Source of the DNA: Xanthobacteraceae bacterium
GTDB lineage: Bacteria > Pseudomonadota > Alphaproteobacteria > Rhizobiales > Xanthobacteraceae
Assembly (NCBI GenBank): GCA_024508855.1
Contig: JANINJ010000107.1
Coordinates: 62,001 to 126,000, forward strand
DNA length: 64,000 bases
Direction: 5' to 3'
The notes beneath the pieces were generated by a model. It was not told the DNA's origin, did no database searches, and saw only the letters and a program-made list of their open reading frames with translations. This document shows, piece by piece, positions 1-64,000 of this stretch. Position 1 is the first letter of the stretch, and each line of letters opens with the position of its first letter. Made by a program: the position numbers and the translations under genes.

Positions 1-4
1 GTAT

Positions 5-694
5 TTGGCGCCGTTGTCGTTCACGGCTTCGACCAATGACGGAAGCCGGGAAATTAGCTTCCGGCCAACGAATCTGGTGATTGCCGGATGGGCCGGCCGC
101 GATGCGGATGCCATCGAACATCACATTCAGGAACTCGAAGCGATCGGCGTGCGGCGCCCGCGCGCAGTCCCTTTATTCTATCGGCTTTCCGCATCGCTTC
201 TCACGACGGCCCCGCACATCGAGGTCACTGGCAGCGATAGCAGCGGTGAGGCCGAGGCCGTTCTGATTCGGTGCGAGGATACGCTGTGGGTCGGCATCGG
301 CTCTGATCACACCGACCGCAAGGTCGAAACCTATGGCGTAACCGTATCAAAGCAGATCTGCGGCAAGCCGATAGGACCCCAGGTGTGGCGCTTCGCAGAC
401 GTCGAGCCCCATTGGGATGAGCTGATTCTCCGATCGCACGTGGTGAATGGCGGCGAGCGCAAGCTTTATCAGGAAGGCCTGCTGTCGAGCCTGCGCAATC
501 CGATGGACCTCGCTGCACGCTATGAAGCCGATGGAGGAAGTATCGTGAACGGAACAGCGATGCTTTGCGGTACCGTTCCGGTGCATAGCGGCTTCCAGCC
601 TTCGGAGCGGTTCGAAATCGAGCTTCATGATCCTGTACTGAAACGGTCCTTGAAACACGCCTATACAGTTTCCACACTGGCCATCGCCGATTGA
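5..694 (+). CDS. DUF2848 family protein (5' end possibly outside window)
   Basis: The 229-residue product resembles the DUF2848 family, whose function is not established; members are about 220 residues, so the gene is nearly or fully complete. The first candidate start is TTG at 5 (another TTG at 14), but no in-frame stop precedes it, so the true start may lie left of the window. No signal peptide or membrane segment is visible. The stop lies 14 bases before the cupin gene and a GntR regulator follows, so the three probably form one transcript for metabolism of a small organic acid; that role is inferred from context only. Confidence 0.7.
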   Translation: MAPLSFTASTNDGSREISFRPTNLVIAGWAGRDADAIEHHIQELEAIGVRRPRAVPLFYRLSASLLTTAPHIEVTGSDSSGEAEAVLIRCEDTLWVGIGSDHTDRKVETYGVTVSKQICGKPIGPQVWRFADVEPHWDELILRSHVVNGGERKLYQEGLLSSLRNPMDLAARYEADGGSIVNGTAMLCGTVPVHSGFQPSERFEIELHDPVLKRSLKHAYTVSTLAIAD

Positions 695-708
695 ACGGGA
701 GAATCAAA

Positions 709-1083
709 ATGCAGAAACCTCATCTCGAATTTCACAGCCTCGATCTCAACGAAGGCTGGGAAACTCCCCCTGGCTACCCTTCCGGTATCAAGCAGAAGAT
801 CATTGCCGGCGTTCTCGATGAGACCGGCAAGGCCGGCAACCGGACGCGGCTGCTGTCGTTCGAGCCCGGCGTTTACACGACCGATCCCTTCGTTCACGAG
901 TATTGGGAAGAAGTGTATCTGCTGTCCGGCGACCTGATCGTTGGCAACGACAAGAACGGAAACGGCGGAGAAAAGTTCACCGGGCCGACCTACGCCTGCC
1001 GACCGCCGGGCGCTTATCATGGTCCGTTCAAGTCCGAGAACGGATGCATGCTGCTCGAAACTCATTATTTCGCACCGAACTGA
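709..1083 (+). CDS. Single-domain cupin protein
   Basis: A 124-residue protein with one cupin barrel. Likely metal ligands are H63, E67 or E68 in the first motif (FVHEYWEEVYLLSGD) and H104 in the second (PPGAYHGPF). Such small cupins act as dioxygenases, isomerases or anti-sigma-type sensors; which applies here cannot be told. ATG 709 is preferred over TTG 691 because GGGAGA sits 6 bases upstream of it and the TTG would overlap the previous gene. Only 3 bases separate the stop from the GntR start, so co-transcription is likely. The protein has no signal peptide and should be cytoplasmic. Confidence 0.75.
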   Translation: MQKPHLEFHSLDLNEGWETPPGYPSGIKQKIIAGVLDETGKAGNRTRLLSFEPGVYTTDPFVHEYWEEVYLLSGDLIVGNDKNGNGGEKFTGPTYACRPPGAYHGPFKSENGCMLLETHYFAPN

Positions 1084-1086
1084 TCG

Positions 1087-1755
1087 ATGACGAGCCTCGA
1101 TGTATCGCGCACGACGCAACGGCCGGTGCCTCTGGTGGTGCAGGCCTACGAGGCGATCAAGCATCGTATCTTTACGGTTGCCTACGCGCCGGGCGCCTAT
1201 CTGAACGAGATTGCGATCTCGCGGGAGCTTGGCATCGGGCGCACGCCGGTGCATCTCGCATTGCATCGGCTCGCCAAAGAGGGGCTGGTCAACGTGATTC
1301 CGCGCAAGGGGGTGATCGTTCGACCGGTCTCGCTCGACGAAGTCGCGCAAATCATCGAAGCGCGCCTGGTCAACGAGACTTATTGCGCCACGCTCGCGAC
1401 ACGCCGGGTGACGCGCGCGGACCTGGAGGCGCCGAAGGCGATCTTGTCGAAGGCGCAAGCGGAAATCGATGCCGGAACCGGCGTCGAGGAGTTGATGCGT
1501 CTCGATCAAGCCTTCCATAGCTGGATCGCCAAAATGTCGGGAAACCCGATATTGGCCGAACTGTTGTCGAATTTACAGGACCGCGCCGCGCGCTTCTGGT
1601 TTCTCTCGCTCAGCGAGGGCCACCATCCGCAACAGGTGCAGCGAGAACATCTCGACCTGTTGCAGGCGATCGCGTCAAAGGACGAAACGCAAGCCGCCAA
1701 CATGGCACGCGCGCATATCGAATCGTTCCGCAATACAATCTTACGCGTTCTTTGA
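1087..1755 (+). CDS. GntR family transcriptional regulator, FCD-type
   Basis: The 222-residue product has an N-terminal winged helix (about residues 10-75, with the recognition region ISRELGIGRTPVHLALHRLAKEG split over it) and an all-helical FCD effector domain (about 80-215). FCD regulators usually bind a carboxylate ligand through a metal and repress the neighbouring catabolic genes. It is the third gene of the DUF2848-cupin-GntR set, starts 3 bases after the cupin stop, and is likely to control that set or genes left of the window. The target and ligand are unknown. Confidence 0.88.
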   Translation: MTSLDVSRTTQRPVPLVVQAYEAIKHRIFTVAYAPGAYLNEIAISRELGIGRTPVHLALHRLAKEGLVNVIPRKGVIVRPVSLDEVAQIIEARLVNETYCATLATRRVTRADLEAPKAILSKAQAEIDAGTGVEELMRLDQAFHSWIAKMSGNPILAELLSNLQDRAARFWFLSLSEGHHPQQVQREHLDLLQAIASKDETQAANMARAHIESFRNTILRVL

Positions 1756-1874
1756 AACAATCACGGACTTGGGTGACGCGGCAAAGAGCCTTATCTCTGC
1801 CTGGATGAAGGCTTCCCTATCCGCAACATTCAATGGTCAGACAGGACGTCGCGTCCGGACAGATGTCGCTATAA

Positions 1875-2648
1875 TCACTCCGCCGCTTCCGCCAGGTCGT
1901 CGATCTCCTTGTTGTAGTCGTACACGACACGACCGTAGGGCAACGTCAAATCCGCGAGGAAATGTTTGGCGCCGATCACGCGGCGCACCGGAAAATCGGC
2001 AACCGGTGCGTTGACGTGAGGAACGAGATGCAACCGGCCCGGGCCGAACCACGATCCCTTCACCGTGATATCGGTAAGATTGATGGCAACGAGTTGAGCT
2101 ACCTCGGCGCGACCGTCGACTCCCGGAATCAATTTCAGGTTGATCTGGGTCTTGGATAACGCAGCAAGCGTAGCGTCGTCATTGCCGGCCTGTGCTCCGT
2201 GCTTGTAGCCCATGGTTCCCATAGCGACGAATTGGCCAGCGTATTCGAGCGTCCCGGTCAGAGTATCCTTGACGATCTCGAGTTTCGGATGCGCATACTT
2301 CTTGGGGAATCCCCAAATCTCTCGACCGGCAGCAATCGGCGGATCGTCGTCGAGATACATTTGCGAAACGAAATTGACTTCCTCGCCGTTCAAGCGCGCC
2401 GGGATTATGAGGCCGGACTCGGTATAGCTGCCGAAACCGGATGAATCCGGCATCTTGATCCATTCGTAATGCACAAGCGGTTGCTCGATCGGCTCCAGCG
2501 GCTCGGGTAGACCGGCGCGGATCAAATCGGGATCGGTCTCATAGGTGATGACAAGAAACTCACGATCGATGAACCGATACGGCCCCGCCGGATAGCTCGG
2601 ACCGGCAGCAGGCATCGAAGGAATCTTGAGAATGTTCGCCTTGCGCAT
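1875..2648 (-). CDS. adc: Acetoacetate decarboxylase family protein
   Basis: At 257 residues this matches the acetoacetate decarboxylase family, which splits acetoacetate to acetone and CO2 through a lysine Schiff base. The active-site segment REIWGFPKK is intact, with K116/K117 corresponding to the paired lysines of the clostridial enzyme, and E77 lies in the conserved TESG segment. It starts 11 bases after the stop of the 3-hydroxybutyrate dehydrogenase gene, so the two are surely co-transcribed and would convert 3-hydroxybutyrate to acetoacetate and then acetone. Some family members act on other beta-keto acids, so the substrate is a strong inference rather than proven. Confidence 0.9.
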   Translation of the reverse strand: MRKANILKIPSMPAAGPSYPAGPYRFIDREFLVITYETDPDLIRAGLPEPLEPIEQPLVHYEWIKMPDSSGFGSYTESGLIIPARLNGEEVNFVSQMYLDDDPPIAAGREIWGFPKKYAHPKLEIVKDTLTGTLEYAGQFVAMGTMGYKHGAQAGNDDATLAALSKTQINLKLIPGVDGRAEVAQLVAINLTDITVKGSWFGPGRLHLVPHVNAPVADFPVRRVIGAKHFLADLTLPYGRVVYDYNKEIDDLAEAAE

Positions 2649-2659
2649 GGGAAATTCCT

Positions 2660-3442
2660 TTAGTGCGCGGTCCAGCCGCCATCGACGGGCAACGTGGTGC
2701 CGGTAATTGACTTTGCAGAATCGGTGCAGAGGAACGAGACAACGTCCGACAGTTCTTCAACGGTGACAAAGCGCTTGGTCGGCTGAGCCGCGAGCAGCAC
2801 ATCGGAGATCACCTGCTGCTCGGTGATACCGCGAGCTTTCGCCTGCTCCGGAATCTGCTTTTCGACCAGCGGCGTCATCACGTAGCCCGGGCAGACGGCG
2901 TTCACGGTGATACCGTGTTCGGCGACTTCAAGCGCGACGGTTTTGGTCAAGCCGGCGATGCCGTGTTTGGCCGCAACATAAGCCGACTTGAATGGCGATG
3001 CGACCAGGGCGTGTGCGGAAGCGATGTTGACGATACGGCCCCAGCCGTTCTTCTTCATCACCGGAACAGCAGCGCGCGTGGTATGAAAGGCGCTAGACAG
3101 GTTGATTGCGATAATGGCATCCCATTTCGCGACCGGGAATTCCTCGACCGGCGCGACATACTGAATGCCGGCATTATTGACAACGATGTCGACGCCGCCG
3201 AACTCGCTTTCCGCCTGCGCGACCATCTGTTCGATCTCGTCCGGCTTGGTCATGTCTGCCGGATTGTAGAGAACCTTGATATTGTGGCCGTTCGCGATCT
3301 CCTCGCGAATGCTCTCGATTTCATTCGCGTCACCAAAGCCATTGAGCATGACGTTGACGCCGTCTGCGGCCAGCTTGCGCGCAATCGAGAGACCAATGCC
3401 GCTGGTCGAACCGGTGACAATGGCAGATTTTCCGGAGAGCAT
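2660..3442 (-). CDS. bdhA: 3-hydroxybutyrate dehydrogenase
   Basis: A 260-residue classical short-chain dehydrogenase. The nucleotide-binding motif GSTSGIG is at 11-17, NNAG at 89-92, and the catalytic set is N114, S142, Y155 and K159. Overall sequence matches bacterial D-3-hydroxybutyrate dehydrogenases, which oxidise 3-hydroxybutyrate to acetoacetate with NAD in polyhydroxybutyrate turnover. It is first in a two-gene operon with adc and is divergent from the patatin-like gene, which is consistent with lipid or storage-polymer metabolism. Cytoplasmic. Confidence 0.92.
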   Translation of the reverse strand: MLSGKSAIVTGSTSGIGLSIARKLAADGVNVMLNGFGDANEIESIREEIANGHNIKVLYNPADMTKPDEIEQMVAQAESEFGGVDIVVNNAGIQYVAPVEEFPVAKWDAIIAINLSSAFHTTRAAVPVMKKNGWGRIVNIASAHALVASPFKSAYVAAKHGIAGLTKTVALEVAEHGITVNAVCPGYVMTPLVEKQIPEQAKARGITEQQVISDVLLAAQPTKRFVTVEELSDVVSFLCTDSAKSITGTTLPVDGGWTAH

Positions 3443-3675
3443 TGAGATAACCGATCTTTGACGCTGCTATCTCCCTGCGGCTCGGCGTCGGCAGCCTCGA
3501 CGGAGCGGCGATCGATCACCAACAGCTACCGGCCTTCCTTGACAGCGATGTGAAGGGAATATTCTGGAGCGATGAATGCTAGCTGCGGGATTCAGATACC
3601 CGGTGTCACAACAGCGTCACCGCTTCCCACAATTGTGCGATCGAACACTAACGATCTGGTCAAAGGGGCAGGCCT

Positions 3676-4836
3676 ATGGACGCACGTACGCCGGACGCAA
3701 GTACTTCACCCGAGTTTCGCGGCTGGCGCCCCGATCGCTGCGAACGCGTTGCACTGGTCTTCCAGGGCGGTGGCGCACTCGGTGCTTATCAGGCGGGCGT
3801 CTACCAGGCGCTGCATGAGGAAGGCATCGAGCCGGACTGGGTTTGCGGCGTATCGATTGGTGCCATTAATTCGGCGATCATCGCCGGCAATCCTCCTGAA
3901 AGGCGTCTCGAAAGACTCCGCGAGTTTTGGGAGACCATCACGGCCCGCAGGGTGTGGGCCTACACGCCCGACGGCGACATCTATCGAAAGGCTCGCAATT
4001 TCACCAGTTCGATGATGACCTCGACGCTCGGCCAGCCCGGCTTCTTCAAGCCGCATAGCGTCAATCCGTGGTTCAGTCCGGCGGGTGCAATGACTGCAAC
4101 CAGTTATTACGATAGCTCGCCGCTACGCCGGACGTTGCTCGATCTCGTCGACTTCGACCTCATCAACGCCCGCAAAATGCACTTCGCCGTCGGTGCCGTT
4201 AATGTTCTGTCCGGTAACTTCATCTATTTCGACAACAAGCGTGAAGTGATCGGGCCGGAGCATGTCATGGCTTCCGGCGCGCTGCCGCCCGCTCTGCCGA
4301 TGGTCAAGATCGGCACGGATTATTTCTGGGATGGCGGCATCGTTTCCAACACGCCGCTTCAGCATCTTCTTGATCAGGACGACAAGCTGAATTCGCTGGT
4401 ATTTCAGGTCGACTTGTTCAGCGCACGCGGCGCGTTGCCCCGCGATATCCAGGAGGTGATGTCCCGCCACAAGGACATCGTCTATTCCTCGCGCACGCGG
4501 CATAATACCGATGTCTATAAGGTCATGAACAATCTAAAGGCGGATCTCTACAAGGCCTTGCGCCGCGTGCCCGATGATCAGCTGACCGACCACGAACGCC
4601 GGCTTCTCAACGATTATGCGGCTCTACCGGAAATCACCATTCTGCAGATGATCTATCAGCAGAAGGCCTACGAAGGAGATTCAAAAGACTACGAATTCTC
4701 CTCGACCTCAATGCGCGAGCATTGGGATAGCGGACTTGAAGATACCCGCCGAACCTTGAAACGACGGGACTGGCTGACGCTGCCAGATACGGGCATGGGT
4801 ATTGTCGTCCACGACGTTCATCGCGAGAGGGATTGA
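3676..4836 (+). CDS. Patatin-like phospholipase with DUF3734 C-terminus
   Basis: The 386-residue protein carries the patatin oxyanion motif GGGALG (31-36), the nucleophile motif GVSIG with S60, and the dyad Asp in DGG (D219). The region after about residue 260 matches the DUF3734 extension found in bacterial patatins near bdhA. It should be a serine acyl hydrolase acting on lipid or short-chain polyester. Start ATG 3676 follows AAAGGGG with good spacing. No signal peptide is visible. It is divergent from bdhA-adc; a shared intergenic control region (3443-3675) is likely. Whether it is a polyhydroxybutyrate depolymerase or phospholipase cannot be decided here. Confidence 0.88.
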   Translation: MDARTPDASTSPEFRGWRPDRCERVALVFQGGGALGAYQAGVYQALHEEGIEPDWVCGVSIGAINSAIIAGNPPERRLERLREFWETITARRVWAYTPDGDIYRKARNFTSSMMTSTLGQPGFFKPHSVNPWFSPAGAMTATSYYDSSPLRRTLLDLVDFDLINARKMHFAVGAVNVLSGNFIYFDNKREVIGPEHVMASGALPPALPMVKIGTDYFWDGGIVSNTPLQHLLDQDDKLNSLVFQVDLFSARGALPRDIQEVMSRHKDIVYSSRTRHNTDVYKVMNNLKADLYKALRRVPDDQLTDHERRLLNDYAALPEITILQMIYQQKAYEGDSKDYEFSSTSMREHWDSGLEDTRRTLKRRDWLTLPDTGMGIVVHDVHRERD

Positions 4837-5136
4837 GCGAGCAAGCGGACGGTAGACAAACCGACCGTCCCACAGCCGCGCCATAAGCTTATCACGTAGG
4901 GCGCTCCGCACACGCACATAGCTGACGATTTTGTAGCTCACGTTATAGCGACACTCGTAGCTGACGCAGCGATGACCTGTCCGATAACATGAAACGTACG
5001 GAATCCATTCGGTAACGGACGACCGCGTTGGAAGGCCAGGCCAGATCCGCAAAGCGGCTTCATTGGGGGATGCTTTAAGCGGCCAAAGGCTGCCTTTTAG
5101 GTCGCAAATCAACCGGGATACCCGTACATTGGTCGT
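4837..5136. other. Intergenic region with inverted repeat and degenerate TAGCTGACG repeats
   Basis: No gene is supported in this 300-base stretch. It holds an inverted repeat with 7-base arms, GGACGGT at 4847-4853 and ACCGTCC at 4864-4870, just after the patatin stop; it lacks a T-run, so it could be a terminator remnant or an operator. At 4919-4969 are units starting TAGC (TAGCTGACG, TAGCTCACG, TAGCGACAC, TAGCTGACG) about 12-15 bases apart. They lie about 170-220 bases upstream of the monooxygenase start. Confidence 0.45.
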
Positions 5137-6159
5137 ATGAAGAAGATCGGCTTTCTCTCGTTCGGGCACTGGACGCCCTCGTCGCAATCACAAACTCGTT
5201 CAGCCGCGGATACCCTGCTGCAATCCATAGAGCTCGCCGTCGCGGCAGAAGAACTTGGAGCGGACGGGGCCTATTTCCGGGTCCATCACTTCGCGCGTCA
5301 GCTGGCTTCGCCTTTTCCCTTGCTGGCTGCCGTCGGTGCAAGGACCAGCCGCATCGAGATCGGCACGGCGGTCATCGACATGCGCTACGAGAACCCGCTC
5401 TACATGACCGAGGACGCGGGAGCCGCCGATCTGATCGCCGGCGGTCGGCTGCAACTCGGTATCAGTCGCGGCTCACCCGAACAGGTGATCGAGGGCTGGC
5501 GATATTTCGGTTATCAACCGGCTGAAGGCCAGACTGACGCCGAGATGGGCCGTCGACATGCGGAGGTCTTCCTGGACCTCTTGCGGGGCCAAGGTTTCGC
5601 GCAGCCCAATCCGCAGCCCATGTTTCCAAATCCACCCGGCCTGTTGCGCCTCGAACCCTATTCCGAAGGCCTGCGCGAGCGCATCTGGTGGGGTGCCAGC
5701 TCCAACGCCACCGCAATCTGGGCGGCAAAACTCGGAATGAACTTGCAGAGTTCCACGCTCAAGAACGACGAAACCGGCGAAGCTTTTCATGTGCAGCAAG
5801 CAGCCCAGATCCGGGCCTACCGCGCCGCCTGGAAGGAGGCCGGCCATACCCGCGAACCGCGGGTCTCGGTCAGCCGCAGCATCTTCGCGATCATGGACGA
5901 TCGCGATCGCGCTTATTTCGGTTCCGGACGCGAGGACGAAGACCAGATCGGGTTTATCGACCCGCAGACCCGGGCGATCTTCGGCCGCAGCTATGCCGCA
6001 GAGCCGGACGTCCTTATCGAACAGCTAAAGAATGACGAAGCTATCGCCGAGGCCGACACCCTGCTCCTGACCATCCCCAACCAGTTGGGCGTGGCCTACA
6101 ACGCGCATGTGATCGAAGCGATTCTGTCTCATATCGCTCCCGCCCTCGGCTGGCGCTGA
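5137..6159 (+). CDS. LLM class flavin-dependent oxidoreductase
   Basis: A 340-residue member of the bacterial luciferase-like TIM-barrel family, which uses reduced FMN or F420 to oxygenate or dehydrogenate small molecules. The N-terminal strand (KIGFLSFGHW), the segment RVHHFARQLASPFPLLAAV and the IEIGTAVIDMRYENPLY strand are typical of the alkanal monooxygenase-like group. No transporter or reductase neighbour points to a substrate. Start ATG 5137 has only a weak ribosome binding site, but length fits the family. It is followed 34 bases later by the GreA/GreB-like gene. Confidence 0.87.
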   Translation: MKKIGFLSFGHWTPSSQSQTRSAADTLLQSIELAVAAEELGADGAYFRVHHFARQLASPFPLLAAVGARTSRIEIGTAVIDMRYENPLYMTEDAGAADLIAGGRLQLGISRGSPEQVIEGWRYFGYQPAEGQTDAEMGRRHAEVFLDLLRGQGFAQPNPQPMFPNPPGLLRLEPYSEGLRERIWWGASSNATAIWAAKLGMNLQSSTLKNDETGEAFHVQQAAQIRAYRAAWKEAGHTREPRVSVSRSIFAIMDDRDRAYFGSGREDEDQIGFIDPQTRAIFGRSYAAEPDVLIEQLKNDEAIAEADTLLLTIPNQLGVAYNAHVIEAILSHIAPALGWR

Positions 6160-6193
6160 CGCCACTGCCTTCAAATCTAAAGGGAGCTCCGAC

Positions 6194-6676
6194 TTGAGCG
6201 TTGCCTTCACCAAGGAAGATAGTGCGGAAACTGCGTCGGAGACTCTCCTCCCCGACCGGCCGGTTTCACCTCATCCAAACTTGGTTACGGAAGCAGGCCT
6301 GAAGGCTCTGGAATTTCAGCTCGATCAGGCCCGCGAAGCGTACGAGACCGCGCAAGAGATCGAGGACGTCAATGAGCGACGGCGGCAAGCGGCAATCCCC
6401 TTGCGCGACATGCGCTACTTTGCGGCGAGAGTTCGTACGGCCCAGGTCATCGCCGATCCTGCGTCAACCGACACGGTTGCCTTTGGGAGTACGGTGACCT
6501 TCGAGCGAGACGATGGACGCGTGCAGACTTATCGCATCGTAGGAGAGGACGAAGCGGATCCCAAGGCCGGTTCCATTTCCTTCGCATCTCCGGTCGCAAA
6601 ACTCCTTTTGGGCAAGGCGGTTGGAGATGAGGTCGGCGCATCCGGTCAAGGTCTGGAGATCATTTCGATCTCGTAA
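6194..6676 (+). CDS. GreA/GreB-like transcription elongation factor
   Basis: The 160-residue product has an N-terminal coiled coil (about residues 30-80) and the C-terminal FKBP-like domain of GreA/GreB (about 85-160), where VAFGSTVTFE and the SPVAKLLLGKAVGDEV segment are diagnostic. TTG 6194 follows AGGGAG with good spacing. The acidic tip motif that GreA uses to coordinate the RNA-cleaving Mg2+ (D and E in GDLSENAEY) is not seen; the corresponding stretch reads NERRRQAAIPLRDMRYF. It may bind the RNA polymerase secondary channel without stimulating cleavage, as Rnk or Gfh1 do. That functional point is an inference. Confidence 0.82.
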   Translation: MSVAFTKEDSAETASETLLPDRPVSPHPNLVTEAGLKALEFQLDQAREAYETAQEIEDVNERRRQAAIPLRDMRYFAARVRTAQVIADPASTDTVAFGSTVTFERDDGRVQTYRIVGEDEADPKAGSISFASPVAKLLLGKAVGDEVGASGQGLEIISIS

Positions 6677-6709
6677 TTCGTCCCGCACCACATGTCGCCG
6701 ATCCGTTGC

Positions 6710-9043
6710 TTATCGAAGCTCGCGCGCCGCGGCGACCATGTTTATAAGTGCCGGCCGTACTTCCTCCCACTTCCGCGTTTTCAAACCGCAATCAGGATTG
6801 ACCCAAAGCTGCGAGTCCGACAGACGCTGACGGGCCAGTGTCAGCAACTGTTTCATCTCTTCGGGTGCAGGAACGCGTGGCGAATGAATATCGTAGACGC
6901 CCGGACCGATCTCATTGGGATACTTGTAGCTCTTGAAGGCGTCGAGCAGTTCCATCTTGGAGCGTGAAGTTTCGATCGAGATGACGTCCGCATCCATCGC
7001 AGCGATAGCGTCGATGATGTCGTTGAACTCCGAATAACACATGTGCGTGTGGATTTGCGTCGTGTCGTCGACGGCTGACGAGCAGAGGCGAAAGCTATCG
7101 ACGGTCCAGTCGAGATATGCCTTCCATCCCGCACGGCGCAGCGGTAATCCTTCGCGCAGCGCCGCTTCGTCGATCTGAATCATCCGTGCACCGGCCTTTT
7201 CAAGGTCGATCACCTCGTCGCGAATCGCCAGCGCGATCTGGCGACAGGCCTCGCTGCGCGGAATGTCATCGCGAACGAATGACCAGTTCAGAATTGTCAC
7301 CGGTCCGGTCAACATGGCTTTCATCGGCTTGTCAGTCAGAGACTGCGCATAGCGCCACCACTCGACCGTCATCGGCTGCGGTCGCGTGACATCGCCGAAC
7401 AGGATCGGCGGACGCACGTAGCGCGAGCCGTAGGACTGAACCCAACCGTGCTTAGTGAAGGTAAAGCCCGAAAGCTGTTCGCCAAAATACTGCACCATAT
7501 CGTTGCGCTCGAACTCGCCGTGCACAAGGACATCGAGTCCGATTTCCTCCTGCCAGCGCACCGTGCGTGCAGTCTCCTGCCTGAGAAACTCCCGATACTG
7601 CGTATCACTCAACGTTCCACGCGTATGAGCGGCACGGGCATTGCGGACCTCCGCGGTCTGCGGGAACGATCCGATAGTTGTAGTCGGGAATGCTGGAAGG
7701 CCGAAGCTTGCCCGCTGAACCCTAACCCGTTCGGCGAACGGGCTTCCGCGCCGTCGCATAGCCTCGTCGATCGCAGTGACCCGCCGAGCCAGGTCGGCGT
7801 TGTGAATCTTCGTCGAAGTTTCCCGTGCCACTGCCGCCTGGTCGGCTTCGGCAAGCGCATCTACAACACTCTCGCGGCCCATCGTCAGCGCACGGCTCAG
7901 CGTTGCAAGCTCACTGATCTTCTGTACAGAGAACGCAAGCCAGCTTTTAACATCTAGATCGAGATGGTCCTCAAGTTCCAGATCGATCGGAACGTGAAGC
8001 AGCGAGCATGACGGCGCGATTTGAATGCGCTCCCGGCCCAGGTTCTTCACCGCAAAATCGAGGCGGTCAAGCATTGCAGTGAGATCGGCACGCCAAACAT
8101 TACGGCCATCGATCATACCCAACGAGACAACGATATCCTTGGATATCTTAGCAATCAGCGCGTCCAGTTGCTCCGGTGCGCGCGCCAGATCAACATGAAG
8201 ACCGGCCACCGGCAACGAAAGTGCCGTCTCCAGATTGTCGGCCAGCGCCCCAAAATAGGTCGCCAGCATGATTTTGATGCCAGGAACGTTGGCCGCAATC
8301 TCGGCATAGGTATGGCGCAACGCCGCTCGCGTTGCATCGTCCAGATCGAGGACGAGACAGGGCTCATCGATCTGGATCCACTCGGCACCGCACTTCGAGA
8401 GTTCGCGCAACACTTCGACATAGACCTGCAGCAGGCCATCCAACAATGTCAGCGGGTTGAATGCCGGATCCGCGCTTTTGCCGAGCTTGAGGAACGTCAC
8501 CGGCCCGATCAGTACCGGACGCGTTTGATAACCGAGGCTTTTCGCTTCTTCATATTCCTCAATCGGCTTTCGCGAGGCGAGCTGGAAAACCTGATCCCGG
8601 TGAAATTCTGGGACCATATAGTGGTAGTTGGTATCAAACCACTTGGTCATCTCCTGTGCCGGCGCACCTTGCACTTGATCATGATGATGGCCATGAGCGC
8701 AGCCATCGTCATGCGCCTTGCCCTCCGCGCCACGCGCCATGGCGAAATAAGTTGCAAGCGAAACCCGCCCACCCTTCCAACCGTAGATATCGGGAATGGC
8801 GCCGACCATCACACTGGTATCGAGGACCTGGTCATAGAGCGAGAAATCGTTCGACGGGATCACGCTGACGCCGAGTGATTTCTGTCGCGCCCAGTTCGCG
8901 GCGCGTAGCGCGGCTGCCGTCTCAAGCAAGGATTTTTCATCGGAAGTGCCGGCCCAGAAGCTTTCGAGCGCGAATTTCAATTCGCGACGCGGTCCGATTC
9001 GCGGTGTGCCGAGCGTGGCAACGGGAAGCAAGGAAGCAGTCAT
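6710..9043 (-). CDS. metE: 5-methyltetrahydropteroyltriglutamate--homocysteine methyltransferase (B12-independent methionine synthase)
   Basis: MetE transfers a methyl group from methyltetrahydrofolate polyglutamate to homocysteine without cobalamin, the last step of methionine synthesis. The 777-residue product (family about 750-790) has both barrels. The zinc ligands are H667, C669, E691 and C752, each exactly 26 residues after E. coli H641, C643, E665 and C726. An open frame continues upstream to 9184 but that part is riboswitch leader; ATG 9041-9043 has AAGAGG upstream and starts the conserved protein. A His-rich insert near residue 130 (HGHHHDQ) is a lineage-type insertion. Expression should fall when B12 is plentiful. 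Confidence 0.97.
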   Translation of the reverse strand: MTASLLPVATLGTPRIGPRRELKFALESFWAGTSDEKSLLETAAALRAANWARQKSLGVSVIPSNDFSLYDQVLDTSVMVGAIPDIYGWKGGRVSLATYFAMARGAEGKAHDDGCAHGHHHDQVQGAPAQEMTKWFDTNYHYMVPEFHRDQVFQLASRKPIEEYEEAKSLGYQTRPVLIGPVTFLKLGKSADPAFNPLTLLDGLLQVYVEVLRELSKCGAEWIQIDEPCLVLDLDDATRAALRHTYAEIAANVPGIKIMLATYFGALADNLETALSLPVAGLHVDLARAPEQLDALIAKISKDIVVSLGMIDGRNVWRADLTAMLDRLDFAVKNLGRERIQIAPSCSLLHVPIDLELEDHLDLDVKSWLAFSVQKISELATLSRALTMGRESVVDALAEADQAAVARETSTKIHNADLARRVTAIDEAMRRRGSPFAERVRVQRASFGLPAFPTTTIGSFPQTAEVRNARAAHTRGTLSDTQYREFLRQETARTVRWQEEIGLDVLVHGEFERNDMVQYFGEQLSGFTFTKHGWVQSYGSRYVRPPILFGDVTRPQPMTVEWWRYAQSLTDKPMKAMLTGPVTILNWSFVRDDIPRSEACRQIALAIRDEVIDLEKAGARMIQIDEAALREGLPLRRAGWKAYLDWTVDSFRLCSSAVDDTTQIHTHMCYSEFNDIIDAIAAMDADVISIETSRSKMELLDAFKSYKYPNEIGPGVYDIHSPRVPAPEEMKQLLTLARQRLSDSQLWVNPDCGLKTRKWEEVRPALINMVAAARELR

Positions 9044-9077
9044 GGCTTTAACCTCTTGGTTAAGGACAAAGGCCATG
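9041..9077 (-). promoter_or_regulatory. Hairpin enclosing the metE ribosome binding site and start codon
   Basis: On the minus strand CATGGC (9077-9072) can pair with GCCATG (9046-9041), which contains the metE start codon, and TTAACC (9063-9058) with GGTTAA (9053-9048), leaving a 4-base loop AAGA. The ribosome binding site AAGAGG spans the loop and stem. An 8-versus-1-base internal loop separates the two stems. This would hide the initiation region and is a candidate expression platform for the upstream riboswitch. Confidence 0.6.
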
Positions 9078-9160
9078 GCGGACGCATGCAAATGTGATGT
9101 CGCATAGGCGACAACGACGCAGCGAACCACCGGGACACCCCGCCCATGGACGAATATGTT

Positions 9161-9358
9161 GTCGAGGCAGGTCTCCTGGCTCACGGGTTGTCGCTGGTAT
9201 CCGACCTTCCCGAAGCGTTTGCTTCAGTGGCATCCATGGATACAAGCTCGCCGCTTACAGTTGCGGGGGCAGCGCCGGCTTTGCCGATCTCGACCGAAAT
9301 CGAAAGGCGTACCGGCTTCCCTCTTAGCTGCGCGCCTCCGGCTCGCAGCACCTCGACA
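9161..9358 (-). promoter_or_regulatory. Cobalamin (adenosylcobalamin-type) riboswitch upstream of metE
   Basis: Read on the minus strand, the leader shows all landmarks of the B12 riboswitch in order: GAGGTGCTGC near the 5' end, GAGGGAAGCCGGT, CGCTGCCCCCGCAACTGTAA, GCCACTG, CGGGAAGG and the B12 box AGCCAGGAGACCTGCC at 9181-9166. It ends about 118 bases before the metE start. Such elements shut off the B12-independent methionine synthase when cobalamin is available, which implies that the organism also has a B12-dependent enzyme (metH) elsewhere. Confidence 0.96.
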
Positions 9359-9688
9359 TTCAACACTCTGACTCAGCACACTCGCAGGTAATAGGGCCAG
9401 CGCCGTGGAATCTTGCCCACTGCAAGACGGCCAATCCAGTTCCCACTCCTGAATTCGTCTCGGGTGGGCAGAGCGACCTTCATCGTTACGGCATACGTTC
9501 AGGCACGACAGTCTGCACGATCGACGCATCGATCATTCGCGCTCGTGAAGCGCGCTTTCATTCGGCAGCATAGCTACGACGTACGGATACACAGCACACA
9601 TGGGAACCGGCGCAGTTATAAAAATGATCAACAGTCTGGGTCGGATCAGGTCCGCTGAGCAGAGATTCCCTGTAATATATTCGGCCAG
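9359..9688. other. Intergenic region upstream of the riboswitch; nothing recognised
   Basis: These 330 bases lie between the riboswitch start and the stop of the exported protein gene. They must hold the metE promoter on the minus strand, but no convincing -35/-10 pair could be picked. No terminator with a T-run is visible for the upstream gene, so some read-through into the metE leader is possible. The small open frames here have no recognisable similarity. Confidence 0.5.
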
Positions 9689-11698
9689 CTAGGAATGCGT
9701 GGGCCAGTGTCGCTCGTGAAACCAGGTGCGGTATTCCGACGACATCTTGGCGCGCTGCGCGCGCGGCGCATGTCGCTTGCACGTCGCCGCTTCCTCACTG
9801 TTTTCCGGGGCGCCCCAACGTAGCTCCACGCAATCGTTCGGATTGTACGCCATCTCAAAATCGCCTGCCCGTTCAATGATGTTCTGAAGAGACAGCGTCC
9901 ATTGAGAGCCATCGCTGCGAGTATACGACAACTTGTGCGAGGCTAGTTCAGATGCGAGTACACTCTGTAATTCGCGTTTCACGTCCTCAACGCTCATGCC
10001 TTCTCGCGTAGCGTACCGGTTCGATCTCCGTACAAAACGATCAGGAAAGTTCCGCACCACGTCGATCGCAATTAGAAGCCGAAAATCGCGTGCCGGGGTA
10101 GAGTAATCCTCCCAAGGGCCGGTGGTCTCGAAGATCGATGGGCCGTTCGGCATCGCCGTAATGCCAGCCTGCTTGTTCTGATATTTTCGCCCATTCTCGA
10201 CCGAAGTGACGCGCGTTTTCACCTGTTCGTCGAGGCTGGTAATCGCATCAGTCATTGCGCGCACCGGATCGAGTGGCTCTGGCGACATCACGTCGTCCAT
10301 CCGATCGTAAAAATCCTCGGCGCTCAGTTGCGACTGTTCGAGCGAAAAGTCACCGTACTGCGAATTCTTGCTTATTTCGGTATTGGTGAGCCGCCGCAGC
10401 GAGCCATTTTTATTTCCGACGATCGGCCGGAAGTGTTTGAAGCCGGGGCTGCCGAGCGCGGGATTATGCACGAACAGGAAATTACCGCGCCAGAATCGTT
10501 TGCGCGTGATCGACCCATCAGGCTCGGCGTCGACCGCCAGAAAAACGCCCGGAGTTCCATTCAACTCCGGCACGCGATGCACCAGCATCAGCACATGACC
10601 GTAAGGGTCGGCGTACACGGTCCCCGGTCGTAACGCTTTTTGTGTGAGTGGGACGCTATAAAAATCGGTGTTGTCATCGCTTGCCGCCACTCGCACCGTC
10701 CCGCTGTGGACGACGTCGCCAACATTACGCAAATATTCCGCGAACGATGCCGGGCGCTTCGGCCGCGGTGCTGGCGAGTTTGCTGGAGGATTTACGGGCG
10801 CGGCGATCGATTGCGACCGGGAAAACAACCCTCGAATGCCTGGAGCCTGGGCGGAAGAAGCAGCGGCGGCTGGTGTCGATGCGACGTTTTGTTGGGAGGG
10901 CGGCGCTGGACGTGTGGCTTCGAGATGCTCGATGTCAAACCAATGATAGCATTTGGGCGCCTTGCCGGCGGTGCCGCGCGAGCAATTCGAATAGCCGAAC
11001 GGCAATCCCATTTTGAAAGCGAAGTAAGCGCGCAGGAAATAGACGAAGTCAGCGCAATCGGGGCGCAGCGCCGTTGTCATCCTGTCCTCGCCGCGCCCCA
11101 GATAGTTGAACAGGAAATTGCGCGACTGGTCTCGTAGCACCTCATGCCACACCTTCCAAGACAAATCCTGATCAGGCGGGGCATCGAAGAGTTTTTCGAT
11201 CCACGCCGAGAACAAGGATTCCGTCGTTCTATTCCAGCTACCACGTACTTGCCAGATCCGTCCCGACGGTGTCGCAGTTGGCGCAGGCTTGCCGGCGGTC
11301 ACGACAATGTCGCGCGTGATCGGGTCACAGCCCGCGGAAGCGTGTTCGAATGCCAGTGTCGCGTGCCATGTGCCCGCAGCGGGCGTTGCAACCTCGGCGA
11401 ACCACGAATAGGGACCGCCTCCGTGCCGGTCCGACGATGTGACTGTGCGACTACCATCAGGCGCCACTAGTGAGAGCTCAATCTCGATCGGTTTTTCTGA
11501 AACAGCCATGACGCGCAACGGCGCGCCTTTCCATGGCGCGACAGGCGAAGGCAGGACCGTGACATCGGCCACGTCCTCACAGATTGCGGATACAGCTGCA
11601 GCCGGCGATGTCGTTGCCAAGAAAAACAATATGGCAAATCCCGTTGGGATCAGCGGCAACGCCGACGCAGCAACAATAAACCAGCGTCTAAGAAGCAT
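9689..11698 (-). CDS. Exported protein of unknown function with a possible cysteine-hydrolase core
   Basis: I do not recognise the family. The 669-residue product from ATG 11698 (GGAAGG upstream; in-frame ATGs at 11707 and 11734 are alternatives) begins with a long signal or anchor segment (about 7-36, ending SPAAAVSA), then a beta-rich region (40-140), then a domain with RPDCADF (C215), YGHVLML (H368) and AVDAEPDG (D390). The order Cys, His, Asp within a secreted protein recalls NlpC/P60 or transglutaminase-like peptidases, but spacing is large because of a Pro/Ala-rich linker (265-320). No operon partner is close. The hydrolase idea is inference; the CDS itself is well supported by length and codon use. 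Confidence 0.75.
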   Translation of the reverse strand: MLLRRWFIVAASALPLIPTGFAILFFLATTSPAAAVSAICEDVADVTVLPSPVAPWKGAPLRVMAVSEKPIEIELSLVAPDGSRTVTSSDRHGGGPYSWFAEVATPAAGTWHATLAFEHASAGCDPITRDIVVTAGKPAPTATPSGRIWQVRGSWNRTTESLFSAWIEKLFDAPPDQDLSWKVWHEVLRDQSRNFLFNYLGRGEDRMTTALRPDCADFVYFLRAYFAFKMGLPFGYSNCSRGTAGKAPKCYHWFDIEHLEATRPAPPSQQNVASTPAAAASSAQAPGIRGLFSRSQSIAAPVNPPANSPAPRPKRPASFAEYLRNVGDVVHSGTVRVAASDDNTDFYSVPLTQKALRPGTVYADPYGHVLMLVHRVPELNGTPGVFLAVDAEPDGSITRKRFWRGNFLFVHNPALGSPGFKHFRPIVGNKNGSLRRLTNTEISKNSQYGDFSLEQSQLSAEDFYDRMDDVMSPEPLDPVRAMTDAITSLDEQVKTRVTSVENGRKYQNKQAGITAMPNGPSIFETTGPWEDYSTPARDFRLLIAIDVVRNFPDRFVRRSNRYATREGMSVEDVKRELQSVLASELASHKLSYTRSDGSQWTLSLQNIIERAGDFEMAYNPNDCVELRWGAPENSEEAATCKRHAPRAQRAKMSSEYRTWFHERHWPTHS

Positions 11699-11727
11699 TG
11701 GAAGCATACCTTCCTGGAGCATTCTTA

Positions 11728-11753
11728 TTAGCATTTTAGCTTAGCATTTTAAC
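11728..11753. repeat. Tandem 13-bp direct repeat upstream of the exported protein gene
   Basis: TTAGCATTTTAGC at 11728-11740 is followed directly by TTAGCATTTTAAC at 11741-11753, a 13-base unit repeated with one mismatch. It lies 30-55 bases upstream of the preferred start of the exported protein gene and is A+T-rich against its surroundings, so it may be part of the promoter or a regulator site. Confidence 0.6.
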
Positions 11754-12250
11754 CCCGCCAGGGTCCAGTTTGCATCGAATCAATGGATGGGCGGGCGGGC
11801 CAGCTCCAGCCTGATATGAACACGGCTAATCAGCCGCTCTAATCCGAGCCCAACACGTCCCGGACTACATAATTCCCAGCTCGGCCGGTCTTGCTGCGTA
11901 CCATGGTATGTGCAGGATCATGCAAAATGCACTATGGGAAAGCGCTGTCGATTGACATCGACATCCAGGTCGTGAGCACGACCACCACCGAGCCTCAGCC
12001 CCGTCCGCTGCCAAGCTGCTCGAAAGGTAAATGGCGATGTCGCTCTTGATGGGAGGGATGCGTCACGCCACAGGCGTATCTGCGGTTTCTCCAAGCACGC
12101 GACGTCTTTAAATGCGCCAATATGAGCACTTCAGCTACGACGCTTCGTGTCATGGTACTCACGTCCATCGAGAACAAGCGATCGACGTCGCTTAGGTTCA
12201 CGACGAGCAACAGGCCAAATTCATTTGATCGCTGCTCGTGGCCAACGGGA
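11754..12250. other. Long intergenic stretch without a supported gene
   Basis: About 500 bases between the exported protein gene and the GST gene. A minus-strand open frame of 106 codons (11995-12315) overlaps the end of the GST gene and has no family likeness. No tRNA, terminator with T-run, or insertion-sequence end was seen. It may be decayed sequence. Confidence 0.45.
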
Positions 12251-12946
12251 CTAATCTCGCACAGCCGTCTGGCCAAAGAGAATAGCCTTAGATTGCTCTG
12301 TGACGACGGGACCACCGTTCAGCCATTCGCGTCCCACGTTCCAACCCTCCCGCACCTTCGGCCGCTTGTTTATTGTCAGAAACCAGCGTTTCAGATACGC
12401 GAAATCGTCGAGATTCTGGCCCTGCCCTTTGTAAGGTTTGATCCAGGGCCAACAGGCCATATCCACAATGGAATATTCTCCAGCAATGTACTCGCGATCC
12501 GCCAAACGAGAATCCAACACTCCGTAAAGACGGTTGACTTCGTTGGTGTATCTCTCGGAGGCATAAGGAACGGGCGTATTGACGTATTGCCGGAAATGAT
12601 GGGCTTGGCCACACATTGGACCCAAGCCGCCCATTTGCCACATGAGCCACTGGAGAACATCATATCGATAGCGTTCGGATGTCGGCAGAAAGCGATCGTA
12701 CTTTTCAGCGAGATACATCAGGATCGCGCCTGACTCAAAAATAGCGATCGGATCGCCGCCGTCGGTTGGACCGAAATCGACGATCGCAGGCATGCGCCTG
12801 TTCGGACTGATCTTCGCAAATTCCCGCTCGAACTGATCGCCTCGACCGATATCCAGCGGTATCAGCCTGTAAGGTACATCCAGCTCGTGAAGCAAAATGG
12901 TGACCTTGCACCCGTTCGGCGTGGGCCAGTAGTAAAGATCGATCAT
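12251..12946 (-). CDS. Glutathione S-transferase, YfcG/YghU-like (nu class)
   Basis: The 231-residue protein starts with a thioredoxin-fold domain (1-85) carrying WPTPNGCK near the catalytic region and the glutathione-binding segment MPAIVD...AIFESGAILMYLAEKY, followed by an all-helical domain with PMCGQAHHF, characteristic of the YfcG/YghU group. Those enzymes show disulfide-bond reductase or peroxidase activity with glutathione. It lies 22 bases after another GST-like gene on the same strand, so both are probably co-transcribed and cytoplasmic. The substrate is unknown; a role in detoxifying reactive aromatic intermediates is possible. Confidence 0.9.
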   Translation of the reverse strand: MIDLYYWPTPNGCKVTILLHELDVPYRLIPLDIGRGDQFEREFAKISPNRRMPAIVDFGPTDGGDPIAIFESGAILMYLAEKYDRFLPTSERYRYDVLQWLMWQMGGLGPMCGQAHHFRQYVNTPVPYASERYTNEVNRLYGVLDSRLADREYIAGEYSIVDMACWPWIKPYKGQGQNLDDFAYLKRWFLTINKRPKVREGWNVGREWLNGGPVVTEQSKAILFGQTAVRD

Positions 12947-12968
12947 ATCTGCGTTTCTTTCAGGCCTA

Positions 12969-14030
12969 TCAGGACAACAGGAATTCAGTACTGCCTAGAA
13001 CAGTTTCAACTTGTGAACGCGCACCTGGGTCGAGGGCACTAAATTTTTCCCGTAGTACGCGATAACACTTCGCATGATATTTGAAGGGTTCCTGAACATA
13101 GCGCAGCCCGTCTACTTTAAACGCAAACGATGGCTCATTTTCTGCGAGTGCCCGTTCATTGGCGCGAAGATATGGAAGATAAATATCCACCACGATTCGA
13201 AGCAGATCAACGGTTGCTGCACCTATATCGAGGAGACTCAACTCCTGAGTCTCGATCCCCGACGAATCCTCGAGAAGTTGTAGATAGGGAAAGACACCTG
13301 GCGCCGCCCCACGCATGGAAACCCAGGGCGTCGGGTCGGTCGCAAGTGACTGGAGTTGCCCATAGAAGCCGAAATCGGCAAGCGTTGGAGACGCACCGAA
13401 AATGAATGTCGAATTGTCCGGCAAACGGTCCATTGCCTTGAGCAGTCGATCGAAACTCATCATGATCATTGCGGCATTTTCAGCAGTCGCTCCGACAAGC
13501 CGCATGCGTGATTGCTGTCGGGAAGCAAAGTGCTTCGCAGCTTTATCGAGAACCGCTCGAGAATAGTACCCACCGAGAAATTCTCCGGTCACGATCCGGC
13601 TTTTGAAAGCTGCGTCCTCTTCATGTCCCCACCTATAAAGAAACGCGATTTTCACCAGCCACTCGTCCGCCATATCTTCCAGAAGATGAGAGCAGAACGC
13701 GACGGCCGGATCGCGTGGCACAGCGGGCCGATCCGCATGTCTCTCGTCGAGAAGATAGGCGATGGTCGTCGATTCATTCCTGATCGATCCGTCATCCGGG
13801 AAATACACCGCCGGCACGACGCGGGGCGTCAGTCCATCCAATTTCCGGTTCGCTGCCGCGCAGAGAGGCGGATGTGGGAGATCATCCGGTATCCAGTCGA
13901 GCGTAGCCGGCATCCAGTCGAACGGAAGCCGCTTATACCGCATCAGCGATCTCAGCTTTAGCGCGTAAGGAGACCCGATTGAGCCAAATAGCTTGTAACG
14001 GTCAGACGATTGAGCAGATGCATTGGTCAT
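12969..14030 (-). CDS. Glutathione S-transferase family protein (large form)
   Basis: A 353-residue protein with an N-terminal thioredoxin-like domain (about 10-95: LFGSIGSPYALKLRSLMRYK, VVPAVYFPDD, IRNESTTIAYLLDERH) and a longer-than-usual helical C-terminal region (about 110-350). FGASPTLADFGFYGQL resembles the N-capping box region of GST C-domains. The family is usually 200-230 residues, so about 120 residues are additional; such large GST-like proteins occur in proteobacteria and are uncharacterised. It heads a two-gene unit with the YfcG-like gene and is divergent from the acyl-CoA synthetase. Confidence 0.8.
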   Translation of the reverse strand: MTNASAQSSDRYKLFGSIGSPYALKLRSLMRYKRLPFDWMPATLDWIPDDLPHPPLCAAANRKLDGLTPRVVPAVYFPDDGSIRNESTTIAYLLDERHADRPAVPRDPAVAFCSHLLEDMADEWLVKIAFLYRWGHEEDAAFKSRIVTGEFLGGYYSRAVLDKAAKHFASRQQSRMRLVGATAENAAMIMMSFDRLLKAMDRLPDNSTFIFGASPTLADFGFYGQLQSLATDPTPWVSMRGAAPGVFPYLQLLEDSSGIETQELSLLDIGAATVDLLRIVVDIYLPYLRANERALAENEPSFAFKVDGLRYVQEPFKYHAKCYRVLREKFSALDPGARSQVETVLGSTEFLLS

Positions 14031-14202
14031 GTGAAGGACGATAGCCTGCCGTTCAGTTCACGCCTGAGGCGAGGACGACAAAAGCTGCGGCAAACACGGC
14101 AAACAACCGGTGTCCGTTACGCCGTACCGGTTGACGGTTACGGTTGAGAATCCCAACGAGCTTTCTGGAACACTTTACGCAACTAGCGCCAAAGAGGGTC
14201 CC

Positions 14203-15744
14203 ATGAACTTAGCTCGCATTCTCATCAATCATGCCAGCTTCAACCCGCACCGCATTGCGGTCGTCGTCGGCGAGCAACGGCTTTCGTTTTCCGACTTCAA
14301 TCAACGGGTGAATCGGCTGGCCAATGCGATGCTGGAACGAGGCATAAAGCAGGGCGACAAGATCGCATGCGTCACGCAGAACTGCCTCGAAATGCTGGAT
14401 TTGTACTGGGCAACCGCCAAGATCGGAGCAGTCGCCGTCCCACTGAGCCCGTTGCTGAATGGAATCGCACTCAAGGGGCTCCTCAATCATTCAGATTCCG
14501 TTCTCGCCCTGCTCTCACCCGAGGCGGCTGAGGGACTGCAACAATCCGGTCCTCACAATCCCAATCTGGCAGCTACGAACAGGATTGTCGTCGGCGGCAG
14601 TCTGGACGATCACCAAACTTATAATCAGTTCGTTTCCGGCGCATCCTCCGCAGAACCACCTTTATGCGATGTCGCCTCCTCCGCCCCACTGATGATCGTC
14701 TACAGCAGCGGAACGACTGGCGAGCCTAAAGGTATCGTTCTCAGTCATTACGCGAGATCGATGTATTGTACGCTATATGCCTCGGCATGGAGAATGACGC
14801 CCGAGAGCATCTCCCTTCACACTGGCTCGCTGGTTTTCAACGGTGCGTTCATGACGCTGCTACCCAGCTTCTTTCTTGGCAGCAAGTATGTACTGCACGA
14901 AGCATTCGACCCCGAAGAAATCCTGAATACCATCGAACGAGAGAAGGTGACCCATATGGTTATGGTGCCGTCTCAAATTCTCGCATTGCTGGATTGTCCC
15001 TCATTTCATCCCACTCGGTTGGCTTCGCTGGAAGCTCTCATTTCACTCGGCGCCACACTGCATCTGTCTCACAAGCAACGTCTGCTGAGCGTTCTCGGTG
15101 AGCGATTCTATGAAATGTACGGACTGGCGGAAGGCTTCATGACAATCCTCGATAAAACCGCCGCCGGGTCAAAATTGGCGTCGGTGGGAACACCTCCTCC
15201 TTTCTTCGAAATGCGTATCGTGGATGCTGCCGGCGATGATGTTCCGCCTAACACGATCGGCGAGATCGTCGGCCGCGGGCCGATCATGATGGAAGGATAT
15301 TATCGGCGTCCGGATCTGACAAGCAAAGCCATGATGGACGGATGGTTGCATTCGGGCGATGTCGGCTATGTCGACGAAGAGGGATTTCTGTATCTCTCCG
15401 ACAGAAAGAAGGACATGATCAAGTCGGGCGGTGTCAGCGTTTATCCGCGCGACATCGAGGAAGTTATCGTCAGGCACCCGGCCATTCAGGAGGCTGCGGT
15501 TTTCGGAATACCGCATGAAAAATGGGGAGAAACTCCCATCGCAGCCGTCGTTCTCAATCCGGATCATGCGACGCGAGCGCCGATCGAAGAACTCAAGATC
15601 TGGATCAACCAGAATGTCGGCGCCAAGTTTCAACGAATTGCCGACCTCGTGGTCTTTGAGGATTTTCCACGCAACGCGGCGGGAAAAACACTCAAACGCT
15701 CCATCCAGGAAATTTATCTGAACAACCCAGTGAGGCCGACCTGA
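14203..15744 (+). CDS. Class I adenylate-forming acyl-CoA synthetase (AMP-binding)
   Basis: It activates a carboxylic acid to the acyl-CoA through an acyl-AMP. The P-loop IVYSSGTTGEPKG, the segment GEIVGRGPIMMEGYY, the hinge DGWLHSGDVGYVDEEGF...SDRKKDMIKSGG and the C-terminal lysine motif NAAGKTLK are intact in a 513-residue product. ATG 14203 is preferred to the upstream ATG 14110 because AGAGGG sits 8 bases before it and conserved sequence begins there. It lies beside an AraC regulator and an MFS importer, suggesting uptake and activation of an exogenous acid. The substrate could be aliphatic or aromatic. Confidence 0.9.
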   Translation: MNLARILINHASFNPHRIAVVVGEQRLSFSDFNQRVNRLANAMLERGIKQGDKIACVTQNCLEMLDLYWATAKIGAVAVPLSPLLNGIALKGLLNHSDSVLALLSPEAAEGLQQSGPHNPNLAATNRIVVGGSLDDHQTYNQFVSGASSAEPPLCDVASSAPLMIVYSSGTTGEPKGIVLSHYARSMYCTLYASAWRMTPESISLHTGSLVFNGAFMTLLPSFFLGSKYVLHEAFDPEEILNTIEREKVTHMVMVPSQILALLDCPSFHPTRLASLEALISLGATLHLSHKQRLLSVLGERFYEMYGLAEGFMTILDKTAAGSKLASVGTPPPFFEMRIVDAAGDDVPPNTIGEIVGRGPIMMEGYYRRPDLTSKAMMDGWLHSGDVGYVDEEGFLYLSDRKKDMIKSGGVSVYPRDIEEVIVRHPAIQEAAVFGIPHEKWGETPIAAVVLNPDHATRAPIEELKIWINQNVGAKFQRIADLVVFEDFPRNAAGKTLKRSIQEIYLNNPVRPT

Positions 15745-15764
15745 CCCGCAGCCGCTCGCTGGAT

Positions 15765-16553
15765 TTACGCATCGAGAAATTGGCCGGGTGTTCGTCCGGT
15801 CACGCGGCGAAACATCTCGATAAACGAGCTGGTATTCTCGTATCCCGCATCATAAGCAACGGACGTTACCGATTGTCCTAGATGCAAGCGCACAATGGCG
15901 TTTTGAATTCGGAGTTGACGTCGCCATTGAGCGAAGGTGATTCCTGTCTCTTTCCGGAATAGTCGTTCGAGCGTGCGAGTGCAGCCGCCGGCAATGTCAG
16001 CCCATTCCGAAAGAGACCGGCTATCCGATGGGTTCTTTTGCAGAGCCGCGGATATCTTTTTCAAACGCGCATCTCGAGGCTCTGGAACGGAAAATACAAG
16101 ATCATCAGCGGGGCTGAATTCCAGAACCAGCAGATCGACGATCTTGGCCTCACGGCTACCGGTCGCGAACCATTGTTTACCTTGCACAGCGCTTCCCAGA
16201 AGTTCGTTGAAAAGAGGCGAAACACTGATCGGGCAACTAGACTTCGGCAAATCCGGCGCGAGCATTCTCGATATCTGCAGGTTTCGCAACTTAACTTCAG
16301 TCGACGCCAGGACCTCGTGCGGTGCGCCCTCTGGAATCCATACGCCTTTCTTTCCGGCAACCACGAACGAACGACCGCCGATCCTCACTGTGACCACCCC
16401 GGCCGGGGCAGTCATGATCTGACCGCGATCGTGACGGTGCGTTTCAATCATCCCGCCAGATTCCAGTTCAAGGCCGAGGCCATGGATGGGAGCGGGACCG
16501 GTCTCAGCCTCCCAAGAAGCAATGGTAGCCGCGCTCAATGTCGAAATGGGCAT
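15765..16553 (-). CDS. AraC family transcriptional regulator with cupin sensor domain
   Basis: The 262-residue product has an N-terminal cupin-like ligand domain (about 20-100, ETHRHDRGQIMTAPAG) and a C-terminal double helix-turn-helix (about 160-260), with the second motif SVTSVAYDAGYENTSSFIEMFRRVTGRTPGQF. Converges on the acyl-CoA synthetase gene (20 bases between stops) and starts about 57 bases after the stop of the MFS gene. It likely regulates one or both in response to their substrate. The ligand is unknown. Confidence 0.9.
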   Translation of the reverse strand: MPISTLSAATIASWEAETGPAPIHGLGLELESGGMIETHRHDRGQIMTAPAGVVTVRIGGRSFVVAGKKGVWIPEGAPHEVLASTEVKLRNLQISRMLAPDLPKSSCPISVSPLFNELLGSAVQGKQWFATGSREAKIVDLLVLEFSPADDLVFSVPEPRDARLKKISAALQKNPSDSRSLSEWADIAGGCTRTLERLFRKETGITFAQWRRQLRIQNAIVRLHLGQSVTSVAYDAGYENTSSFIEMFRRVTGRTPGQFLDA

Positions 16554-16610
16554 AACGGCATATCCCTTGGTAAATCGCTGACCACGGTAGCGTACGCCCC
16601 CAACGTTAGG

Positions 16611-17918
16611 TTACGTAAGCGGACGACCGCGGGTTTCAGGCATGAATAATATCGTGACCACGGTCAGCAGATTCAGCAGCGCAAGATAGCCGGAAAAGAT
16701 ATCCATTCTATCCAAGCTCGCAAGCCAATTCTGGAGATATGGCGCGGTGCCACCGAAGAGTGCGACCGCGAACGAATATGGGATCGCGGTCCCTGTCGCA
16801 CGGATCCGCGTCGGAAAGAGTTCGGCATAGACAGCCGGCGCGATCGATGTCCACGCTGCAAGTACGAACATCGAGACGGACATGGCAACAGCCAGTTGCC
16901 AAAACATGCCCTGAATGAGGTTTATCATCGGATACGCCAGAAGCATGCCCAGCCCGGCTCCAATAAACAAATTCGGCTTTCGTCCGATGCGGTCGGACAA
17001 CATGCCCCAGAACGGCTGAACGACGATGTAAACCACACAGGCTATGAAAAGTGCCCACAGCGCGCCATTCGCTTCCATGTGCTTGAAATTGATCGAGTAC
17101 GACGTCGCTCCGGAAACCCATGTGTTGTAGCTGACGGTGGGGCCTGCGGTTAAGCCGATGACCGTAAACACTGCAGATCTGTTTTCGTAGATTGAGCCCC
17201 AGGTTGACTGGCGAACATCACCATTGTTGGTTGCCGCGATCTTGAAGGCTTCCGGCTCCTCCAGCCCCTTCCGAAGGAAGATCGCATAGATGCCCAGAAG
17301 TGCACCGAGAAGAAACGGAACCCGCCACGCATAGGACTCTATGGCCCCAGCCGGCAGCACTGCGTTGAGCACGAGAGCAACGATTGTTGCGAGCAGTGAG
17401 CCCATGATCAATGCAATAAACATTGAGCTGGACCATAGACCACGACGATCCGGCGGAGCACTCTCAACCAGAAACGTATACGAAGCGCCGATCTCGCCCC
17501 CAAGACCGAAGCCTTGGGCCAACCTGCCCGCAACAAGCAGGACCGGCGCAAGAATTCCAATCGCTGAATGGGTGGGCGAGAGACCGATAACCAAACAACC
17601 GGCGGCGGTCACCGTCATGGAAACCACCATCGCATAACGTCGCCCCCTGCGGTCGGCGAGCCAACCGAAATAGAGACCGCCAAGCGGGCGTAGCAGAAAT
17701 CCTACCGCGAAGATGGCCAGGGTCGAGAGCAGCGCAGCCGTTCGATCGGTTGAGCTAAAAAACTGATGGGCAAAAAATGGAGCGAAAATGGCGTAAGAAG
17801 CGAAATCATACCACTCCAGAACGTTGCCTATCCCTGCTCCGAAAATGACCGACCGCACATTGCCGGCGTGAACGGGATTCGCCCCCGAATAAGAAGCACC
17901 AATAGATTCTGTCGTCAT
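16611..17918 (-). CDS. MFS transporter, metabolite:H+ symporter type
   Basis: The 435-residue membrane protein shows the MHS-family hallmark GNVLEWYDFASYAIFAPFFAHQFF in the first helix, the loop 2-3 motif GWLADRRGRRYAM and the helix 5 region GFGLGGEIGASYTFLVESAP; twelve hydrophobic segments fit a full transporter. Relatives import shikimate, citrate, alpha-ketoglutarate, betaine or aromatic acids with protons. ATG 17918 has GGGGAGGACAG immediately upstream, better than ATG 17960. It probably imports the acid handled by the neighbouring acyl-CoA synthetase or the amidohydrolase product. Confidence 0.92.
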   Translation of the reverse strand: MTTESIGASYSGANPVHAGNVRSVIFGAGIGNVLEWYDFASYAIFAPFFAHQFFSSTDRTAALLSTLAIFAVGFLLRPLGGLYFGWLADRRGRRYAMVVSMTVTAAGCLVIGLSPTHSAIGILAPVLLVAGRLAQGFGLGGEIGASYTFLVESAPPDRRGLWSSSMFIALIMGSLLATIVALVLNAVLPAGAIESYAWRVPFLLGALLGIYAIFLRKGLEEPEAFKIAATNNGDVRQSTWGSIYENRSAVFTVIGLTAGPTVSYNTWVSGATSYSINFKHMEANGALWALFIACVVYIVVQPFWGMLSDRIGRKPNLFIGAGLGMLLAYPMINLIQGMFWQLAVAMSVSMFVLAAWTSIAPAVYAELFPTRIRATGTAIPYSFAVALFGGTAPYLQNWLASLDRMDIFSGYLALLNLLTVVTILFMPETRGRPLT

Positions 17919-18180
17919 TCTGTCCTCCCCGCTCTGATTTATTTTCTCCAAAGCTATCAAACCGGGGAAAATTGACGTGCCGACTAAGCGACATTCAGTA
18001 TCGCAAAATGGACTCCCATCTGTCGGGGTTCAATTCAGTGGCTCGCCCGTGCGTGCCGAAGCTGACGATGAGTGCGATGCTTGGGCCATGAAACGCCAAA
18101 TGACGGTCGCAAGTACCGGCAGCACTCGAACGTCACACGCTCGAGGGGCGGCACCATGGAGTCACAAACACTGATCTACG

Positions 18181-19071
18181 TCAGATTCGATAAAGTCGGC
18201 TCGCGTTATCGTGCAGAATGGCTGTCTGCTCGCTCTCGGCGAGGTGCGCAATCGCGGATCGGAACGTCCGGTAAAGCGTTGCATAGTCGGTCCAGAGTTT
18301 TTCGATCGGGAAGTTGCTGCCATACAGGCATCGTCCTGCGCCAAAAATATCAACGGTTTCCTTGATTACGGAATCCATTACATCGCTTCGGCATGCGTGC
18401 ACAAACGTCCCGAGACCCGAGAGCTTGACGTTCATGTTTGGCTCAGCCGCGAGCTCCTTCATGCCGCTGCGCCAGAGCTTCCAGCCGGCCTCGGACATAT
18501 CCTCATGCATGCCGGCATGTTCAAGCACAAACACAGTATCGGGAAACGCCCGCGCCAACGCAGCACCGTCATGCATCTGGCTTGCAAACAATTGAATCTC
18601 GAAGACCAGATTGTATTTGGCAAGGTGCGAAAGGCCGCGACGCCATGCCCCGTCATTCATCACGTCGGGTCGGGGCGCAAACCGGTATTGTGGATTTTCG
18701 TGCCAATGAAGCTGCTGCCTGATCCCGCGCGTGAGCGGCAGATCAGCTAGGCGCATGATCAAAGCGCCTACGTCTTCATCGGCCAGATCCGCATGCGCGA
18801 CGTTGGCATGCGGCCATCCTGTAGCGTCGGCGACGGATTGCACCCACGTTGCTTCGTCGTAACTTTGCCCGGCCGGCCAGTTGGTCTGCACATAGACCGA
18901 CTTGACGACGTCAGACCCGGCAATGTCTGCACGAAACTCTTCCATCGGATAGTCGCGGCGGATGGGATCGTAAGGCCCGAAAATGCGAGGGACCTGCGGG
19001 CCGGACAGCCAGGTCAAATCCTGGAAGCGCCAGATGTGATGGTGAGCATCGATAGTAGGAATGCGCTGCAT
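18181..19071 (-). CDS. Amidohydrolase family protein (COG3618 type, lactonase-like)
   Basis: The 296-residue TIM-barrel hydrolase begins IPTIDAHHHIW, the typical metal-site motif of the amidohydrolase_2 group that includes 2-pyrone-4,6-dicarboxylate lactonase and fuconolactonase. Further conserved parts are VFVLEHAGMHED (about 180) and YGSNFPIEKLW (about 250), which supplies the late Asp/Asn region. It should hydrolyse a lactone or cyclic ester/amide. It is the last gene of the long minus-strand run, 21 bases after the dehydrogenase gene, so its substrate is probably made by that pathway. Confidence 0.87.
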   Translation of the reverse strand: MQRIPTIDAHHHIWRFQDLTWLSGPQVPRIFGPYDPIRRDYPMEEFRADIAGSDVVKSVYVQTNWPAGQSYDEATWVQSVADATGWPHANVAHADLADEDVGALIMRLADLPLTRGIRQQLHWHENPQYRFAPRPDVMNDGAWRRGLSHLAKYNLVFEIQLFASQMHDGAALARAFPDTVFVLEHAGMHEDMSEAGWKLWRSGMKELAAEPNMNVKLSGLGTFVHACRSDVMDSVIKETVDIFGAGRCLYGSNFPIEKLWTDYATLYRTFRSAIAHLAESEQTAILHDNASRLYRI

Positions 19072-19092
19072 ACTTGTTGTCCGCTTTTTAAA

Positions 19093-19980
19093 TCAGGAGG
19101 CGTGATGGCTTGACCAGAACGCCGGCAACTCCACGCAATCCTTGTTTCCCCACCCTTCGCAGCTGGCCTGATCGTAAACAGCCAGAGTTCTCTCCGCCAC
19201 CGGCAGATCGAAGCCGCGCGATTTGGCTTCCGCCACCATCGTCCTGAGATCCTTACGAACCGAGTCGCAATCGAAGGTCGCCGATCCTGGGTCTTTCGAT
19301 TGCAGCGCCAACGCGACGGCTCCGCCGCGCGCGCGAAGAACATTGGGCGCACCTGATGTTTCGGCGAATAATTCAACCAGGAAGTCTCTATCGAGATTGA
19401 GATGACGACAGAGCGAGAATGCTTCCCCAAAACTCTGCCAGAACACCGCCAGCGGAAGATTAATGGCGAGTTTCATGCTGGCTCCCGACCCAATCGGGCC
19501 GGCAAGATCGACGCGGCGGCACAGTTGATCGAGGATGGGCTTGGCCCGTGCAAAATCCTCTTTCAAGCCACCGGCAAGACCGAGAAGCTTTCCGTTCAGT
19601 GCGGGGCCGACTGTCCCACCCACCGGACATTCCAGGAATGATGCACTCTTTGCGACAACTCTTTCGGACAACGCAATCTCGGTCTTGGGCTGTACCGTGC
19701 TCATCTCAATGAACAATTTACCGGCGACCTCGCCTTCCAGAAGGCCTGCGCTGCCCTCATAGACGTCCGCAATCGCTGCGGCATCAGTCAGAATTGTCAG
19801 GATAACTTCGGCGCGTTGCGCAAGCTCCCGTGGGCTTGCCGCGGCCACCGCGCCCGCCTCGATCAACGCATCGCCCCTGCCTGGCGTTCTATTCCAGACC
19901 ATGACGTCATGCCCGACATCGATCAATCGCTTGGCGATCGCTCGCCCCATACGGCCCAAACCAGCGACCCCGATTTGCAT
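19093..19980 (-). CDS. 3-hydroxyisobutyrate dehydrogenase-like NAD(P)-dependent oxidoreductase
   Basis: The 295-residue product has the Rossmann start GVAGLGRMGRAIAKRLIDVGHDVMVWNRTP, the substrate-binding segment FLECPVGGTVGPALNGKL and the catalytic lysine motif GSGASMKLAINL (K about 170) of the beta-hydroxyacid dehydrogenase family. These enzymes oxidise 3-hydroxy acids such as 3-hydroxyisobutyrate, tartronate semialdehyde or gamma-hydroxybutyrate. It lies between livF (64 bases) and the amidohydrolase (21 bases). A catabolic role on an imported hydroxy acid, or on the aldehyde released by the DHDPS-like lyase, is inferred. Confidence 0.88.
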   Translation of the reverse strand: MQIGVAGLGRMGRAIAKRLIDVGHDVMVWNRTPGRGDALIEAGAVAAASPRELAQRAEVILTILTDAAAIADVYEGSAGLLEGEVAGKLFIEMSTVQPKTEIALSERVVAKSASFLECPVGGTVGPALNGKLLGLAGGLKEDFARAKPILDQLCRRVDLAGPIGSGASMKLAINLPLAVFWQSFGEAFSLCRHLNLDRDFLVELFAETSGAPNVLRARGGAVALALQSKDPGSATFDCDSVRKDLRTMVAEAKSRGFDLPVAERTLAVYDQASCEGWGNKDCVELPAFWSSHHAS

Positions 19981-20044
19981 GGCTTTCCTTTTCTTTGTCT
20001 TTCTTGAATCCGATCGCGGAAGGATTGTTACTCGGCCGGCGGCC

Positions 20045-20743
20045 TCACATCAAATGATCGAGAATCTCCGGATTTTTCATCAGATCCTCGGCCCTGTCGT
20101 GATGCTGCACACATCCGCTGGCCAAAATATAAATCCGGTCTGCGACGTTGCAGGTCAGCTTGGCGTTCTGCTCGAATAGCGCGACCGTCAGTCCGGTCTT
20201 TCCCAGCGTCCGCAACGCAGCACCAATCTCGCCGATCACGATCGGCGCAAGCCCGAGAGAAGGCTCGTCGAGCACGAGGAGTCGCGGATCGGACATCAGC
20301 CCCATGGACACCGCAACCATCTGCTGCTGGCCGCCGGAGAGTGTTCCGGCGGCCTGCCAGCGTCGCTCCTTGAGGATCGGAAACAGCTCAAAGCAGCGCT
20401 CGATATTCCGCGCAGAACGCGCCTTGTCCCGCAGCGGATCACCACCGATGATCAGGTTCTCCTCCACGGACATGCGCGGAAACAGGCCGCGCCCTTCCGG
20501 CACGATGGAAAGCCCAAGGTTGATGCGCTCATGCGTCGGTACCGTCAGCAGATCGCGTCCATCGAACATGATCGAACCAGCCTTGGGCTTGACCAGCCCG
20601 CCGACCGACTTGACGATGGATGACTTTCCGGCACCATTAGGACCGACCACGCCGACGATTTCTCCCGGCGCCACATTCATGGTGAGCTGATCGACCGCAA
20701 GGAATGCACCGTAACGGACGGTCAGGTTCGCAATCTCAAGCAT
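20045..20743 (-). CDS. livF: Branched-chain amino acid-type ABC transporter ATP-binding protein LivF
   Basis: The 232-residue ATPase has Walker A GPNGAGKSS, signature LSGGQQQM, Walker B LLVLDEPSLGLAP and the H-loop region replaced by ALFEQN as in LivF proteins. ATG 20743 (MLEIANLTVRYG) is preferred to the long upstream extension and overlaps the end of livG by 8 bases. It powers the LivHM permease encoded just upstream. The transported compound is set by the binding protein and need not be an amino acid. Confidence 0.93.
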   Translation of the reverse strand: MLEIANLTVRYGAFLAVDQLTMNVAPGEIVGVVGPNGAGKSSIVKSVGGLVKPKAGSIMFDGRDLLTVPTHERINLGLSIVPEGRGLFPRMSVEENLIIGGDPLRDKARSARNIERCFELFPILKERRWQAAGTLSGGQQQMVAVSMGLMSDPRLLVLDEPSLGLAPIVIGEIGAALRTLGKTGLTVALFEQNAKLTCNVADRIYILASGCVQHHDRAEDLMKNPEILDHLM

Positions 20744-21452
20744 CGATATTTCCCAGATAACGATCGATGACGCGCTGGTCGGCAAGGATGTCCGCAGGTG
20801 GCCCCTCGGCCAGTTTCTCTCCAGCCAGAAGAACGACAACCTTGTCGGCAAGCTCGCGGATCACCTTCATCGTGTGCTCGATCACGAAGATCGTGCAACG
20901 CGATTTGAGCTCCGCAAGAATTGCGATCATGACTCGGACTTCTACCGACGACAGGCCGCCGACGGGCTCATCCAGCATGATGAGCTTCGGCCGTTGCACC
21001 AGCCGCATTAGAAGTTCGACCTGGCGCTGTTCGAGCAACGTCAATCCGCCAGCGCGAGCATCGAATCGATGTCCGATCCGCAGCCAGTCGGCTAGTTCTC
21101 GAACGCCGTCCTGCCCAAGTGCGCTCGGCGCATCAACGAGCGCGGTGCCAACATTCTCGCGCACCGTTAATTCGCCGAATACACGAACCGCCTGATAGGT
21201 TCGGGTCAGACCGGCTTGGGCGATTTGGTAAGGATTTCGCCCTTCTATCGATCTGCCGTCGAATCTGATGGAACCGCTATTGCCTTTCAAATGACCGGAA
21301 ATCAGATTCACGAAGGTGGTCTTGCCGGATCCATTGGGACCGATCATGCCGAGTGTTTCGCCCTGATGCTGAACGAGGTCGATTCCCTTCAGCGCTACAA
21401 CACCGCCAAATCGCTTTGAGACACCACGAGCTTCGAGAAGAACATTCGTCAT
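20736..21452 (-). CDS. livG: Branched-chain amino acid-type ABC transporter ATP-binding protein LivG
   Basis: The 238-residue ATPase has Walker A GPNGSGKTT, Walker B LIMLDEPVGGLSS and the switch His in VIEHTMKV. The signature motif is atypical: where LSGGQ or LSYGQ is expected, it reads GLTLLEQRQVE; similar LTLVERKR-type signatures occur in related transporters, so the protein is probably active. It overlaps livM by 4 bases and livF by 8, indicating translational coupling. Confidence 0.93.
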   Translation of the reverse strand: MTNVLLEARGVSKRFGGVVALKGIDLVQHQGETLGMIGPNGSGKTTFVNLISGHLKGNSGSIRFDGRSIEGRNPYQIAQAGLTRTYQAVRVFGELTVRENVGTALVDAPSALGQDGVRELADWLRIGHRFDARAGGLTLLEQRQVELLMRLVQRPKLIMLDEPVGGLSSVEVRVMIAILAELKSRCTIFVIEHTMKVIRELADKVVVLLAGEKLAEGPPADILADQRVIDRYLGNIDA

Positions 21453-22459
21453 TTCGCACCTCGCTGCTCGGCGGCGCCGGCCGCGACCGGCTCCGTTGCA
21501 CGCGTCGTGCGCTTCAATCCGCTGGCAATACCGCCAGGCATAAGGACAATGACCGCGATGATCAGCAATCCGTAGATCACATCTTTTACAGTGTAATATT
21601 CCTGAAGCAGGAACGAGAGCGGCACCAGAATGACAGCGCCTGCGACCGGTCCCCAGATCGTGCCACGGCCACCGAACGCAACCATCAGCCAGATATTCAT
21701 GCTGATCAGCACGTCGAAGGAGCGCGGTGAGATGAATCCGATATAGGGCGCATAGAGCGCGCCACCGACTCCGGCGAACAGCGAGCCGATGAAGAATGCC
21801 GTCATCTTGTAGCGCGTGACGTTGATGCCGAGCATCTCCGCAAGTTCGTCATCTTCGCGGATGGCAATCAGGCGCTTTCCAAGCGCCGAGCGCGTAATCG
21901 CGATCAGTACGACGACGCCGATCACCGCTGCGGCCGCGAGAATGAGATCAAATGCCGGCGCAGAAATTGTGCCGCTTCCAGGCGCGGCGGGCAACGGAAT
22001 CTGGGAAATGCCGGTGTCGCCGTTGGTCAGGTTCGCAAAGTAAACGAACCCGAGCGTAATGACGGTCTGGATCACCAACGAACAAAGGGTGAAGTAAAAC
22101 CCCTTCAACCGCAGCGACGGTAGGCCGAGAATAGTTCCTGCAATCGATGCCGCCAAGGCACCCACCGGCAGCGCAACCCAGAACGACCAGCCGCTGGCAG
22201 TGAGGTCCACAGCGAAATAGGCGCTGATGCCGGCGATGCCTGCGAACATCAGCGGCATCAGGCCCGTGTAGCCGTACAGCAGGTTCATCCCTGACGTCCA
22301 CACGATATGAATCAGCGTGATGCCCGCCACAAAAGCCAGATACCGGTTACCAGACAGAAGCGCGGGTATCGCGAAAGCCAAGATGGTGAACGCGCCGAGC
22401 GGTCCCGCGATCTTTTTCCAATCGCTCGATAGCGATGTCGTGCTCGAGGAATCCGTCAT
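21449..22459 (-). CDS. livM: Branched-chain amino acid-type ABC transporter permease LivM
   Basis: A 336-residue integral membrane protein with the family segment GYTGLMPLMFAGIAGISAYFAVDL near residue 65 and the cytoplasmic EAA-like loop SALGKRLIAIREDDELAEMLGINVTRYKMTAFFIGSLFAGVGGALYA (about 190-240), which docks the ATPases. It overlaps livH and livG by 4 bases each. It forms the translocation pore with LivH. Confidence 0.93.
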   Translation of the reverse strand: MTDSSSTTSLSSDWKKIAGPLGAFTILAFAIPALLSGNRYLAFVAGITLIHIVWTSGMNLLYGYTGLMPLMFAGIAGISAYFAVDLTASGWSFWVALPVGALAASIAGTILGLPSLRLKGFYFTLCSLVIQTVITLGFVYFANLTNGDTGISQIPLPAAPGSGTISAPAFDLILAAAAVIGVVVLIAITRSALGKRLIAIREDDELAEMLGINVTRYKMTAFFIGSLFAGVGGALYAPYIGFISPRSFDVLISMNIWLMVAFGGRGTIWGPVAGAVILVPLSFLLQEYYTVKDVIYGLLIIAVIVLMPGGIASGLKRTTRATEPVAAGAAEQRGAK

Positions 22460-23337
22460 TTCGCGAACAACCCTGAAGGCTTGAAAAGAAGGATCACAAG
22501 CATCGCTCCGAGATAGGAGAAAGCCGCGATCGTGGGGCTTGCCACCACGCTCACGATGGCCTGGGTGAATCCGAACACCATGCCGATGACAACCGCACCG
22601 AGCACGGACCCTGGCCCTCCAATAATCATGATCGCGAACGCCGTGATCGCCATGGTCCAGGCGACGGTGAGATCGAAACTGTAGGCAAGTGCGAACAGGA
22701 TACCGCCCGCAAAAATCACGGCATTCCCGAGCGCAAACGACATGCTGTAACTCGCCTTGACGTTCACGCCCCGCAATGCAGCCGCATCGCGATTCTGGAA
22801 TACGGCACGCAACGCGCGGCCATACCTGTGAAAGCGCAGCAACAGAAACAGACCGGCAAGGATCGCGATGGCTAATGCCAGGACGGCGAGCCTGTTATTG
22901 GCGATCGGGAACGGACCAATAAAGGTAATTCCCGTAATCAGCGGCGGCAGCTGGAATTGGTCGCTCCATTGCCCATAGGTCAGTGAGAAAACTCCTGCGA
23001 GAATCTGCGTAATGCCAAGACTCAGCACGAAATAGGAAATATTGCGGTTCGGGACGTCATAGAATCGCTTGATCAGCAGAACTTCGAGCAGATAGGACAG
23101 CGGCACGCTGACTCCGATCACGAGGATCGCGGCAATCGCCGGGTGGATGCCCCAGCTCACCGTCAACGTCCATCCGAACAGCGCTGCGAGCAGAAAGAAC
23201 TGTCCATTGGCGGCATTCGGCATCCAGATGCTGCCATAGACGATGGTGACGCCGGCAGCGACCAGCGAAAAGATCGACCCGAGGATCAGCCCAGTCGACA
23301 GCGTCGACAGAAACAGGATCCAGTTTGCGTTGGACAA
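22456..23337 (-). CDS. livH: Branched-chain amino acid-type ABC transporter permease LivH
   Basis: The 293-residue membrane permease shows the typical YGRALRAVFQNRDAAALRGVNVKASYSMSFALGNAVIFAGGIL loop and the C-terminal GGPGSVLGAVVIGMVFGFTQ segment. The start is TTG 23337 with GAGGAG 7 bases upstream. It follows the binding-protein gene by 54 bases and overlaps livM by 4. Confidence 0.92.
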   Translation of the reverse strand: MSNANWILFLSTLSTGLILGSIFSLVAAGVTIVYGSIWMPNAANGQFFLLAALFGWTLTVSWGIHPAIAAILVIGVSVPLSYLLEVLLIKRFYDVPNRNISYFVLSLGITQILAGVFSLTYGQWSDQFQLPPLITGITFIGPFPIANNRLAVLALAIAILAGLFLLLRFHRYGRALRAVFQNRDAAALRGVNVKASYSMSFALGNAVIFAGGILFALAYSFDLTVAWTMAITAFAIMIIGGPGSVLGAVVIGMVFGFTQAIVSVVASPTIAAFSYLGAMLVILLFKPSGLFAK

Positions 23338-23391
23338 GGGAGCACTCCTCGAGACAACGGTCGCCGGAACCAGTCCGGCGACCGGAAGCGT

Positions 23392-24591
23392 TTACTTGAC
23401 CAATGTGTAGACCGGGATCACTTCGGGATCCCACTCGGCGTAGAACGCCTGCTTGGCTTTGTAGGATTTCGCTTCAACATCCGTCATCTGCATGAAGTAG
23501 ATGTATTCCTTACGCGCGCCGTTTTTGTCGAACTCGATCGGAATATCGGATGTGGTCTCTTTAGTCTTCAGCTTCGACATCGCATCGCGAAATTTCTCGC
23601 GATCGTCTGCGGCTTCCGGATTTTTATCGAGCGCTTCTCGGATCACGTGCGCCGTCACGAAACAGAAGTTCTCGCCGTAGGATGGTGGCCGGCCGTACTT
23701 GGCGATGAAATCCTTGACGAAGGTCTTCCCTTCCGGCGTCAGCGAATCCAAGTTGGAATCGAAGAAGGTTCCGTAATACGAGCCGACGCTTCGCTTGCCC
23801 CAGTTCATGACCTGGGTCGTGATGCCGAACGGATGGATCAATTGCTGTGGCTTGATCCCGATATCGAGCAACTGGTTGGTGATCGTATTGTCGAAGCCAC
23901 CGGCGCCGATGACGACTACGTAGTCCGGCTGTGCCGCAAGAACCTGCGCGGCCTGAACGGTGGCATCATTGGAGCCCTGCGGGAAAGCAATGTCCGCAAC
24001 GATTTGCAGCTTGGACAGCGGCGCCTGATACTTGAGACCAGCGGTGATCGCGCGCATCAGCGCGTAATCGGAATAGATCATCGCGATCTTCCCGCCCGGC
24101 TTCTGTTTTTCGACGAACTTCGCGATAGCATAGCCCCAGCCAGCCGCGTTCGGCTCAAGACGGAAAGTATAGCGGCTGCCTGGTTTGGTGAGTTGCGGAA
24201 ACGCCGCCACCGGCACTACGAACGGCACCTTGTTCTGTTCGGCGTAACCGTAGACGGCAAGGCCGGTATCCGAACTGGTCGGGCCACTCAGAGCCAACAC
24301 CTTGTCCTGCACGTCGAGACTGCGGGATGCTGCGACAGATTGCGCCGGGCTGGTCTGGTTGTCGGTAATGACGAATTCGATCTTCCGTTTGCCGGGAGAG
24401 TTGATCTGCTCTTCGCCGAATTTCAAGCCAGCAACGCAGCTCGTTCCGAAGAAACTCCACGGTCCGGTCAATTCAGTAACGAATCCGATCTTCACCGGCG
24501 GCTTGTCTTGCGCCGCGCTGATGTTGGCCGCAGCCAACAGTGTGGCGCTGGCCGTCGCCGTGACGGCCAGCGTCTTCCAATACGAGTCCAT
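23392..24591 (-). CDS. ABC transporter substrate-binding protein (LivJ/K type)
   Basis: The 399-residue periplasmic protein has a signal peptide (1-27, ending ISAAQ) and a Peripla_BP_6 fold (VKIGFVTELTGPWSFFG, VLALSGPTSSDTGLAVYGYAEQNKVPFVVPVAAFPQLT). It is the only binding protein in the window next to a complete liv permease and ATPase set, so it is the cognate receptor. Ligands of this fold include amino acids, amides and aromatic acids; none can be assigned. RBS GAGGGAG precedes ATG 24591. Confidence 0.92.
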   Translation of the reverse strand: MDSYWKTLAVTATASATLLAAANISAAQDKPPVKIGFVTELTGPWSFFGTSCVAGLKFGEEQINSPGKRKIEFVITDNQTSPAQSVAASRSLDVQDKVLALSGPTSSDTGLAVYGYAEQNKVPFVVPVAAFPQLTKPGSRYTFRLEPNAAGWGYAIAKFVEKQKPGGKIAMIYSDYALMRAITAGLKYQAPLSKLQIVADIAFPQGSNDATVQAAQVLAAQPDYVVVIGAGGFDNTITNQLLDIGIKPQQLIHPFGITTQVMNWGKRSVGSYYGTFFDSNLDSLTPEGKTFVKDFIAKYGRPPSYGENFCFVTAHVIREALDKNPEAADDREKFRDAMSKLKTKETTSDIPIEFDKNGARKEYIYFMQMTDVEAKSYKAKQAFYAEWDPEVIPVYTLVK

Positions 24592-24671
24592 CTAAATCTC
24601 CCTCTATGATTTTTATGTTACGTCTCTGGTCTGATCTTGATGTCAGTTCAAAAGTCTTCTGCGCCCGCAGC

Positions 24672-25628
24672 TCAGGCTGCGATTCGCTTTCCTGCAGCAT
24701 CCAGCAGGCCTGCCTTGACGAGCGCTTCGCGGATGCGCCCGATTTCGCCCTCGCTGATCTTTACCAGCGGTGGCCGAACAACCGCCCGCGGCAGCCGTCC
24801 CAGCAGGACCAGCGCTTCTTTCATGCGGTTGTGCATGTCGACAAACGGATCGCTGTAGAACATGCTGGCCATCGGATGAATGCGGTCGTTGATGCGGCGC
24901 GCTTCAGCGAGATCGTTTGCCTGCACGGCCCGATAGAGCTGTGCCTGCAGATCGGCAATTACGCTCCCGCTCCCCGATAGCAATCCATTGCAGCCGAGCA
25001 CAAGCGAGCTCAACAGCCACGCACTATTGGTGGACAACACATTCACCGGACGGGCGCGCGATTGCAGCATCCGCACCTGGTTTTCATGCTGTTGAACGAC
25101 TTGTGTCCAGTCCTTGATGGCGCGAATCGAAAGCACTTCGTCGCAGAGCCGGGTCAACGTCGCAGCCGGATAGCCCTGCCCGGTGGCCAGCGGATACTGG
25201 AAAATGATGAGCGGCAGATCGGTCGCGTCAGCTATGGTTTTGAAATGGGCAACCGCCATATCCGCCGTCTGTCCGTGCGTGAACGGCGCCGGCGGGAACA
25301 CAAGAAGCGCGGACGCGCCACTGGCCTCGGCACGCTTTGCGATTCGTGCTGCTTCCAGGCTGCCGTCTGCCCATATGCCATGAACGATCGGAAGCTTCGC
25401 ACCAATCTCCTCGCCGGTGATTTCCATCACCCGACTCTGTTCATCGGTGGTGCAGGAGGCCACTTCCGTCGAATGCGCGTTCACCGTGACCGCGGACAGC
25501 CCCTCGACAGCAGCGATGTCCCGCAAATGACTGCGAAAGCTCGCCTCGTCGATCGAAAAATCTTCGTGGAATGGCAGCAGAATTGCCGGGATTACGCCGT
25601 GAGGAACATAGTCGCGATGTCGTGCCAT
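24672..25628 (-). CDS. Dihydrodipicolinate synthase family lyase/aldolase
   Basis: The 318-residue TIM barrel matches the DHDPS/N-acetylneuraminate lyase family: Tyr of FQYPLATGQG and Schiff-base Lys of IRAIKDWTQ are present, and the family's GVIPAILLPFHEDFSID start is clear. Members split or condense keto acids such as pyruvate adducts, or dehydrate sugar acids. Its place between the IclR regulator (18 bases) and the ABC transporter points to catabolism, not lysine synthesis. Length is slightly above the usual 290-300 residues. Confidence 0.9.
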   Translation of the reverse strand: MARHRDYVPHGVIPAILLPFHEDFSIDEASFRSHLRDIAAVEGLSAVTVNAHSTEVASCTTDEQSRVMEITGEEIGAKLPIVHGIWADGSLEAARIAKRAEASGASALLVFPPAPFTHGQTADMAVAHFKTIADATDLPLIIFQYPLATGQGYPAATLTRLCDEVLSIRAIKDWTQVVQQHENQVRMLQSRARPVNVLSTNSAWLLSSLVLGCNGLLSGSGSVIADLQAQLYRAVQANDLAEARRINDRIHPMASMFYSDPFVDMHNRMKEALVLLGRLPRAVVRPPLVKISEGEIGRIREALVKAGLLDAAGKRIAA

Positions 25629-25646
25629 TTGGGTTCTTCCTTTAAC

Positions 25647-26504
25647 TCAGCCGATTCTCTGCACGTTCGGAAAACTGACGCGCTCATCGAGCGGCCACAT
25701 CAGCGCCAACCTTGAGGCCGCTTCCGCCGCCAGCGGTCCGCATGCTTCGATATCGGCGCGCGTCATGCGATTGGTCGGCGCAGCGACGGAAACGACCCCG
25801 ACACATTCCCGCGTTCCAGACAGACGAGCCGCGACGACAGGAGCGGCAACCGCCATCACACCAATTTCATTTTCTTCGAAGGTCGCCGCGAAGCCGCGCC
25901 GCCGGGCTGTGTCGAGCTCACCCAGCAAAGCTTTCAAGTCAGTCCGCGTATGCTTGGTCAGCGACGACATCCCGTCACGCTTGAGCAGTTGGAGCACGCG
26001 CTTCTCGGGGAGCGTCATCAGCCACGCTTTGCCGGTCGCGTGCGAATGGAGACTGACTTCGAAGTTGAAATTCGGATCGATGCGCAACGAGCGGCGGGTT
26101 CCGACCACCGCGTAGACCCAGGTGATCCGCTCACCGTTTTCAACAATGGACAGACGCACCAGTTCACCGGTGCGCTCGGCCAGATCTTCGAGAATGCTGG
26201 TGCACTGCCCGAGCAAGCCCGACTGCTGCAATTGACGCAGACCGAGGTTGCTGACGCGATACGTCAGGTGATAACGCTGTGCAACGTCGTTGCGCCAGAT
26301 ATAGCCGGCGTGTTCAAGCGTCTCCAACAAGCGCACGGCAATCGCCTTGTTGACCGTCAGCTCCCGTGAGATTTCCGCCAGACTAAGTCCATCGGCGGCT
26401 CCCGCGAGCAGCTCGATCAACTGCAACGCCCGCTCCACCGCAAGAACCGTCGTTTCGACGGGTTTCGCGGGTAGACGTCGGGATCCGATAGGGGCACGCG
26501 CCAT
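25647..26504 (-). CDS. IclR family transcriptional regulator
   Basis: The 285-residue product has an N-terminal winged helix (about 20-80: ALQLIELLAGAADGLSLAEISRELTVNKAIAVRLLETLEHAGYIWRN) and a GAF-like effector domain (about 95-270). ATG 26504 is preferred to 26534 because GGAGAA precedes it. It sits inside the catabolic operon, 14 bases after hyuB, and is likely the local regulator. IclR proteins often respond to an aromatic or keto acid; the ligand is unknown. Confidence 0.92.
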   Translation of the reverse strand: MARAPIGSRRLPAKPVETTVLAVERALQLIELLAGAADGLSLAEISRELTVNKAIAVRLLETLEHAGYIWRNDVAQRYHLTYRVSNLGLRQLQQSGLLGQCTSILEDLAERTGELVRLSIVENGERITWVYAVVGTRRSLRIDPNFNFEVSLHSHATGKAWLMTLPEKRVLQLLKRDGMSSLTKHTRTDLKALLGELDTARRRGFAATFEENEIGVMAVAAPVVAARLSGTRECVGVVSVAAPTNRMTRADIEACGPLAAEAASRLALMWPLDERVSFPNVQRIG

Positions 26505-26518
26505 CGAAAAATTCTCCA

Positions 26519-28417
26519 TTAGCAACATCGCCAACGGCTTATGCCAGCGGCGGCCGCCTCTCCGGCCATCGCTTGTGCTTCGGGGTGCGGCTGAAGCAGT
26601 CTAGTGCAGTAAGGGCAACCACCCCAACTGGAATGATCTTCGGTTGCGAAAGGCTGGTCTTTCGGCAGACCTCGTCGCCGCATATCAGCCCGGCGCGACG
26701 CAGTGGCATCGCGGTCGATTCGGCCAGCAGCGTCGAAAACAGCGCCATAGAACTCGCGGGCCGCCTCGGCGGAAACGTAGCCTTGCCGGACGTCGTTCGA
26801 AAGATCGTCGAGCTTTCGGTCCAGCGGATTTCCAAAGCCGCCGCCGCCACCAGAGCAAACGGTGTAGGCGTCGCCCGGTTCAATCTTCTGGGAAAGCACC
26901 TTGCCGGTCGGGAAGCGCTCCTCGATTCCGCCACGCTCAAGGCGCACCTCATTGCCCAACGCGCTGAGACCGCCGAACAGACCCCATGGCCTGCAATCCA
27001 CGCGTTCGATCTGAGCATTGAACATGATGTCGTGCCGGGCGCGCACCACCTGTTCGGTTCCGAGGCCACCGCGGAATTTTCCGGCGCCGCCAGAATTCTC
27101 ACGGAGAGTATAGCGTTCGACGATTAGCGGATATTTAGCCTCGACTTGTTCGCTCGGACCATTGTGCGTATCACCGTCATTGATAGCGACCGTGGCGTTC
27201 ATGCCATCCTCGCCGTGCTTGGCGCCCCAGCCACCCCCGATCAGTCCGCCAAGATAGAGATACAGTTTGTTGTCGTGTGGTTGCCGGCCGTTAATCGACG
27301 CGATGACCAGATCGGCGTGATGGGCCGCGATCACCCGCGTCGGCACGGCCGGCGCCAGCGCCTTGAAGATCGTATCGACGATCGTCATCGGATAGGTCAT
27401 CCACCAGCGCATCGGAGCGGGCCGCTCGGCACTCACCACCCGGCCGGACGGCAGGATGATTTCAAGATTGCGGAAAGCGCCATCATTCACGGGTAGTTCG
27501 AGGCCGGCGGTGAGGCACTTGAATGCCACTTGCGCAGCAGAGAGACCCGCCGTTTCGCCGGAGTTGTAAAAGCCCTTCACCTGGACACTAACGTCGGTAA
27601 GATCGATCGTCATCCGATCGCCGGCAACGCTGACTTTGACGCGGATCGGAATTCGCCGACCGGAATCCACCCCATCGTCGTCCATGAACGATTCTGCTTC
27701 ATAGAAGCCATCGGGAATCTGGCTGACGCTCTCGCGTGACACCGCCTCGGCGTGATCGAAGATCGCTTCGATTGCACCTTCCACGGCAGGACGGCCGTAC
27801 TTTCCAATCAGTTCCAGAAAGCGTTTCTCGCCCGTGCGCACGGCAGCGACCTGCGCTTTCAGGTCACCCATTGCTCGTTCCGGCAAACGGACATTCATCC
27901 GAATGACCGAGAGAATATCCTCGTTGGGCACACCCGCGCGCCAAGCCTTGACGATCGGCACCTGCAATCCCTCGGAATAGATGTCCGTAGTCATGCCATC
28001 GAGCGTGCCGCCGATATCCTGCCAATGGGCCATGCACGCCGAGAACCCTACCAGATGGCGTCCGTCGAAAATCGGCACCGAAAAAGTCATATGATTGAGA
28101 TGACTTCCGGTGATGTAGGCGTCGTTGGTCAGCAAAACGTCGCCCGGCTGAATTCCGTCAACGCCAAAATGACGGAGCTTCGCCTTGATGGTTTCGCTCA
28201 TGCCACGGATGAACATCGGCAGGCCGAGACCGATCGACACCGTATTGCCGTGCCTGTCGAAGAGCCCGACAGTGAAGTCGAGCGCTTCGTAGATGATCAT
28301 GTTGTAGGCCGTCCGCATCAAGTTGGTCTTCATCTCCTCTGTGGCAGCGATGAATCCATTGCGGATGATTTCAGTAGTGACCGGATCCGGCGTCTGTCGA
28401 TTGGTGGTCATGTTCAT
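26519..28417 (-). CDS. hyuB: Hydantoinase/oxoprolinase subunit B
   Basis: The 632-residue product matches the HyuB family, partner of HyuA in N-methylhydantoinases, 5-oxoprolinases, and acetone or acetophenone carboxylases. Conserved stretches include DPVTTEIIRNGFIAATEEMKTNLMRTAYN, GDVLLTNDAYITGSHLNHMTF and VCSGGGGGFGNPLDR near the C-terminus. ATG 28417 overlaps the hyuA stop (ATGA); ATG 28411 is an alternative. The longer open frame to 28576 runs inside hyuA and is not used. The enzyme would ring-open or carboxylate a substrate with ATP. Confidence 0.9.
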   Translation of the reverse strand: MNMTTNRQTPDPVTTEIIRNGFIAATEEMKTNLMRTAYNMIIYEALDFTVGLFDRHGNTVSIGLGLPMFIRGMSETIKAKLRHFGVDGIQPGDVLLTNDAYITGSHLNHMTFSVPIFDGRHLVGFSACMAHWQDIGGTLDGMTTDIYSEGLQVPIVKAWRAGVPNEDILSVIRMNVRLPERAMGDLKAQVAAVRTGEKRFLELIGKYGRPAVEGAIEAIFDHAEAVSRESVSQIPDGFYEAESFMDDDGVDSGRRIPIRVKVSVAGDRMTIDLTDVSVQVKGFYNSGETAGLSAAQVAFKCLTAGLELPVNDGAFRNLEIILPSGRVVSAERPAPMRWWMTYPMTIVDTIFKALAPAVPTRVIAAHHADLVIASINGRQPHDNKLYLYLGGLIGGGWGAKHGEDGMNATVAINDGDTHNGPSEQVEAKYPLIVERYTLRENSGGAGKFRGGLGTEQVVRARHDIMFNAQIERVDCRPWGLFGGLSALGNEVRLERGGIEERFPTGKVLSQKIEPGDAYTVCSGGGGGFGNPLDRKLDDLSNDVRQGYVSAEAAREFYGAVFDAAGRIDRDATASRRADMRRRGLPKDQPFATEDHSSWGGCPYCTRLLQPHPEAQAMAGEAAAAGISRWRCC

Positions 28418-30483
28418 GCCTCGATCGAGATATCGAGATTGCCTAAGCGGTCGACGACGAGACGATCGCCCGGCGGCAAGACGGTGATGGATGCGTATTC
28501 CTGGATCAGCGCGGGACCGGCAATGCGATGACCGCTCAACAGCTTTGCACGGTCGTAAATGGGTGTATCGAGACACCCGCCGAGTACGCCGAATTCCACC
28601 GGCCGCACGCCGATCAAAGCGGCATCCGCCAATTCCTGTGCGGCTGCATCGAGGTGCGCCGGCTGCGGCTTTGCAATAACGCCGATGACCGACAGGCGGA
28701 GACTGACGATTTCGGCCAGTTCGTCGTCGGACGCGTAACCATAGCGTTGAGCGTGCACAATATCGAAGGCAGCCTTGATCGCACCGACATCCCTTGTCTT
28801 GAATGCTGCCCCGGGGATTTCCACCGTCACCGCATGTTCTTGCCCGACATAGCGCATGTCGACGGCGTATTTGACGGCGACATCGAGCCGGCCGGGTGCC
28901 GCATCCTCGATTTCGCTGCGTCCCCGGCTTTCCATTTCATCGAAGATCGAATCGAAGGCCTCGAACGGCGCCTCAGCTAAACGCGAGAAGAACGTCCGCA
29001 CGAAATCGCGGCGTAGATCGCTGACCATCATGCCATAGGCCGAGAAATGGCCTGGCGCGTTCGGAATGATCACTCGCGGAATTTGAAGTTCGCGCGCCAC
29101 CAGCACGGCGTGCAGCGGACCAGCCCCACCATAGGCGACCATGGCGAAACTCCGGGCGTCAAGACCGCGCGCGGTCGTAACCCGTTTCACAACATTCGCC
29201 ATCTGCGTGACCGCGATGCGCACGATACCGTCAGCCGCTTCGGCCACGGTCAAACCAAGCGGCTCGGCAATACGCTCCGACATCGCACGGCTAGCGCCTT
29301 CGACGTCGAGTTGCATCTCGCCGCCAAGAAACAGGTCCGGCGCGAGCCGGCCAAGCAGCAGGTTGGCATCGGTCACGGTCGGCTCCGTGCCGCCGTTGCC
29401 GTAGCAAACCGGCCCAGGCGCGGCGCCTGCGCTTTCCGGACCTACGCGCAACGACTGGCCGTGCGCGACCCACGCGATCGAACCACCGCCGGTGCCGACT
29501 TCCTCGATGTCGATCATTGGAATCTGAACCGGCAAGCCCTCAGCATAGCCGCCGATCATCACCTGGTTCGCAGTCAGTTCCACACCATCGAGAATAACGC
29601 CAGCCTTTGCGGTAGTGCCTCCCATGTCGAACGCGATGGCGCTGCTCAGTCCCATCTCCGCACATAGCTCACGCGTTCCGATAACGCCTGCAGCAGGCCC
29701 GGATTCGAGCATGCGGATGCATTCGCGGCTCGCTTGCGATGCATCGTAGAGTCCTCCAGTGGACTGTACGATGAGGAATTTCCCGTCGAAGCCGACCTTT
29801 TCCAGGACACGATCGGCCTCGGACAGATACTGGGTCACGCGCGGGCCGACATAGGCATTGGCGGCCACCGTCGACGTCCGTTCGAATTCACGGTATTCTT
29901 GGCTCAGCTCATGCGACGCGGTGACAAAGGCGTGCGGCAACAGACGCTTAAGTACGTCGCGCGCCCGGATTTCGTGATCCGGGTTGCGGTAGGAATGCAG
30001 GAACAGGATCGCAACCGCCTCGACGCCCTCATCCGCCAGCCGTTGCGCAACGGCCTCCAGTTCGGAATCGTTGAGCGGACGCAGTATTTCACCCGCCGCA
30101 TCCATTCGTTCGTCCACTTCGATACGCAGCGCGCGCTCGATCAGCGGGCGATGCTTGCGGAAGAACAGATTATAGGCCTCGGGCCGGTTGATGCGGCCGA
30201 TTTCATAGATGTCGCGAAAGCCTTTGGTAGTAACAAGGGCCGTCTTCGCACCCTTACGCTCCAGCAGTGCGTTAATGGCGACTGTCGTGCCGTGAAGAAA
30301 CAGTCTAGCGTCCGCGAAACTCGCTTTGGTTTTGCTGACGCCATGGCTCATGCCCTCGATCAGGCTTGCCGGCGTCGTCAACGTCTTTCCGAGACGAATC
30401 TCGCCAGACACTTCATCAAACACCGCAACGTCGGTGAATGTCCCGCCGACGTCGGCCGCTATGCGTAATTGCCCTCGCGCCAT
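28414..30483 (-). CDS. hyuA: Hydantoinase/oxoprolinase subunit A
   Basis: The 689-residue protein has the acetate-kinase-like ATP-binding fold of HyuA: LRIAADVGGTFTDVAVFDE at the N-terminus (Hydant_A_N), FLHGTTVAINALLERKGAKTALVTTKGFRDI, then AIAFDMGGTTAKAGVI (about 290) and MVAYGGAGPLHAVLVARELQIPRVIIP (about 450). With HyuB it forms an ATP-dependent amidohydrolase or carboxylase. It starts 5 bases after the fumarylacetoacetase-like gene and is translationally coupled to hyuB. Substrate among hydantoin, oxoproline and ketone types cannot be separated by sequence alone. Confidence 0.92.
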   Translation of the reverse strand: MARGQLRIAADVGGTFTDVAVFDEVSGEIRLGKTLTTPASLIEGMSHGVSKTKASFADARLFLHGTTVAINALLERKGAKTALVTTKGFRDIYEIGRINRPEAYNLFFRKHRPLIERALRIEVDERMDAAGEILRPLNDSELEAVAQRLADEGVEAVAILFLHSYRNPDHEIRARDVLKRLLPHAFVTASHELSQEYREFERTSTVAANAYVGPRVTQYLSEADRVLEKVGFDGKFLIVQSTGGLYDASQASRECIRMLESGPAAGVIGTRELCAEMGLSSAIAFDMGGTTAKAGVILDGVELTANQVMIGGYAEGLPVQIPMIDIEEVGTGGGSIAWVAHGQSLRVGPESAGAAPGPVCYGNGGTEPTVTDANLLLGRLAPDLFLGGEMQLDVEGASRAMSERIAEPLGLTVAEAADGIVRIAVTQMANVVKRVTTARGLDARSFAMVAYGGAGPLHAVLVARELQIPRVIIPNAPGHFSAYGMMVSDLRRDFVRTFFSRLAEAPFEAFDSIFDEMESRGRSEIEDAAPGRLDVAVKYAVDMRYVGQEHAVTVEIPGAAFKTRDVGAIKAAFDIVHAQRYGYASDDELAEIVSLRLSVIGVIAKPQPAHLDAAAQELADAALIGVRPVEFGVLGGCLDTPIYDRAKLLSGHRIAGPALIQEYASITVLPPGDRLVVDRLGNLDISIEA

Positions 30484-30488
30484 TGCCG

Positions 30489-31343
30489 TCAGGCCCGGAC
30501 TTCATCGACAATCGGATTACGCAGAACGCCGATGCCCTGCACCTCGACTTCGCAGACGTCGCCCGCTTTCATGAACAGCGGCGGCTTGCGCGCGAATCCC
30601 ACACCGGCGGGCGTACCGGTGACAAGAATATCACCGGAATTGAGCGTCATCGCTTCGGATACGCGCGCGATCAGCTCTGGAATATGAAACAACAGATCGT
30701 CAGTGTTGGCGTCCTGAACTACCTTGCCGTTCAAACGTGTGGTGATACGAAGCCCTTTGCCCCCTAGGGGCACCTCGTCCGCCGATACCAAGAACGGCCC
30801 AAACGGCCCGGTATCATCGAAGTTCTTGCCGAGCGTCCATTGCGGTCCCTTGAACTGCCAATCACGAATGGAGCCATCGTTAAACAGCGAATACGCAATC
30901 ACGTGATCGAGCGCATTATCCATCGATATGCGGCGACCGCCCTTGCCGATCACCGCCACCATCTCAGCCTCAAAGTCGAGATGCTCAGACACCAACGGAC
31001 GGACGATTGGAGCATTATGCCCGATCAGTCCGGTTTCCGTGCGAAGGAAGAACACCGGAAAAGCTGGCTTATCGTAGGGACTCTCGGCCGCGTGGTCCGC
31101 ATAGTTCAGGCCAACGCAAATGATCTTGCCGATCGACGCCATCGGAAGGGCATAACGCAGGGCGGCTGCCTCGACTGGCTTCGCCGCAGCAATCGCGGCA
31201 TCGGCTCTGGTCTTCAATTTCGGATCGAGCAGAATCGCTAGCGGATCGACCGGAATGGCGGAATCCTGCACTGCAACGACATCCCCGCCGCGCTGGGCGA
31301 TCAAGATTCGACGGCTATCAATCTCTGCGATGCCAAGGCGCAT
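30489..31343 (-). CDS. Fumarylacetoacetate hydrolase family protein
   Basis: The 284-residue protein carries the FAH core: KIICVGLNYADHAAES (about 95), FFLRTETGLIGHNAPIVRP, LDFEAEMVAVIGKGGRRI with the metal-binding D-E-E set, and GDILVTGTPAGVGFARKPP. Relatives are fumarylpyruvate hydrolase, 2-hydroxyhepta-diene-dioate isomerase or oxaloacetate decarboxylase. GGAGGA precedes ATG 31343. It is the first gene of the 13-kb minus-strand operon and has a 15-base palindrome (31376-31390) in its upstream region. Confidence 0.92.
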   Translation of the reverse strand: MRLGIAEIDSRRILIAQRGGDVVAVQDSAIPVDPLAILLDPKLKTRADAAIAAAKPVEAAALRYALPMASIGKIICVGLNYADHAAESPYDKPAFPVFFLRTETGLIGHNAPIVRPLVSEHLDFEAEMVAVIGKGGRRISMDNALDHVIAYSLFNDGSIRDWQFKGPQWTLGKNFDDTGPFGPFLVSADEVPLGGKGLRITTRLNGKVVQDANTDDLLFHIPELIARVSEAMTLNSGDILVTGTPAGVGFARKPPLFMKAGDVCEVEVQGIGVLRNPIVDEVRA

Positions 31344-31375
31344 TCAGTCCTCCACTAATATCATTACTTATTTGC

Positions 31376-31390
31376 AGTAACAATGTTACT
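31376..31390. promoter_or_regulatory. Palindromic operator candidate upstream of the FAH-hyuAB operon
   Basis: AGTAACAATGTTACT is a perfect inverted repeat with 7-base arms around one A, 33 bases upstream of the first codon of the operon. IclR and GntR-type regulators bind palindromes of this size. The IclR protein encoded within the operon is the most likely ligand. Confidence 0.6.
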
Positions 31391-31594
31391 GTTAACTCAG
31401 AATGTCAAGCGAGGCACTCACCGCGGCGGAAAAACAGCACGGCGGGGTTATGGATGGGATGAGCATTTGGTCTGCACACGCCTAGCAAAGCTAACGACTT
31501 CAATGCTCCGCTCGACGCTTATCCGTCGACGGAAGGCCCACGTGGCGGGAGCTTCCGGATTTAACCCTCGCCGATCGACCAGTTAAGCTGACGT

Positions 31595-32449
31595 TCAACT
31601 ACCGGAGCGCTTTGGATCGTGCCACCGAACCAAGTCGTCGATCATATTTTGCACATGAACAAGCCAGCAATCGCGCCGGTTCAGATCGGCAAGATTTATC
31701 TGCATATAGTTCGACAAAGTATAGAGATTGGAACGATAGAAATAGGTGAGCGACAGGATCGACATATAGACCAGGAAAGTATCGCAATCCGACCTGAAGA
31801 CTTTATCCTCAATGCCGCTCTTTAGAATGCGTTCGAGCATAGCAAACTGAGAGGAAGCAAAAGCGCGGCGAATCCTGTTTTTGATATGCCGGCCTTTAAA
31901 CAGGTTTTCCGATGCCAGGATGCTGAGTAGTTCAGGATGCTCCCAGTAGTATGCCCAGTTGAATGCGACGAGGTTCGCCAGCGCCGTTCGAGGTTGCGAC
32001 AAGTCCAGTACCAGAGCCTCTTCACTTGCAACAAGCCTCTCATAACAATGCTCGATCACCTGATTGAATAGTTTCTCCTTGCTCTGGAAATAGTAATACA
32101 GCATGCGGTCGTTACTTTTAGCCGCCTTACTGATGCGATCGACGCGCGCTCCACCATAACCCTCGCGAGCGAACTCGGTGACTGCGGCGTTAAGCAGTGC
32201 CATCCGAGTGTCTTCCGGCGCGCGACGGCTCTGACCTGTCCTTGATTTTACACCGCCCGACGACCCTACCTTGTCGCCTTCCTTGAAGAATGCCGCGGCA
32301 CTGCTTCCGGCTGTGCGCTTTGGAGAAGCCTTGGCGGCCGGCTTCTGGCCACGCCGTTGGGAGGAAGTTGCTGGGACAGCGTTGCTCTTGCTCATGAAAT
32401 GTTCGTTTGCTTGTTCTGCAGTCGTTTCGGCCGTGAGACTGTGTCCCAT
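31595..32449 (-). CDS. TetR family transcriptional regulator with basic N-terminal extension
   Basis: The 284-residue product has a TetR helix-turn-helix at about 80-135 (ALLNAAVTEFAREGYGGARVDRISKAAKSNDRMLYYYFQSKEKL) and a helical C-terminal domain. The first 75 residues are a low-complexity Lys/Ala/Ser-rich extension that most TetR proteins lack; ATG 32395 (MSKSNA) may be the real start and would shorten it by 18 residues. Divergent from the binding-protein gene at 32570, with a 20-base palindrome between them, so it probably represses both. Confidence 0.9.
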   Translation of the reverse strand: MGHSLTAETTAEQANEHFMSKSNAVPATSSQRRGQKPAAKASPKRTAGSSAAAFFKEGDKVGSSGGVKSRTGQSRRAPEDTRMALLNAAVTEFAREGYGGARVDRISKAAKSNDRMLYYYFQSKEKLFNQVIEHCYERLVASEEALVLDLSQPRTALANLVAFNWAYYWEHPELLSILASENLFKGRHIKNRIRRAFASSQFAMLERILKSGIEDKVFRSDCDTFLVYMSILSLTYFYRSNLYTLSNYMQINLADLNRRDCWLVHVQNMIDDLVRWHDPKRSGS

Positions 32450-32507
32450 ATTTTGGCAGCGACGTCCGCCTTTTTTGCCTTGACTCAGGCGATCAATGCG
32501 GATGAGC

Positions 32508-32527
32508 TATGTAGTAAGTACTACATA
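32508..32527. promoter_or_regulatory. TetR operator candidate in the divergent 32450-32569 region
   Basis: TATGTAGTAAGTACTACATA is a perfect inverted repeat with 9-base arms and a 2-base centre. It lies between the divergently transcribed tetR-like gene and the orphan binding-protein gene, 43 bases before the latter's start codon. Its size and position are typical for autoregulation by TetR proteins. Confidence 0.75.
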
Positions 32528-32569
32528 CATTGATGAAGGATCGTTCCGAACGCTTGCAGGGAGGCCATC

Positions 32570-33772
32570 TTGCTTCGATACAGGACGACTGCCGTTGTGT
32601 TGGCGTTGCTGCTTGGGGGCTTAATCCCTGCATGGGCGGACCCTCCTCCCATTCGTATCGGCGACATATCGAGTTATTCCGCACTGCCCATCGGAACCAA
32701 GGGCTATCGGCAAGGTTGGGAACTCGCGCGAGATCAGATCAATGCCAAGGGCGGCGTCCTGGGCCGGAAGCTTGAGATTATCGCCCGTGACGATGCAGGC
32801 AAACCGGACGTTGCAATCACGCAGGCCGTCCAGCTGGTTGACTCTGAGAAAGTCGATTTACTTACCGGCGGCATCCTCTCGCATGTAGGACTTGCACTAG
32901 CGGACTTCGCCAAACAGAAGAAAATCTATTTCATGGCGTCGCAACCCCTCACCGACGCCATCATCTGGGAAAAGGGCAATCGTTACACATTCCGGCTGCG
33001 GCCCAGCACTTTCACCCAGACCGCGATCCTCGCGAAAGAAGCCGCCAAACTGCCAGCCAAGCGCTGGGCGACAATCGCGCCCAATTACGAACTGGGCCAG
33101 TCGGCAGTCGCCAGTTTCAAAAGCGAAATGAAACAGCTGCGCCCCGATGTCGAGTTCGTCGACGAACAATGGCCGCCACTCGGCAAGATCGACGCCGGTG
33201 CCGTAGTTCAAGCCGTTGCAGCGGCCAAACCGGACGCGATCTTCAATGTCACCTTCGGCTCGGACCTCGCAAAGCTGGTGCGCGAAAGTACCACCCGAAA
33301 CGCCTTTGCGGGCTGTACCGTCGTCAGTCTTATGACCGGCGAACCCGAATATCTTGCGCCGCTCAAGGACGAAGCGCCGGCCGGTTGGTTGGTTACCGGC
33401 TATCCGTGGGACGCGATCAAGACGCCGGAACATGAAGCATTTCTGAAGGCATATATGGAGCGATACAAGGAGCCGCCGAATATCGGTGCCTTGATCGGTT
33501 ACATCAACACGTTGGTGCTGGCAAAGGCGATCGAAACCGCAAAAGGCGTCGATACCGAACAACTGATCAAAGCCACCGAGGGATTGAAGATAACCGATAC
33601 CCCGGTCGGACCGATCACATTCCGCGCTCAGGATCATCAATCTACACTCGGGGTTTATCTTGGCCATCTTGCCGTCAAAGATGGGCACGGCGTCATGACC
33701 GATTGGCGATATGTGGACGGCGCGGACTTTCAAGCGAGCGATGCCGTAGTCGCCAAACGGCGCGCCCACTAG
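32570..33772 (+). CDS. Orphan ABC transporter substrate-binding protein (LivJ/K type)
   Basis: The 400-residue product begins with a signal peptide (1-24, ending PAWAD) and a Peripla_BP_6 domain (IRIGDISSYSALPIGTKGYRQGWELARDQINAKGG, VDLLTGGILSHVGLALADFAKQKKIYFMASQ). TTG 32570 is chosen because GGGAGG lies 6 bases upstream and the signal peptide starts there. No permease is adjacent; the next gene is a Rieske oxygenase 27 bases on. It probably delivers the oxygenase substrate to a Liv-type permease encoded elsewhere, perhaps livHMGF at 20045-23337. Confidence 0.9.
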   Translation: MLRYRTTAVVLALLLGGLIPAWADPPPIRIGDISSYSALPIGTKGYRQGWELARDQINAKGGVLGRKLEIIARDDAGKPDVAITQAVQLVDSEKVDLLTGGILSHVGLALADFAKQKKIYFMASQPLTDAIIWEKGNRYTFRLRPSTFTQTAILAKEAAKLPAKRWATIAPNYELGQSAVASFKSEMKQLRPDVEFVDEQWPPLGKIDAGAVVQAVAAAKPDAIFNVTFGSDLAKLVRESTTRNAFAGCTVVSLMTGEPEYLAPLKDEAPAGWLVTGYPWDAIKTPEHEAFLKAYMERYKEPPNIGALIGYINTLVLAKAIETAKGVDTEQLIKATEGLKITDTPVGPITFRAQDHQSTLGVYLGHLAVKDGHGVMTDWRYVDGADFQASDAVVAKRRAH

Positions 33773-33799
33773 CCGCGCAACTTTTAAAGGAGGTTGCTT

Positions 33800-34846
33800 A
33801 TGCTTTCCAATGCGCCCTCTAATGCCTGGTATCCATTAACCTGGTCCCGCAATGTCGAGCGCAAGTTGTCACGACATAAAGTGCTCGGAATCGACCTCGT
33901 GGTTTATCGCACCGAGGCCGGGCAACCAGTGGCGATGGATGACGTCTGTCCGCATCGCCTCGCTCCGCTTTCCCTTGGCAAACTCAAGGACGATGCCATT
34001 CAATGCGGATATCACGGGATGACCTTCGGCAGCGACGGCCGATGTATCCGCGTCCCAGGCCAACCACAGATACCCGCCAGCGCGAAAGTCACATCCTATC
34101 CGCTACGCGAACGTATGGGTCTTGTCTGGATCTGGCCTGGCGATCCGGCTCGCGCGGACACCGGGCAAATCTACGACTTGCCACAGTACCATTCAAAGCA
34201 ATGGCATTCTGCTGAAGGAGACGCTCTGAGCATCGACGCAAATTATCTCAATCTGGCGGACAATCTCTGCGATCCAGCCCATGTCAGCTTTGTTCACCTC
34301 TCCACCCTCGGTAGCGCAGCCAGCGAAGATATCCCGGTCGAGCACACTGCTAGCGACGATCGAGTGGTGGTTTGGCGCTGGATCCGCAATTCGCCTGCAA
34401 TTCCGCTATTTGCAAAATACGGTAACTTCAAAGGTCCGGTCGACCGTTGGCATTATTACCACTACACGGCGCCTTGCATCGCAGTGATCGACTTTGGCAG
34501 TTCGGATGCGGCACTTGCGATTGATCCCGATCAGCGCGACGATGGAATGCGCATCTTCGCTTGTCATTTCATTACACCCGTGGACGAACATCACTGCATC
34601 GACCACTGGCTGCACGTACGCAACTTCGCGCTAGATGATCTTAATGTCGATCAACGGCTCCACGACGACTTCCGTGTAGCCTTCAACGAAGACAAGGATA
34701 TTCTTGAGGAGATCGACCGCGTCGAACGCGCGCGCCCCGATGCAAAGCGTATCCGCCTCGCTATCGATGCCGCGCCACAAAAGATGCGGCGGATCGTCGA
34801 TCACATGATTGCTGGTAACAGTCCGTCGCCAATTGCTGCGGAGTGA
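33800..34846 (+). CDS. Rieske non-haem iron oxygenase, VanA-like
   Basis: The 348-residue terminal oxygenase binds a [2Fe-2S] cluster through C50, H52, C69 and H72 (CPH ... CGYH) and a mononuclear iron through H161 and H166 with D158 (DPAHVSFVH). Length and sequence fit the vanillate O-demethylase/toluenesulfonate oxygenase group, which demethylates or hydroxylates aromatic acids. ATG 33800 is preceded by AAAGGAGG at ideal spacing. No reductase follows it; the PDR-type reductase at 39185 on the other strand is the nearest candidate. Divergent operon partner: the orphan binding protein. Confidence 0.92.
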   Translation: MLSNAPSNAWYPLTWSRNVERKLSRHKVLGIDLVVYRTEAGQPVAMDDVCPHRLAPLSLGKLKDDAIQCGYHGMTFGSDGRCIRVPGQPQIPASAKVTSYPLRERMGLVWIWPGDPARADTGQIYDLPQYHSKQWHSAEGDALSIDANYLNLADNLCDPAHVSFVHLSTLGSAASEDIPVEHTASDDRVVVWRWIRNSPAIPLFAKYGNFKGPVDRWHYYHYTAPCIAVIDFGSSDAALAIDPDQRDDGMRIFACHFITPVDEHHCIDHWLHVRNFALDDLNVDQRLHDDFRVAFNEDKDILEEIDRVERARPDAKRIRLAIDAAPQKMRRIVDHMIAGNSPSPIAAE

Positions 34847-34921
34847 AAGAACGTCCCATACGAAACGGCTGAGTGCAACTGCTCACGGGGCTAATTCGCC
34901 ACGTTACAATGGCCTACATCG

Positions 34922-35374
34922 TCACAAACGAACGATGCGCCATTGCAGCAATGAGTATGGCGGATCGCTATCCGGATGGTGTTCAAAGACCCCTTCAACT
35001 GCAATGTCAATTTCAACGGACTGCGCGGGATCCCCCAGCAAGTTGCCTACCATCCGGACGTTGCCGGCATGTGGCAACTGAACAAGTACAGCTATGTACG
35101 GTCCATGCGCCTGAAGGGCAGCGTGAGCCGGATGCCAGACGCGCTCCCAACTGAAAATGCGGCCTCGAGGTTCGACTTCCGTCCATTGAGGGTCGAAGGC
35201 GTGGCATCGATGACAAAGCCACTCCGGACCGAACTGCCATGTCTCACAGTGGGCGCATCGCTGGACGAGCAACCGCCCTTCACGAAGGCCCGTCCAGTAC
35301 GGCGCCGACAAGTCATCGGGCTCCGCCACGGGAATTGGCAGACCTGCAGGAAGACAACCCGCTCGCCCATTCAT
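34922..35374 (-). CDS. DUF35 OB-fold protein with zinc ribbon
   Basis: The 150-residue product has a rubredoxin-like zinc ribbon (C40, C43, C54, C57) and a C-terminal OB fold (about 65-145, RGRIFSWERVWHPAH). DUF35 proteins pair with thiolase-like enzymes or MaoC hydratases as acyl-CoA-binding partners, for example in Ltp2-type aldolases of steroid side-chain breakdown. Its start overlaps the thiolase stop by 4 bases (ATGA), strong evidence that the two act as a complex. Confidence 0.88.
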   Translation of the reverse strand: MNGRAGCLPAGLPIPVAEPDDLSAPYWTGLREGRLLVQRCAHCETWQFGPEWLCHRCHAFDPQWTEVEPRGRIFSWERVWHPAHAALQAHGPYIAVLVQLPHAGNVRMVGNLLGDPAQSVEIDIAVEGVFEHHPDSDPPYSLLQWRIVRL

Positions 35375-36564
35375 AACATCGCCTCCGAGCCGAGAAGAAG
35401 GTTGCTGGCTGGTGTGACCATGGGACCGCCGATAACCATCGCCACATCGTTTCGCTTCACCTGGCTCGTCGAGGTGCCGCGTACCTGACGCACGGCTTCG
35501 AGCACAAGTTCAAAACCGTGCATGTAGCATTCGGCGAGATTGCCGCCGCTGGTATTGAGCGGAAGTCGGCCGGAGGGCGCGATGAGATTTTCGAGCGTAA
35601 GAAAATCATTGGCTTCCTCCGGCCTGAAGAAGCCATGTTCCGCCAGCGCCATCACAACGCCCCCGGTGAAATTCTCATAGCTTTGAACCGAGCCAATATC
35701 GGATGGTCCAAGTCCCGCCATCCGATAGAGATCCGGCGCGACGGTATCGAAATTGGCACTCGCATAGCGCGGCGAATTGTGCGGGATGGCGCCCCCGCGA
35801 TATCCCGATCCCATGGCCGCCCCAAGCACATAAACCGGCTTCTGCCTGAAATCCGCGGCTCGTTCCTCAGCCACCAGAACAAGCGCGGCGGCGCCATCAT
35901 TTTCCATGCAGCAATCGTAAAGGTGGAAGGGCTCTGCAATCCAGCGCGACGCGTCATACTTTGCCGCGTCCAGCGGCTTACCGTGCATGACCGCACGGGA
36001 GTTCGATTGCGCATGGTGATAGGACGCAAGCGCAATCGCGCGTAGCGCTTCCTGTCGCACGCCATGCTCATACATGTAGCGCTGCACGCGCATCGCAAAG
36101 CGTTGCGGCGGCGCGAGCACGCCGTAAGGCATCAGGTACGCCTTCTCGCCGGAAATAGTGTCGATACCTGCGGTCTGCCCGAACCGGCCGTACTGTCCCT
36201 GCGCCAGCGAGCGGAACACGACCACGCAATCGGCGAGACCCGCAACGATAGAGGCCGCCGCGTTGGCCACCGCTGCGCAACATCCCCCGCCGCCTCCGCC
36301 CCATTGCATCGTGGCGGTACGCAGCCGGTGTGTACCAAGGGCCGCGGCCAGCCGCGAGGCCTCGCTGCGATCGTCGCTGTAGGAGGAAAACCCATCGATT
36401 TCGCGCGGATCGAGCCCAGCATCTTCGCAAGCTGCCAGGATAGCTTTCAATGCAAGTTTGAATTCCGGATCGGGGGATGCGCCATGACGATAGTATTCGG
36501 TCTCGCCGATTCCGATAACGGCGACACGACCTCGGAGCGTACGTTGAATTTCCGTGCGCCTCAT
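35371..36564 (-). CDS. Thiolase family protein (lipid-transfer/Ltp2-like)
   Basis: The 397-residue protein matches the SCP2/lipid-transfer thiolase group (VAVIGIGETEYYRHGASPD start; NTSGGNLAECYMHGFELVLEAVRQVRGTS near the C-terminus). A Gly run with two Cys (GGGGGGCCAAVANAA, about 95) is in the nucleophile region, and the His-containing GxH motif of Claisen thiolases is not obvious in the C-terminal part. That fits retro-aldol or unusual thiolase activity with the DUF35 partner. Starts 7 bases after the CoA-transferase stop. Confidence 0.85.
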   Translation of the reverse strand: MRRTEIQRTLRGRVAVIGIGETEYYRHGASPDPEFKLALKAILAACEDAGLDPREIDGFSSYSDDRSEASRLAAALGTHRLRTATMQWGGGGGGCCAAVANAAASIVAGLADCVVVFRSLAQGQYGRFGQTAGIDTISGEKAYLMPYGVLAPPQRFAMRVQRYMYEHGVRQEALRAIALASYHHAQSNSRAVMHGKPLDAAKYDASRWIAEPFHLYDCCMENDGAAALVLVAEERAADFRQKPVYVLGAAMGSGYRGGAIPHNSPRYASANFDTVAPDLYRMAGLGPSDIGSVQSYENFTGGVVMALAEHGFFRPEEANDFLTLENLIAPSGRLPLNTSGGNLAECYMHGFELVLEAVRQVRGTSTSQVKRNDVAMVIGGPMVTPASNLLLGSEAML

Positions 36565-36571
36565 GACGGAT

Positions 36572-37849
36572 TCACTTTTCAGGCGATGGCTTTAACACCC
36601 CAAACGTTCCCGCCTTGGCAAGATCCGCCATCCGCTCATCGTCATAACCAAGCAGTTCGCGTAAAATGATGTCGGTGTGTTGCCCGACCGCAGGAGCCGC
36701 AACGGGATCGACGACCGGCGTACGCGAATAGCGGATTGGCAGCGCTACGTTCGGCACCCACCCCACCTGTTCGTGCGGAATGCGGGTCACGAGTTTACGC
36801 TCTCGCGCTTCAGGCGACCGGATGGCTTCGCCGACGGTGCGTACCTGTCCGCACGGAACACCTGACGCCCGCATGCGCGATTGCCAATGCGACCAGGTCT
36901 GTTTTGCGAAGGTTTCTCCCAGAATCGCGAACAATTCGTCCCGCCTCTGGATTCGATCGGGTCCCGAAGCATAAATCTCGGCCACCGCGAGATCCGGGCG
37001 ATCAATCACCTGCGACATCAATCGTTGGAAAATCTTGTCGTTTCCGCAGTTGATATAGAACGCGCAATCCTTGGCCTGAAACACGCCCGATGGACAGGTG
37101 TCCGGACTCGTGTTGCCGCCCCGCTGAGGGTTGGCACCACTGAACAGGTGTTGCATCGTGGCATAGCCGGTCATAAGCACAGCATTATCGAACAAGGACA
37201 CTTCAATAGCTTGACCGATACCGCTACGTTCACGGGCGACCAAAGCACCGAGAATCGCATTGCAAGCCATCATCGCCGTGCTGATGTCCATGACTGGCGA
37301 CAGGGCGCGAACGCCCTCGCGGTCAGCATAGCCATTCATGGATACGAATCCGCTTTCAACCTGGGCAATCGGATCGAAACCGAGCCGGTCGGCGAACGCG
37401 CCGTCACGCCCGTAAGCGGACACCGAGCAGTAAACGATCTCGGGCTTGATCTTGCGACAACTCTCGTAGTCGAGTCCAAACCGCGGCATGACACCGGTGG
37501 AGAAATTTTCGACCACCACGTCGGCATGCGCTATCAGCTCACGCGCAACCTCGATGCCTCGCGACGACTTGAGATCGATTGCAACGCTGCGCTTGTTGCG
37601 ATTGGTCCAAAGAAATGGCGCCCCCTGTTTGAGCTCCGCATTGACCGGCGGGTAGCGACGGAGATCATCGCCGCGATCGGGCGCCTCGACCTTAATGACT
37701 TCCGCACCCATATCGGCCAGGACCATCGTTGCAAACGGTCCAGCGATGAAATGCGAAAAGTCCACTACGCGAACGCCCTCGAGGGCCCTCGGCGCGTGGG
37801 ATTGACGCGGCGTATATTCCGGGAAATCCGCTTCAAGCTGGTCAAACAT
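36572..37849 (-). CDS. Class III CoA-transferase (CaiB/BaiF family)
   Basis: The 425-residue protein has the family start GVRVVDFSHFIAGPFATMVLADMGAEVIKVEAP (25-57), the NRNKRSVAIDLKS segment and the nucleophile region RLGFDPIAQVESG with catalytic Asp D159. It should move CoA between a donor acyl-CoA and a carboxylic acid. It lies upstream of the thiolase/DUF35 pair, so it may activate the substrate that they later cleave. Cytoplasmic. Confidence 0.92.
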   Translation of the reverse strand: MFDQLEADFPEYTPRQSHAPRALEGVRVVDFSHFIAGPFATMVLADMGAEVIKVEAPDRGDDLRRYPPVNAELKQGAPFLWTNRNKRSVAIDLKSSRGIEVARELIAHADVVVENFSTGVMPRFGLDYESCRKIKPEIVYCSVSAYGRDGAFADRLGFDPIAQVESGFVSMNGYADREGVRALSPVMDISTAMMACNAILGALVARERSGIGQAIEVSLFDNAVLMTGYATMQHLFSGANPQRGGNTSPDTCPSGVFQAKDCAFYINCGNDKIFQRLMSQVIDRPDLAVAEIYASGPDRIQRRDELFAILGETFAKQTWSHWQSRMRASGVPCGQVRTVGEAIRSPEARERKLVTRIPHEQVGWVPNVALPIRYSRTPVVDPVAAPAVGQHTDIILRELLGYDDERMADLAKAGTFGVLKPSPEK

Positions 37850-37928
37850 TTGGTGTCCGTTCGATTTCGAGGCTCGTGCTCACAAAATTGGAAAGTCGCC
37901 GCTACATTCTGGAACGCGCCTTCTTCAT

Positions 37929-39152
37929 TCAATCGCTCTTGGATTGTTCGACCAAGGCGCATCCCCCATCGGCAAGTGGCCGGAATGCTTCGGGTCCGCT
38001 CAAGACCCCGACTTGCTCCAGCAGGTCCCATTTGCTCTTCGAGGCAGGCGGCGCCTTCACCTTGAGGATGTACATGTTGTGAATGGCACGACCATCCGGA
38101 CGCACGACGACAGGTCCAAACAGATCGTCCTCGATCGGCTTCTCTTTCAGCTTTCGAATAATTGCTGGCGCGTCGTTGGTTCCTGCAGCAAGTGCTGCAT
38201 TCAGATACGCAAGAACGGATGAATAGACACCGGCGTGAAATGCCGTCGGCGATTGACCATGCTGACGTTCACTAAATCGCGCGGACCAGGAACGGCTCTT
38301 GTCGTTCAAGTCCCAATAGAAAGGCTGAACGATGATGAGCCCTTGTCCGACGGCGAGTCCGCTCGCTTCAACGTCGTTCGTTGTCGTCAGCAGGGCTGCA
38401 AAAGTGCGCCCGTTTTGCCTGAGACCAAATTCGGCTGACTGTTTGATCAAGTTCACCGTATCGCCGCCGGCCGTTGCGAATGCGATTACATCGGCACCCG
38501 AACCATCCGCCTGCAGGATGAATGAAGCATAGTCCGCAGTGTTGATCGGCACGTTGACCGATCCGAGAACGGTTCCACCGCTGGCCTTGATCACCGATGT
38601 TCCGTCATGAACCATCGATTTACCAAGAGCATTGTCAGTCGCGATAAAGTACCACTTCTTGCCGCCATGATGGACGAGATAATCACCGATGGTGTGAGAA
38701 GCCGCCCAGGTATCGAACGTCCATTGGATTGTGTTCGGGGAACAATGCTTTCCGGTGAGATCGGACGAGGCGGCGCTCGACGCGATCAGAGCTGCCTTGG
38801 TACCTCGAACAACTTCATTGACGGCAAGACCGACGGCCGAATTCGGTACATCGGCGACCGCGTCCACTTTCTCTTGATCGATCCATCGGCGCGCAATCGC
38901 GGCGCCGACGTCGGCCTTGTTCTGATGATCGGCGGAGATGATCTCGACCTTAAAGCCGGGATATTTCTGCATAAAATCCTCGGCCGCCATTTTCGCCGCC
39001 GTAACAGAGCCTCCACCGGCATTATCCGAATAAGGGCCGGAAGCGTCATTGAGGACTCCGATCTTCATTGTGCGCGGCCCATCCGCAAACGCGACCGAAC
39101 AGGTCGTCAAAACAAGAAGAGATATTCCAAGGATATGCTGCAAAGTTCTCAC
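37929..39152 (-). CDS. Orphan ABC transporter substrate-binding protein (LivJ/K type)
   Basis: From GTG 39152 (GGATGGA upstream) the product is 407 residues with a signal peptide (about 1-24, LGISLLVLTTCSVAFAD) and a Peripla_BP_6 domain (MKIGVLNDASGPYSDNAGGGSVTAAKMAAEDF). The open frame continues 64 codons further upstream without a signal peptide start, so GTG is preferred. It lies between the PDR reductase (32 bases) and the CoA-transferase (79 bases), with no permease. It probably captures the substrate of this oxygenase operon. Confidence 0.9.
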   Translation of the reverse strand: MRTLQHILGISLLVLTTCSVAFADGPRTMKIGVLNDASGPYSDNAGGGSVTAAKMAAEDFMQKYPGFKVEIISADHQNKADVGAAIARRWIDQEKVDAVADVPNSAVGLAVNEVVRGTKAALIASSAASSDLTGKHCSPNTIQWTFDTWAASHTIGDYLVHHGGKKWYFIATDNALGKSMVHDGTSVIKASGGTVLGSVNVPINTADYASFILQADGSGADVIAFATAGGDTVNLIKQSAEFGLRQNGRTFAALLTTTNDVEASGLAVGQGLIIVQPFYWDLNDKSRSWSARFSERQHGQSPTAFHAGVYSSVLAYLNAALAAGTNDAPAIIRKLKEKPIEDDLFGPVVVRPDGRAIHNMYILKVKAPPASKSKWDLLEQVGVLSGPEAFRPLADGGCALVEQSKSD

Positions 39153-39184
39153 GTGTTTCCATCCACTGATTATGCATTGATTGT

Positions 39185-40147
39185 TTAGATATCCAGAACG
39201 AGCGTTTGCGATTTCGAGCCTGAACAGCAAATCATGATAGTGTCGTTTGCTGCCTGCTCTTCCTTGCTCAGGAATTGATCCCGGTGATCCGGAATTCCTT
39301 CGATCACGCGCGTCTCGCAGGTTCCACAAACTCCCTCGGTACACGCGTAGTTTGCCGTTATTCCGGCATCGAGCAGTGCATCCAGGATCGTCTTGCCGGC
39401 ATCGACCGTGATCGTGCGATTGCTGCGCGCGAGTTTTACCTCAAAGCTGCCTTCAACCGCCGGCGCTTCTTTCGCCTTGAAGTATTCCATATGCACGTGA
39501 TCGGTGGAGCGATCGGCCGTCGCAGATTCGAACGACTCCAACATCGGCAAAGGACCACAACAATATAGATGCGCTTGTACCGCCGCTCTTTTGATGATTG
39601 CCGGGAGATCGAACATTCTTCCTGGTCGCTCGTCGTCCGGATCGATGTAGTGGTTCAAGTCGACGTCTGATCGAAGCGCGTCGAGATCGTCGAGAAACGC
39701 GGCGGCAGACCGCGTCCTTACGGCGTAGTGCAGCTCCCAGGAACGTCCGAGTTCGTGGAGACGACGGGCCATCGACAACAAGGGCGTGATACCGATTCCG
39801 CCTGCAATTAGGACCGAATGCTCTGCCTGTTCACAAAGTGCGAAGTTGTTGCGCGGGCGTGAGACTGCGATGACGTCACCTACCCGAAGATTATCGTGAA
39901 TGAAGCTGGAGCCGCCCCGGCCTCCAACCTCCTTGTTCACGGCAATGACGTAACGACGCCGCTCGCGCTGGTCGTTTACCAGCGAGTAGCTGCGGATCAT
40001 GCCATTCGGCAAATGCAGATCGATATGTCCGCCCGCAGTGAAAGCCGGGAGTTCGGCGGCATCCGGCGCGACCAGCTCATATGAGTTGATCTTATCGACT
40101 TCGTAGCTGATGCGTTTGACCCGAACCTTCAGGGTATTCTCGGCCAT
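39185..40147 (-). CDS. PDR/VanB-type oxygenase reductase (FMN, NAD, plant-type [2Fe-2S])
   Basis: This electron-transfer protein passes electrons from NADH to a Rieske oxygenase. The flavin motif RSYSL is at 52-56, the NAD-binding strand VLIAGGIGITPLLSM at about 115, and the C-terminal ferredoxin cluster ligands are C269, C274, C277 and C307 or C308. ATG 40147 (320 residues, the usual VanB/phthalate reductase size) is preferred to ATG 40231. It follows the Rieske gene at 40241 and is the only such reductase in the window, so it may serve both oxygenases. Confidence 0.92.
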   Translation of the reverse strand: MAENTLKVRVKRISYEVDKINSYELVAPDAAELPAFTAGGHIDLHLPNGMIRSYSLVNDQRERRRYVIAVNKEVGGRGGSSFIHDNLRVGDVIAVSRPRNNFALCEQAEHSVLIAGGIGITPLLSMARRLHELGRSWELHYAVRTRSAAAFLDDLDALRSDVDLNHYIDPDDERPGRMFDLPAIIKRAAVQAHLYCCGPLPMLESFESATADRSTDHVHMEYFKAKEAPAVEGSFEVKLARSNRTITVDAGKTILDALLDAGITANYACTEGVCGTCETRVIEGIPDHRDQFLSKEEQAANDTIMICCSGSKSQTLVLDI

Positions 40148-40240
40148 GGAGACGCCCTCTCCCGCGGCAATAGCGGTTTCGGTGTGCTTGACGCTGGATG
40201 TGCCGAGATCCCGGTTGGCCAGATCAAGCATTGTTGCAAC

Positions 40241-41560
40241 TCACAGCTCGTACCCAAAATCGGCACCCAACTGCGCCCGCATGAACGGCGCACCTGCCTC
40301 GACCCACGACTCTTCCGGTGGCAACCGTAACGACACGGCTCGGACCATGAAAACATCGGGATCCGTTACGCCCCTGGGCTTGGTCCCGTAATCCCGGTAA
40401 GCGCCAAGAGCCTCAAGAATGAACCGCCTTGTCATCGCGATGCCGGTATCACTCGAACATAGGTTCTCTTTCGTGCGATCGAAGATCGGCGAGACGCCGC
40501 TCTGGCAAGCGCCATCCTGCACCCACAGTCCCGGCAGTCCCGAGAACCAGGTCGTCTCCTGGGCTTTGTAGTCGAACTGAAATCCGTTCTGCGGATTGTA
40601 TTTCGTCCAATAACCTCCGTAGGGGACCGTCACCGGATGCTCGACCAATGAATGACGGCTGGCATGTCCGCTCTCGCGGCCATTGTGCCCTTCTTCGAAG
40701 ATCTGACGCGTCTTCGGCAATAGTGGTTGAGACGGATGATACGAAAACATGATGCAGAGCGTGTTCTCGTCATCGATCGGCACCCAGGCGTGCCCGCTTA
40801 GGTCCGGGAACGGCGACAATGGCGGGACCAGCGTATAGAATGGCAGGATGAACTGATTGACGCGCCAATACAGTGTGTTTGCATCATAATTCCGGCGAGC
40901 GGCGATGCTCATGCCGAAATCTTGCTTGATACACTCAAACGTTGGACGGAGATCGCGCTTCTGAATCCACGCGCTGGTCGTCCCTTGAGCATCAAGCCGA
41001 CCATGCAGCAAGGGCGCGTGTGCGGAGTCGATTTCGCCCTCCACGGCTTGCAGCCAGTTGCATTCCTGAACCCGCACCGACACATGCACCTGCTCGGGCG
41101 GCACCAGATTCCATTCCACGTTCGGCAATGGCGGAAGATCGGCGATGGCCGGCCCCATATAAGTCCAGATCATCCCGTTGCGTTCCTTGCACGGATAAGC
41201 CTTGATCCGCACGCGCTCCTTAAGACGGCTGCGGACCGGCTCGGCCGGCATATCCGTCACCGCACCGGTCACATCAAACTTCCAGCCGTGATAGACGCAT
41301 CTTAGTCCGCAATCCTCGTTCCGGCCGAAAACGAGTGGAGCGCCGCGGTGCGGGCATGCCTGATCGACGAGGCCAACGCGGCCTTCGGTATCCCTGAAAG
41401 CTACGAGGTCTTCGCCCAGAAGCCGGATGCGTTTTGGTTGCCCGTCGCTCGTCAGATCCCTGGAAGGCAGGAAGGGTATCCAGTAGAGACGAAAGAGTTC
41501 TCCGAGGGGCGTGCCCTTCCCGACCCTCACCAATCTTTCATTGTCTTCATGCGAGAGCAT
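40241..41560 (-). CDS. Rieske aromatic ring-hydroxylating oxygenase, phthalate dioxygenase-like
   Basis: The 439-residue subunit binds the Rieske cluster through C69, H71, C88 and H91 (CPH ... CVYH) and mononuclear iron through H181 and H186 with D178 (DSAHAPLLH). Overall it matches the homomultimeric phthalate 4,5-dioxygenase family that works with a PDR-type reductase, which is the next gene. GGAGGAAGCTC precedes ATG 41560. It begins 22 bases after a HicB-like gene on the same strand. Confidence 0.93.
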   Translation of the reverse strand: MLSHEDNERLVRVGKGTPLGELFRLYWIPFLPSRDLTSDGQPKRIRLLGEDLVAFRDTEGRVGLVDQACPHRGAPLVFGRNEDCGLRCVYHGWKFDVTGAVTDMPAEPVRSRLKERVRIKAYPCKERNGMIWTYMGPAIADLPPLPNVEWNLVPPEQVHVSVRVQECNWLQAVEGEIDSAHAPLLHGRLDAQGTTSAWIQKRDLRPTFECIKQDFGMSIAARRNYDANTLYWRVNQFILPFYTLVPPLSPFPDLSGHAWVPIDDENTLCIMFSYHPSQPLLPKTRQIFEEGHNGRESGHASRHSLVEHPVTVPYGGYWTKYNPQNGFQFDYKAQETTWFSGLPGLWVQDGACQSGVSPIFDRTKENLCSSDTGIAMTRRFILEALGAYRDYGTKPRGVTDPDVFMVRAVSLRLPPEESWVEAGAPFMRAQLGADFGYEL

Positions 41561-41582
41561 GAGCTTCCTCCACTCAAAAGAA

Positions 41583-41895
41583 CTACTTGGTTGAGTTTTC
41601 CAGGAGAGCGGTCACTCGGCCGGAAAGCCCGAGATCCTTGACGGTCCAAAGCGGATCGGACGTGGCAAGTGCCTTGCGCGGAACTGGGGGTTCCCCGCCC
41701 GCCTCCACGAGACTCACGATGATCTCGACGCGGCGGCGCTCAAGCTCCCCGAGTACATCCTCCAAAGTTGAACCTTCCGCGATACAGCCTGGCAATTCCG
41801 GGTAGGCCAGACGCAGCAGCCATTTGCCGGACTCGGTTTCGACGGCCTCAGCTTCAAGCAGATAAGGAATCGCCAGCAGTTCGAGCAGGTGCAAG
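41583..41895 (-). CDS. HicB-like (UPF0150 fold) protein heading an oxygenase operon
   Basis: The product carries a HicB-fold segment (YLLEAEAVETESGKW, PELPGCIAEGSTLEDVLGE) followed by a short C-terminal tail with no clear HTH or ribbon-helix-helix. TTG 41895 is the best start: GGGAGG lies 5 bases upstream and the domain starts there (104 residues). An ATG at 41975 would translate through a palindrome and give an unrelated leader peptide. No HicA toxin is adjacent, so it is an orphan. It reads 22 bases ahead of the Rieske gene, suggesting regulatory or unknown linkage with this operon. Confidence 0.72.
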
Positions 41896-41940
41896 CAAAC
41901 CTCCCTGGACGGCCGTTTCGGGTCCGGCCATATTTTATAG

Positions 41941-41952
41941 TACGTATACGTA
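41941..41952. promoter_or_regulatory. 12-bp palindrome TACGTATACGTA between hicB-like and marR genes
   Basis: TACGTATACGTA is perfectly self-complementary, set in an A+T-rich patch (TATTTTATAG alongside). It lies 46 bases upstream of the preferred hicB-like start and about 170 bases upstream of the MarR start, in a divergent intergenic region. It is probably a regulator site for the oxygenase operon, with MarR or the HicB-like protein as candidates. Confidence 0.6.
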
Positions 41953-42119
41953 TTACATTTACGGCAAACGTGCAAGAGCAGATTCCGTCAGCTCGCTCGG
42001 AATCGCGATATTCAGCTTTGATCCAGCCGCTCGGGGTTGAGGGACAACGGCCAAGCTGCTAACGGCTATTGGCTATTTCCCAGCCAGATGGGCAAGAATT
42101 CAGGCCGGTCACGAGGATG

Positions 42120-42617
42120 TCAGCGCGCAAAGAGATGAAGGATCATTCGGCAGCCGAAATCGCGCACAATTGGCAACTCGAGGGCGGCATCGGATTTTTG
42201 CTCCGGCTGCTAGATGCACGTTATGATGTGCTCTACCAGAATCTGACCCGCCAGAACGATATCACGCCACGGCAATTCGGCGTGCTCATGGCGCTGTATC
42301 AACAAGGGCCCCTCACCCCATCCGTCCTTGCAGAACGGATCAGTTCTGACCGCAACACTTTGAGCGAAATGCTGAAGCGAATGGCGGCGCGCAAGCTGAT
42401 TTCAAAAAAAGCAAACGCCGAAGACCGGCGCTCTATCCAGGTCCAGATCACGGCCAAAGGCGAGACCGCTCTCCTGAAGGTGATCCCGGCGGCCGCCAGA
42501 CTGCAAGACCTTCTGCTTGCGCCGCTCGCAAAGGAAGATCGCGCGCATTTTCTCAAATGTATGCTGGCGATCGCAAAGGCAGCGCCAACTGACGTTTCAT
42601 CAACATCGGACGACTAG
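42120..42617 (+). CDS. MarR family transcriptional regulator
   Basis: The product (165 residues from ATG 42120; TTG 42069 and ATG 42135 are alternatives) has a MarR winged helix: YQNLTRQNDITPRQFGVLMALYQQGPLTPSVLAERISSDRNTLSEMLKRMAARKLISKKANAEDRRSIQVQIT, with the D-x-R wing. MarR proteins commonly sense aromatic acids or their CoA esters. Divergent from the hicB-Rieske operon and convergent with the P450 gene (20 bases between stops), so it probably controls the oxygenase operon. Confidence 0.9.
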   Translation, partial: SARKEMKDHSAAEIAHNWQLEGGIGFLLRLLDARYDVLYQNLTRQNDITPRQFGVLMALYQQGPLTPSVLAERISSDRNTLSEMLKRMAARKLISKKANAEDRRSIQVQITAKGETALLKVIPAAARLQDLLLAPLAKEDRAHFLKCMLAIAKAAPTDVSSTSDD

Positions 42618-42637
42618 GCGCACACTACCGCATAATA

Positions 42638-43879
42638 TCAGTCCGACCGCATCCGATATCGCACCGGCAACCGCTTCACCCCGCCCAGAAATGAGGTTTC
42701 GGTCCAAGCCGGCTTGTCCGCGAGTTCGATCATTTCAACTCGTTTGAGAAACTCGCGGAAGAACGCCACGATCTCGGCCTTGGCAAGGTGACGGCCGATA
42801 CAAGCGTGGATACCAAAACCAAATCCAAGATGACGGTTGGGCGAACGGTCAGGCATAAACTCGAACGGGCGATCGAAGGCTTCCTCATCTCGATTCCCGG
42901 AGGGATAGCTGATGAAAAGGCTATCGCCCGACTTGATTTTCTTGCCACGGATTTCGTAATCCGCTGCCGCGGTGCGGAAGAAATGCTTGACCGGCGATAC
43001 CCAGCGCACCATTTCCTCCGCCGCGGCCGATATCAATTCCGGCTCGCGCTGCAGGCGTTCCATCGCCTTGCGATTCTCGATCAATGCCAGCAAGCCACCC
43101 GCGATCGTCGCACTGGTCGTGTCATGCCCAGCGCTCGCCAGTGCTACATAATAGGAATATGCCTCGAAATCTTCGATCGGCCTGCCGTCAATTTGCGAGG
43201 TCGCGATAACGGTTGCGACATCGTCCTTGGGATTTTGTCGACGTTCCTTGGCGACATCTCTGAAATACTCGACATAGGCGAGCGTCGCATCAATCAGATC
43301 GGAGCCCTGCTGCATGTCCGGATCGCCGCCGCCAAAATAGGCTTGGGTAATCTTCAACAGGCGCGGCTCGTCTTCCTGCGGAAGGCCCAGGATCGTCATC
43401 AGGACCCGTAACGGATAGTAGATCGCGATGTCGTTGTAGAAGTCGCACTCCCCGCCGAGCGCAACCAGCCGATCCACACTTTCCCTGGCAAGAGCCTCGA
43501 TACGATCAGACAAGTTACGGAGTTGGCGCGGCTGAAACCAGCCGTGCGTCAGTTTTTGATATTTTGAGTGATCAGGGTTGTCCATCTGGGGGAGCGCCCG
43601 GACCAGCATGGGCCGACCATTCATGGCTTCCCTGACCTTGCTTTCAAACTCGGTACTGAGAAGCTTGGTGCGCGGTGCGTTGATGAAGAGGTCAGGCTGA
43701 CGCTCGATCTCGACGATGTCAGGATATTTGGAGATCGTCCAAAACGGACGATAGCCCACCGGTTCGGTCCAGTGGATCGGATCCTCGCGACGCAATCGTG
43801 CGAACAGCTTGTGCTGCAGTTCGATGTTACCATAGGTTTTGTGGTTGGCGATTGCGTCGTCCAGTGCCAAGTCGAGCAT
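42638..43879 (-). CDS. Cytochrome P450
   Basis: The 413-residue soluble monooxygenase has the I-helix motif AGHDTTS (about 250), the ExxR helix and the haem-binding loop FGFGIHACIGRHLAKAE with ligand C360. GGAGGGAG precedes ATG 43879. It belongs to the class I bacterial P450s that hydroxylate terpenoids, steroids or acyl chains and depend on a ferredoxin and reductase; none is encoded next to it. Last gene of the minus-strand FadR-crotonase-ACAD-CoA-transferase run (70 bases after the CoA-transferase). The substrate is not predictable. Confidence 0.93.
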   Translation of the reverse strand: MLDLALDDAIANHKTYGNIELQHKLFARLRREDPIHWTEPVGYRPFWTISKYPDIVEIERQPDLFINAPRTKLLSTEFESKVREAMNGRPMLVRALPQMDNPDHSKYQKLTHGWFQPRQLRNLSDRIEALARESVDRLVALGGECDFYNDIAIYYPLRVLMTILGLPQEDEPRLLKITQAYFGGGDPDMQQGSDLIDATLAYVEYFRDVAKERRQNPKDDVATVIATSQIDGRPIEDFEAYSYYVALASAGHDTTSATIAGGLLALIENRKAMERLQREPELISAAAEEMVRWVSPVKHFFRTAAADYEIRGKKIKSGDSLFISYPSGNRDEEAFDRPFEFMPDRSPNRHLGFGFGIHACIGRHLAKAEIVAFFREFLKRVEMIELADKPAWTETSFLGGVKRLPVRYRMRSD

Positions 43880-43949
43880 TTCACTCCCTCCTGTGGTGCG
43901 ACGTCCCCATCTTCATGAATGCGGGTTTGGCGTCATGGAATTATCCGGA

Positions 43950-45170
43950 TCAGCCTCTTGCTTTCTGCTTCTCCTCCCGCTCTCCTCTCGGCGCTCCAAA
44001 GGCACCCATATTGGCAAGAGCGGTAATCTCGTCGGGCGAGAGTTCGAGCATGCGCGACAGCACCTCCTCTCGATGCGCTCCGATGGAGGGAATGTCGCGC
44101 CCGATCGGCGTCTCGGCATCTGACATTTTCCAGGGCGCATTCACGCCAACAAATTCACCGGCACCGTCAGCGATAGACGAGAACGAGCCGCGCGCGACAA
44201 GATGCGGGTCGGTCAAAGCTGCGCCAGGATCGCGATATCGCGCACAGGGAACACCGGCAGCGTCCAGCGCCGCGATGCATTCGTCCACGCTATGGCGTCC
44301 CGTCCATTTTTCGACGACCTGCATCATTGCCGTCCAGTTCGCACCCCGCGCAGGAAGGGCATTGAAACGCGGATCGTTGGCGAGTTCATCCTGGCCGGTC
44401 ACCTCGCAAAGCGCAGCGAAGTTGCGCGCAGTCACCGGTGCGATCAGCAGGTCGCCGTCCCGCGCTCGCACCGGACCGTAAGTCGGGCGCGATGAACGGA
44501 TCGGAAACTGCGCCTCCTGTAATTCGTAGACAAGCAGGTTCAACATGCAGTCCATCAACGCGACATCGATACGCTGGCCCTTGCCGGTGCGCGAGCGCTG
44601 CACCAACGCGGTCTGAATGGCGGAATAACCGAAAATACCACCAAGCACGTCGGCTACGAAGATCGCTCCAGCCGCCGGTCGATCCCTGTCGTCGGCATAG
44701 CGCATCAGCGAACGATCGAAGCCACTTTCGGCATGCACGATCATCGCGTAGGCCGCGCGCTCGGCGTCAGTACCGGATTGCCCATAGCCAGAGATCGAAC
44801 AGTAAATCAGCCGTGGATTGATCTCGCGCAATGCCTCGTATCCGAGACCGAGGCGATCCATGACGCCGGGGCGAAAATTCTCAACCAGAATATCTGCCTC
44901 CGCAACCAGCCGGCGCACCAGGGCGATCGCCTCGGCGTTTTTGAGGTCTAGCGCAAGGCTCTTCTTCCCCGCGTTGAGCTGGCCGAAATAAGCGCTGTGA
45001 CCGTCGCGCAAGGGCGTCCGCAGCCGCATATCGTCGCCTTCAGGCGGCTCGATCTTGATCACTTCCGCCCCCACGTCGGCGAGTAGCCGTGCGCAATACG
45101 GACCGGCTAACATGATCGAGAAATCGAGCACCCGAACGCCTTCGAGCGGTACGGTCTTGTTCTCCGGCAT
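43950..45170 (-). CDS. Class III CoA-transferase family protein lacking the catalytic Asp
   Basis: The 406-residue protein has the CaiB/BaiF fold markers (GVRVLDFSIMLAGPYCARLLADVGAEVIKIEPP, GQLNAGKKSLALDLKN). At the nucleophile position, where relatives have Y-D or F-D, it reads RAAYAMIVHAESG, so Asp is replaced by A142. Acyl-CoA transfer by the usual Asp-acyl intermediate would not work, and it may be a racemase-like or binding protein. It starts 10 bases after the fused ACAD stop and precedes the P450 gene. Confidence 0.87.
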   Translation of the reverse strand: MPENKTVPLEGVRVLDFSIMLAGPYCARLLADVGAEVIKIEPPEGDDMRLRTPLRDGHSAYFGQLNAGKKSLALDLKNAEAIALVRRLVAEADILVENFRPGVMDRLGLGYEALREINPRLIYCSISGYGQSGTDAERAAYAMIVHAESGFDRSLMRYADDRDRPAAGAIFVADVLGGIFGYSAIQTALVQRSRTGKGQRIDVALMDCMLNLLVYELQEAQFPIRSSRPTYGPVRARDGDLLIAPVTARNFAALCEVTGQDELANDPRFNALPARGANWTAMMQVVEKWTGRHSVDECIAALDAAGVPCARYRDPGAALTDPHLVARGSFSSIADGAGEFVGVNAPWKMSDAETPIGRDIPSIGAHREEVLSRMLELSPDEITALANMGAFGAPRGEREEKQKARG

Positions 45171-45180
45171 TCATACGCTC

Positions 45181-47421
45181 CTATTTCGGAAGCCCAAGGC
45201 CACGTTGTGCAATGAGGCTTCGTTGGATCTCGTTGGTTCCGATGCTGATGACCCACATAAGCGAATGACGCAGGTTCTGCTCGAAACGTCCGTTGTCGAT
45301 CGCTCCCGCCATTTGCTCGGAAAGCGCAGCGCGCATGCCGAGAATATCGAGCGCGGCTTCGCCAAAGCGCTCCATCAACTCGCCGGAAAAGACTTTACTG
45401 ATGGCACCATATTCGGGCGGCGTCACACCGTCGGTAGCCAGTTCTGCACAATGCATCATCAACTGCCGTCCGACCTCGATTTCAGAGGCCAGTATTGCCA
45501 TTTTATCGCGAACGAGCGGGTCATCGGCAAGCGATGGGATATCCTCCACTCTCGCAGCAATGCGCTTGCGCAATTGCTCGAACGCATGCGCAACTCTTAG
45601 AACGATGCCGCCGCCAACCAGACCGCGCTCGAAAGCAAGTGCGCCTGTCAGTACCTTCCAGCCGCCATTGACTTCGCCAACGAGGTTTTCGAGGGGAACG
45701 CGGACATCATCGTAAAAAATGTTGGCGAACGAGCCATCATACATGGTGGGTGCCGACCGAACGGTAATGCCCTTCGCATCCATCGGAACGATGAACATGC
45801 TGATCCCGGCGTGCGGCGGCTTGGCATCCTTGTCAGTCCGTGCGGCCAGGAACATGTATTTGCCCCACCAGGTCGTCGTCCATATCTTCTGGCCATTGAT
45901 AACCCAATGTTCGCCGTCCCTCACCGCGCTGGTACGAAGTGCGGCGAGATCGGAGCCTGCCTGCGGTTCGCTGTACCCCATGCCATGCATTGCCTCGCCG
46001 CGAAGGACTTCCGGCAGGTATTTTTTCTGCTGCACTGGCGTACCGAACATCATCAACGCGTTCGCCTGGATCGCAGCTCCAATCCGAGGCGCCTCGCCGT
46101 GCTCCATCGTCTCCATGAAAGCGATCTGTTCGAGTGGCGAGCGTGCCTGCCCGTCGAACGCTTTCGGCCAACCCAGGCCGATCCAACCAGTCTTCCCGAT
46201 ATCGTGCGCAAACTCGGCATCGAACTCACGTTTGGAAAACGGCTTATTGTCAAATGCAGCCTTACGCTCTCCCGACCAGTTCTGCTCCAGCCAGAGTCGC
46301 ACCTCCTCGCGCAAAGCGTTGCCGGCCGGGCCGAGGTCGTATTGGGGCAACGCAGCACCGCCGTTATCCAGCAGATACCCAGCGAGCCGTCGTTTCGCCC
46401 ATCCTGCCCCACCTAACGCGATCGTATCGAGATGCACCCGCTTGAAATGTAACGGCGCCTCGTGCTCTTCAGCATAACCGATCGCTCCGAACGTATGCTG
46501 CGTCTCAAGCGACACCTGCCTTAGCGCGCTGCCGGCAAAAGCGGTCACGCAATCGGCAAAATACTGCCAATCGTTATTGCCGCCATCGTGCAACTCAGCC
46601 GTATGGCCGAGCATGAGGCGCACGCCTTCGAGAGAAATCAGACAGTTCGCAAGCTTGTGCTGGATCGCCTGGAATTTTCCGATCGGCTGTCCGAACTGCC
46701 GTCGCTCCTTGGCATAGTCGACCGCCAACTCGAAGGCGTGCTGGGCAGCACCGTATGCGCGGGCCGTCAGCATCAGTCTTGCCTGGAGCAGAAGATCGTC
46801 GCCGGCGTCGTGTTCCAGTGTCAGAATAGTCACCAGCGCGGCATTGAGACGGACCTCATAGTATCCCCACGCCCCTAAAGCGCGGGTCGGTTCGAGCTCG
46901 ACGCCAGGTGCATCCAACTCGAGAAGCGCAAACGACGATCGGTCCAGCGCCACCAGCAAGTGCGTGCAGCTACCCGCAACTTCTACGAATCGAAGCAGAC
47001 CACTTGCTGCTCGGTTTGCAACATGGATCGCACCTGCACTGGAGTCAGGATCCAGCAACCCGAATGAGAAAGCAAGGCAGGCCGATCCCGCATGCATCCG
47101 TTCCAGCAAGCCAGCCGAAACGTCGGCTCGACAAGCTGAGAGTACGAAATTGGCCAGCGCCGCCGACCACATCGGCGCCGGACAGGCTGCCCTACCAAGC
47201 TCAGCCATGGCGACGATGATCTCGGCAAGGCCACCCTCGTCGGAACCGGCGCCAAGCGCGCCAATGCCCTGCCCCACGAGCTTACGCCAGATCGCCGAAA
47301 TATCCTCAGGCGACGCTTCGCGCCTGAGGGCATCCGTGCGCCAATGCTCACCGAGAAATCCCCGAAGGGAATCTCGGAGCATTTCCCTGATGTGCCCGGC
47401 CGGGAGCTCCGTCGCATCCAT
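45181..47421 (-). CDS. Fused two-domain acyl-CoA dehydrogenase
   Basis: The 746-residue protein (from ATG 47421, 9 bases after the crotonase stop) has two acyl-CoA dehydrogenase units in tandem, about 1-365 and 385-746; family members are normally 380-400. The C-terminal unit is better conserved ([49 protein letters not shown]), while the N-terminal unit looks degenerate. The usual MCAD-position Glu (YEGT) reads SIGT here; E598 in AFERGLVGGG is at the isovaleryl-CoA dehydrogenase position. Such fusions parallel heteromeric ACADs of steroid side-chain and ring degradation. Needs FAD and passes electrons to ETF. Confidence 0.9.
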   Translation of the reverse strand: MDATELPAGHIREMLRDSLRGFLGEHWRTDALRREASPEDISAIWRKLVGQGIGALGAGSDEGGLAEIIVAMAELGRAACPAPMWSAALANFVLSACRADVSAGLLERMHAGSACLAFSFGLLDPDSSAGAIHVANRAASGLLRFVEVAGSCTHLLVALDRSSFALLELDAPGVELEPTRALGAWGYYEVRLNAALVTILTLEHDAGDDLLLQARLMLTARAYGAAQHAFELAVDYAKERRQFGQPIGKFQAIQHKLANCLISLEGVRLMLGHTAELHDGGNNDWQYFADCVTAFAGSALRQVSLETQHTFGAIGYAEEHEAPLHFKRVHLDTIALGGAGWAKRRLAGYLLDNGGAALPQYDLGPAGNALREEVRLWLEQNWSGERKAAFDNKPFSKREFDAEFAHDIGKTGWIGLGWPKAFDGQARSPLEQIAFMETMEHGEAPRIGAAIQANALMMFGTPVQQKKYLPEVLRGEAMHGMGYSEPQAGSDLAALRTSAVRDGEHWVINGQKIWTTTWWGKYMFLAARTDKDAKPPHAGISMFIVPMDAKGITVRSAPTMYDGSFANIFYDDVRVPLENLVGEVNGGWKVLTGALAFERGLVGGGIVLRVAHAFEQLRKRIAARVEDIPSLADDPLVRDKMAILASEIEVGRQLMMHCAELATDGVTPPEYGAISKVFSGELMERFGEAALDILGMRAALSEQMAGAIDNGRFEQNLRHSLMWVISIGTNEIQRSLIAQRGLGLPK

Positions 47422-47429
47422 GGGAAGCG

Positions 47430-48239
47430 CTACGCCTGGCCGAATTTCGGCTTGCGCTTCTCCTTGAACGACGTGGTCGCCTCCTTGTGATCTGCCGTTT
47501 CGAACGTCACCTGCTCCAGCGCCATCGAGGCTTCTAGCAGCATGTTGACGCGATCCTTGACGATCTGATTGATCGAAAGCTTGGTCCAACGAATGGCCCA
47601 GGTTGGACCGTTAGCTAGCTCAAGGGCGATCTCACGGGCCTTCGCCAGCACTTCTGCCCGTGGAGCCACGTGATTGACCAGTCCAATCCGCTCGGCCTCC
47701 TTTCCTTTCAGGAGGGTGCCGCGGATCAGGTATTCCTTGGCCTTGTTGATACCGATCAGCAGCGGCCAGATCACAGTGCCGCCGTCGCCCGCGACGAGGC
47801 CCACTCGTGATACGTGGGTATCGCCGATGCGGGCGTCTTCGGCCATCACAGTGATGTCGCTCAGCAATGCGTGCGTCGCGGCAAGACCGATAGCGTCGCC
47901 GTTAATGGCGGCAATGATCGGCTTGTCCAGCTCGAGCTGACGGGTAACCGCACGGCGACTGATCATCGGATCGTGCACCTCGCCCTCTTCCAACACATCG
48001 CCACCCGGACGTTCCGACATCGCCTTGACGTCGCCGCCAACACTGAAGAAATCACCTGCGCCCGTCAGCACAACGCAATTGACGGCATGGTCGTCGCCGA
48101 GATCGTCCCAGATCGTCCGCAATTCGCGGATCAGCTTCTGGTTGATGGCATTGCGCGCCTGCGGCCGATTCAGCATTACGGTCGCGACCTTGTCCGCGAC
48201 ATCGACCTTCAGGCACTCGTACTTGGCATATCTCGACAC
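47430..48239 (-). CDS. Enoyl-CoA hydratase/isomerase (crotonase) family protein
   Basis: The 269-residue product has the crotonase core (VATVMLNRPQARNAINQKLI, oxyanion stretches FFSVGGDVKAM and INGDAIGLAATHALLSDI, and RIGDTHVSRVGLVAGDGG). GTG 48239 follows GGGAGG and is preferred to the long upstream extension. The first catalytic Glu of enoyl-CoA hydratases is not evident, and the second position is Asp in AGDGG, so hydratase versus isomerase or lyase activity is uncertain. It lies between the FadR-like regulator and the fused ACAD. Confidence 0.88.
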   Translation of the reverse strand: MSRYAKYECLKVDVADKVATVMLNRPQARNAINQKLIRELRTIWDDLGDDHAVNCVVLTGAGDFFSVGGDVKAMSERPGGDVLEEGEVHDPMISRRAVTRQLELDKPIIAAINGDAIGLAATHALLSDITVMAEDARIGDTHVSRVGLVAGDGGTVIWPLLIGINKAKEYLIRGTLLKGKEAERIGLVNHVAPRAEVLAKAREIALELANGPTWAIRWTKLSINQIVKDRVNMLLEASMALEQVTFETADHKEATTSFKEKRKPKFGQA

Positions 48240-48288
48240 AGTTACCTCCCTTGTAGTGATTGATCGGATGCAGCCTTCGGAGCGCAGA

Positions 48289-49155
48289 TTAACGGCGCAT
48301 GCCGGGCTGCACTTCAGCCAGCGCAACGTGTAGCGACATTGCGCCCGGGTCCTGTTCCAACATTCGCTGCACGGACGCTAGGTGACTTCGCATTGAGCGA
48401 GTGGCCGCTGCGACGTCACGCGCACGCAATGCTGCCATGAATTGTCGACGGTTCTGCGCAAGCCGCGGCATCGCCACACCACTTGAGACCACCTTGGCAT
48501 AGACGAAACGCATGTGGATTTCGGTGACCGAGTCCATGATCATCGCGATCACCTTGTTGCCAGTCGATGCCGCCAGGAGTTTGTAGAATTCACGCGAGCA
48601 TTCGACCCGGTCCAGCAGCCGACCCTCGCGCGTTGCAAGCTCCGTGCTCTCAATATTGGCCTCAAGCACCTCGAAGTCGGCTTGACTAGCGTTGGTGCAA
48701 GCAAGCCGCACTACCAGGTCGAGAACATTGATTCTCGCCTCCGACAACTCCCGCACGGAAATCGTGCCCAAGCTCAGCATGTCGCGCATAACGACATTCA
48801 TGCGGCTGGTATCGCCTTCCCGGATGAAGGCACCGCCTTTGACGCCCTTTTGCAGTCGCAGAACGCCGGCCATCTCGAGGCTGCGCAGCGCCTCGCGCAG
48901 AACGTTGCGACTGACGCCGAGCTGCTGCGCCAGATCTCGCTCGGGCGGCAGCTTGTCGCCCGGTTTGAGGATGCCGAGGGCCAGTTGCTCGCGAATCCGC
49001 TCGCAGATTTCCTCGAACGCGCGACGGGTATGAATCGGCCGAAACTTCGGCGGCGGCGCCCCGCCGGCAACCCGATGATCGACAACACGGTCGCGGCGAT
49101 CGACCGAAGCGGATCGCGGCCGGCTGGGCTTTCGAGGGCTTGACTTGGTGTTCAT
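48289..49155 (-). CDS. GntR/FadR family transcriptional regulator, FCD-type
   Basis: About 288 residues from ATG 49155 (ATG 49179 is also possible): basic N-terminal tail, winged helix at about 55-120 (GILKPGDKLPPERDLAQQLGVSRNVLREALRSLEMAGVLRLQKGVKGGAFI) and FCD ligand domain to about 270. The operator motif lies immediately upstream (49171-49190). It is first in the crotonase-ACAD-CoA-transferase-P450 run and divergent from the acyl-CoA dehydrogenase at 49232; it probably represses both sides in response to an acyl-CoA or acid intermediate. Confidence 0.92.
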   Translation of the reverse strand: MNTKSSPRKPSRPRSASVDRRDRVVDHRVAGGAPPPKFRPIHTRRAFEEICERIREQLALGILKPGDKLPPERDLAQQLGVSRNVLREALRSLEMAGVLRLQKGVKGGAFIREGDTSRMNVVMRDMLSLGTISVRELSEARINVLDLVVRLACTNASQADFEVLEANIESTELATREGRLLDRVECSREFYKLLAASTGNKVIAMIMDSVTEIHMRFVYAKVVSSGVAMPRLAQNRRQFMAALRARDVAAATRSMRSHLASVQRMLEQDPGAMSLHVALAEVQPGMRR

Positions 49156-49170
49156 GAGATGGATTATTAA

Positions 49171-49190
49171 ATGGATCACCCATTCAATGG
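49171..49190. promoter_or_regulatory. FadR/GntR operator candidate in the divergent 49156-49231 region
   Basis: Two overlapping inverted repeats occur: ATGGATCACCCAT (49171-49183, arms ATGG/CCAT) and CCATTCAATGG (49180-49190, 5-base arms around C). They sit between the FadR-like gene and the divergent acyl-CoA dehydrogenase. GntR proteins bind short near-palindromes of this kind. Confidence 0.6.
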
Positions 49191-49231
49191 AAGCCCCTTT
49201 TTAGCCTTCCAGTCAAAAAAGAGTCCCCCCT

Positions 49232-50371
49232 ATGAGCTTTACCGAGGAACAGATCGCCTTCCGCGACAATGTTCGAAAGATGGTCCTAAGACACGTTGCG
49301 CCGATCGCAGCGGAGATCGACGAGACCGACCGCTTTCCGCTTGAGATCGTGAAACTGTTCGGCGAGATGGGGCTGATGCAGTTGTGGGTGCCCGAGCAAT
49401 ATGGCGGCCCGAACGGCAATCTGACGATGGCCTGCATCGCTCGTGAGGAGATATCCAAGGTCTCCCCGGCCTGCGCTTCGATCGCCGCTCTGAACACCAT
49501 GTTCATCATGCCGCTGCTCCATTTCGGTTCGGAGGAGCAACGCAGGAAATACCTGCCTATCATCGCCAAAGGCGGTGTCGTGACCGCGATCGCGATTTCA
49601 GAGCCGCAGGCCGGCTCCGATGTCACTGCGATCAATACCAGGGCACGCAAGGACGGCGACAGTTACATCCTTAACGGCCGCAAACAATGGTGCAGCTACG
49701 GCGTCGCCGCTGATTATATCGTGATGATGGCGCGGACCGGCGATGGGCCCGGTGCCGACGGCATCAGCGCCTTCATCATCGAGCCGAAGAAGATGCCCGG
49801 CGTGTCGTTTGGACGCCACGAGCGCAAGATGGGATTCCGCGGTGCGCCGAACACGCCTATCTTCCTGGATAACGTGCGCGTGCCGGCCGAGAATCTCGTT
49901 GGTGACGAAGGCAAAGGTTTTCGAGCTTCAATGCGCGCGCTCGACCTCAACCGTCCGACCATCGGCGCACAGTCCGTAGGATTGGCGCAAGGCGCACTCG
50001 ACGCCTGCATTGCCTATGCCAAGGAACGCAAACAATTCAAGAAAGCGATCTCTGAATTCCAGGGCGTGCAATTCATGCTCGCTGACATGGCGATGCAGAT
50101 CGAAGCAGCACGTGCGCTCGTCTACGAATGCGCACGAGCGGGTGACGCGGGCGACTGGAAACGCCTCAATGTCCTTGCCAGCATGGCCAAGTGCGTCGGC
50201 AGCGACATGGCGATGAAGGTTACGACCGATGCCGTCCAGATCTTCGGTGGCTACGGCTACACCATGGACTATCCGGTCGAACGCATGATGCGCGATGCAA
50301 AACTGACCCAGATTTTCGAAGGCACCAATCAGATCCAACGCGTCGTCATCGCTCGCGAACTTTTACGCTAA
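49232..50371 (+). CDS. Acyl-CoA dehydrogenase
   Basis: The 379-residue enzyme has all ACAD landmarks: [25 protein letters not shown] at the start, [14 protein letters not shown] and [15 protein letters not shown] for FAD/substrate contacts, [24 protein letters not shown], and [10 protein letters not shown] with the canonical catalytic Glu. It performs alpha,beta-dehydrogenation of a short or branched acyl-CoA with ETF as acceptor. It starts 77 bases from the divergent FadR-like regulator and is followed 30 bases later by a binding-protein gene. Confidence 0.93.
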
Positions 50372-50401
50372 CAACCATAAAATAATTTGGAGGAAACAAT
50401 A

Positions 50402-51616
50402 GTGACCCTTGCATACAGCCGCGCCTGGGGCGCGCTCGCCTTGTCCGCGCTGCTCATTACCCCGCCTGTCTGGGCACAAAAGGCTTATAGTCCCGGCGCA
50501 AGCGATACCGAAATCAAACTCGGTCAATCGACCCCACTCAGCGGCCCGGCTTCTGCCTTTGGCGCCGGTGCTGGTCGCGCCGTCGTCGGCTACTTCGAGA
50601 TGCTGAACGAACATGGCGGGATCAACGGGCGCAAGATCAGCTTCACGCAACTCGACAATGCCTACAGTGCGCCCAAAGCGGTCGAGCAATCGCGCAAGCT
50701 CGTCGAAAGCACTGGAATACTTGCGGAGGTCGGCACCATCGGCACGGTGCCCAACGTCGCCATTCAGAAATACCTGAATTCGAAGAAAGTGCCGCAGCTT
50801 TTTATCACGGCCGGCGGACGCCGCTTCAATGATCCCAAAACATTTCCCTGGACCGTTCCACTCTATCCCGATTTCGAAACGGAAGGCAGGGTGGTCGCGA
50901 AATACATTCTGAAAACCAAGCCCGATGCAAAAATCGGCGTTCTGTATCAGAACGACGACTACGGAAAGGATTACCTCAAGGGGTTGCGCGCTGGTCTCGG
51001 ATCGAAGGAATCTCAAATCGTAATGCAGGCTTCCTACGAGCTTGCCGATCCAACTATCGATTCGCAGATCGTCCAACTCAAGGCTGCGAACATCGATACG
51101 CTGATCGAACAGTCCTCTTCGAAAGCGGCAGCGCAATCAATCCGCAAGGTTCACGAGCTGAACTGGAATGTGCTTCATATCATTGGCGGGTCGACCGCAT
51201 CGGTCGAGACCATCTTAAAGCCAGCAGGTCTTGAGGCTTCGAAAGGACTGGTGACGACGCAATTTCTCAAGCAGCCCGGCGATCCCGCATGGGCCAACGA
51301 CGAGGAGGTCAAAACCTACAAGGACTTCCTGAAGAAATACGCACCATCCGTCAATCCCGACGACTATTCCGTGCTGGTTGCTTACATGAATGTCCACGCC
51401 ATCGAGCTCGTCTTGAAGAAATGCGGGGACCAACTGACCCGCGAGAACCTGATCCGCCAGGCGACATCTTTGCATGGCGAACGGCTGCCGATGATGCTCC
51501 CCGGAATCTCGATCAGCACCAAACCGGACGACTATGCGGCCTTCAAAACATTGAGAATGGCGGTTTTCAATGGTGAAAGCTGGACCCTGTCCGGGGACCC
51601 GATATCGGCCGAATGA
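50402..51616 (+). CDS. Orphan ABC transporter substrate-binding protein (LivJ/K type)
   Basis: From GTG 50402 (GGAGGAAA 6-13 bases upstream) the product is 404 residues with a signal peptide (1-25, ending PPVWAQ) and a Peripla_BP_6 domain (IKLGQSTPLSGPASAFGAGAGRAVVGYFEMLNEHGGINGRKI). It follows the acyl-CoA dehydrogenase in the same transcript and lacks a local permease. A large hairpin (51641-51681) follows the stop. Confidence 0.9.
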   Translation: MTLAYSRAWGALALSALLITPPVWAQKAYSPGASDTEIKLGQSTPLSGPASAFGAGAGRAVVGYFEMLNEHGGINGRKISFTQLDNAYSAPKAVEQSRKLVESTGILAEVGTIGTVPNVAIQKYLNSKKVPQLFITAGGRRFNDPKTFPWTVPLYPDFETEGRVVAKYILKTKPDAKIGVLYQNDDYGKDYLKGLRAGLGSKESQIVMQASYELADPTIDSQIVQLKAANIDTLIEQSSSKAAAQSIRKVHELNWNVLHIIGGSTASVETILKPAGLEASKGLVTTQFLKQPGDPAWANDEEVKTYKDFLKKYAPSVNPDDYSVLVAYMNVHAIELVLKKCGDQLTRENLIRQATSLHGERLPMMLPGISISTKPDDYAAFKTLRMAVFNGESWTLSGDPISAE

Positions 51617-51640
51617 GCTAAGCGGCACTCTTTAGAATAA

Positions 51641-51681
51641 GTCGAGAGAAGTGGCGAAAGCCAGCCTCGCCACTTCTCGAC
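51641..51681. terminator. Bidirectional terminator-like hairpin
   Basis: The left arm GTCGAGAGAAGTGGCGA (51641-51657) pairs with TCGCCACTTCTCGAC (51667-51681): 15 base pairs with a 2-base bulge and a 9-base loop. A TTATTCT run follows on the minus strand, none on the plus. It ends the plus-strand binding-protein gene and lies just past the stop of the minus-strand gene remnant, so it may have served both. Confidence 0.65.
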
Positions 51682-51693
51682 CCGCTCACTGGC

Positions 51694-51843
51694 TCACGAA
51701 GCAATCCCGTCGAGATCGACCAAGCCCCCAACCGGAATCCAGTTGGCGCCGTCGAAACGAGTGATCTGAAGGTTGTGGATCGCGCGATAATCGACCAGTG
51801 AAGAATTCGGCGCGACTTGCACCTTTCCATTTTCGGCACCCGC
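51694..51843 (-). pseudogene. C-terminal remnant of a LivJ-type substrate-binding protein
   Basis: Minus-strand codons here read GKVQVAPNSSLVDYRAIHN, then a stretch ending ITRFDGANWIPVGGL and a stop at 51696-51694. This is the usual C-terminal end of branched-chain-type binding proteins. No upstream coding part exists: the frame is blocked by stops from about 51847 upward, and the sequence there instead matches another gene end on the plus strand. It marks a deletion or rearrangement. Confidence 0.7.
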
Positions 51844-51904
51844 GAGCTATATCGCTGCGCAGAACATTCTTGTCGACGGCGAGGCCTATGTTGGCGCATT
51901 CTAG
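51830..51904 (+). pseudogene. Possible C-terminal remnant of a short-chain dehydrogenase
   Basis: Plus-strand codons read SAPASYIAAQNILVDGEAYV and then GAF-stop at 51902-51904. The pattern x-TGQ-NILVDGGAY is the common C-terminal end of SDR oxidoreductases, here slightly degenerated (AAQ for TGQ, E for G). The reading frame before about 51825 belongs to the opposite-strand remnant. Only about 23 codons support the assignment. Confidence 0.45.
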
Positions 51905-51957
51905 TGCCAGCGGACATTCCCTTCGCCGTCCATCTCCCCCGCGCAATCAGGATTGTC

Positions 51958-52905
51958 ATGAAAAACAAGGCATTTGAAACCGCAATTTCGGAAACCGCAG
52001 AGTCTCTTGTCGGACCCTGGCGGCAACCTCGGCAAATGCTGCATGCGCAAACCTACGATTCTCATGCATCGATCCATGACGACGCGACGGCGCAGAAGCT
52101 TGGATTTCAAGGCGGAACGATTGAGGGGCCGACACACTTCAGCCAGTTCGCGCCACTCTGCGAGCGGATTTGGGGCAACGCCTGGTTTGGAACCGGATGC
52201 CTTTCCGCACACTACCGTAATCCGTCTTTTGAAGGCGAAGAGGTACAAGCTTACATCGAAAAGCCCGCACCCCAGCAGTCGTTGTGCAAAATCTGGATGA
52301 CAAAGCGAGACGGAACCGAAGTCCTGCGCGGCACCGCCTCGATCGGCCCGCAGCATGTACAAACCGCGCTCGATCAAAGATTGCTGGAATTAAAGCCGCT
52401 CGCGGATCCGGTAATCTTGCGCGACATAAAGGTAGGAATGAAAACTCCGCGGCAGACCATCCGGATGGACTTCGATCAAACGATGGGGGACCTCTATCCG
52501 TTTTCGCTGCGCGACAAACTGAAGATGATCACGGAGCCATCGGCCTTCTACGAAGAAGCCGCTCAGACCCCTTGGCATCGCCCTGTGATTCCTTTCGAGA
52601 TGCTGAGTGTGCTGTTTCAGTATCGCTCTCGTGACGATCAATTGCCGACGAGAGGCCCTGCTGTCGGCCTGTTCGCCGATCAAGAGATCCGGCTGTTGCG
52701 CGGCCCTCTCTTTGTCGGTGAGGATTATCAAACCGAACGCGAAGTGGTTGCGCTAAGCGGTAGCCGCCGAACCGAGAGCATGTGGGTCCGCACAACAGTG
52801 CTCACGATGAACAACGAACCCGTCGCGACGATGTTACTCAATCTCGCGAGCATCAAGGACTCTTATCACGACTACCAGACAGAGCACGCCAAGCTCTACT
52901 CTTGA
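51958..52905 (+). CDS. MaoC-like hot-dog fold protein
   Basis: The 315-residue product begins at ATG 51958; the open frame upstream to 51817 covers the remnants and is rejected. LGFQGGTIEGPTHFSQFAPLCERIW (about 40-65) and VRTTVLTMNNEPVATMLLNLASIK near the C-terminus resemble MaoC/hot-dog hydratases or fluoroacetyl-CoA thioesterase-like proteins, but the hydratase D-x4-H pair is not obvious. It could act on a CoA intermediate of the neighbouring pathway. No close operon partner; function uncertain. Confidence 0.72.
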   Translation: MKNKAFETAISETAESLVGPWRQPRQMLHAQTYDSHASIHDDATAQKLGFQGGTIEGPTHFSQFAPLCERIWGNAWFGTGCLSAHYRNPSFEGEEVQAYIEKPAPQQSLCKIWMTKRDGTEVLRGTASIGPQHVQTALDQRLLELKPLADPVILRDIKVGMKTPRQTIRMDFDQTMGDLYPFSLRDKLKMITEPSAFYEEAAQTPWHRPVIPFEMLSVLFQYRSRDDQLPTRGPAVGLFADQEIRLLRGPLFVGEDYQTEREVVALSGSRRTESMWVRTTVLTMNNEPVATMLLNLASIKDSYHDYQTEHAKLYS

Positions 52906-53268
52906 TGTAATCGTCCAGATTCTCCGGGAACGATATCGCGCGCACTACCTCGAATAGACGTCGCGCGAATAAGGCCGTGCATCAGTGCGGAATCATCTGC
53001 ATTCACGTGTGAGATATCTCGTGGCTCCATGAAGTGCGCCTTGATGAAGTCGGCGGGCGTCGGTGCAACACCTGGCCTGAACATGACCGTTAGTAGAGGG
53101 GCATTAGTCGCGTGATGGCGTCGTGCAACTTGTCCACGCCTTCGAAGAACGGTGCCAGAAACCGGAGTGATTTCCTCTGGCGGCAGGTGGCGGTCAAATA
53201 TCGAAGCCCCCGAACTGACGAGAGTCTCCTGTAACTCACTTCGCGGACTCACTACCTACGAGAGTTCT
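52906..53268. other. Unassigned stretch between MaoC-like gene and tRNA-Gln
   Basis: No intact gene is supported. A minus-strand open frame of 118 codons (52896-53252) has no family likeness, and another minus-strand frame at about 53080-53185 reads LRFLAPFFEGVDKLHDAI and ends in a stop, looking like the C-terminus of a lost gene. Disagreement between frames suggests decayed coding sequence. No integrase motif was recognised, although the position next to a tRNA 3' end is typical for integration. Confidence 0.45.
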
Positions 53269-53343
53269 TGGCTGGGGCGGGAGGGGTCGAACCTCCGCAT
53301 GGGGGAATCAAAATCCCCTGCCTTACCACTTGGCTACGCCCCA
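53269..53343 (-). tRNA. tRNA-Gln (anticodon UUG)
   Basis: The minus strand folds into a full cloverleaf: acceptor TGGGGCG paired with CGCCCCA, D-arm with AGCCAAGTGGTAAGGC, anticodon stem GGGGA/TCCCC with loop TTTTGAT (anticodon TTG), T-arm GGAGG-TTCGACC-CCTCC, and encoded CCA at 53271-53269. Length is 75 bases including CCA. The 3' end faces the catabolic region. Confidence 0.97.
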
Positions 53344-53541
53344 ATGCGCAGGCCGGTTGGCGTGGAAATCACCTCGCATAGGCCTTGCTGCGTCGGGTCT
53401 CTCTATACAGAGAACCCCGCCAATTCAACCATCCGGGTCCATTCCAGCCGGCAATTTTGTTCCTTTTTCAGAGTTGAGAGCGGTACGGTTTCATGGGAAG
53501 ACAACGCTTGGCGGCCATGTCAGCAAACCGAGAGTATCGTC

Positions 53542-55326
53542 ATGACCTATCGCGCACCCGTCCCCGATATCCTGCTCGCCCTCAACCACGGCGCCGGCCT
53601 GGAGGCCGCCGTGAAGGCAGGTCACTATGGCGATTACGATGGCGACATCACGGCCGCGGTGCTGGAAGAAGCCGGCCGGTTCGCAACCGACGTGCTCGCT
53701 CCGCTGAACAGGATCGGCGACCAGAACGGCATCAAACTTGCCGACGGCAAGGTCACCACCGCACCGGGCTGGCCCGATGCCTACAAGCGCTGGGCGGATG
53801 CCGGATGGAACGCGGTCTCGGGGCCCGAGGCATTCGGCGGCCAGGGCCTGCCGATGGCCATCAATGCGGCCTGCACCGAGATCTGGAGCGCATCGAACAT
53901 GGCGTTCGGGCTGTGCCCGTTGCTCACGCTGAGCGCGATCGAGGCGCTCGATGCGCACGGCAGCGACGAGCTCAAGAATATCTACCTCGCCAAACTGATC
54001 TCCGGCGAGTGGACCGGCACCATGCACCTGACCGAGCCGCAGGCCGGTTCCGACGTCGGCCTGCTGCGCACACGCGCGGAGCGCGCTGCGGACGGCACCT
54101 ACCGCATCAGCGGGACCAAGATCTTCATCACCTATGGCGAGCACGATATGACCGACAATATCGTGCATTTTGTGCTGGCACGTTTGCCGGACGCGCCTGT
54201 GGGGACGAAAGGCATCTCGCTGTTTCTGGTCCCGAAATTCCTGGTCAATGCCGATGGCTCGCTCGGCGCACGCAATGATATCTTTGCCAGCGGCATCGAA
54301 CACAAGCTCGGCATTCACGCCTCCCCCACCTGCGTCATGACGATGGGCGACAATGGCGGCGCTGTCGGTTACCTGATCGGCGAAGAAAATCGCGGCATGC
54401 AGTGCATGTTCACGATGATGAATCAGGCGCGGCTCGGGGTCGGCCTCGAAGGCGTCGGCATTGCCGATCGGGCCTATCAGCAGGCACTGGCCTACGCGCA
54501 GGAACGCAAGCAGGGCCGCGCCATCGGCAAGACCGGCGACGGCGCCGACGCCATTATCGTGCATCCCGATATCAAGCGCATGCTGTTGCAGATGCGCGCG
54601 ATGACCGCGGCGGCCCGCACCATTTGCTATGCCACTGCCGTTGCGCTCGACATTTCCGTGCGCGCCAGCGATGCCAAGATCCGTAGCGATGCGGCAGCGC
54701 GCGCCGCGCTGCTGACGCCGATCGCGAAAGCCTTCTCCACCGACATCGGCAACGAGGTCGCGTCGCTCGGCGTGCAGATCCACGGCGGCATGGGCTTCAT
54801 CGAAGAAACCGGTGCGGCGCAACACTTTCGTGACGCACGCATCGCGCCGATCTACGAAGGCACCAACGGCATCCAATCTATCGATCTCCTGACGCGCAAG
54901 CTTGGCGTGAACGGCGGCGCCTCCGTATGGGCGCTGCTCAATGAATTATCGGACGTGGTCAAGCAGGTTGAAGCATCGAACGATCCCGCCTTCGGCACCA
55001 CTGGCGCGAAATTACGCGATGCGCTCGCCGCACTTGATCGCACCAGCCATTGGCTGCTGGAAAAGCTGGGCAATGCGCCGAACGAAGCGCTGGCCGGTGC
55101 GACGCCGTATCTGCGACTGTTCGGATCGACGCTGGGCGGCTGCATGCTTGCCAGCCAGGCGCTGGCGGCGCGTGACCTTGGCGATACGCTCGGCGACCCG
55201 AAGCGTTTTGTGACGCTGGCAAGGTTCTTCGCGGAGAACGTTGCAGTGCAGGCAACTGCGCTGGAGCACGTCGTGGTCGACGGTGCCGATGCGGTGATCG
55301 GCGCGGACGAGGTCCTCCTGGCCTGA
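53542..55326 (+). CDS. Acyl-CoA dehydrogenase, 600-residue DmdC-like type
   Basis: The 594-residue enzyme begins MTYRAPVPDILLALNHGAG, typical of the group that includes 3-methylmercaptopropionyl-CoA dehydrogenase. It has [34 protein letters not shown], IGTGxxADAII-type tail loop and IYEGTNGIQSIDLL with the catalytic Glu, plus a C-terminal extension domain (about 470-594). ATG 53542 is used; the upstream frame runs through tRNA-Gln and cannot be coding. It is codon-rich in G+C like the genes to its right. Many bacteria carry several copies for fatty acid oxidation, so the exact acyl chain is open. Confidence 0.93.
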   Translation: MTYRAPVPDILLALNHGAGLEAAVKAGHYGDYDGDITAAVLEEAGRFATDVLAPLNRIGDQNGIKLADGKVTTAPGWPDAYKRWADAGWNAVSGPEAFGGQGLPMAINAACTEIWSASNMAFGLCPLLTLSAIEALDAHGSDELKNIYLAKLISGEWTGTMHLTEPQAGSDVGLLRTRAERAADGTYRISGTKIFITYGEHDMTDNIVHFVLARLPDAPVGTKGISLFLVPKFLVNADGSLGARNDIFASGIEHKLGIHASPTCVMTMGDNGGAVGYLIGEENRGMQCMFTMMNQARLGVGLEGVGIADRAYQQALAYAQERKQGRAIGKTGDGADAIIVHPDIKRMLLQMRAMTAAARTICYATAVALDISVRASDAKIRSDAAARAALLTPIAKAFSTDIGNEVASLGVQIHGGMGFIEETGAAQHFRDARIAPIYEGTNGIQSIDLLTRKLGVNGGASVWALLNELSDVVKQVEASNDPAFGTTGAKLRDALAALDRTSHWLLEKLGNAPNEALAGATPYLRLFGSTLGGCMLASQALAARDLGDTLGDPKRFVTLARFFAENVAVQATALEHVVVDGADAVIGADEVLLA

Positions 55327-55372
55327 CAGCGCCTGAGGCAACGTTGAGGCAAACCGGTGTCGATTTTTGGTA

Positions 55373-55403
55373 ACCGGAAAGCCTCGCTTTACCGGTATTT
55401 TTT
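55373..55403 (+). terminator. Rho-independent terminator after the acyl-CoA dehydrogenase
   Basis: ACCGGAAAGC (55373-55382) pairs with GCTTTACCGGT (55386-55396) with one bulged base and a 3-base loop, followed by T at 55398-55403 (six T). It lies 47 bases past the stop codon, a good position for a plus-strand terminator, and separates this gene from the crotonase. Confidence 0.8.
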
Positions 55404-55504
55404 CCACGACCGGCCGATGCAAAACCGTCACTTTGCCGGCACGGCGAATGCTGTAGGATGACGACCGACAGCGCAATGTCCGGCTTCGACCCAGAGGACC
55501 ACCC

Positions 55505-56266
55505 ATGACCAGCCACCTGATTGTCACCGACGAAGATGCGACGCGGGTCATCACCCTGCGCCGGCCGGAAAAGAAGAATGCGCTGACGCAGGACATGTAT
55601 CTGGCCATGAGCGAGGCCATCAACAGCGCGCAGGATAACGCAGCGATCCGCTGCATCGTCATCACCGGCGGCTCCGGTGTGTTCACGGCCGGCAATGACC
55701 TGGAAGACTTCCTGAAGGATGGCACCGCAAATTCCGACAAGCCTCGCGCGTCGAACGCTATCAAGTTTCTGCATGCGCTGGCCAACAACGCCAAGCCGAT
55801 CATCGCGGCGGTGGACGGCATCGCCATCGGCGTCGGCACCACCATGCTGTTTCATTGCGATTATGTGCTGGCGAGCACCTCCGCAACGTTCTCGACGCCG
55901 TTCATCCATCTCGGCCTGGTGCCGGAAGGTGCGTCGAGCCTGCTGGTGCCGCGCACCATGGGCCATCAGCGGGCGTTCGCCATGCTGGTAATGGGACGTA
56001 CGGTCAGTGCCGAGGAGGCGCGTGAAGCCGGCTTCGTCAATGCGGTCGTGGCGACGGGCCACACCGAAACCGAAGCGCGCAAGGTAGCGCGTGAGATCTG
56101 CGCGCTCCCCGCCGAAGCCGTCGCCCTCTCGCGCAAACTGCTGAAACCGGCGCCGGAGGAAATCATCCAACGGATCAATCAGGAAAGCGCCCTGTTCGGC
56201 GAGCGAATGCGCTCGGACGAAGCGGTCAACGCGTTCAAGAGATTTTTTGCGCGCAAGAAAGCGTGA
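55505..56266 (+). CDS. Enoyl-CoA hydratase/isomerase family protein
   Basis: The 253-residue crotonase-fold protein shows RVITLRRPEKKNALTQDMYLAM, GGSGVFTAGNDLEDFL (oxyanion Gly), AVDGIAIGVGTTMLFHCDYVLAS and the Glu region FIHLGLVPEGASSLLVPRTMG. E of PEGASS corresponds to the catalytic glutamate of isomerase/hydratase types. GAGGACCACCC precedes ATG 55505. It overlaps the next open frame by 4 bases, but the nucleotidase most likely starts later. A role in fatty-acid or aromatic acyl-CoA degradation is inferred. Confidence 0.9.
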   Translation: MTSHLIVTDEDATRVITLRRPEKKNALTQDMYLAMSEAINSAQDNAAIRCIVITGGSGVFTAGNDLEDFLKDGTANSDKPRASNAIKFLHALANNAKPIIAAVDGIAIGVGTTMLFHCDYVLASTSATFSTPFIHLGLVPEGASSLLVPRTMGHQRAFAMLVMGRTVSAEEAREAGFVNAVVATGHTETEARKVAREICALPAEAVALSRKLLKPAPEEIIQRINQESALFGERMRSDEAVNAFKRFFARKKA

Positions 56267-56307
56267 AGCTCGCGCTTCACCGCACCACCGTCCTCCGTGG
56301 TGATATC

Positions 56308-57984
56308 ATGATGCAACGGCTTTCGCCATTACTCGCTGCGGCGCTGTTGATGCTGATGCAAGTCGGCATTGCTTCGCGCGCCAGCGCGCAAGACAATCCA
56401 CGCGTCGACGTCACGATCCTGGCCATCAACGATCTGCACGGCAACCTGAAGCCGCCGCCCGGCGGCATCCGGATTGTCGATCCGAACGACAAGACCAAAA
56501 AGATCAACGTGGCCGCCGGCGGTGTCGAGCATATGTCGACGCTGATCAAACAATTGCGCGCACGTCACAAGAACTCGATCTTCGTCGCGGCCGGCGATCT
56601 GATCGGCGCGAGTCCACTGCTCTCTGCGATGTTTCACGACGAGCCCACCATCGAATCGCTGTCGATGATGGGGCTGGAGATCACCTCTGTCGGCAATCAC
56701 GAATTCGACGAAGGCAAGGACGAGTTGCTGCGCATGCAGAACGGCGGATGCCATCCCGTCGACAAATGCGAGGGTCCGCATCCGTTCACGGGTGCAAAGT
56801 TTCACTATCTCGCCGCTTCGACCTTCGAGAAAAGCACCGGCAAGACGATCTTTCCGCCCTACGAGATCAAATCGTTCGAAGGCATTCCCGTCGCCTTCAT
56901 CGGCCTGACGCTGAAGAATACGCCGCGACTGGTTTCGCCCGCCGGCGTGGCCGATCTTGAATTCCGCGACGAGGCCGATACCGTCAACGCGCTGGTGCCT
57001 GAACTCAAGGCGCGCGGTGTCGAGGCGATCGTCGTGCTGATCCACGAAGGCGGTTTCCCGACCGGGGATTACAACGAGTGCCCGGGTATCTCCGGCCCTA
57101 TCGTCGATATCGTCAAGAAATTCGACAAGGCGGTCGACGTGGTGATCAGCGGCCATACGCATCAAGCGTATACCTGCAACATCGACGGCCGGCTGGTTAC
57201 CAGCGGCGACAAATACGGGACTCTCGTCACCGAGATCGATCTGACGCTGGATCGCACCTCGCGCGACATCGTCAGTGCGAAAGCCAACAACCTGATCGTT
57301 CGGACCGACACCTATGCCAAAGACCCCGAGCAGACGAAACTGCTCGACGACTATGAACGCCTTGCCGGCCCGATTGCAGCACGCGTCGCCGGCACCGTCA
57401 CCGCATCCCTGTCACGCACGCCAAACGATGCCGGCGAAAGCGTGCTCGGCGATATCGTCGCCGATGCGCAACTCGCCGAGACCGGCGCGCAAGACAAGGG
57501 CGGCGCCGTCATCGCCTTCACCAATCCCGGCGGCGTCCGCACTCACATCATCAAGCGGCCGGACAGCGACGTCACCTATGGCGACGTCTTCGCCAGTCAG
57601 CCGTTCCGCAATCAACTGGTCACGCTGACGCTGACCGGTGCTCAGATCAAAGCGATGCTCGAACAGCAATGGGTCGATCCGGCACGGCCGCGCATCCTGC
57701 AGGTCTCGAAGGGATTCAGCTATACATGGGATAATGCGAAGCCGCTCGGCGAGCGGATTATCGGCGAGAGCATCAGGCTGAACGGCCAGCCGCTTGCTCC
57801 GTCGGCAACGTATCGCGTCACGGTGAATAATTTTCTCGCCGACGGCGGCGACGGCTTCACCGTGCTGAAGCAAGGCACCTCGCAGCGCTTCGGCATCTAC
57901 GACGTCGATGCACTCTATGCATATTTCCGCAGCAACAGCCCGATCGCGCCGACGGCGACGGACAGGATTACGCGGGTTAATTGA
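56308..57984 (+). CDS. Secreted bifunctional metallophosphatase/5'-nucleotidase
   Basis: The 558-residue protein has a signal peptide (about 1-28, ending ASRASAQ), an N-terminal metallophosphoesterase domain with NDLHGN, GDLIGASPLLS, GNHEFDEG and GHTHQ motifs for the two-metal site, and a C-terminal 5'-nucleotidase domain (about 340-558: TNPGGVRTHI, ADGGDGFTVL). It should dephosphorylate nucleotides in the periplasm. ATG 56308/56311 gives the signal peptide; ATG 56263 overlaps the crotonase stop and adds a short non-signal leader. Confidence 0.93.
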   Translation: MMQRLSPLLAAALLMLMQVGIASRASAQDNPRVDVTILAINDLHGNLKPPPGGIRIVDPNDKTKKINVAAGGVEHMSTLIKQLRARHKNSIFVAAGDLIGASPLLSAMFHDEPTIESLSMMGLEITSVGNHEFDEGKDELLRMQNGGCHPVDKCEGPHPFTGAKFHYLAASTFEKSTGKTIFPPYEIKSFEGIPVAFIGLTLKNTPRLVSPAGVADLEFRDEADTVNALVPELKARGVEAIVVLIHEGGFPTGDYNECPGISGPIVDIVKKFDKAVDVVISGHTHQAYTCNIDGRLVTSGDKYGTLVTEIDLTLDRTSRDIVSAKANNLIVRTDTYAKDPEQTKLLDDYERLAGPIAARVAGTVTASLSRTPNDAGESVLGDIVADAQLAETGAQDKGGAVIAFTNPGGVRTHIIKRPDSDVTYGDVFASQPFRNQLVTLTLTGAQIKAMLEQQWVDPARPRILQVSKGFSYTWDNAKPLGERIIGESIRLNGQPLAPSATYRVTVNNFLADGGDGFTVLKQGTSQRFGIYDVDALYAYFRSNSPIAPTATDRITRVN

Positions 57985-58030
57985 GTCAGGGATCATGGCT
58001 CTGGATCGGAATGCTCCAGCGCTTTGTCAG

Positions 58031-58062
58031 GGCCGGATTCATTCCGGCCATCCACGTCTTTT
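58031..58062 (+). terminator. Terminator-like hairpin with T-run after the nucleotidase
   Basis: GGCCGGA (58031-58037) pairs with TCCGGCC (58043-58049) around a 5-base loop. A short CTTTT stretch follows at 58058-58062 after an 8-base spacer. The G+C-rich stem 47 bases past the nucleotidase stop fits a weak intrinsic terminator. Confidence 0.5.
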
Positions 58063-58087
58063 CAGTTGAGCCGGAGATCAGGCGTGG

Positions 58088-58110
58088 ATGCCCGGGACAA
58101 GCCCGGGCAT
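58088..58110. repeat. REP-like G+C-rich palindrome
   Basis: ATGCCCGGG (58088-58096) and CCCGGGCAT (58102-58110) form a perfect 9-bp stem around ACAAG. Near-identical elements (GTGGATGCCCGGG-loop-CCCGGGCATGACGA) are known to be scattered many times through Bradyrhizobium and Rhodopseudomonas genomes between genes. It may act as a repeat, terminator or mRNA stabiliser; in this window I saw one copy. Confidence 0.7.
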
Positions 58111-58260
58111 GACGACCTCATTGAGCCAAGTTGACGTTAGCGTCGGTAATTGATGTCGTCGCCAACGCGCCCTCACGGCGGGAACCTTCACCCTTTCGCA
58201 ACCGGCAGCAAGCAACTAGTATAACATCTCCTCTTACGCGCATTCGCGCCGGATTTCTGA

Positions 58261-59190
<930 letters not shown>

Positions 59191-59259
59191 ATTCCCGCCA
59201 CATTCGACCCGCACACAGGTTCACACTCCGCGCTTCGGGCGCGCCGCAGGGACATCACC

Positions 59260-59511
59260 ATGGCCGAAAACAATAACGCCGACGTCAAGAAGTTGAACTT
59301 CGAGCGGGCGCTCGAGGAACTCGAGTCGATCGTGAAGCGGCTTGAAGACGGCAAGGTCGCGCTCGAGGAGTCGGTGACCATTTACGAGCGCGGCGAAGCG
59401 CTGAAGCGGCGCTGCGAGGAATTGCTGCGGCAGGCCGAAGCCCGCGTCGACAAGATCACCACCGACGCCAATGGCCAGCCGGCCGGAACCGAACCGCTGG
59501 ACGTCCAGTGA
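59260..59511 (+). CDS. xseB: Exodeoxyribonuclease VII small subunit
   Basis: The 83-residue product is the helical XseB subunit: FERALEELESIVKRLEDGKVALEESVTIYERGEALKRRCEELLRQAEARV spans most of it (residues about 10-60). With XseA it degrades single-stranded DNA in repair. Size and sequence are typical. It lies between the HDAC-like gene and the membrane hydrolase. Confidence 0.96.
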   Translation: MAENNNADVKKLNFERALEELESIVKRLEDGKVALEESVTIYERGEALKRRCEELLRQAEARVDKITTDANGQPAGTEPLDVQ

Positions 59512-59616
59512 GCGCCACCGCATCGCGCCCTGCGACCAATCGGCCCCAGAACGAACCTTGGGCATGCTGCGCGGCCTGATATAGTCGTCCAATCGTCAAC
59601 CGGGGGAATTGTCTGG

Positions 59617-60894
59617 GTGCGGGTGCAACGCCGTCACATTATCTATGTTCAGGGGTATGATCCGCGCGGGCTCGCCCAGTATTACCGCATGTTTCGGACG
59701 GAACTGCGAAAGTCCGATCAGTTGTACGGAATCGAGTCGACCATCGGCAGGCCGCAGAGTTCCGCCGACGGCTCGATGGCCTCGTGGACCATCGATAGCC
59801 AGGGCGACGGCTGGCAGACCCACACCAGCTACGACTTTCTGCGCTGGGAAGACCTGATCCAGCAAGATCTCGTTCGGCCGATCTGGCGTACGGTGCTGGA
59901 GGCATCGGTCATCTACTGGCGACTGGTGTTCGACGGCATCGTTACGCGCTTCTGGCGTGCACACTGGCGCTTTGCGACCTTCATCACCTACCCACACTTC
60001 GTCCTGTTCAACGAGATAGTTTGGTCGCTGGGTGTCGCGTGGTTGCTGGCGGCAATCCTCGGCGCCATCGGCGCTCCCGGCCCCGTTACAGCACCCGTCG
60101 CGGCCGTGGCCTTTGTCGCCATGCTGTGGGCGCTGCTGAAATACACCGAGAAGCGCACGTATCTGCTCTATCTGATGGCCGACACGATCTTCACGTGGAG
60201 GTTCGCACATCGGCAGCGGCCGGACTGGGACGAGCGGATCGGCCGCTTCGCAGCCTATCTTGCCGAGGTGGCGCGCAGCAGCGACGCCGAGGAGATCATC
60301 ATCGTCGGGCATAGTTCCGGATCGTTCCTGGGTCTGGAGATTCTCGCCCGCGCACTTCAGCTTGATCCGGCGCTTGGGCAGCACGGGCCGCGCGTCGCGT
60401 TGCTGACGGTCGGCGGCAACCTGCCGATCCTCGGTTTCCTTCCGGTATCGAGCGAGTTTCGTCAGCATTTGCGGCAACTGGCGGTCGAACCGTCGGTCGA
60501 CTGGATCGACTGCCAGTCCCGCAAGGACGTGATGAATTTCTATCCGTTCGACCCCATCGCCGGCCACGGCATCGACGTCGGCGCCGCGCGGCGCAATCCC
60601 GTTATCGTTCCGGTGCGGTTTCGCGAGATCATCGACCCCGGCCACTACAACCGGTTCCGCTGGCAATTCTTCCGGGTGCATTTCCAGTTCGTCATGGCCA
60701 ACGAACGGCCCCACCCCTACGACTTCTTCATGATCGTCCGCGGCCCCATCGGCCTGATGGACCGGGTCCGGGAGCCGCAGAAGGCGCTGGCCGCGGTCAC
60801 CGGCCCCTCCGGATCGGCCAAGGCCTCCCGTCCGGCGGATTCTGCCCACTGCGGCTCGGCTCCGATGGAACATTCCACCCTGCCCAACGGTTAA
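59617..60894 (+). CDS. Membrane alpha/beta hydrolase-like protein of unknown function
   Basis: The 425-residue product starts at GTG 59617 (GGGGGAA upstream). It has a hydrolase-like first strand and turn (HIIYVQGYDPRG), a hydrophobic double segment at about 128-175 (two membrane helices) and a nucleophile elbow GHSSGS with S233, in VGHSSGSFLGLEIL. A catalytic Asp/His pair further on is less clear. It appears to be a serine hydrolase anchored in the inner membrane. No known family name is assigned. It precedes dxs by a 352-base gap. Confidence 0.75.
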   Translation: MRVQRRHIIYVQGYDPRGLAQYYRMFRTELRKSDQLYGIESTIGRPQSSADGSMASWTIDSQGDGWQTHTSYDFLRWEDLIQQDLVRPIWRTVLEASVIYWRLVFDGIVTRFWRAHWRFATFITYPHFVLFNEIVWSLGVAWLLAAILGAIGAPGPVTAPVAAVAFVAMLWALLKYTEKRTYLLYLMADTIFTWRFAHRQRPDWDERIGRFAAYLAEVARSSDAEEIIIVGHSSGSFLGLEILARALQLDPALGQHGPRVALLTVGGNLPILGFLPVSSEFRQHLRQLAVEPSVDWIDCQSRKDVMNFYPFDPIAGHGIDVGAARRNPVIVPVRFREIIDPGHYNRFRWQFFRVHFQFVMANERPHPYDFFMIVRGPIGLMDRVREPQKALAAVTGPSGSAKASRPADSAHCGSAPMEHSTLPNG

Positions 60895-61246
60895 AACTGA
60901 GGCATTTTGAACCCATCGGCTCGCGACGGTGACCTATGCAAGCGCCACAAGTTGGCTTTGGGAGGGGGGTTGGTGTAAGGTGGCCGCTAATATGCTCTGA
61001 CGACAGTGCCTTTTCGTGGCAATTTATCTTCGATAAGAGATTGAAATAGCAGACGAAAAGAGATGACGGAGACACCGTCGTGAGAGTGATTTACATCACA
61101 GTCCTAGATCATAGTGCCATTTAGGCTCACCAGCAGGCTTCCCCGTTCAGGAGGCTCGGAATGATATCGGGTTCCAGATGCGCAATGGGCGCGCAATACC
61201 CATATTGTTCGGACCACATGCCTGACATGAAAATTGGAATATCGCC
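60895..61246. other. Intergenic region upstream of dxs
   Basis: These 352 bases contain no recognisable gene. A small inverted repeat ATGGG/CCCAT lies at about 61177-61205. The dxs promoter should be here, but no clear -35/-10 pair could be picked. No riboswitch landmarks were seen. Confidence 0.45.
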
Positions 61247-63181
61247 GTGACCAGCTTCAGTAAAACGCCGCTTCTCGATACGATCCGCACCCCTGAGGAT
61301 TTGCGCAAGCTCAAGATCGAGCAAGTCCGGCAAGTCGCCGACGAATTGCGCCAGGAGACGATCGACGCCGTCTCGGTGACCGGCGGTCACTTCGGCGCCG
61401 GCCTCGGCGTGGTCGAGCTGACCACCGCCATCCACTACATCTTCGATACGCCGCGCGACCGGTTGATCTGGGACGTCGGCCATCAGGCCTATCCGCACAA
61501 GATCCTCACCGGCCGCCGCGACCGCATCCGCACGCTGCGTACCGCCGGCGGTCTGTCCGGCTTCACCAAGCGCACCGAGAGCGATTACGACCCGTTCGGT
61601 GCGGCCCACTCCTCCACCTCGATCTCGGCCGGCCTCGGCATGGCGGTGGCCCGCGATCTTTCCGGCGGCAAGAACAACGTTATCGCCGTGATCGGTGACG
61701 GCGCGATGTCGGCGGGCATGGCCTATGAGGCGATGAACAACGCCGGTGCGATGAATTCGCGGCTGATCGTCATCCTCAACGACAACGACATGTCGATCGC
61801 GCCGCCGGTCGGCGCCATGTCGGCCTATCTGTCCCGCATGTATTCCGGCAAGACCTATCGCACGCTGCGCGAGGCGGCCAAGCAGCTCGGCAAGCATCTG
61901 CCGAAGATGATCGCCGACCGGGCCGAGCGCGTCGAGGAATATTCCCGCGGCTTCATGACCAACAGCGGCACGCTGTTCGAGGAACTGGGCTTCTATTACG
62001 TCGGCCCGATCGACGGCCACAATCTCGACCACCTGCTGCCGGTGCTCAAAAACGTCCGCGACATGGAGACCGGGCCGATTCTGGTTCACGTCGTCACGCA
62101 AAAGGGCAAGGGCTATGGTCCGGCGGAAGCCGCGGCCGACAAGTACCATGCGGTTGTGAAGTTCGACGTCGCCACCGGCGCACAGTCGAAGTCCAAGCCC
62201 AACGCGCCCGCGTACCAGAACGTGTTCGGCCAGTCGCTGGTCAAGGAAGCCCAGAAAGACGAGAAGATCGTTGCCATCACCGCGGCGATGCCGTCGGGCA
62301 CCGGCGTCGATATCTTCAACAAGGCCTTCCCGGACCGCACCTTCGACGTCGGTATCGCCGAGCAGCACGCGGTGACGTTCGCGGCCGGTCTCGCCACCGA
62401 AGGTTACAAGCCGTTCTGTGCGATCTATTCGACCTTCCTGCAGCGCGGCTACGATCAGGTGGTGCACGACGTCGCCATCCAGAACCTGCCGGTGCGTTTC
62501 GCCATCGACCGTGCCGGCCTGGTCGGCGCCGACGGCGCCACCCATGCCGGCTCGTTCGACAACGCCTATCTCGGCTGCCTGCCGAACTTCGTGATCATGG
62601 CCGCGGCCGATGAGGCCGAGCTGGTGCACATGGTGGCGACACAGGTCGCGATCAACAACCATCCGAGCGCGGTGCGTTACCCGCGCGGCGAAGGCCGCGG
62701 CATCGATATGCCTGAGGTCGGCGTTCCGCTTCCGATCGGCAAGGGCCGTATCATCCGCGAAGGCAGCAAGGTTGCGCTGCTGTCGTTCGGCACCCGGCTC
62801 GCCGAGTGCGAGAAGGCAGCCGACGAACTCGCCGCCCATGGCCTCTCCACCACCGTCGCCGACGCGCGCTTCATGAAGCCGCTCGACGTCGATCTGGTGC
62901 TGAAGCTGGCGCGCGAGCACGACGTGCTGCTGACGGTCGAGGAAGGCTCGGTCGGCGGTTTCGGTTCGCACGTGATGCAGACGCTGTCCGATCACGGCGC
63001 GCTCGACAGCGGCATGCTGCGCTTCCGCTCCATGGTCCTGCCCGACGAATTCATCGACCACGATACGCCGGCGGCGATGTATGCCCACGCCAAGCTCGAC
63101 GCCAAGGGCATCGTTGCCAAGGTATTCGAGGCGCTGGGCAAGGACGCCAAGACCGAAACCATCAAGCTGGCCGGCGCGTAA
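61247..63181 (+). CDS. dxs: 1-deoxy-D-xylulose-5-phosphate synthase
   Basis: The 644-residue thiamine-diphosphate enzyme condenses pyruvate and glyceraldehyde 3-phosphate in the first step of the MEP isoprenoid pathway. [33 protein letters not shown]...[11 protein letters not shown] (TPP site) and the transketolase-like middle domain [17 protein letters not shown]...[14 protein letters not shown] are intact. GTG 61247 is the start that gives the conserved [14 protein letters not shown]-terminus. It is followed 18 bases later by tlyA. In this bacterial group it also supplies carotenoids and hopanoids. Confidence 0.97.
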
Positions 63182-63199
63182 ACCGCGACCGGCAGCGCG

Positions 63200-63931
63200 A
63201 TGGCTGCCCGCAAACGTGCCGACATCCTGCTCGTCGAGCGCGGGCTGTTCGAGAGCCGGGCGCGGGCGCAAGCCGCCATCGCCGCGGGCCTCGTGAGCGC
63301 CGACGGCAAGGTCGTGACCAAACCCTCCGAAACGATTCCTGACGGAGCGGCCCTCGAGGCCGCACCGGCGCATCCGTGGGTGTCGCGCGGCGGCGTCAAG
63401 CTCGCCGGCGCGCTCGAACATTATCCCATCGACATCGAAGACTATGTCTGCCTCGACGTCGGCGCATCGACCGGCGGCTTCACGGAAGTGCTGCTGAGCC
63501 AGGGCGCCTCGCTGGTCTTCGCCATCGACGTCGGGCATGGCCAGTTGCACCCGAGCCTGCACGGCCATCCGCGCATCGTGTCGATGGAGAACACCGATAT
63601 CCGCAGCTACGAGGGCAAACGATTGCCGCAACGGCCCGACGTGGTGGTGATCGACGCCAGCTTCATCTCGTTGAAGCTGGTGCTGCCGGTGGCTTTGTCG
63701 CTGGCGGCAGCGCCCATGAGCCTTCTGGCACTGATCAAGCCGCAGTTCGAAGCGCCACGCGCCGCGATCAAGAAGGGCATCGTTCGCGACGACGCCGTGC
63801 ATCGGGCCGTATGCGATGACATCGCGGCATTCGCAGCATCGCAGGGCTGCACGGATATCGACGTGTTTCCGTCGTCCATTGCCGGCGGCGATGGCAACGT
63901 CGAGTTCTTCATCGGCGCGCGCCGTGGCTGA
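63200..63931 (+). CDS. tlyA: TlyA family rRNA 2'-O-methyltransferase/hemolysin
   Basis: The 243-residue protein has an N-terminal S4 RNA-binding domain (about 1-60, RADILLVERGLFESRARAQAAIAAGLV) and an FtsJ-like methyltransferase domain (60-240) with the SAM motif CLDVGASTGGFTEVLLSQGA and the catalytic lysines (VIDASFISLKLVLP, IKPQFEA). TlyA methylates 16S and 23S rRNA and confers capreomycin sensitivity. It overlaps the next gene by 8 bases, so the two are translationally coupled. Confidence 0.95.
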   Translation: MAARKRADILLVERGLFESRARAQAAIAAGLVSADGKVVTKPSETIPDGAALEAAPAHPWVSRGGVKLAGALEHYPIDIEDYVCLDVGASTGGFTEVLLSQGASLVFAIDVGHGQLHPSLHGHPRIVSMENTDIRSYEGKRLPQRPDVVVIDASFISLKLVLPVALSLAAAPMSLLALIKPQFEAPRAAIKKGIVRDDAVHRAVCDDIAAFAASQGCTDIDVFPSSIAGGDGNVEFFIGARRG

Positions 63932-64000
63932 ACAAATGCTGATCGATCACGTCGGCCAGCGCGGCGATGGCGTCTCTCTCGCCGATAGCGTGGCGCGCTA
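63924..64000 (+). CDS. Class I SAM-dependent RNA methyltransferase, N-terminus only
   Basis: GTG 63924-63926 overlaps the tlyA stop; the frame runs to the window end without a stop and reads AEQMLIDHVGQRGDGVSLA. I-D-H-V-G-x-R-G-D-G-V is the start of the TrmA/RumA-type uracil-C5 methyltransferases that often follow tlyA in these bacteria. Only 25 codons are visible, so the assignment rests on this short match and position. Confidence 0.68.
   Translation, partial: MAEQMLIDHVGQRGDGVSLADSVAR

Follow-up and report, generated by a model that had tools for sequence, protein, structure and literature searches.

A compact set of genes at positions 34922–41975 of the window, a 64,000-nucleotide stretch from a Xanthobacteraceae bacterium (assembly GCA_024508855.1, contig JANINJ010000107.1, positions 62,001–126,000, forward strand), appears, with slightly better than an even chance, to detach the acetate-type side chain of a ring acid, leaving a catechol. 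Gene content, linkage, and catalytic residues are the observations from which we built this reading. Judged from sequence, the set most likely carries out an ibuprofen-like side-chain removal, but both its oxygenase and its activating enzyme differ from those of the ibuprofen route.

We examined the region 31595–52905, and the Pfam scan of its open reading frames (ORFs) extended over 31595–55326. Every gene class named in the preliminary description was found by Pfam where it had been placed: two Rieske oxygenases (33794–34846, +, with VanA_C; 40241–41560, −, with LigXa_C), one FAD/NAD/2Fe-2S reductase (39185–40231, −), one cytochrome P450 (42638–43879, −), two family III CoA-transferases (36572–37849 and 43950–45170, both −), two acyl-CoA dehydrogenase ORFs (45181–47589, −; 49232–50371, +), a crotonase (47430–48326, −), a thiolase-fold/DUF35 pair (34922–36564, −), and three Peripla_BP_6 proteins. 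The regulators inside the region are three, of the TetR, MarR, and GntR/FCD types. The label “thiolase” is probably wrong, and the view of 31595–52905 as one composite cluster was not supported; these limits join several transcription blocks.

The core comprises the DUF35 protein, the “thiolase,” a CoA-transferase, a binding protein, the reductase, the LigXa_C oxygenase, and a small unnamed protein. It was compared with 69 loci of close relatives of the oxygenase (34 from Bradyrhizobium and 35 others), drawn from the best 80 of 508 kept by the scan, a scope that applies to every count over these loci; flanks were mostly 10 kb, and CoA-transferase 1, the VanA-block genes, and ORF 51817 were scored as present at an identity of at least 55%. 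The CoA-transferase, “thiolase,” and DUF35 genes stood together beside the oxygenase in 41 of the 69 loci, from Bradyrhizobium to Burkholderiales. Because companion genes recur in 28 to 34 of the 34 Bradyrhizobium loci (reductase, 34; CoA-transferase 1, 31; “thiolase,” DUF35, and fused dehydrogenase, 28 each; dehydrogenase 2, 32), the arrangement is more than chance. The distance matrices of the oxygenase and the aldolase were correlated across 40 loci (r of 0.82, still including common host descent), a value reached in none of 2,000 permutations, and within 15 non-Bradyrhizobium loci r was 0.65. Counting against the favored reading are oxygenase loci that have no close aldolase. Among the same best 80 of 508, it was missing from the fetched flank in 6 of the 34 Bradyrhizobium loci (one flank being shorter), in whose genomes the best homologues had only 34 to 36% identity, and from 21 of the 35 others; 11 of those 21 have instead a thiolase-fold protein of the 30% type, with arginine at the second tyrosine position in the members listed.

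The supposed thiolase (35371–36564, −) looks like an Ltp2-type retro-aldolase, because glycine aligns at the position of the thiolase cysteine and both catalytic tyrosines are kept. Its best PDB match is Ltp2 (6ok1, 252 bits), and the Ltp2 residues Tyr294 and Tyr344, named as catalytic in PMC12329534, correspond in the alignment to its Tyr296 and Tyr347. Both tyrosines are retained in 46 of 46 aldolase matches at an identity of at least 60%. The YDHF motif of Ltp2-type aldolases was not found in the window protein, which has YENF instead (third residue Asn in 44 of the 46 matches and Ser in 2), and we count this against the favored reading. The presumed partner subunit is a DUF35 protein of the ChsH2 type (34922–35374, −; PF12172, PF01796), with an OB fold and a zinc ribbon whose ligands are spaced C-x2-C-x10-C-x2-C; the two genes overlap by 4 bases.

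The core oxygenase (PF00355, PF19301), a presumed ring (ipso) dioxygenase, has its best PDB matches in 7fhr (623 bits), 9ina (293 bits), and 7fjl (230 bits), of which the last two were assigned, from residue numbering, as the isophthalate/phthalate dioxygenases of Comamonas testosteroni KF1. Its Arg233, present in 71 of 71 loci, aligns with the carboxylate-binding arginine of the phthalate (Arg244) and isophthalate (Arg234) enzymes, which hints at a substrate with a free carboxylate or some other anionic group. The LigXa_C family is one known for free aromatic acids, whereas the alpha/beta oxygenase of ibuprofen degradation reportedly takes the CoA ester as its substrate (PMC9195938), a difference that, as far as that account goes, weighs against the favored reading. 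The presumed electron donor is the reductase, with flavin/NAD and C-terminal 2Fe-2S domains (PF00970, PF00175, PF00111), which adjoins the oxygenase in all 34 Bradyrhizobium loci and, at an identity of at least 40%, in 23 of the 35 others. Directly upstream of the oxygenase, the small protein (41583–41975, −; probable start a TTG near 41894) matched no Pfam or NCBIfam family and was recognized by its conservation: it occurs in all 34 Bradyrhizobium loci and, more weakly, in 12 of the 35 others, and an alignment of 24 sequences has 22 invariant columns. CoA-transferase 1 (PF02515, 422 bits) lies near the oxygenase in 31 Bradyrhizobium and 15 other loci; the substrate-binding protein PBP2 (37929–39344, −; PF13458), whose listed start is probably too far upstream, is found in 24 of the 34 and 0 of the 35. 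A MarR regulator (42069–42617, +; PF01047), divergent from the core operon, is present in 33 of the 34 Bradyrhizobium loci among the best 80 of 508.

In the route that we propose, the acid would be imported by the binding protein, and the oxygenase with its adjacent reductase would dihydroxylate the ring carbon bearing the side chain and the carbon next to it, so that a tertiary hydroxyl would come to lie beta to the carboxyl. A family III CoA-transferase would form the CoA ester, before or after oxygenation. The thiolase-fold protein, together with DUF35, would then catalyze a retro-aldol cleavage to the catechol and acetyl-CoA or propionyl-CoA, with Tyr296 taking the hydroxyl proton and Tyr347 protonating the enolate. 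The earlier suggestion of oxygenation followed by cleavage of the acid as its CoA ester thus gains support, in that the tyrosines used in catalysis by retro-aldolases are present in the predicted cleaving enzyme. No ring-cleavage gene was seen among the window genes scanned, a further point against the favored reading. Opening of the catechol probably falls to an intradiol dioxygenase encoded elsewhere in the genome, and six intradiol dioxygenase matches in this genome speak for the reading. A Delftia plasmid carries two copies of the oxygenase, CoA-transferase, aldolase, and OB-fold set near genes resembling an intradiol dioxygenase and a cycloisomerase, a gene annotated as maleylacetate reductase, and a relative of 4-sulfomuconolactone hydrolase (368 bits, below the 500-bit cutoff), the last of which points to a substituted catechol as the product. 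By its title, the study of Schulz et al. (2000) reports 2-(4-sulfophenyl)butyrate passing through 4-sulfocatechol in a Delftia.

Beyond the core lies a second module of CoA-transferase 2, a fused dehydrogenase, a crotonase, and dehydrogenase 2, joined in some genomes by an alcohol dehydrogenase and a P450; it would most likely shorten or oxidize a longer or methyl-bearing side chain ahead of the core. Frequencies here are again out of 34 Bradyrhizobium loci from the best 80 of 508. CoA-transferase 2 (PF02515) is present in 29. The fused dehydrogenase, two units end to end that each carry acyl-CoA dehydrogenase domains recognized by Pfam, probably starts nearer 47430 and is present in 28; the best PDB matches of its C-terminal half are 4x28 (200 bits) and 6wy9/6wy8. 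The crotonase (PF00378; 27 loci) probably starts at GTG codon 30, near 48239, and its start candidates are preceded by GGGAGG. A GntR/FCD regulator (48289–49179, −; PF00392, PF07729) is found in 27, the divergent dehydrogenase 2 (PF02771/PF02770/PF00441) in 32, and the binding protein PBP3 (50387–51616, +; PF13458) in 24. The P450 (PF00067), whose best PDB match is P450terp (1cpt, 369 bits), is optional, occurring in only 5. The P450terp operon has a ferredoxin and alcohol and aldehyde dehydrogenases beside the P450; Pfam found none of these beside the window P450, and in 5 of 5 P450-bearing Bradyrhizobium loci a Zn-alcohol dehydrogenase, absent from the window, lies between the P450 and CoA-transferase 2.

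In line with the earlier statement that the whole pathway is not assignable to a known one, phthalate/isophthalate, vanillate, indoleacetate (iad), ibuprofen (ipf), and steroid degradation were tested and none matched in full. Ibuprofen degradation is described as passing from the CoA ester through a dihydrodiol to retro-aldol cleavage into propionyl-CoA and 4-isobutylcatechol (PMC9195938), and the operon on plasmid pIBU218 of Rhizorhabdus wittichii MPO218 runs oxygenase alpha, oxygenase beta, IpfD, OB-fold protein, and AMP-binding protein. As in ipfABDEF, the core combines an oxygenase, a putative retro-aldolase that keeps both catalytic tyrosines, an OB-fold (DUF35-type) protein encoded next to it, and a CoA-activating enzyme. 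However, the ipf operon encodes a Rieske enzyme of the alpha/beta type (IpfAB) and a CoA ligase of the AMP-binding kind (IpfF), whereas the core oxygenase has a single subunit of the LigXa_C type and a reductase beside it, and family III CoA-transferases stand in the place of the ligase; the window aldolase has 30% identity to IpfD, which carries YDAF rather than YENF. Alpha/beta Rieske dioxygenases (PF00848) gave no match inside the window, the matches in the genome lying outside it. With Ltp2-ChsH2(DUF35) and Sal-Shy the aldolase shares a thiolase fold and a DUF35 partner, and with Ltp2 a Tyr base, a Tyr acid, and the absence of the thiolase cysteine, but its motif is neither YDHF (Ltp2) nor YDCY (Sal), no MaoC hydratase adjoins it, and its hydroxyl would come from the Rieske oxygenase. 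The C. testosteroni KF1 dioxygenases are the nearest PDB oxygenases of known substrate and share one carboxylate-binding arginine, but the second, Arg207 of phthalate dioxygenase, is not kept in the alignment, and CoA-transferase and aldolase genes accompany the window enzyme; the Pfam scan of ORFs over 31595–55326 gave no match to the dihydrodiol dehydrogenase or decarboxylase of the phthalate/isophthalate pathway. The iad locus of Variovorax and Bradyrhizobium, as outlined in PMC12633357, is similar in its hosts, its MarR regulator, and its Rieske oxygenation with side-chain removal after CoA activation, but it uses the alpha/beta enzyme IadDE and the acyl-CoA synthase IadF, and no IadR structure was among the matches listed for the window MarR.

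The strongest competitor, to which we give somewhat less than an even chance, is that separate substrates are handled by the core, the beta-oxidation module, and the VanA-type block, which would share only a neighborhood. The divergent gene orientations, the presence of several regulators, and the count of three binding proteins are in keeping with this, as are five Bradyrhizobium loci (L015, L018, L023, L028, and L039) with the core oxygenase beside dehydrogenase 2 but without the fused dehydrogenase and crotonase, the beta-proteobacterial loci that keep the core without the second module, and the absence of the VanA block from all 69 loci. Yet core and second module adjoin in most Bradyrhizobium loci of the best 80 of 508, as the frequency of the fused dehydrogenase illustrates, and in Delftia and Cupriavidus, too, paired dehydrogenases and CoA activation are encoded close to the core. 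That the “thiolase” ends the cluster by ordinary thiolytic cleavage, as its generic public label, acetyl-CoA acetyltransferase, and the many thiolase models listed by NCBIfam would have it, is improbable given the missing nucleophile cysteine and the two Ltp2 tyrosines.

The preliminary description had proposed an alicyclic, terpenoid, or steroid-like substrate. An alicyclic one seems unlikely, though not negligible; in that case the oxygenase would monohydroxylate a cyclohexane or terpenoid acid at a tertiary carbon, and cleavage by the aldolase would release a ring ketone and an acyl-CoA. The P450terp-like P450 would point to a p-menthane-type precursor, and the fused dehydrogenase is of a kind whose relatives presumably act on bulky ring acyl-CoAs. 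A KstD-like flavoprotein, with oxocyclohexane carboxylate dehydrogenases among its related models, lies near the core in six loci or records (some beta-proteobacterial copies and the Delftia copy, the window having none), and this also tells against the favored reading, the ipso-diol route having no need of one. On the other side, the nearest oxygenases of known substrate take phthalate and isophthalate, the P450 is rare, and the Delftia core adjoins genes for an aromatic (4-sulfocatechol-like) product; the Delftia neighborhood and the ibuprofen parallel lead us to favor an aromatic acid. Steroid or bile-acid side-chain shortening by the CoA-transferases, fused dehydrogenase, crotonase, aldolase, and P450 is less probable still. 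The aldolase/DUF35 pair is nearest to Ltp2, the C-terminal half of the fused dehydrogenase is nearest to 4x28 and Tcur3483, which we take to have steroid roles, and a match to the HsaA family (HsaA/TesA2-type monooxygenases) lies elsewhere in the genome (342.7 bits, below the 450-bit cutoff). The genome search for KshA (3-ketosteroid 9-alpha-hydroxylase), a weak negative control because the control genomes include no true steroid degrader, gave no clear candidate, only two borderline PF19298 matches (22.8 and 22.5 bits) in the window VanA-type oxygenase and another VanA-like oxygenase, and a phthalate-family Rieske enzyme is not known to take part in steroid side-chain routes.

The public acetyltransferase label hides a probable C–C-cleaving aldolase. 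If the aromatic side-chain reading holds, YENF would be a third active-site motif for Ltp2/Sal aldolases, and such a gene set would predict a route that turns para-substituted arylacetic acids into catechols. This would bear on what becomes of plant phenolics in the legume root zone and of pollutants, profen drugs and detergent residues among them. A bolder reading, less likely than not, makes the core a widespread, unnamed route of soil proteobacteria (Bradyrhizobium, Burkholderiales, and Rhodobacterales) for stripping the side chain from natural arylacetic or 2-arylalkanoic acids. A phthalate-family oxygenase would carry out the ipso-dioxygenation and a YENF-type aldolase the retro-aldol cleavage, with a CoA-transferase and, in alpha-proteobacteria, a dedicated small accessory protein also taking part; on Delftia plasmids the route would have been recruited recently for sulfophenyl carboxylates, which are detergent breakdown products.

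Both the block around the VanA-type oxygenase and the right-hand end of the region look separate from the core. The ORF at the right edge (51817–52905, +), which matched no Pfam or NCBIfam family, and the genes of the block, assigned by Pfam to a TetR regulator (31595–32449, −), PBP1 (32570–33772, +), and the VanA-type oxygenase, were found in 0 of the 69 core loci (best 80 of 508) at an identity of at least 55%. The core aldolase is in 0 of 7 genus mates and ORF 51817 in 4 of the 7. In another genome (locus L123), homologues of PBP1 (56% identity) and the VanA-type oxygenase (50% identity) lie side by side.

The window spans positions 62001-126000 of a 446-kb contig in a 5.16-Mb genome. A Pfam scan of the ORFs in this region confirmed the gene inventory of the preliminary description (two Rieske oxygenases, a reductase, a P450 and a set of genes for acyl-CoA catabolism). 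A search with the LigXa_C oxygenase, covering a single genome of each species, gave 508 stretches encoding a relative, of which the best 80, representing 78 loci, were retained. Among these best 80, oxygenase identity was 89-93% at 34 loci from Bradyrhizobium or close kin, 61-72% at 35 loci from other proteobacteria, and below 50% at a further 9. Genes were counted per locus as window proteins at at least 55% identity by tblastn, except for the flavoprotein and the 30%-type thiolase clusters; part of the gene calling used a home-made script, with some genes missed or misplaced.

In the Bradyrhizobium-type loci of the best 80 of 508, at at least 55% identity, the reductase and a small protein were found at 34 of 34, MarR at 33, CoA-transferase-1 at 31, the aldolase and DUF35 at 28 each, and the binding protein PBP2 at 24; from the second module, dehydrogenase-2 was found at 32, CoA-transferase-2 at 29, the fused dehydrogenase at 28, the crotonase and GntR at 27 each, and PBP3 at 24, with the P450 at 5 and as a fragment at the edge of locus L018. 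The other proteobacterial loci of the same best 80 held CoA-transferase-1 (15/35), the aldolase and DUF35 (14/35 each) and dehydrogenase-2 (3/35) at at least 55%, and none of the remaining listed genes at that threshold; the reductase was present at 23 of 35 at at least 40%. None of the listed genes reached 55% at the nine loci with oxygenases below 50%, and TetR, PBP1, the VanA-type oxygenase, the ORF at 51817, ACAD3, FAH and HyuA were found at that identity at 0 of 69 loci, again within the best 80 of 508. These per-locus counts divide the region: the core (34922-41975) travels as a unit and is joined in Bradyrhizobium by a beta-oxidation module, with the P450 as an optional element; neighbors of this arrangement are the VanA-type block (31595-34846) and the right edge. 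In an unrelated stretch, L123, relatives of PBP1 (56%) and the VanA-type oxygenase (50%) adjoin.

Because the named carriers of core relatives in the best 80 of 508 are Bradyrhizobium and other proteobacteria, we regard the host as a relative of Bradyrhizobium. The cluster was probably acquired, since no aldolase was found in the genus mates searched (0/7, cutoff E 1e-120) while G035, a genome of the same family, has the entire arrangement. Among the papers listed by literature searches, none was recognized as describing this gene combination.

The core protein first called a thiolase appears to be an aldolase. In the PDB it matches 6ok1 best (252 bits), above true thiolases, and where thiolases have their cysteine it carries a glycine inside a WGGGGGG stretch. 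PMC12329534 assigns Tyr294 of the YDHF motif of Ltp2 as base and Tyr344 as acid, and describes a C4 zinc pattern, present in the window DUF35, as usual for this partner protein. The two tyrosines align with window Tyr296 (YENF) and Tyr347, as counted in the printed alignment, and both are kept in 46 of 46 matches at at least 60% identity over at least 300 aligned residues, a set that leaves out split copies such as those of loci L033 and L048; the third motif residue is Asn in 44 and Ser in 2. The pair is not trivial, because distant thiolase-fold homologs in the same loci retain the first tyrosine and lose the second to Arg, Asn, Cys or Ala. An aldolase (67%) and DUF35 (64%) also occur at 11818-13436 of locus L125 (genome G247), with no Rieske oxygenase in the 19.9 kb taken and no other oxygenase among five neighboring ORFs scanned. 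In L060, L057 and kin (Rhodobacterales), the oxygenase is partnered by a thiolase-fold protein about 30% identical, with YDGF and Arg for the second tyrosine; a zinc-ribbon DUF35-like protein and CoA-transferases are also present.

The best PDB relatives of the LigXa_C oxygenase are 7fhr (623 bits), 9ina (293) and 7fjl (230). PMC12445078 treats isophthalate dioxygenase, phthalate dioxygenase and a Cupriavidus metallidurans oxygenase, and from residue numbering and the 60% match of strain CH34 we infer that these are 9ina, 7fjl and 7fhr, respectively. Window Arg233 aligns with the carboxylate-binding Arg of phthalate (244) and isophthalate (234) dioxygenase. Arg207 of phthalate dioxygenase is not conserved. 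All 71 loci examined have Arg at the position of Arg233; the oxygenase set was filtered at at least 60% identity and at least 380 residues, dropping L074 (split), L089 and L092 (59-60%). Conservation of Arg233 favors a substrate with an anionic group, which could be either a free acid or, if a CoA ester is bound, an additional acid group on it. Directly upstream, an ORF for some 103 residues that matches no family (41586-41894, minus strand) accompanies the oxygenase at all 34 Bradyrhizobium loci; 12 of the 35 other loci have it at 38-47% identity (L011-L076; best 80 of 508). The small protein may assist or regulate the oxygenase; we take its appearance to be HicB-like.

For the core we lean slightly toward a predicted route that combines ring oxygenation, CoA transfer and retro-aldol side-chain removal. 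A parallel is ibuprofen degradation: PMC9195938 describes ibuprofen as being ligated to CoA, converted to a dihydrodiol and split by a retro-aldol reaction into propionyl-CoA and 4-isobutylcatechol. A gene row on the ibuprofen plasmid pIBU218 encodes oxygenase alpha and beta, a 395-residue protein, an OB-fold protein and an AMP-binding protein; the 395-residue protein is IpfD by accession in PMC11347016 and shares 30% identity with the window aldolase, including both tyrosines (motif YDAF). The roles are the same, but the window families are a LigXa_C oxygenase with reductase and a CoA-transferase III. At 4534-8152 of the pIBU218 stretch (L136) lies a second lipid-transfer-protein/OB-fold/crotonase/CoA-transferase set, with YDHF and the second tyrosine.

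A Delftia acidovorans plasmid (L089) carries two inverted core copies, at 12420-16689 and 27741-32010, close to an IS1071 transposase gene. Nearby are an apparently split intradiol-dioxygenase-like gene (two overlapping ORFs), a cycloisomerase-like gene, a gene annotated as maleylacetate reductase and a 4-sulfomuconolactone hydrolase match (368 bits against a cutoff of 500), which may represent a 4-sulfocatechol degradation set. A different Delftia strain is reported by Schulz et al. 2000 to degrade 2-(4-sulfophenyl)butyrate via 4-sulfocatechol. Such a conversion is what would be expected of the core.

Several observations count against this scheme. For six Bradyrhizobium genomes whose oxygenase is of the 90% type, the best aldolase homolog is at most 36% identical, and a close aldolase (at least 55%) is missing from 27 of 69 loci in the best 80 of 508, several of them short contigs; 11 of the 27 hold a 30%-type thiolase-fold protein. 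The core is followed, in Delftia and several beta-proteobacteria (six loci or records), by a KstD-like flavoprotein for which a simple core scheme has no use. The correlation between oxygenase and aldolase distances (r 0.82) fits linkage and shared descent alike. That the whole region is one pathway, as the preliminary description implied, we consider rather doubtful. The steroid-type substrate that it entertained is made less likely by the absence of a clear KshA from the genome and kept in play by an HsaA-family match elsewhere in it.

Indoleacetate degradation (iad) was suggested by MarR, the hosts and CoA-dependent side-chain loss. It was dropped because the window contains no alpha/beta Rieske gene and its MarR, best matched in the PDB by 2nnn and PcaV (about 50 bits), lacks the Bradyrhizobium and Variovorax IadR structures (codes in PMC11630574) among its listed matches. 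Isoflavone degradation (ifc) was dropped since the available portions of the ifc literature name no Rieske or CoA genes, and the phthalate, isophthalate and vanillate pathways were dropped because none matched in full. Neither a dihydrodiol dehydrogenase nor a decarboxylase, as expected for a phthalate or isophthalate pathway, was among the Pfam matches of the ORFs scanned in 31595-55326.

The P450 is probably the first enzyme of a methyl-to-acid oxidation, judging from alcohol and aldehyde dehydrogenase neighbors. In five of five P450-bearing Bradyrhizobium loci, CoA-transferase-2 and the P450 are separated by a Zn-alcohol dehydrogenase that resembles the copy in L019 at 88-100%; a Sphingobium plasmid has a similar P450 (47%) adjoining a relative of that dehydrogenase (47%) and an aldehyde dehydrogenase. 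In the window that gap is 70 bases without the dehydrogenase, and the genome has no close copy (best 37%). Comparable upper parts recur around the core, since CH34 has, within about 40 kb of it, a P450 (42%), a P450 reductase and an aldehyde dehydrogenase, as well as a VanA-type oxygenase (33%) whose neighbors are alcohol and aldehyde dehydrogenases; the VanA-type enzyme of the window and this CH34 oxygenase are not orthologs.

At the right edge, the ORF at 51817-52905 (plus strand) has no family match, 55-59% identical copies in four of seven genus mates, one with an internal stop, and a probable start at codon 48; by eye, we presume a resemblance to MaoC-type hot-dog proteins. To the left of the region, 18181-31343 on the minus strand is apparently another catabolic cluster, with a caprolactamase/acetophenone-carboxylase-like pair, a FAH-family hydrolase, a DHDPS-family protein, IclR and an ABC transporter with binding protein. 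Farther along the same contig, 26 kb (G000:C107:381296-407289) hold an alpha-type Rieske oxygenase, the HsaA-family match and three intradiol dioxygenases.
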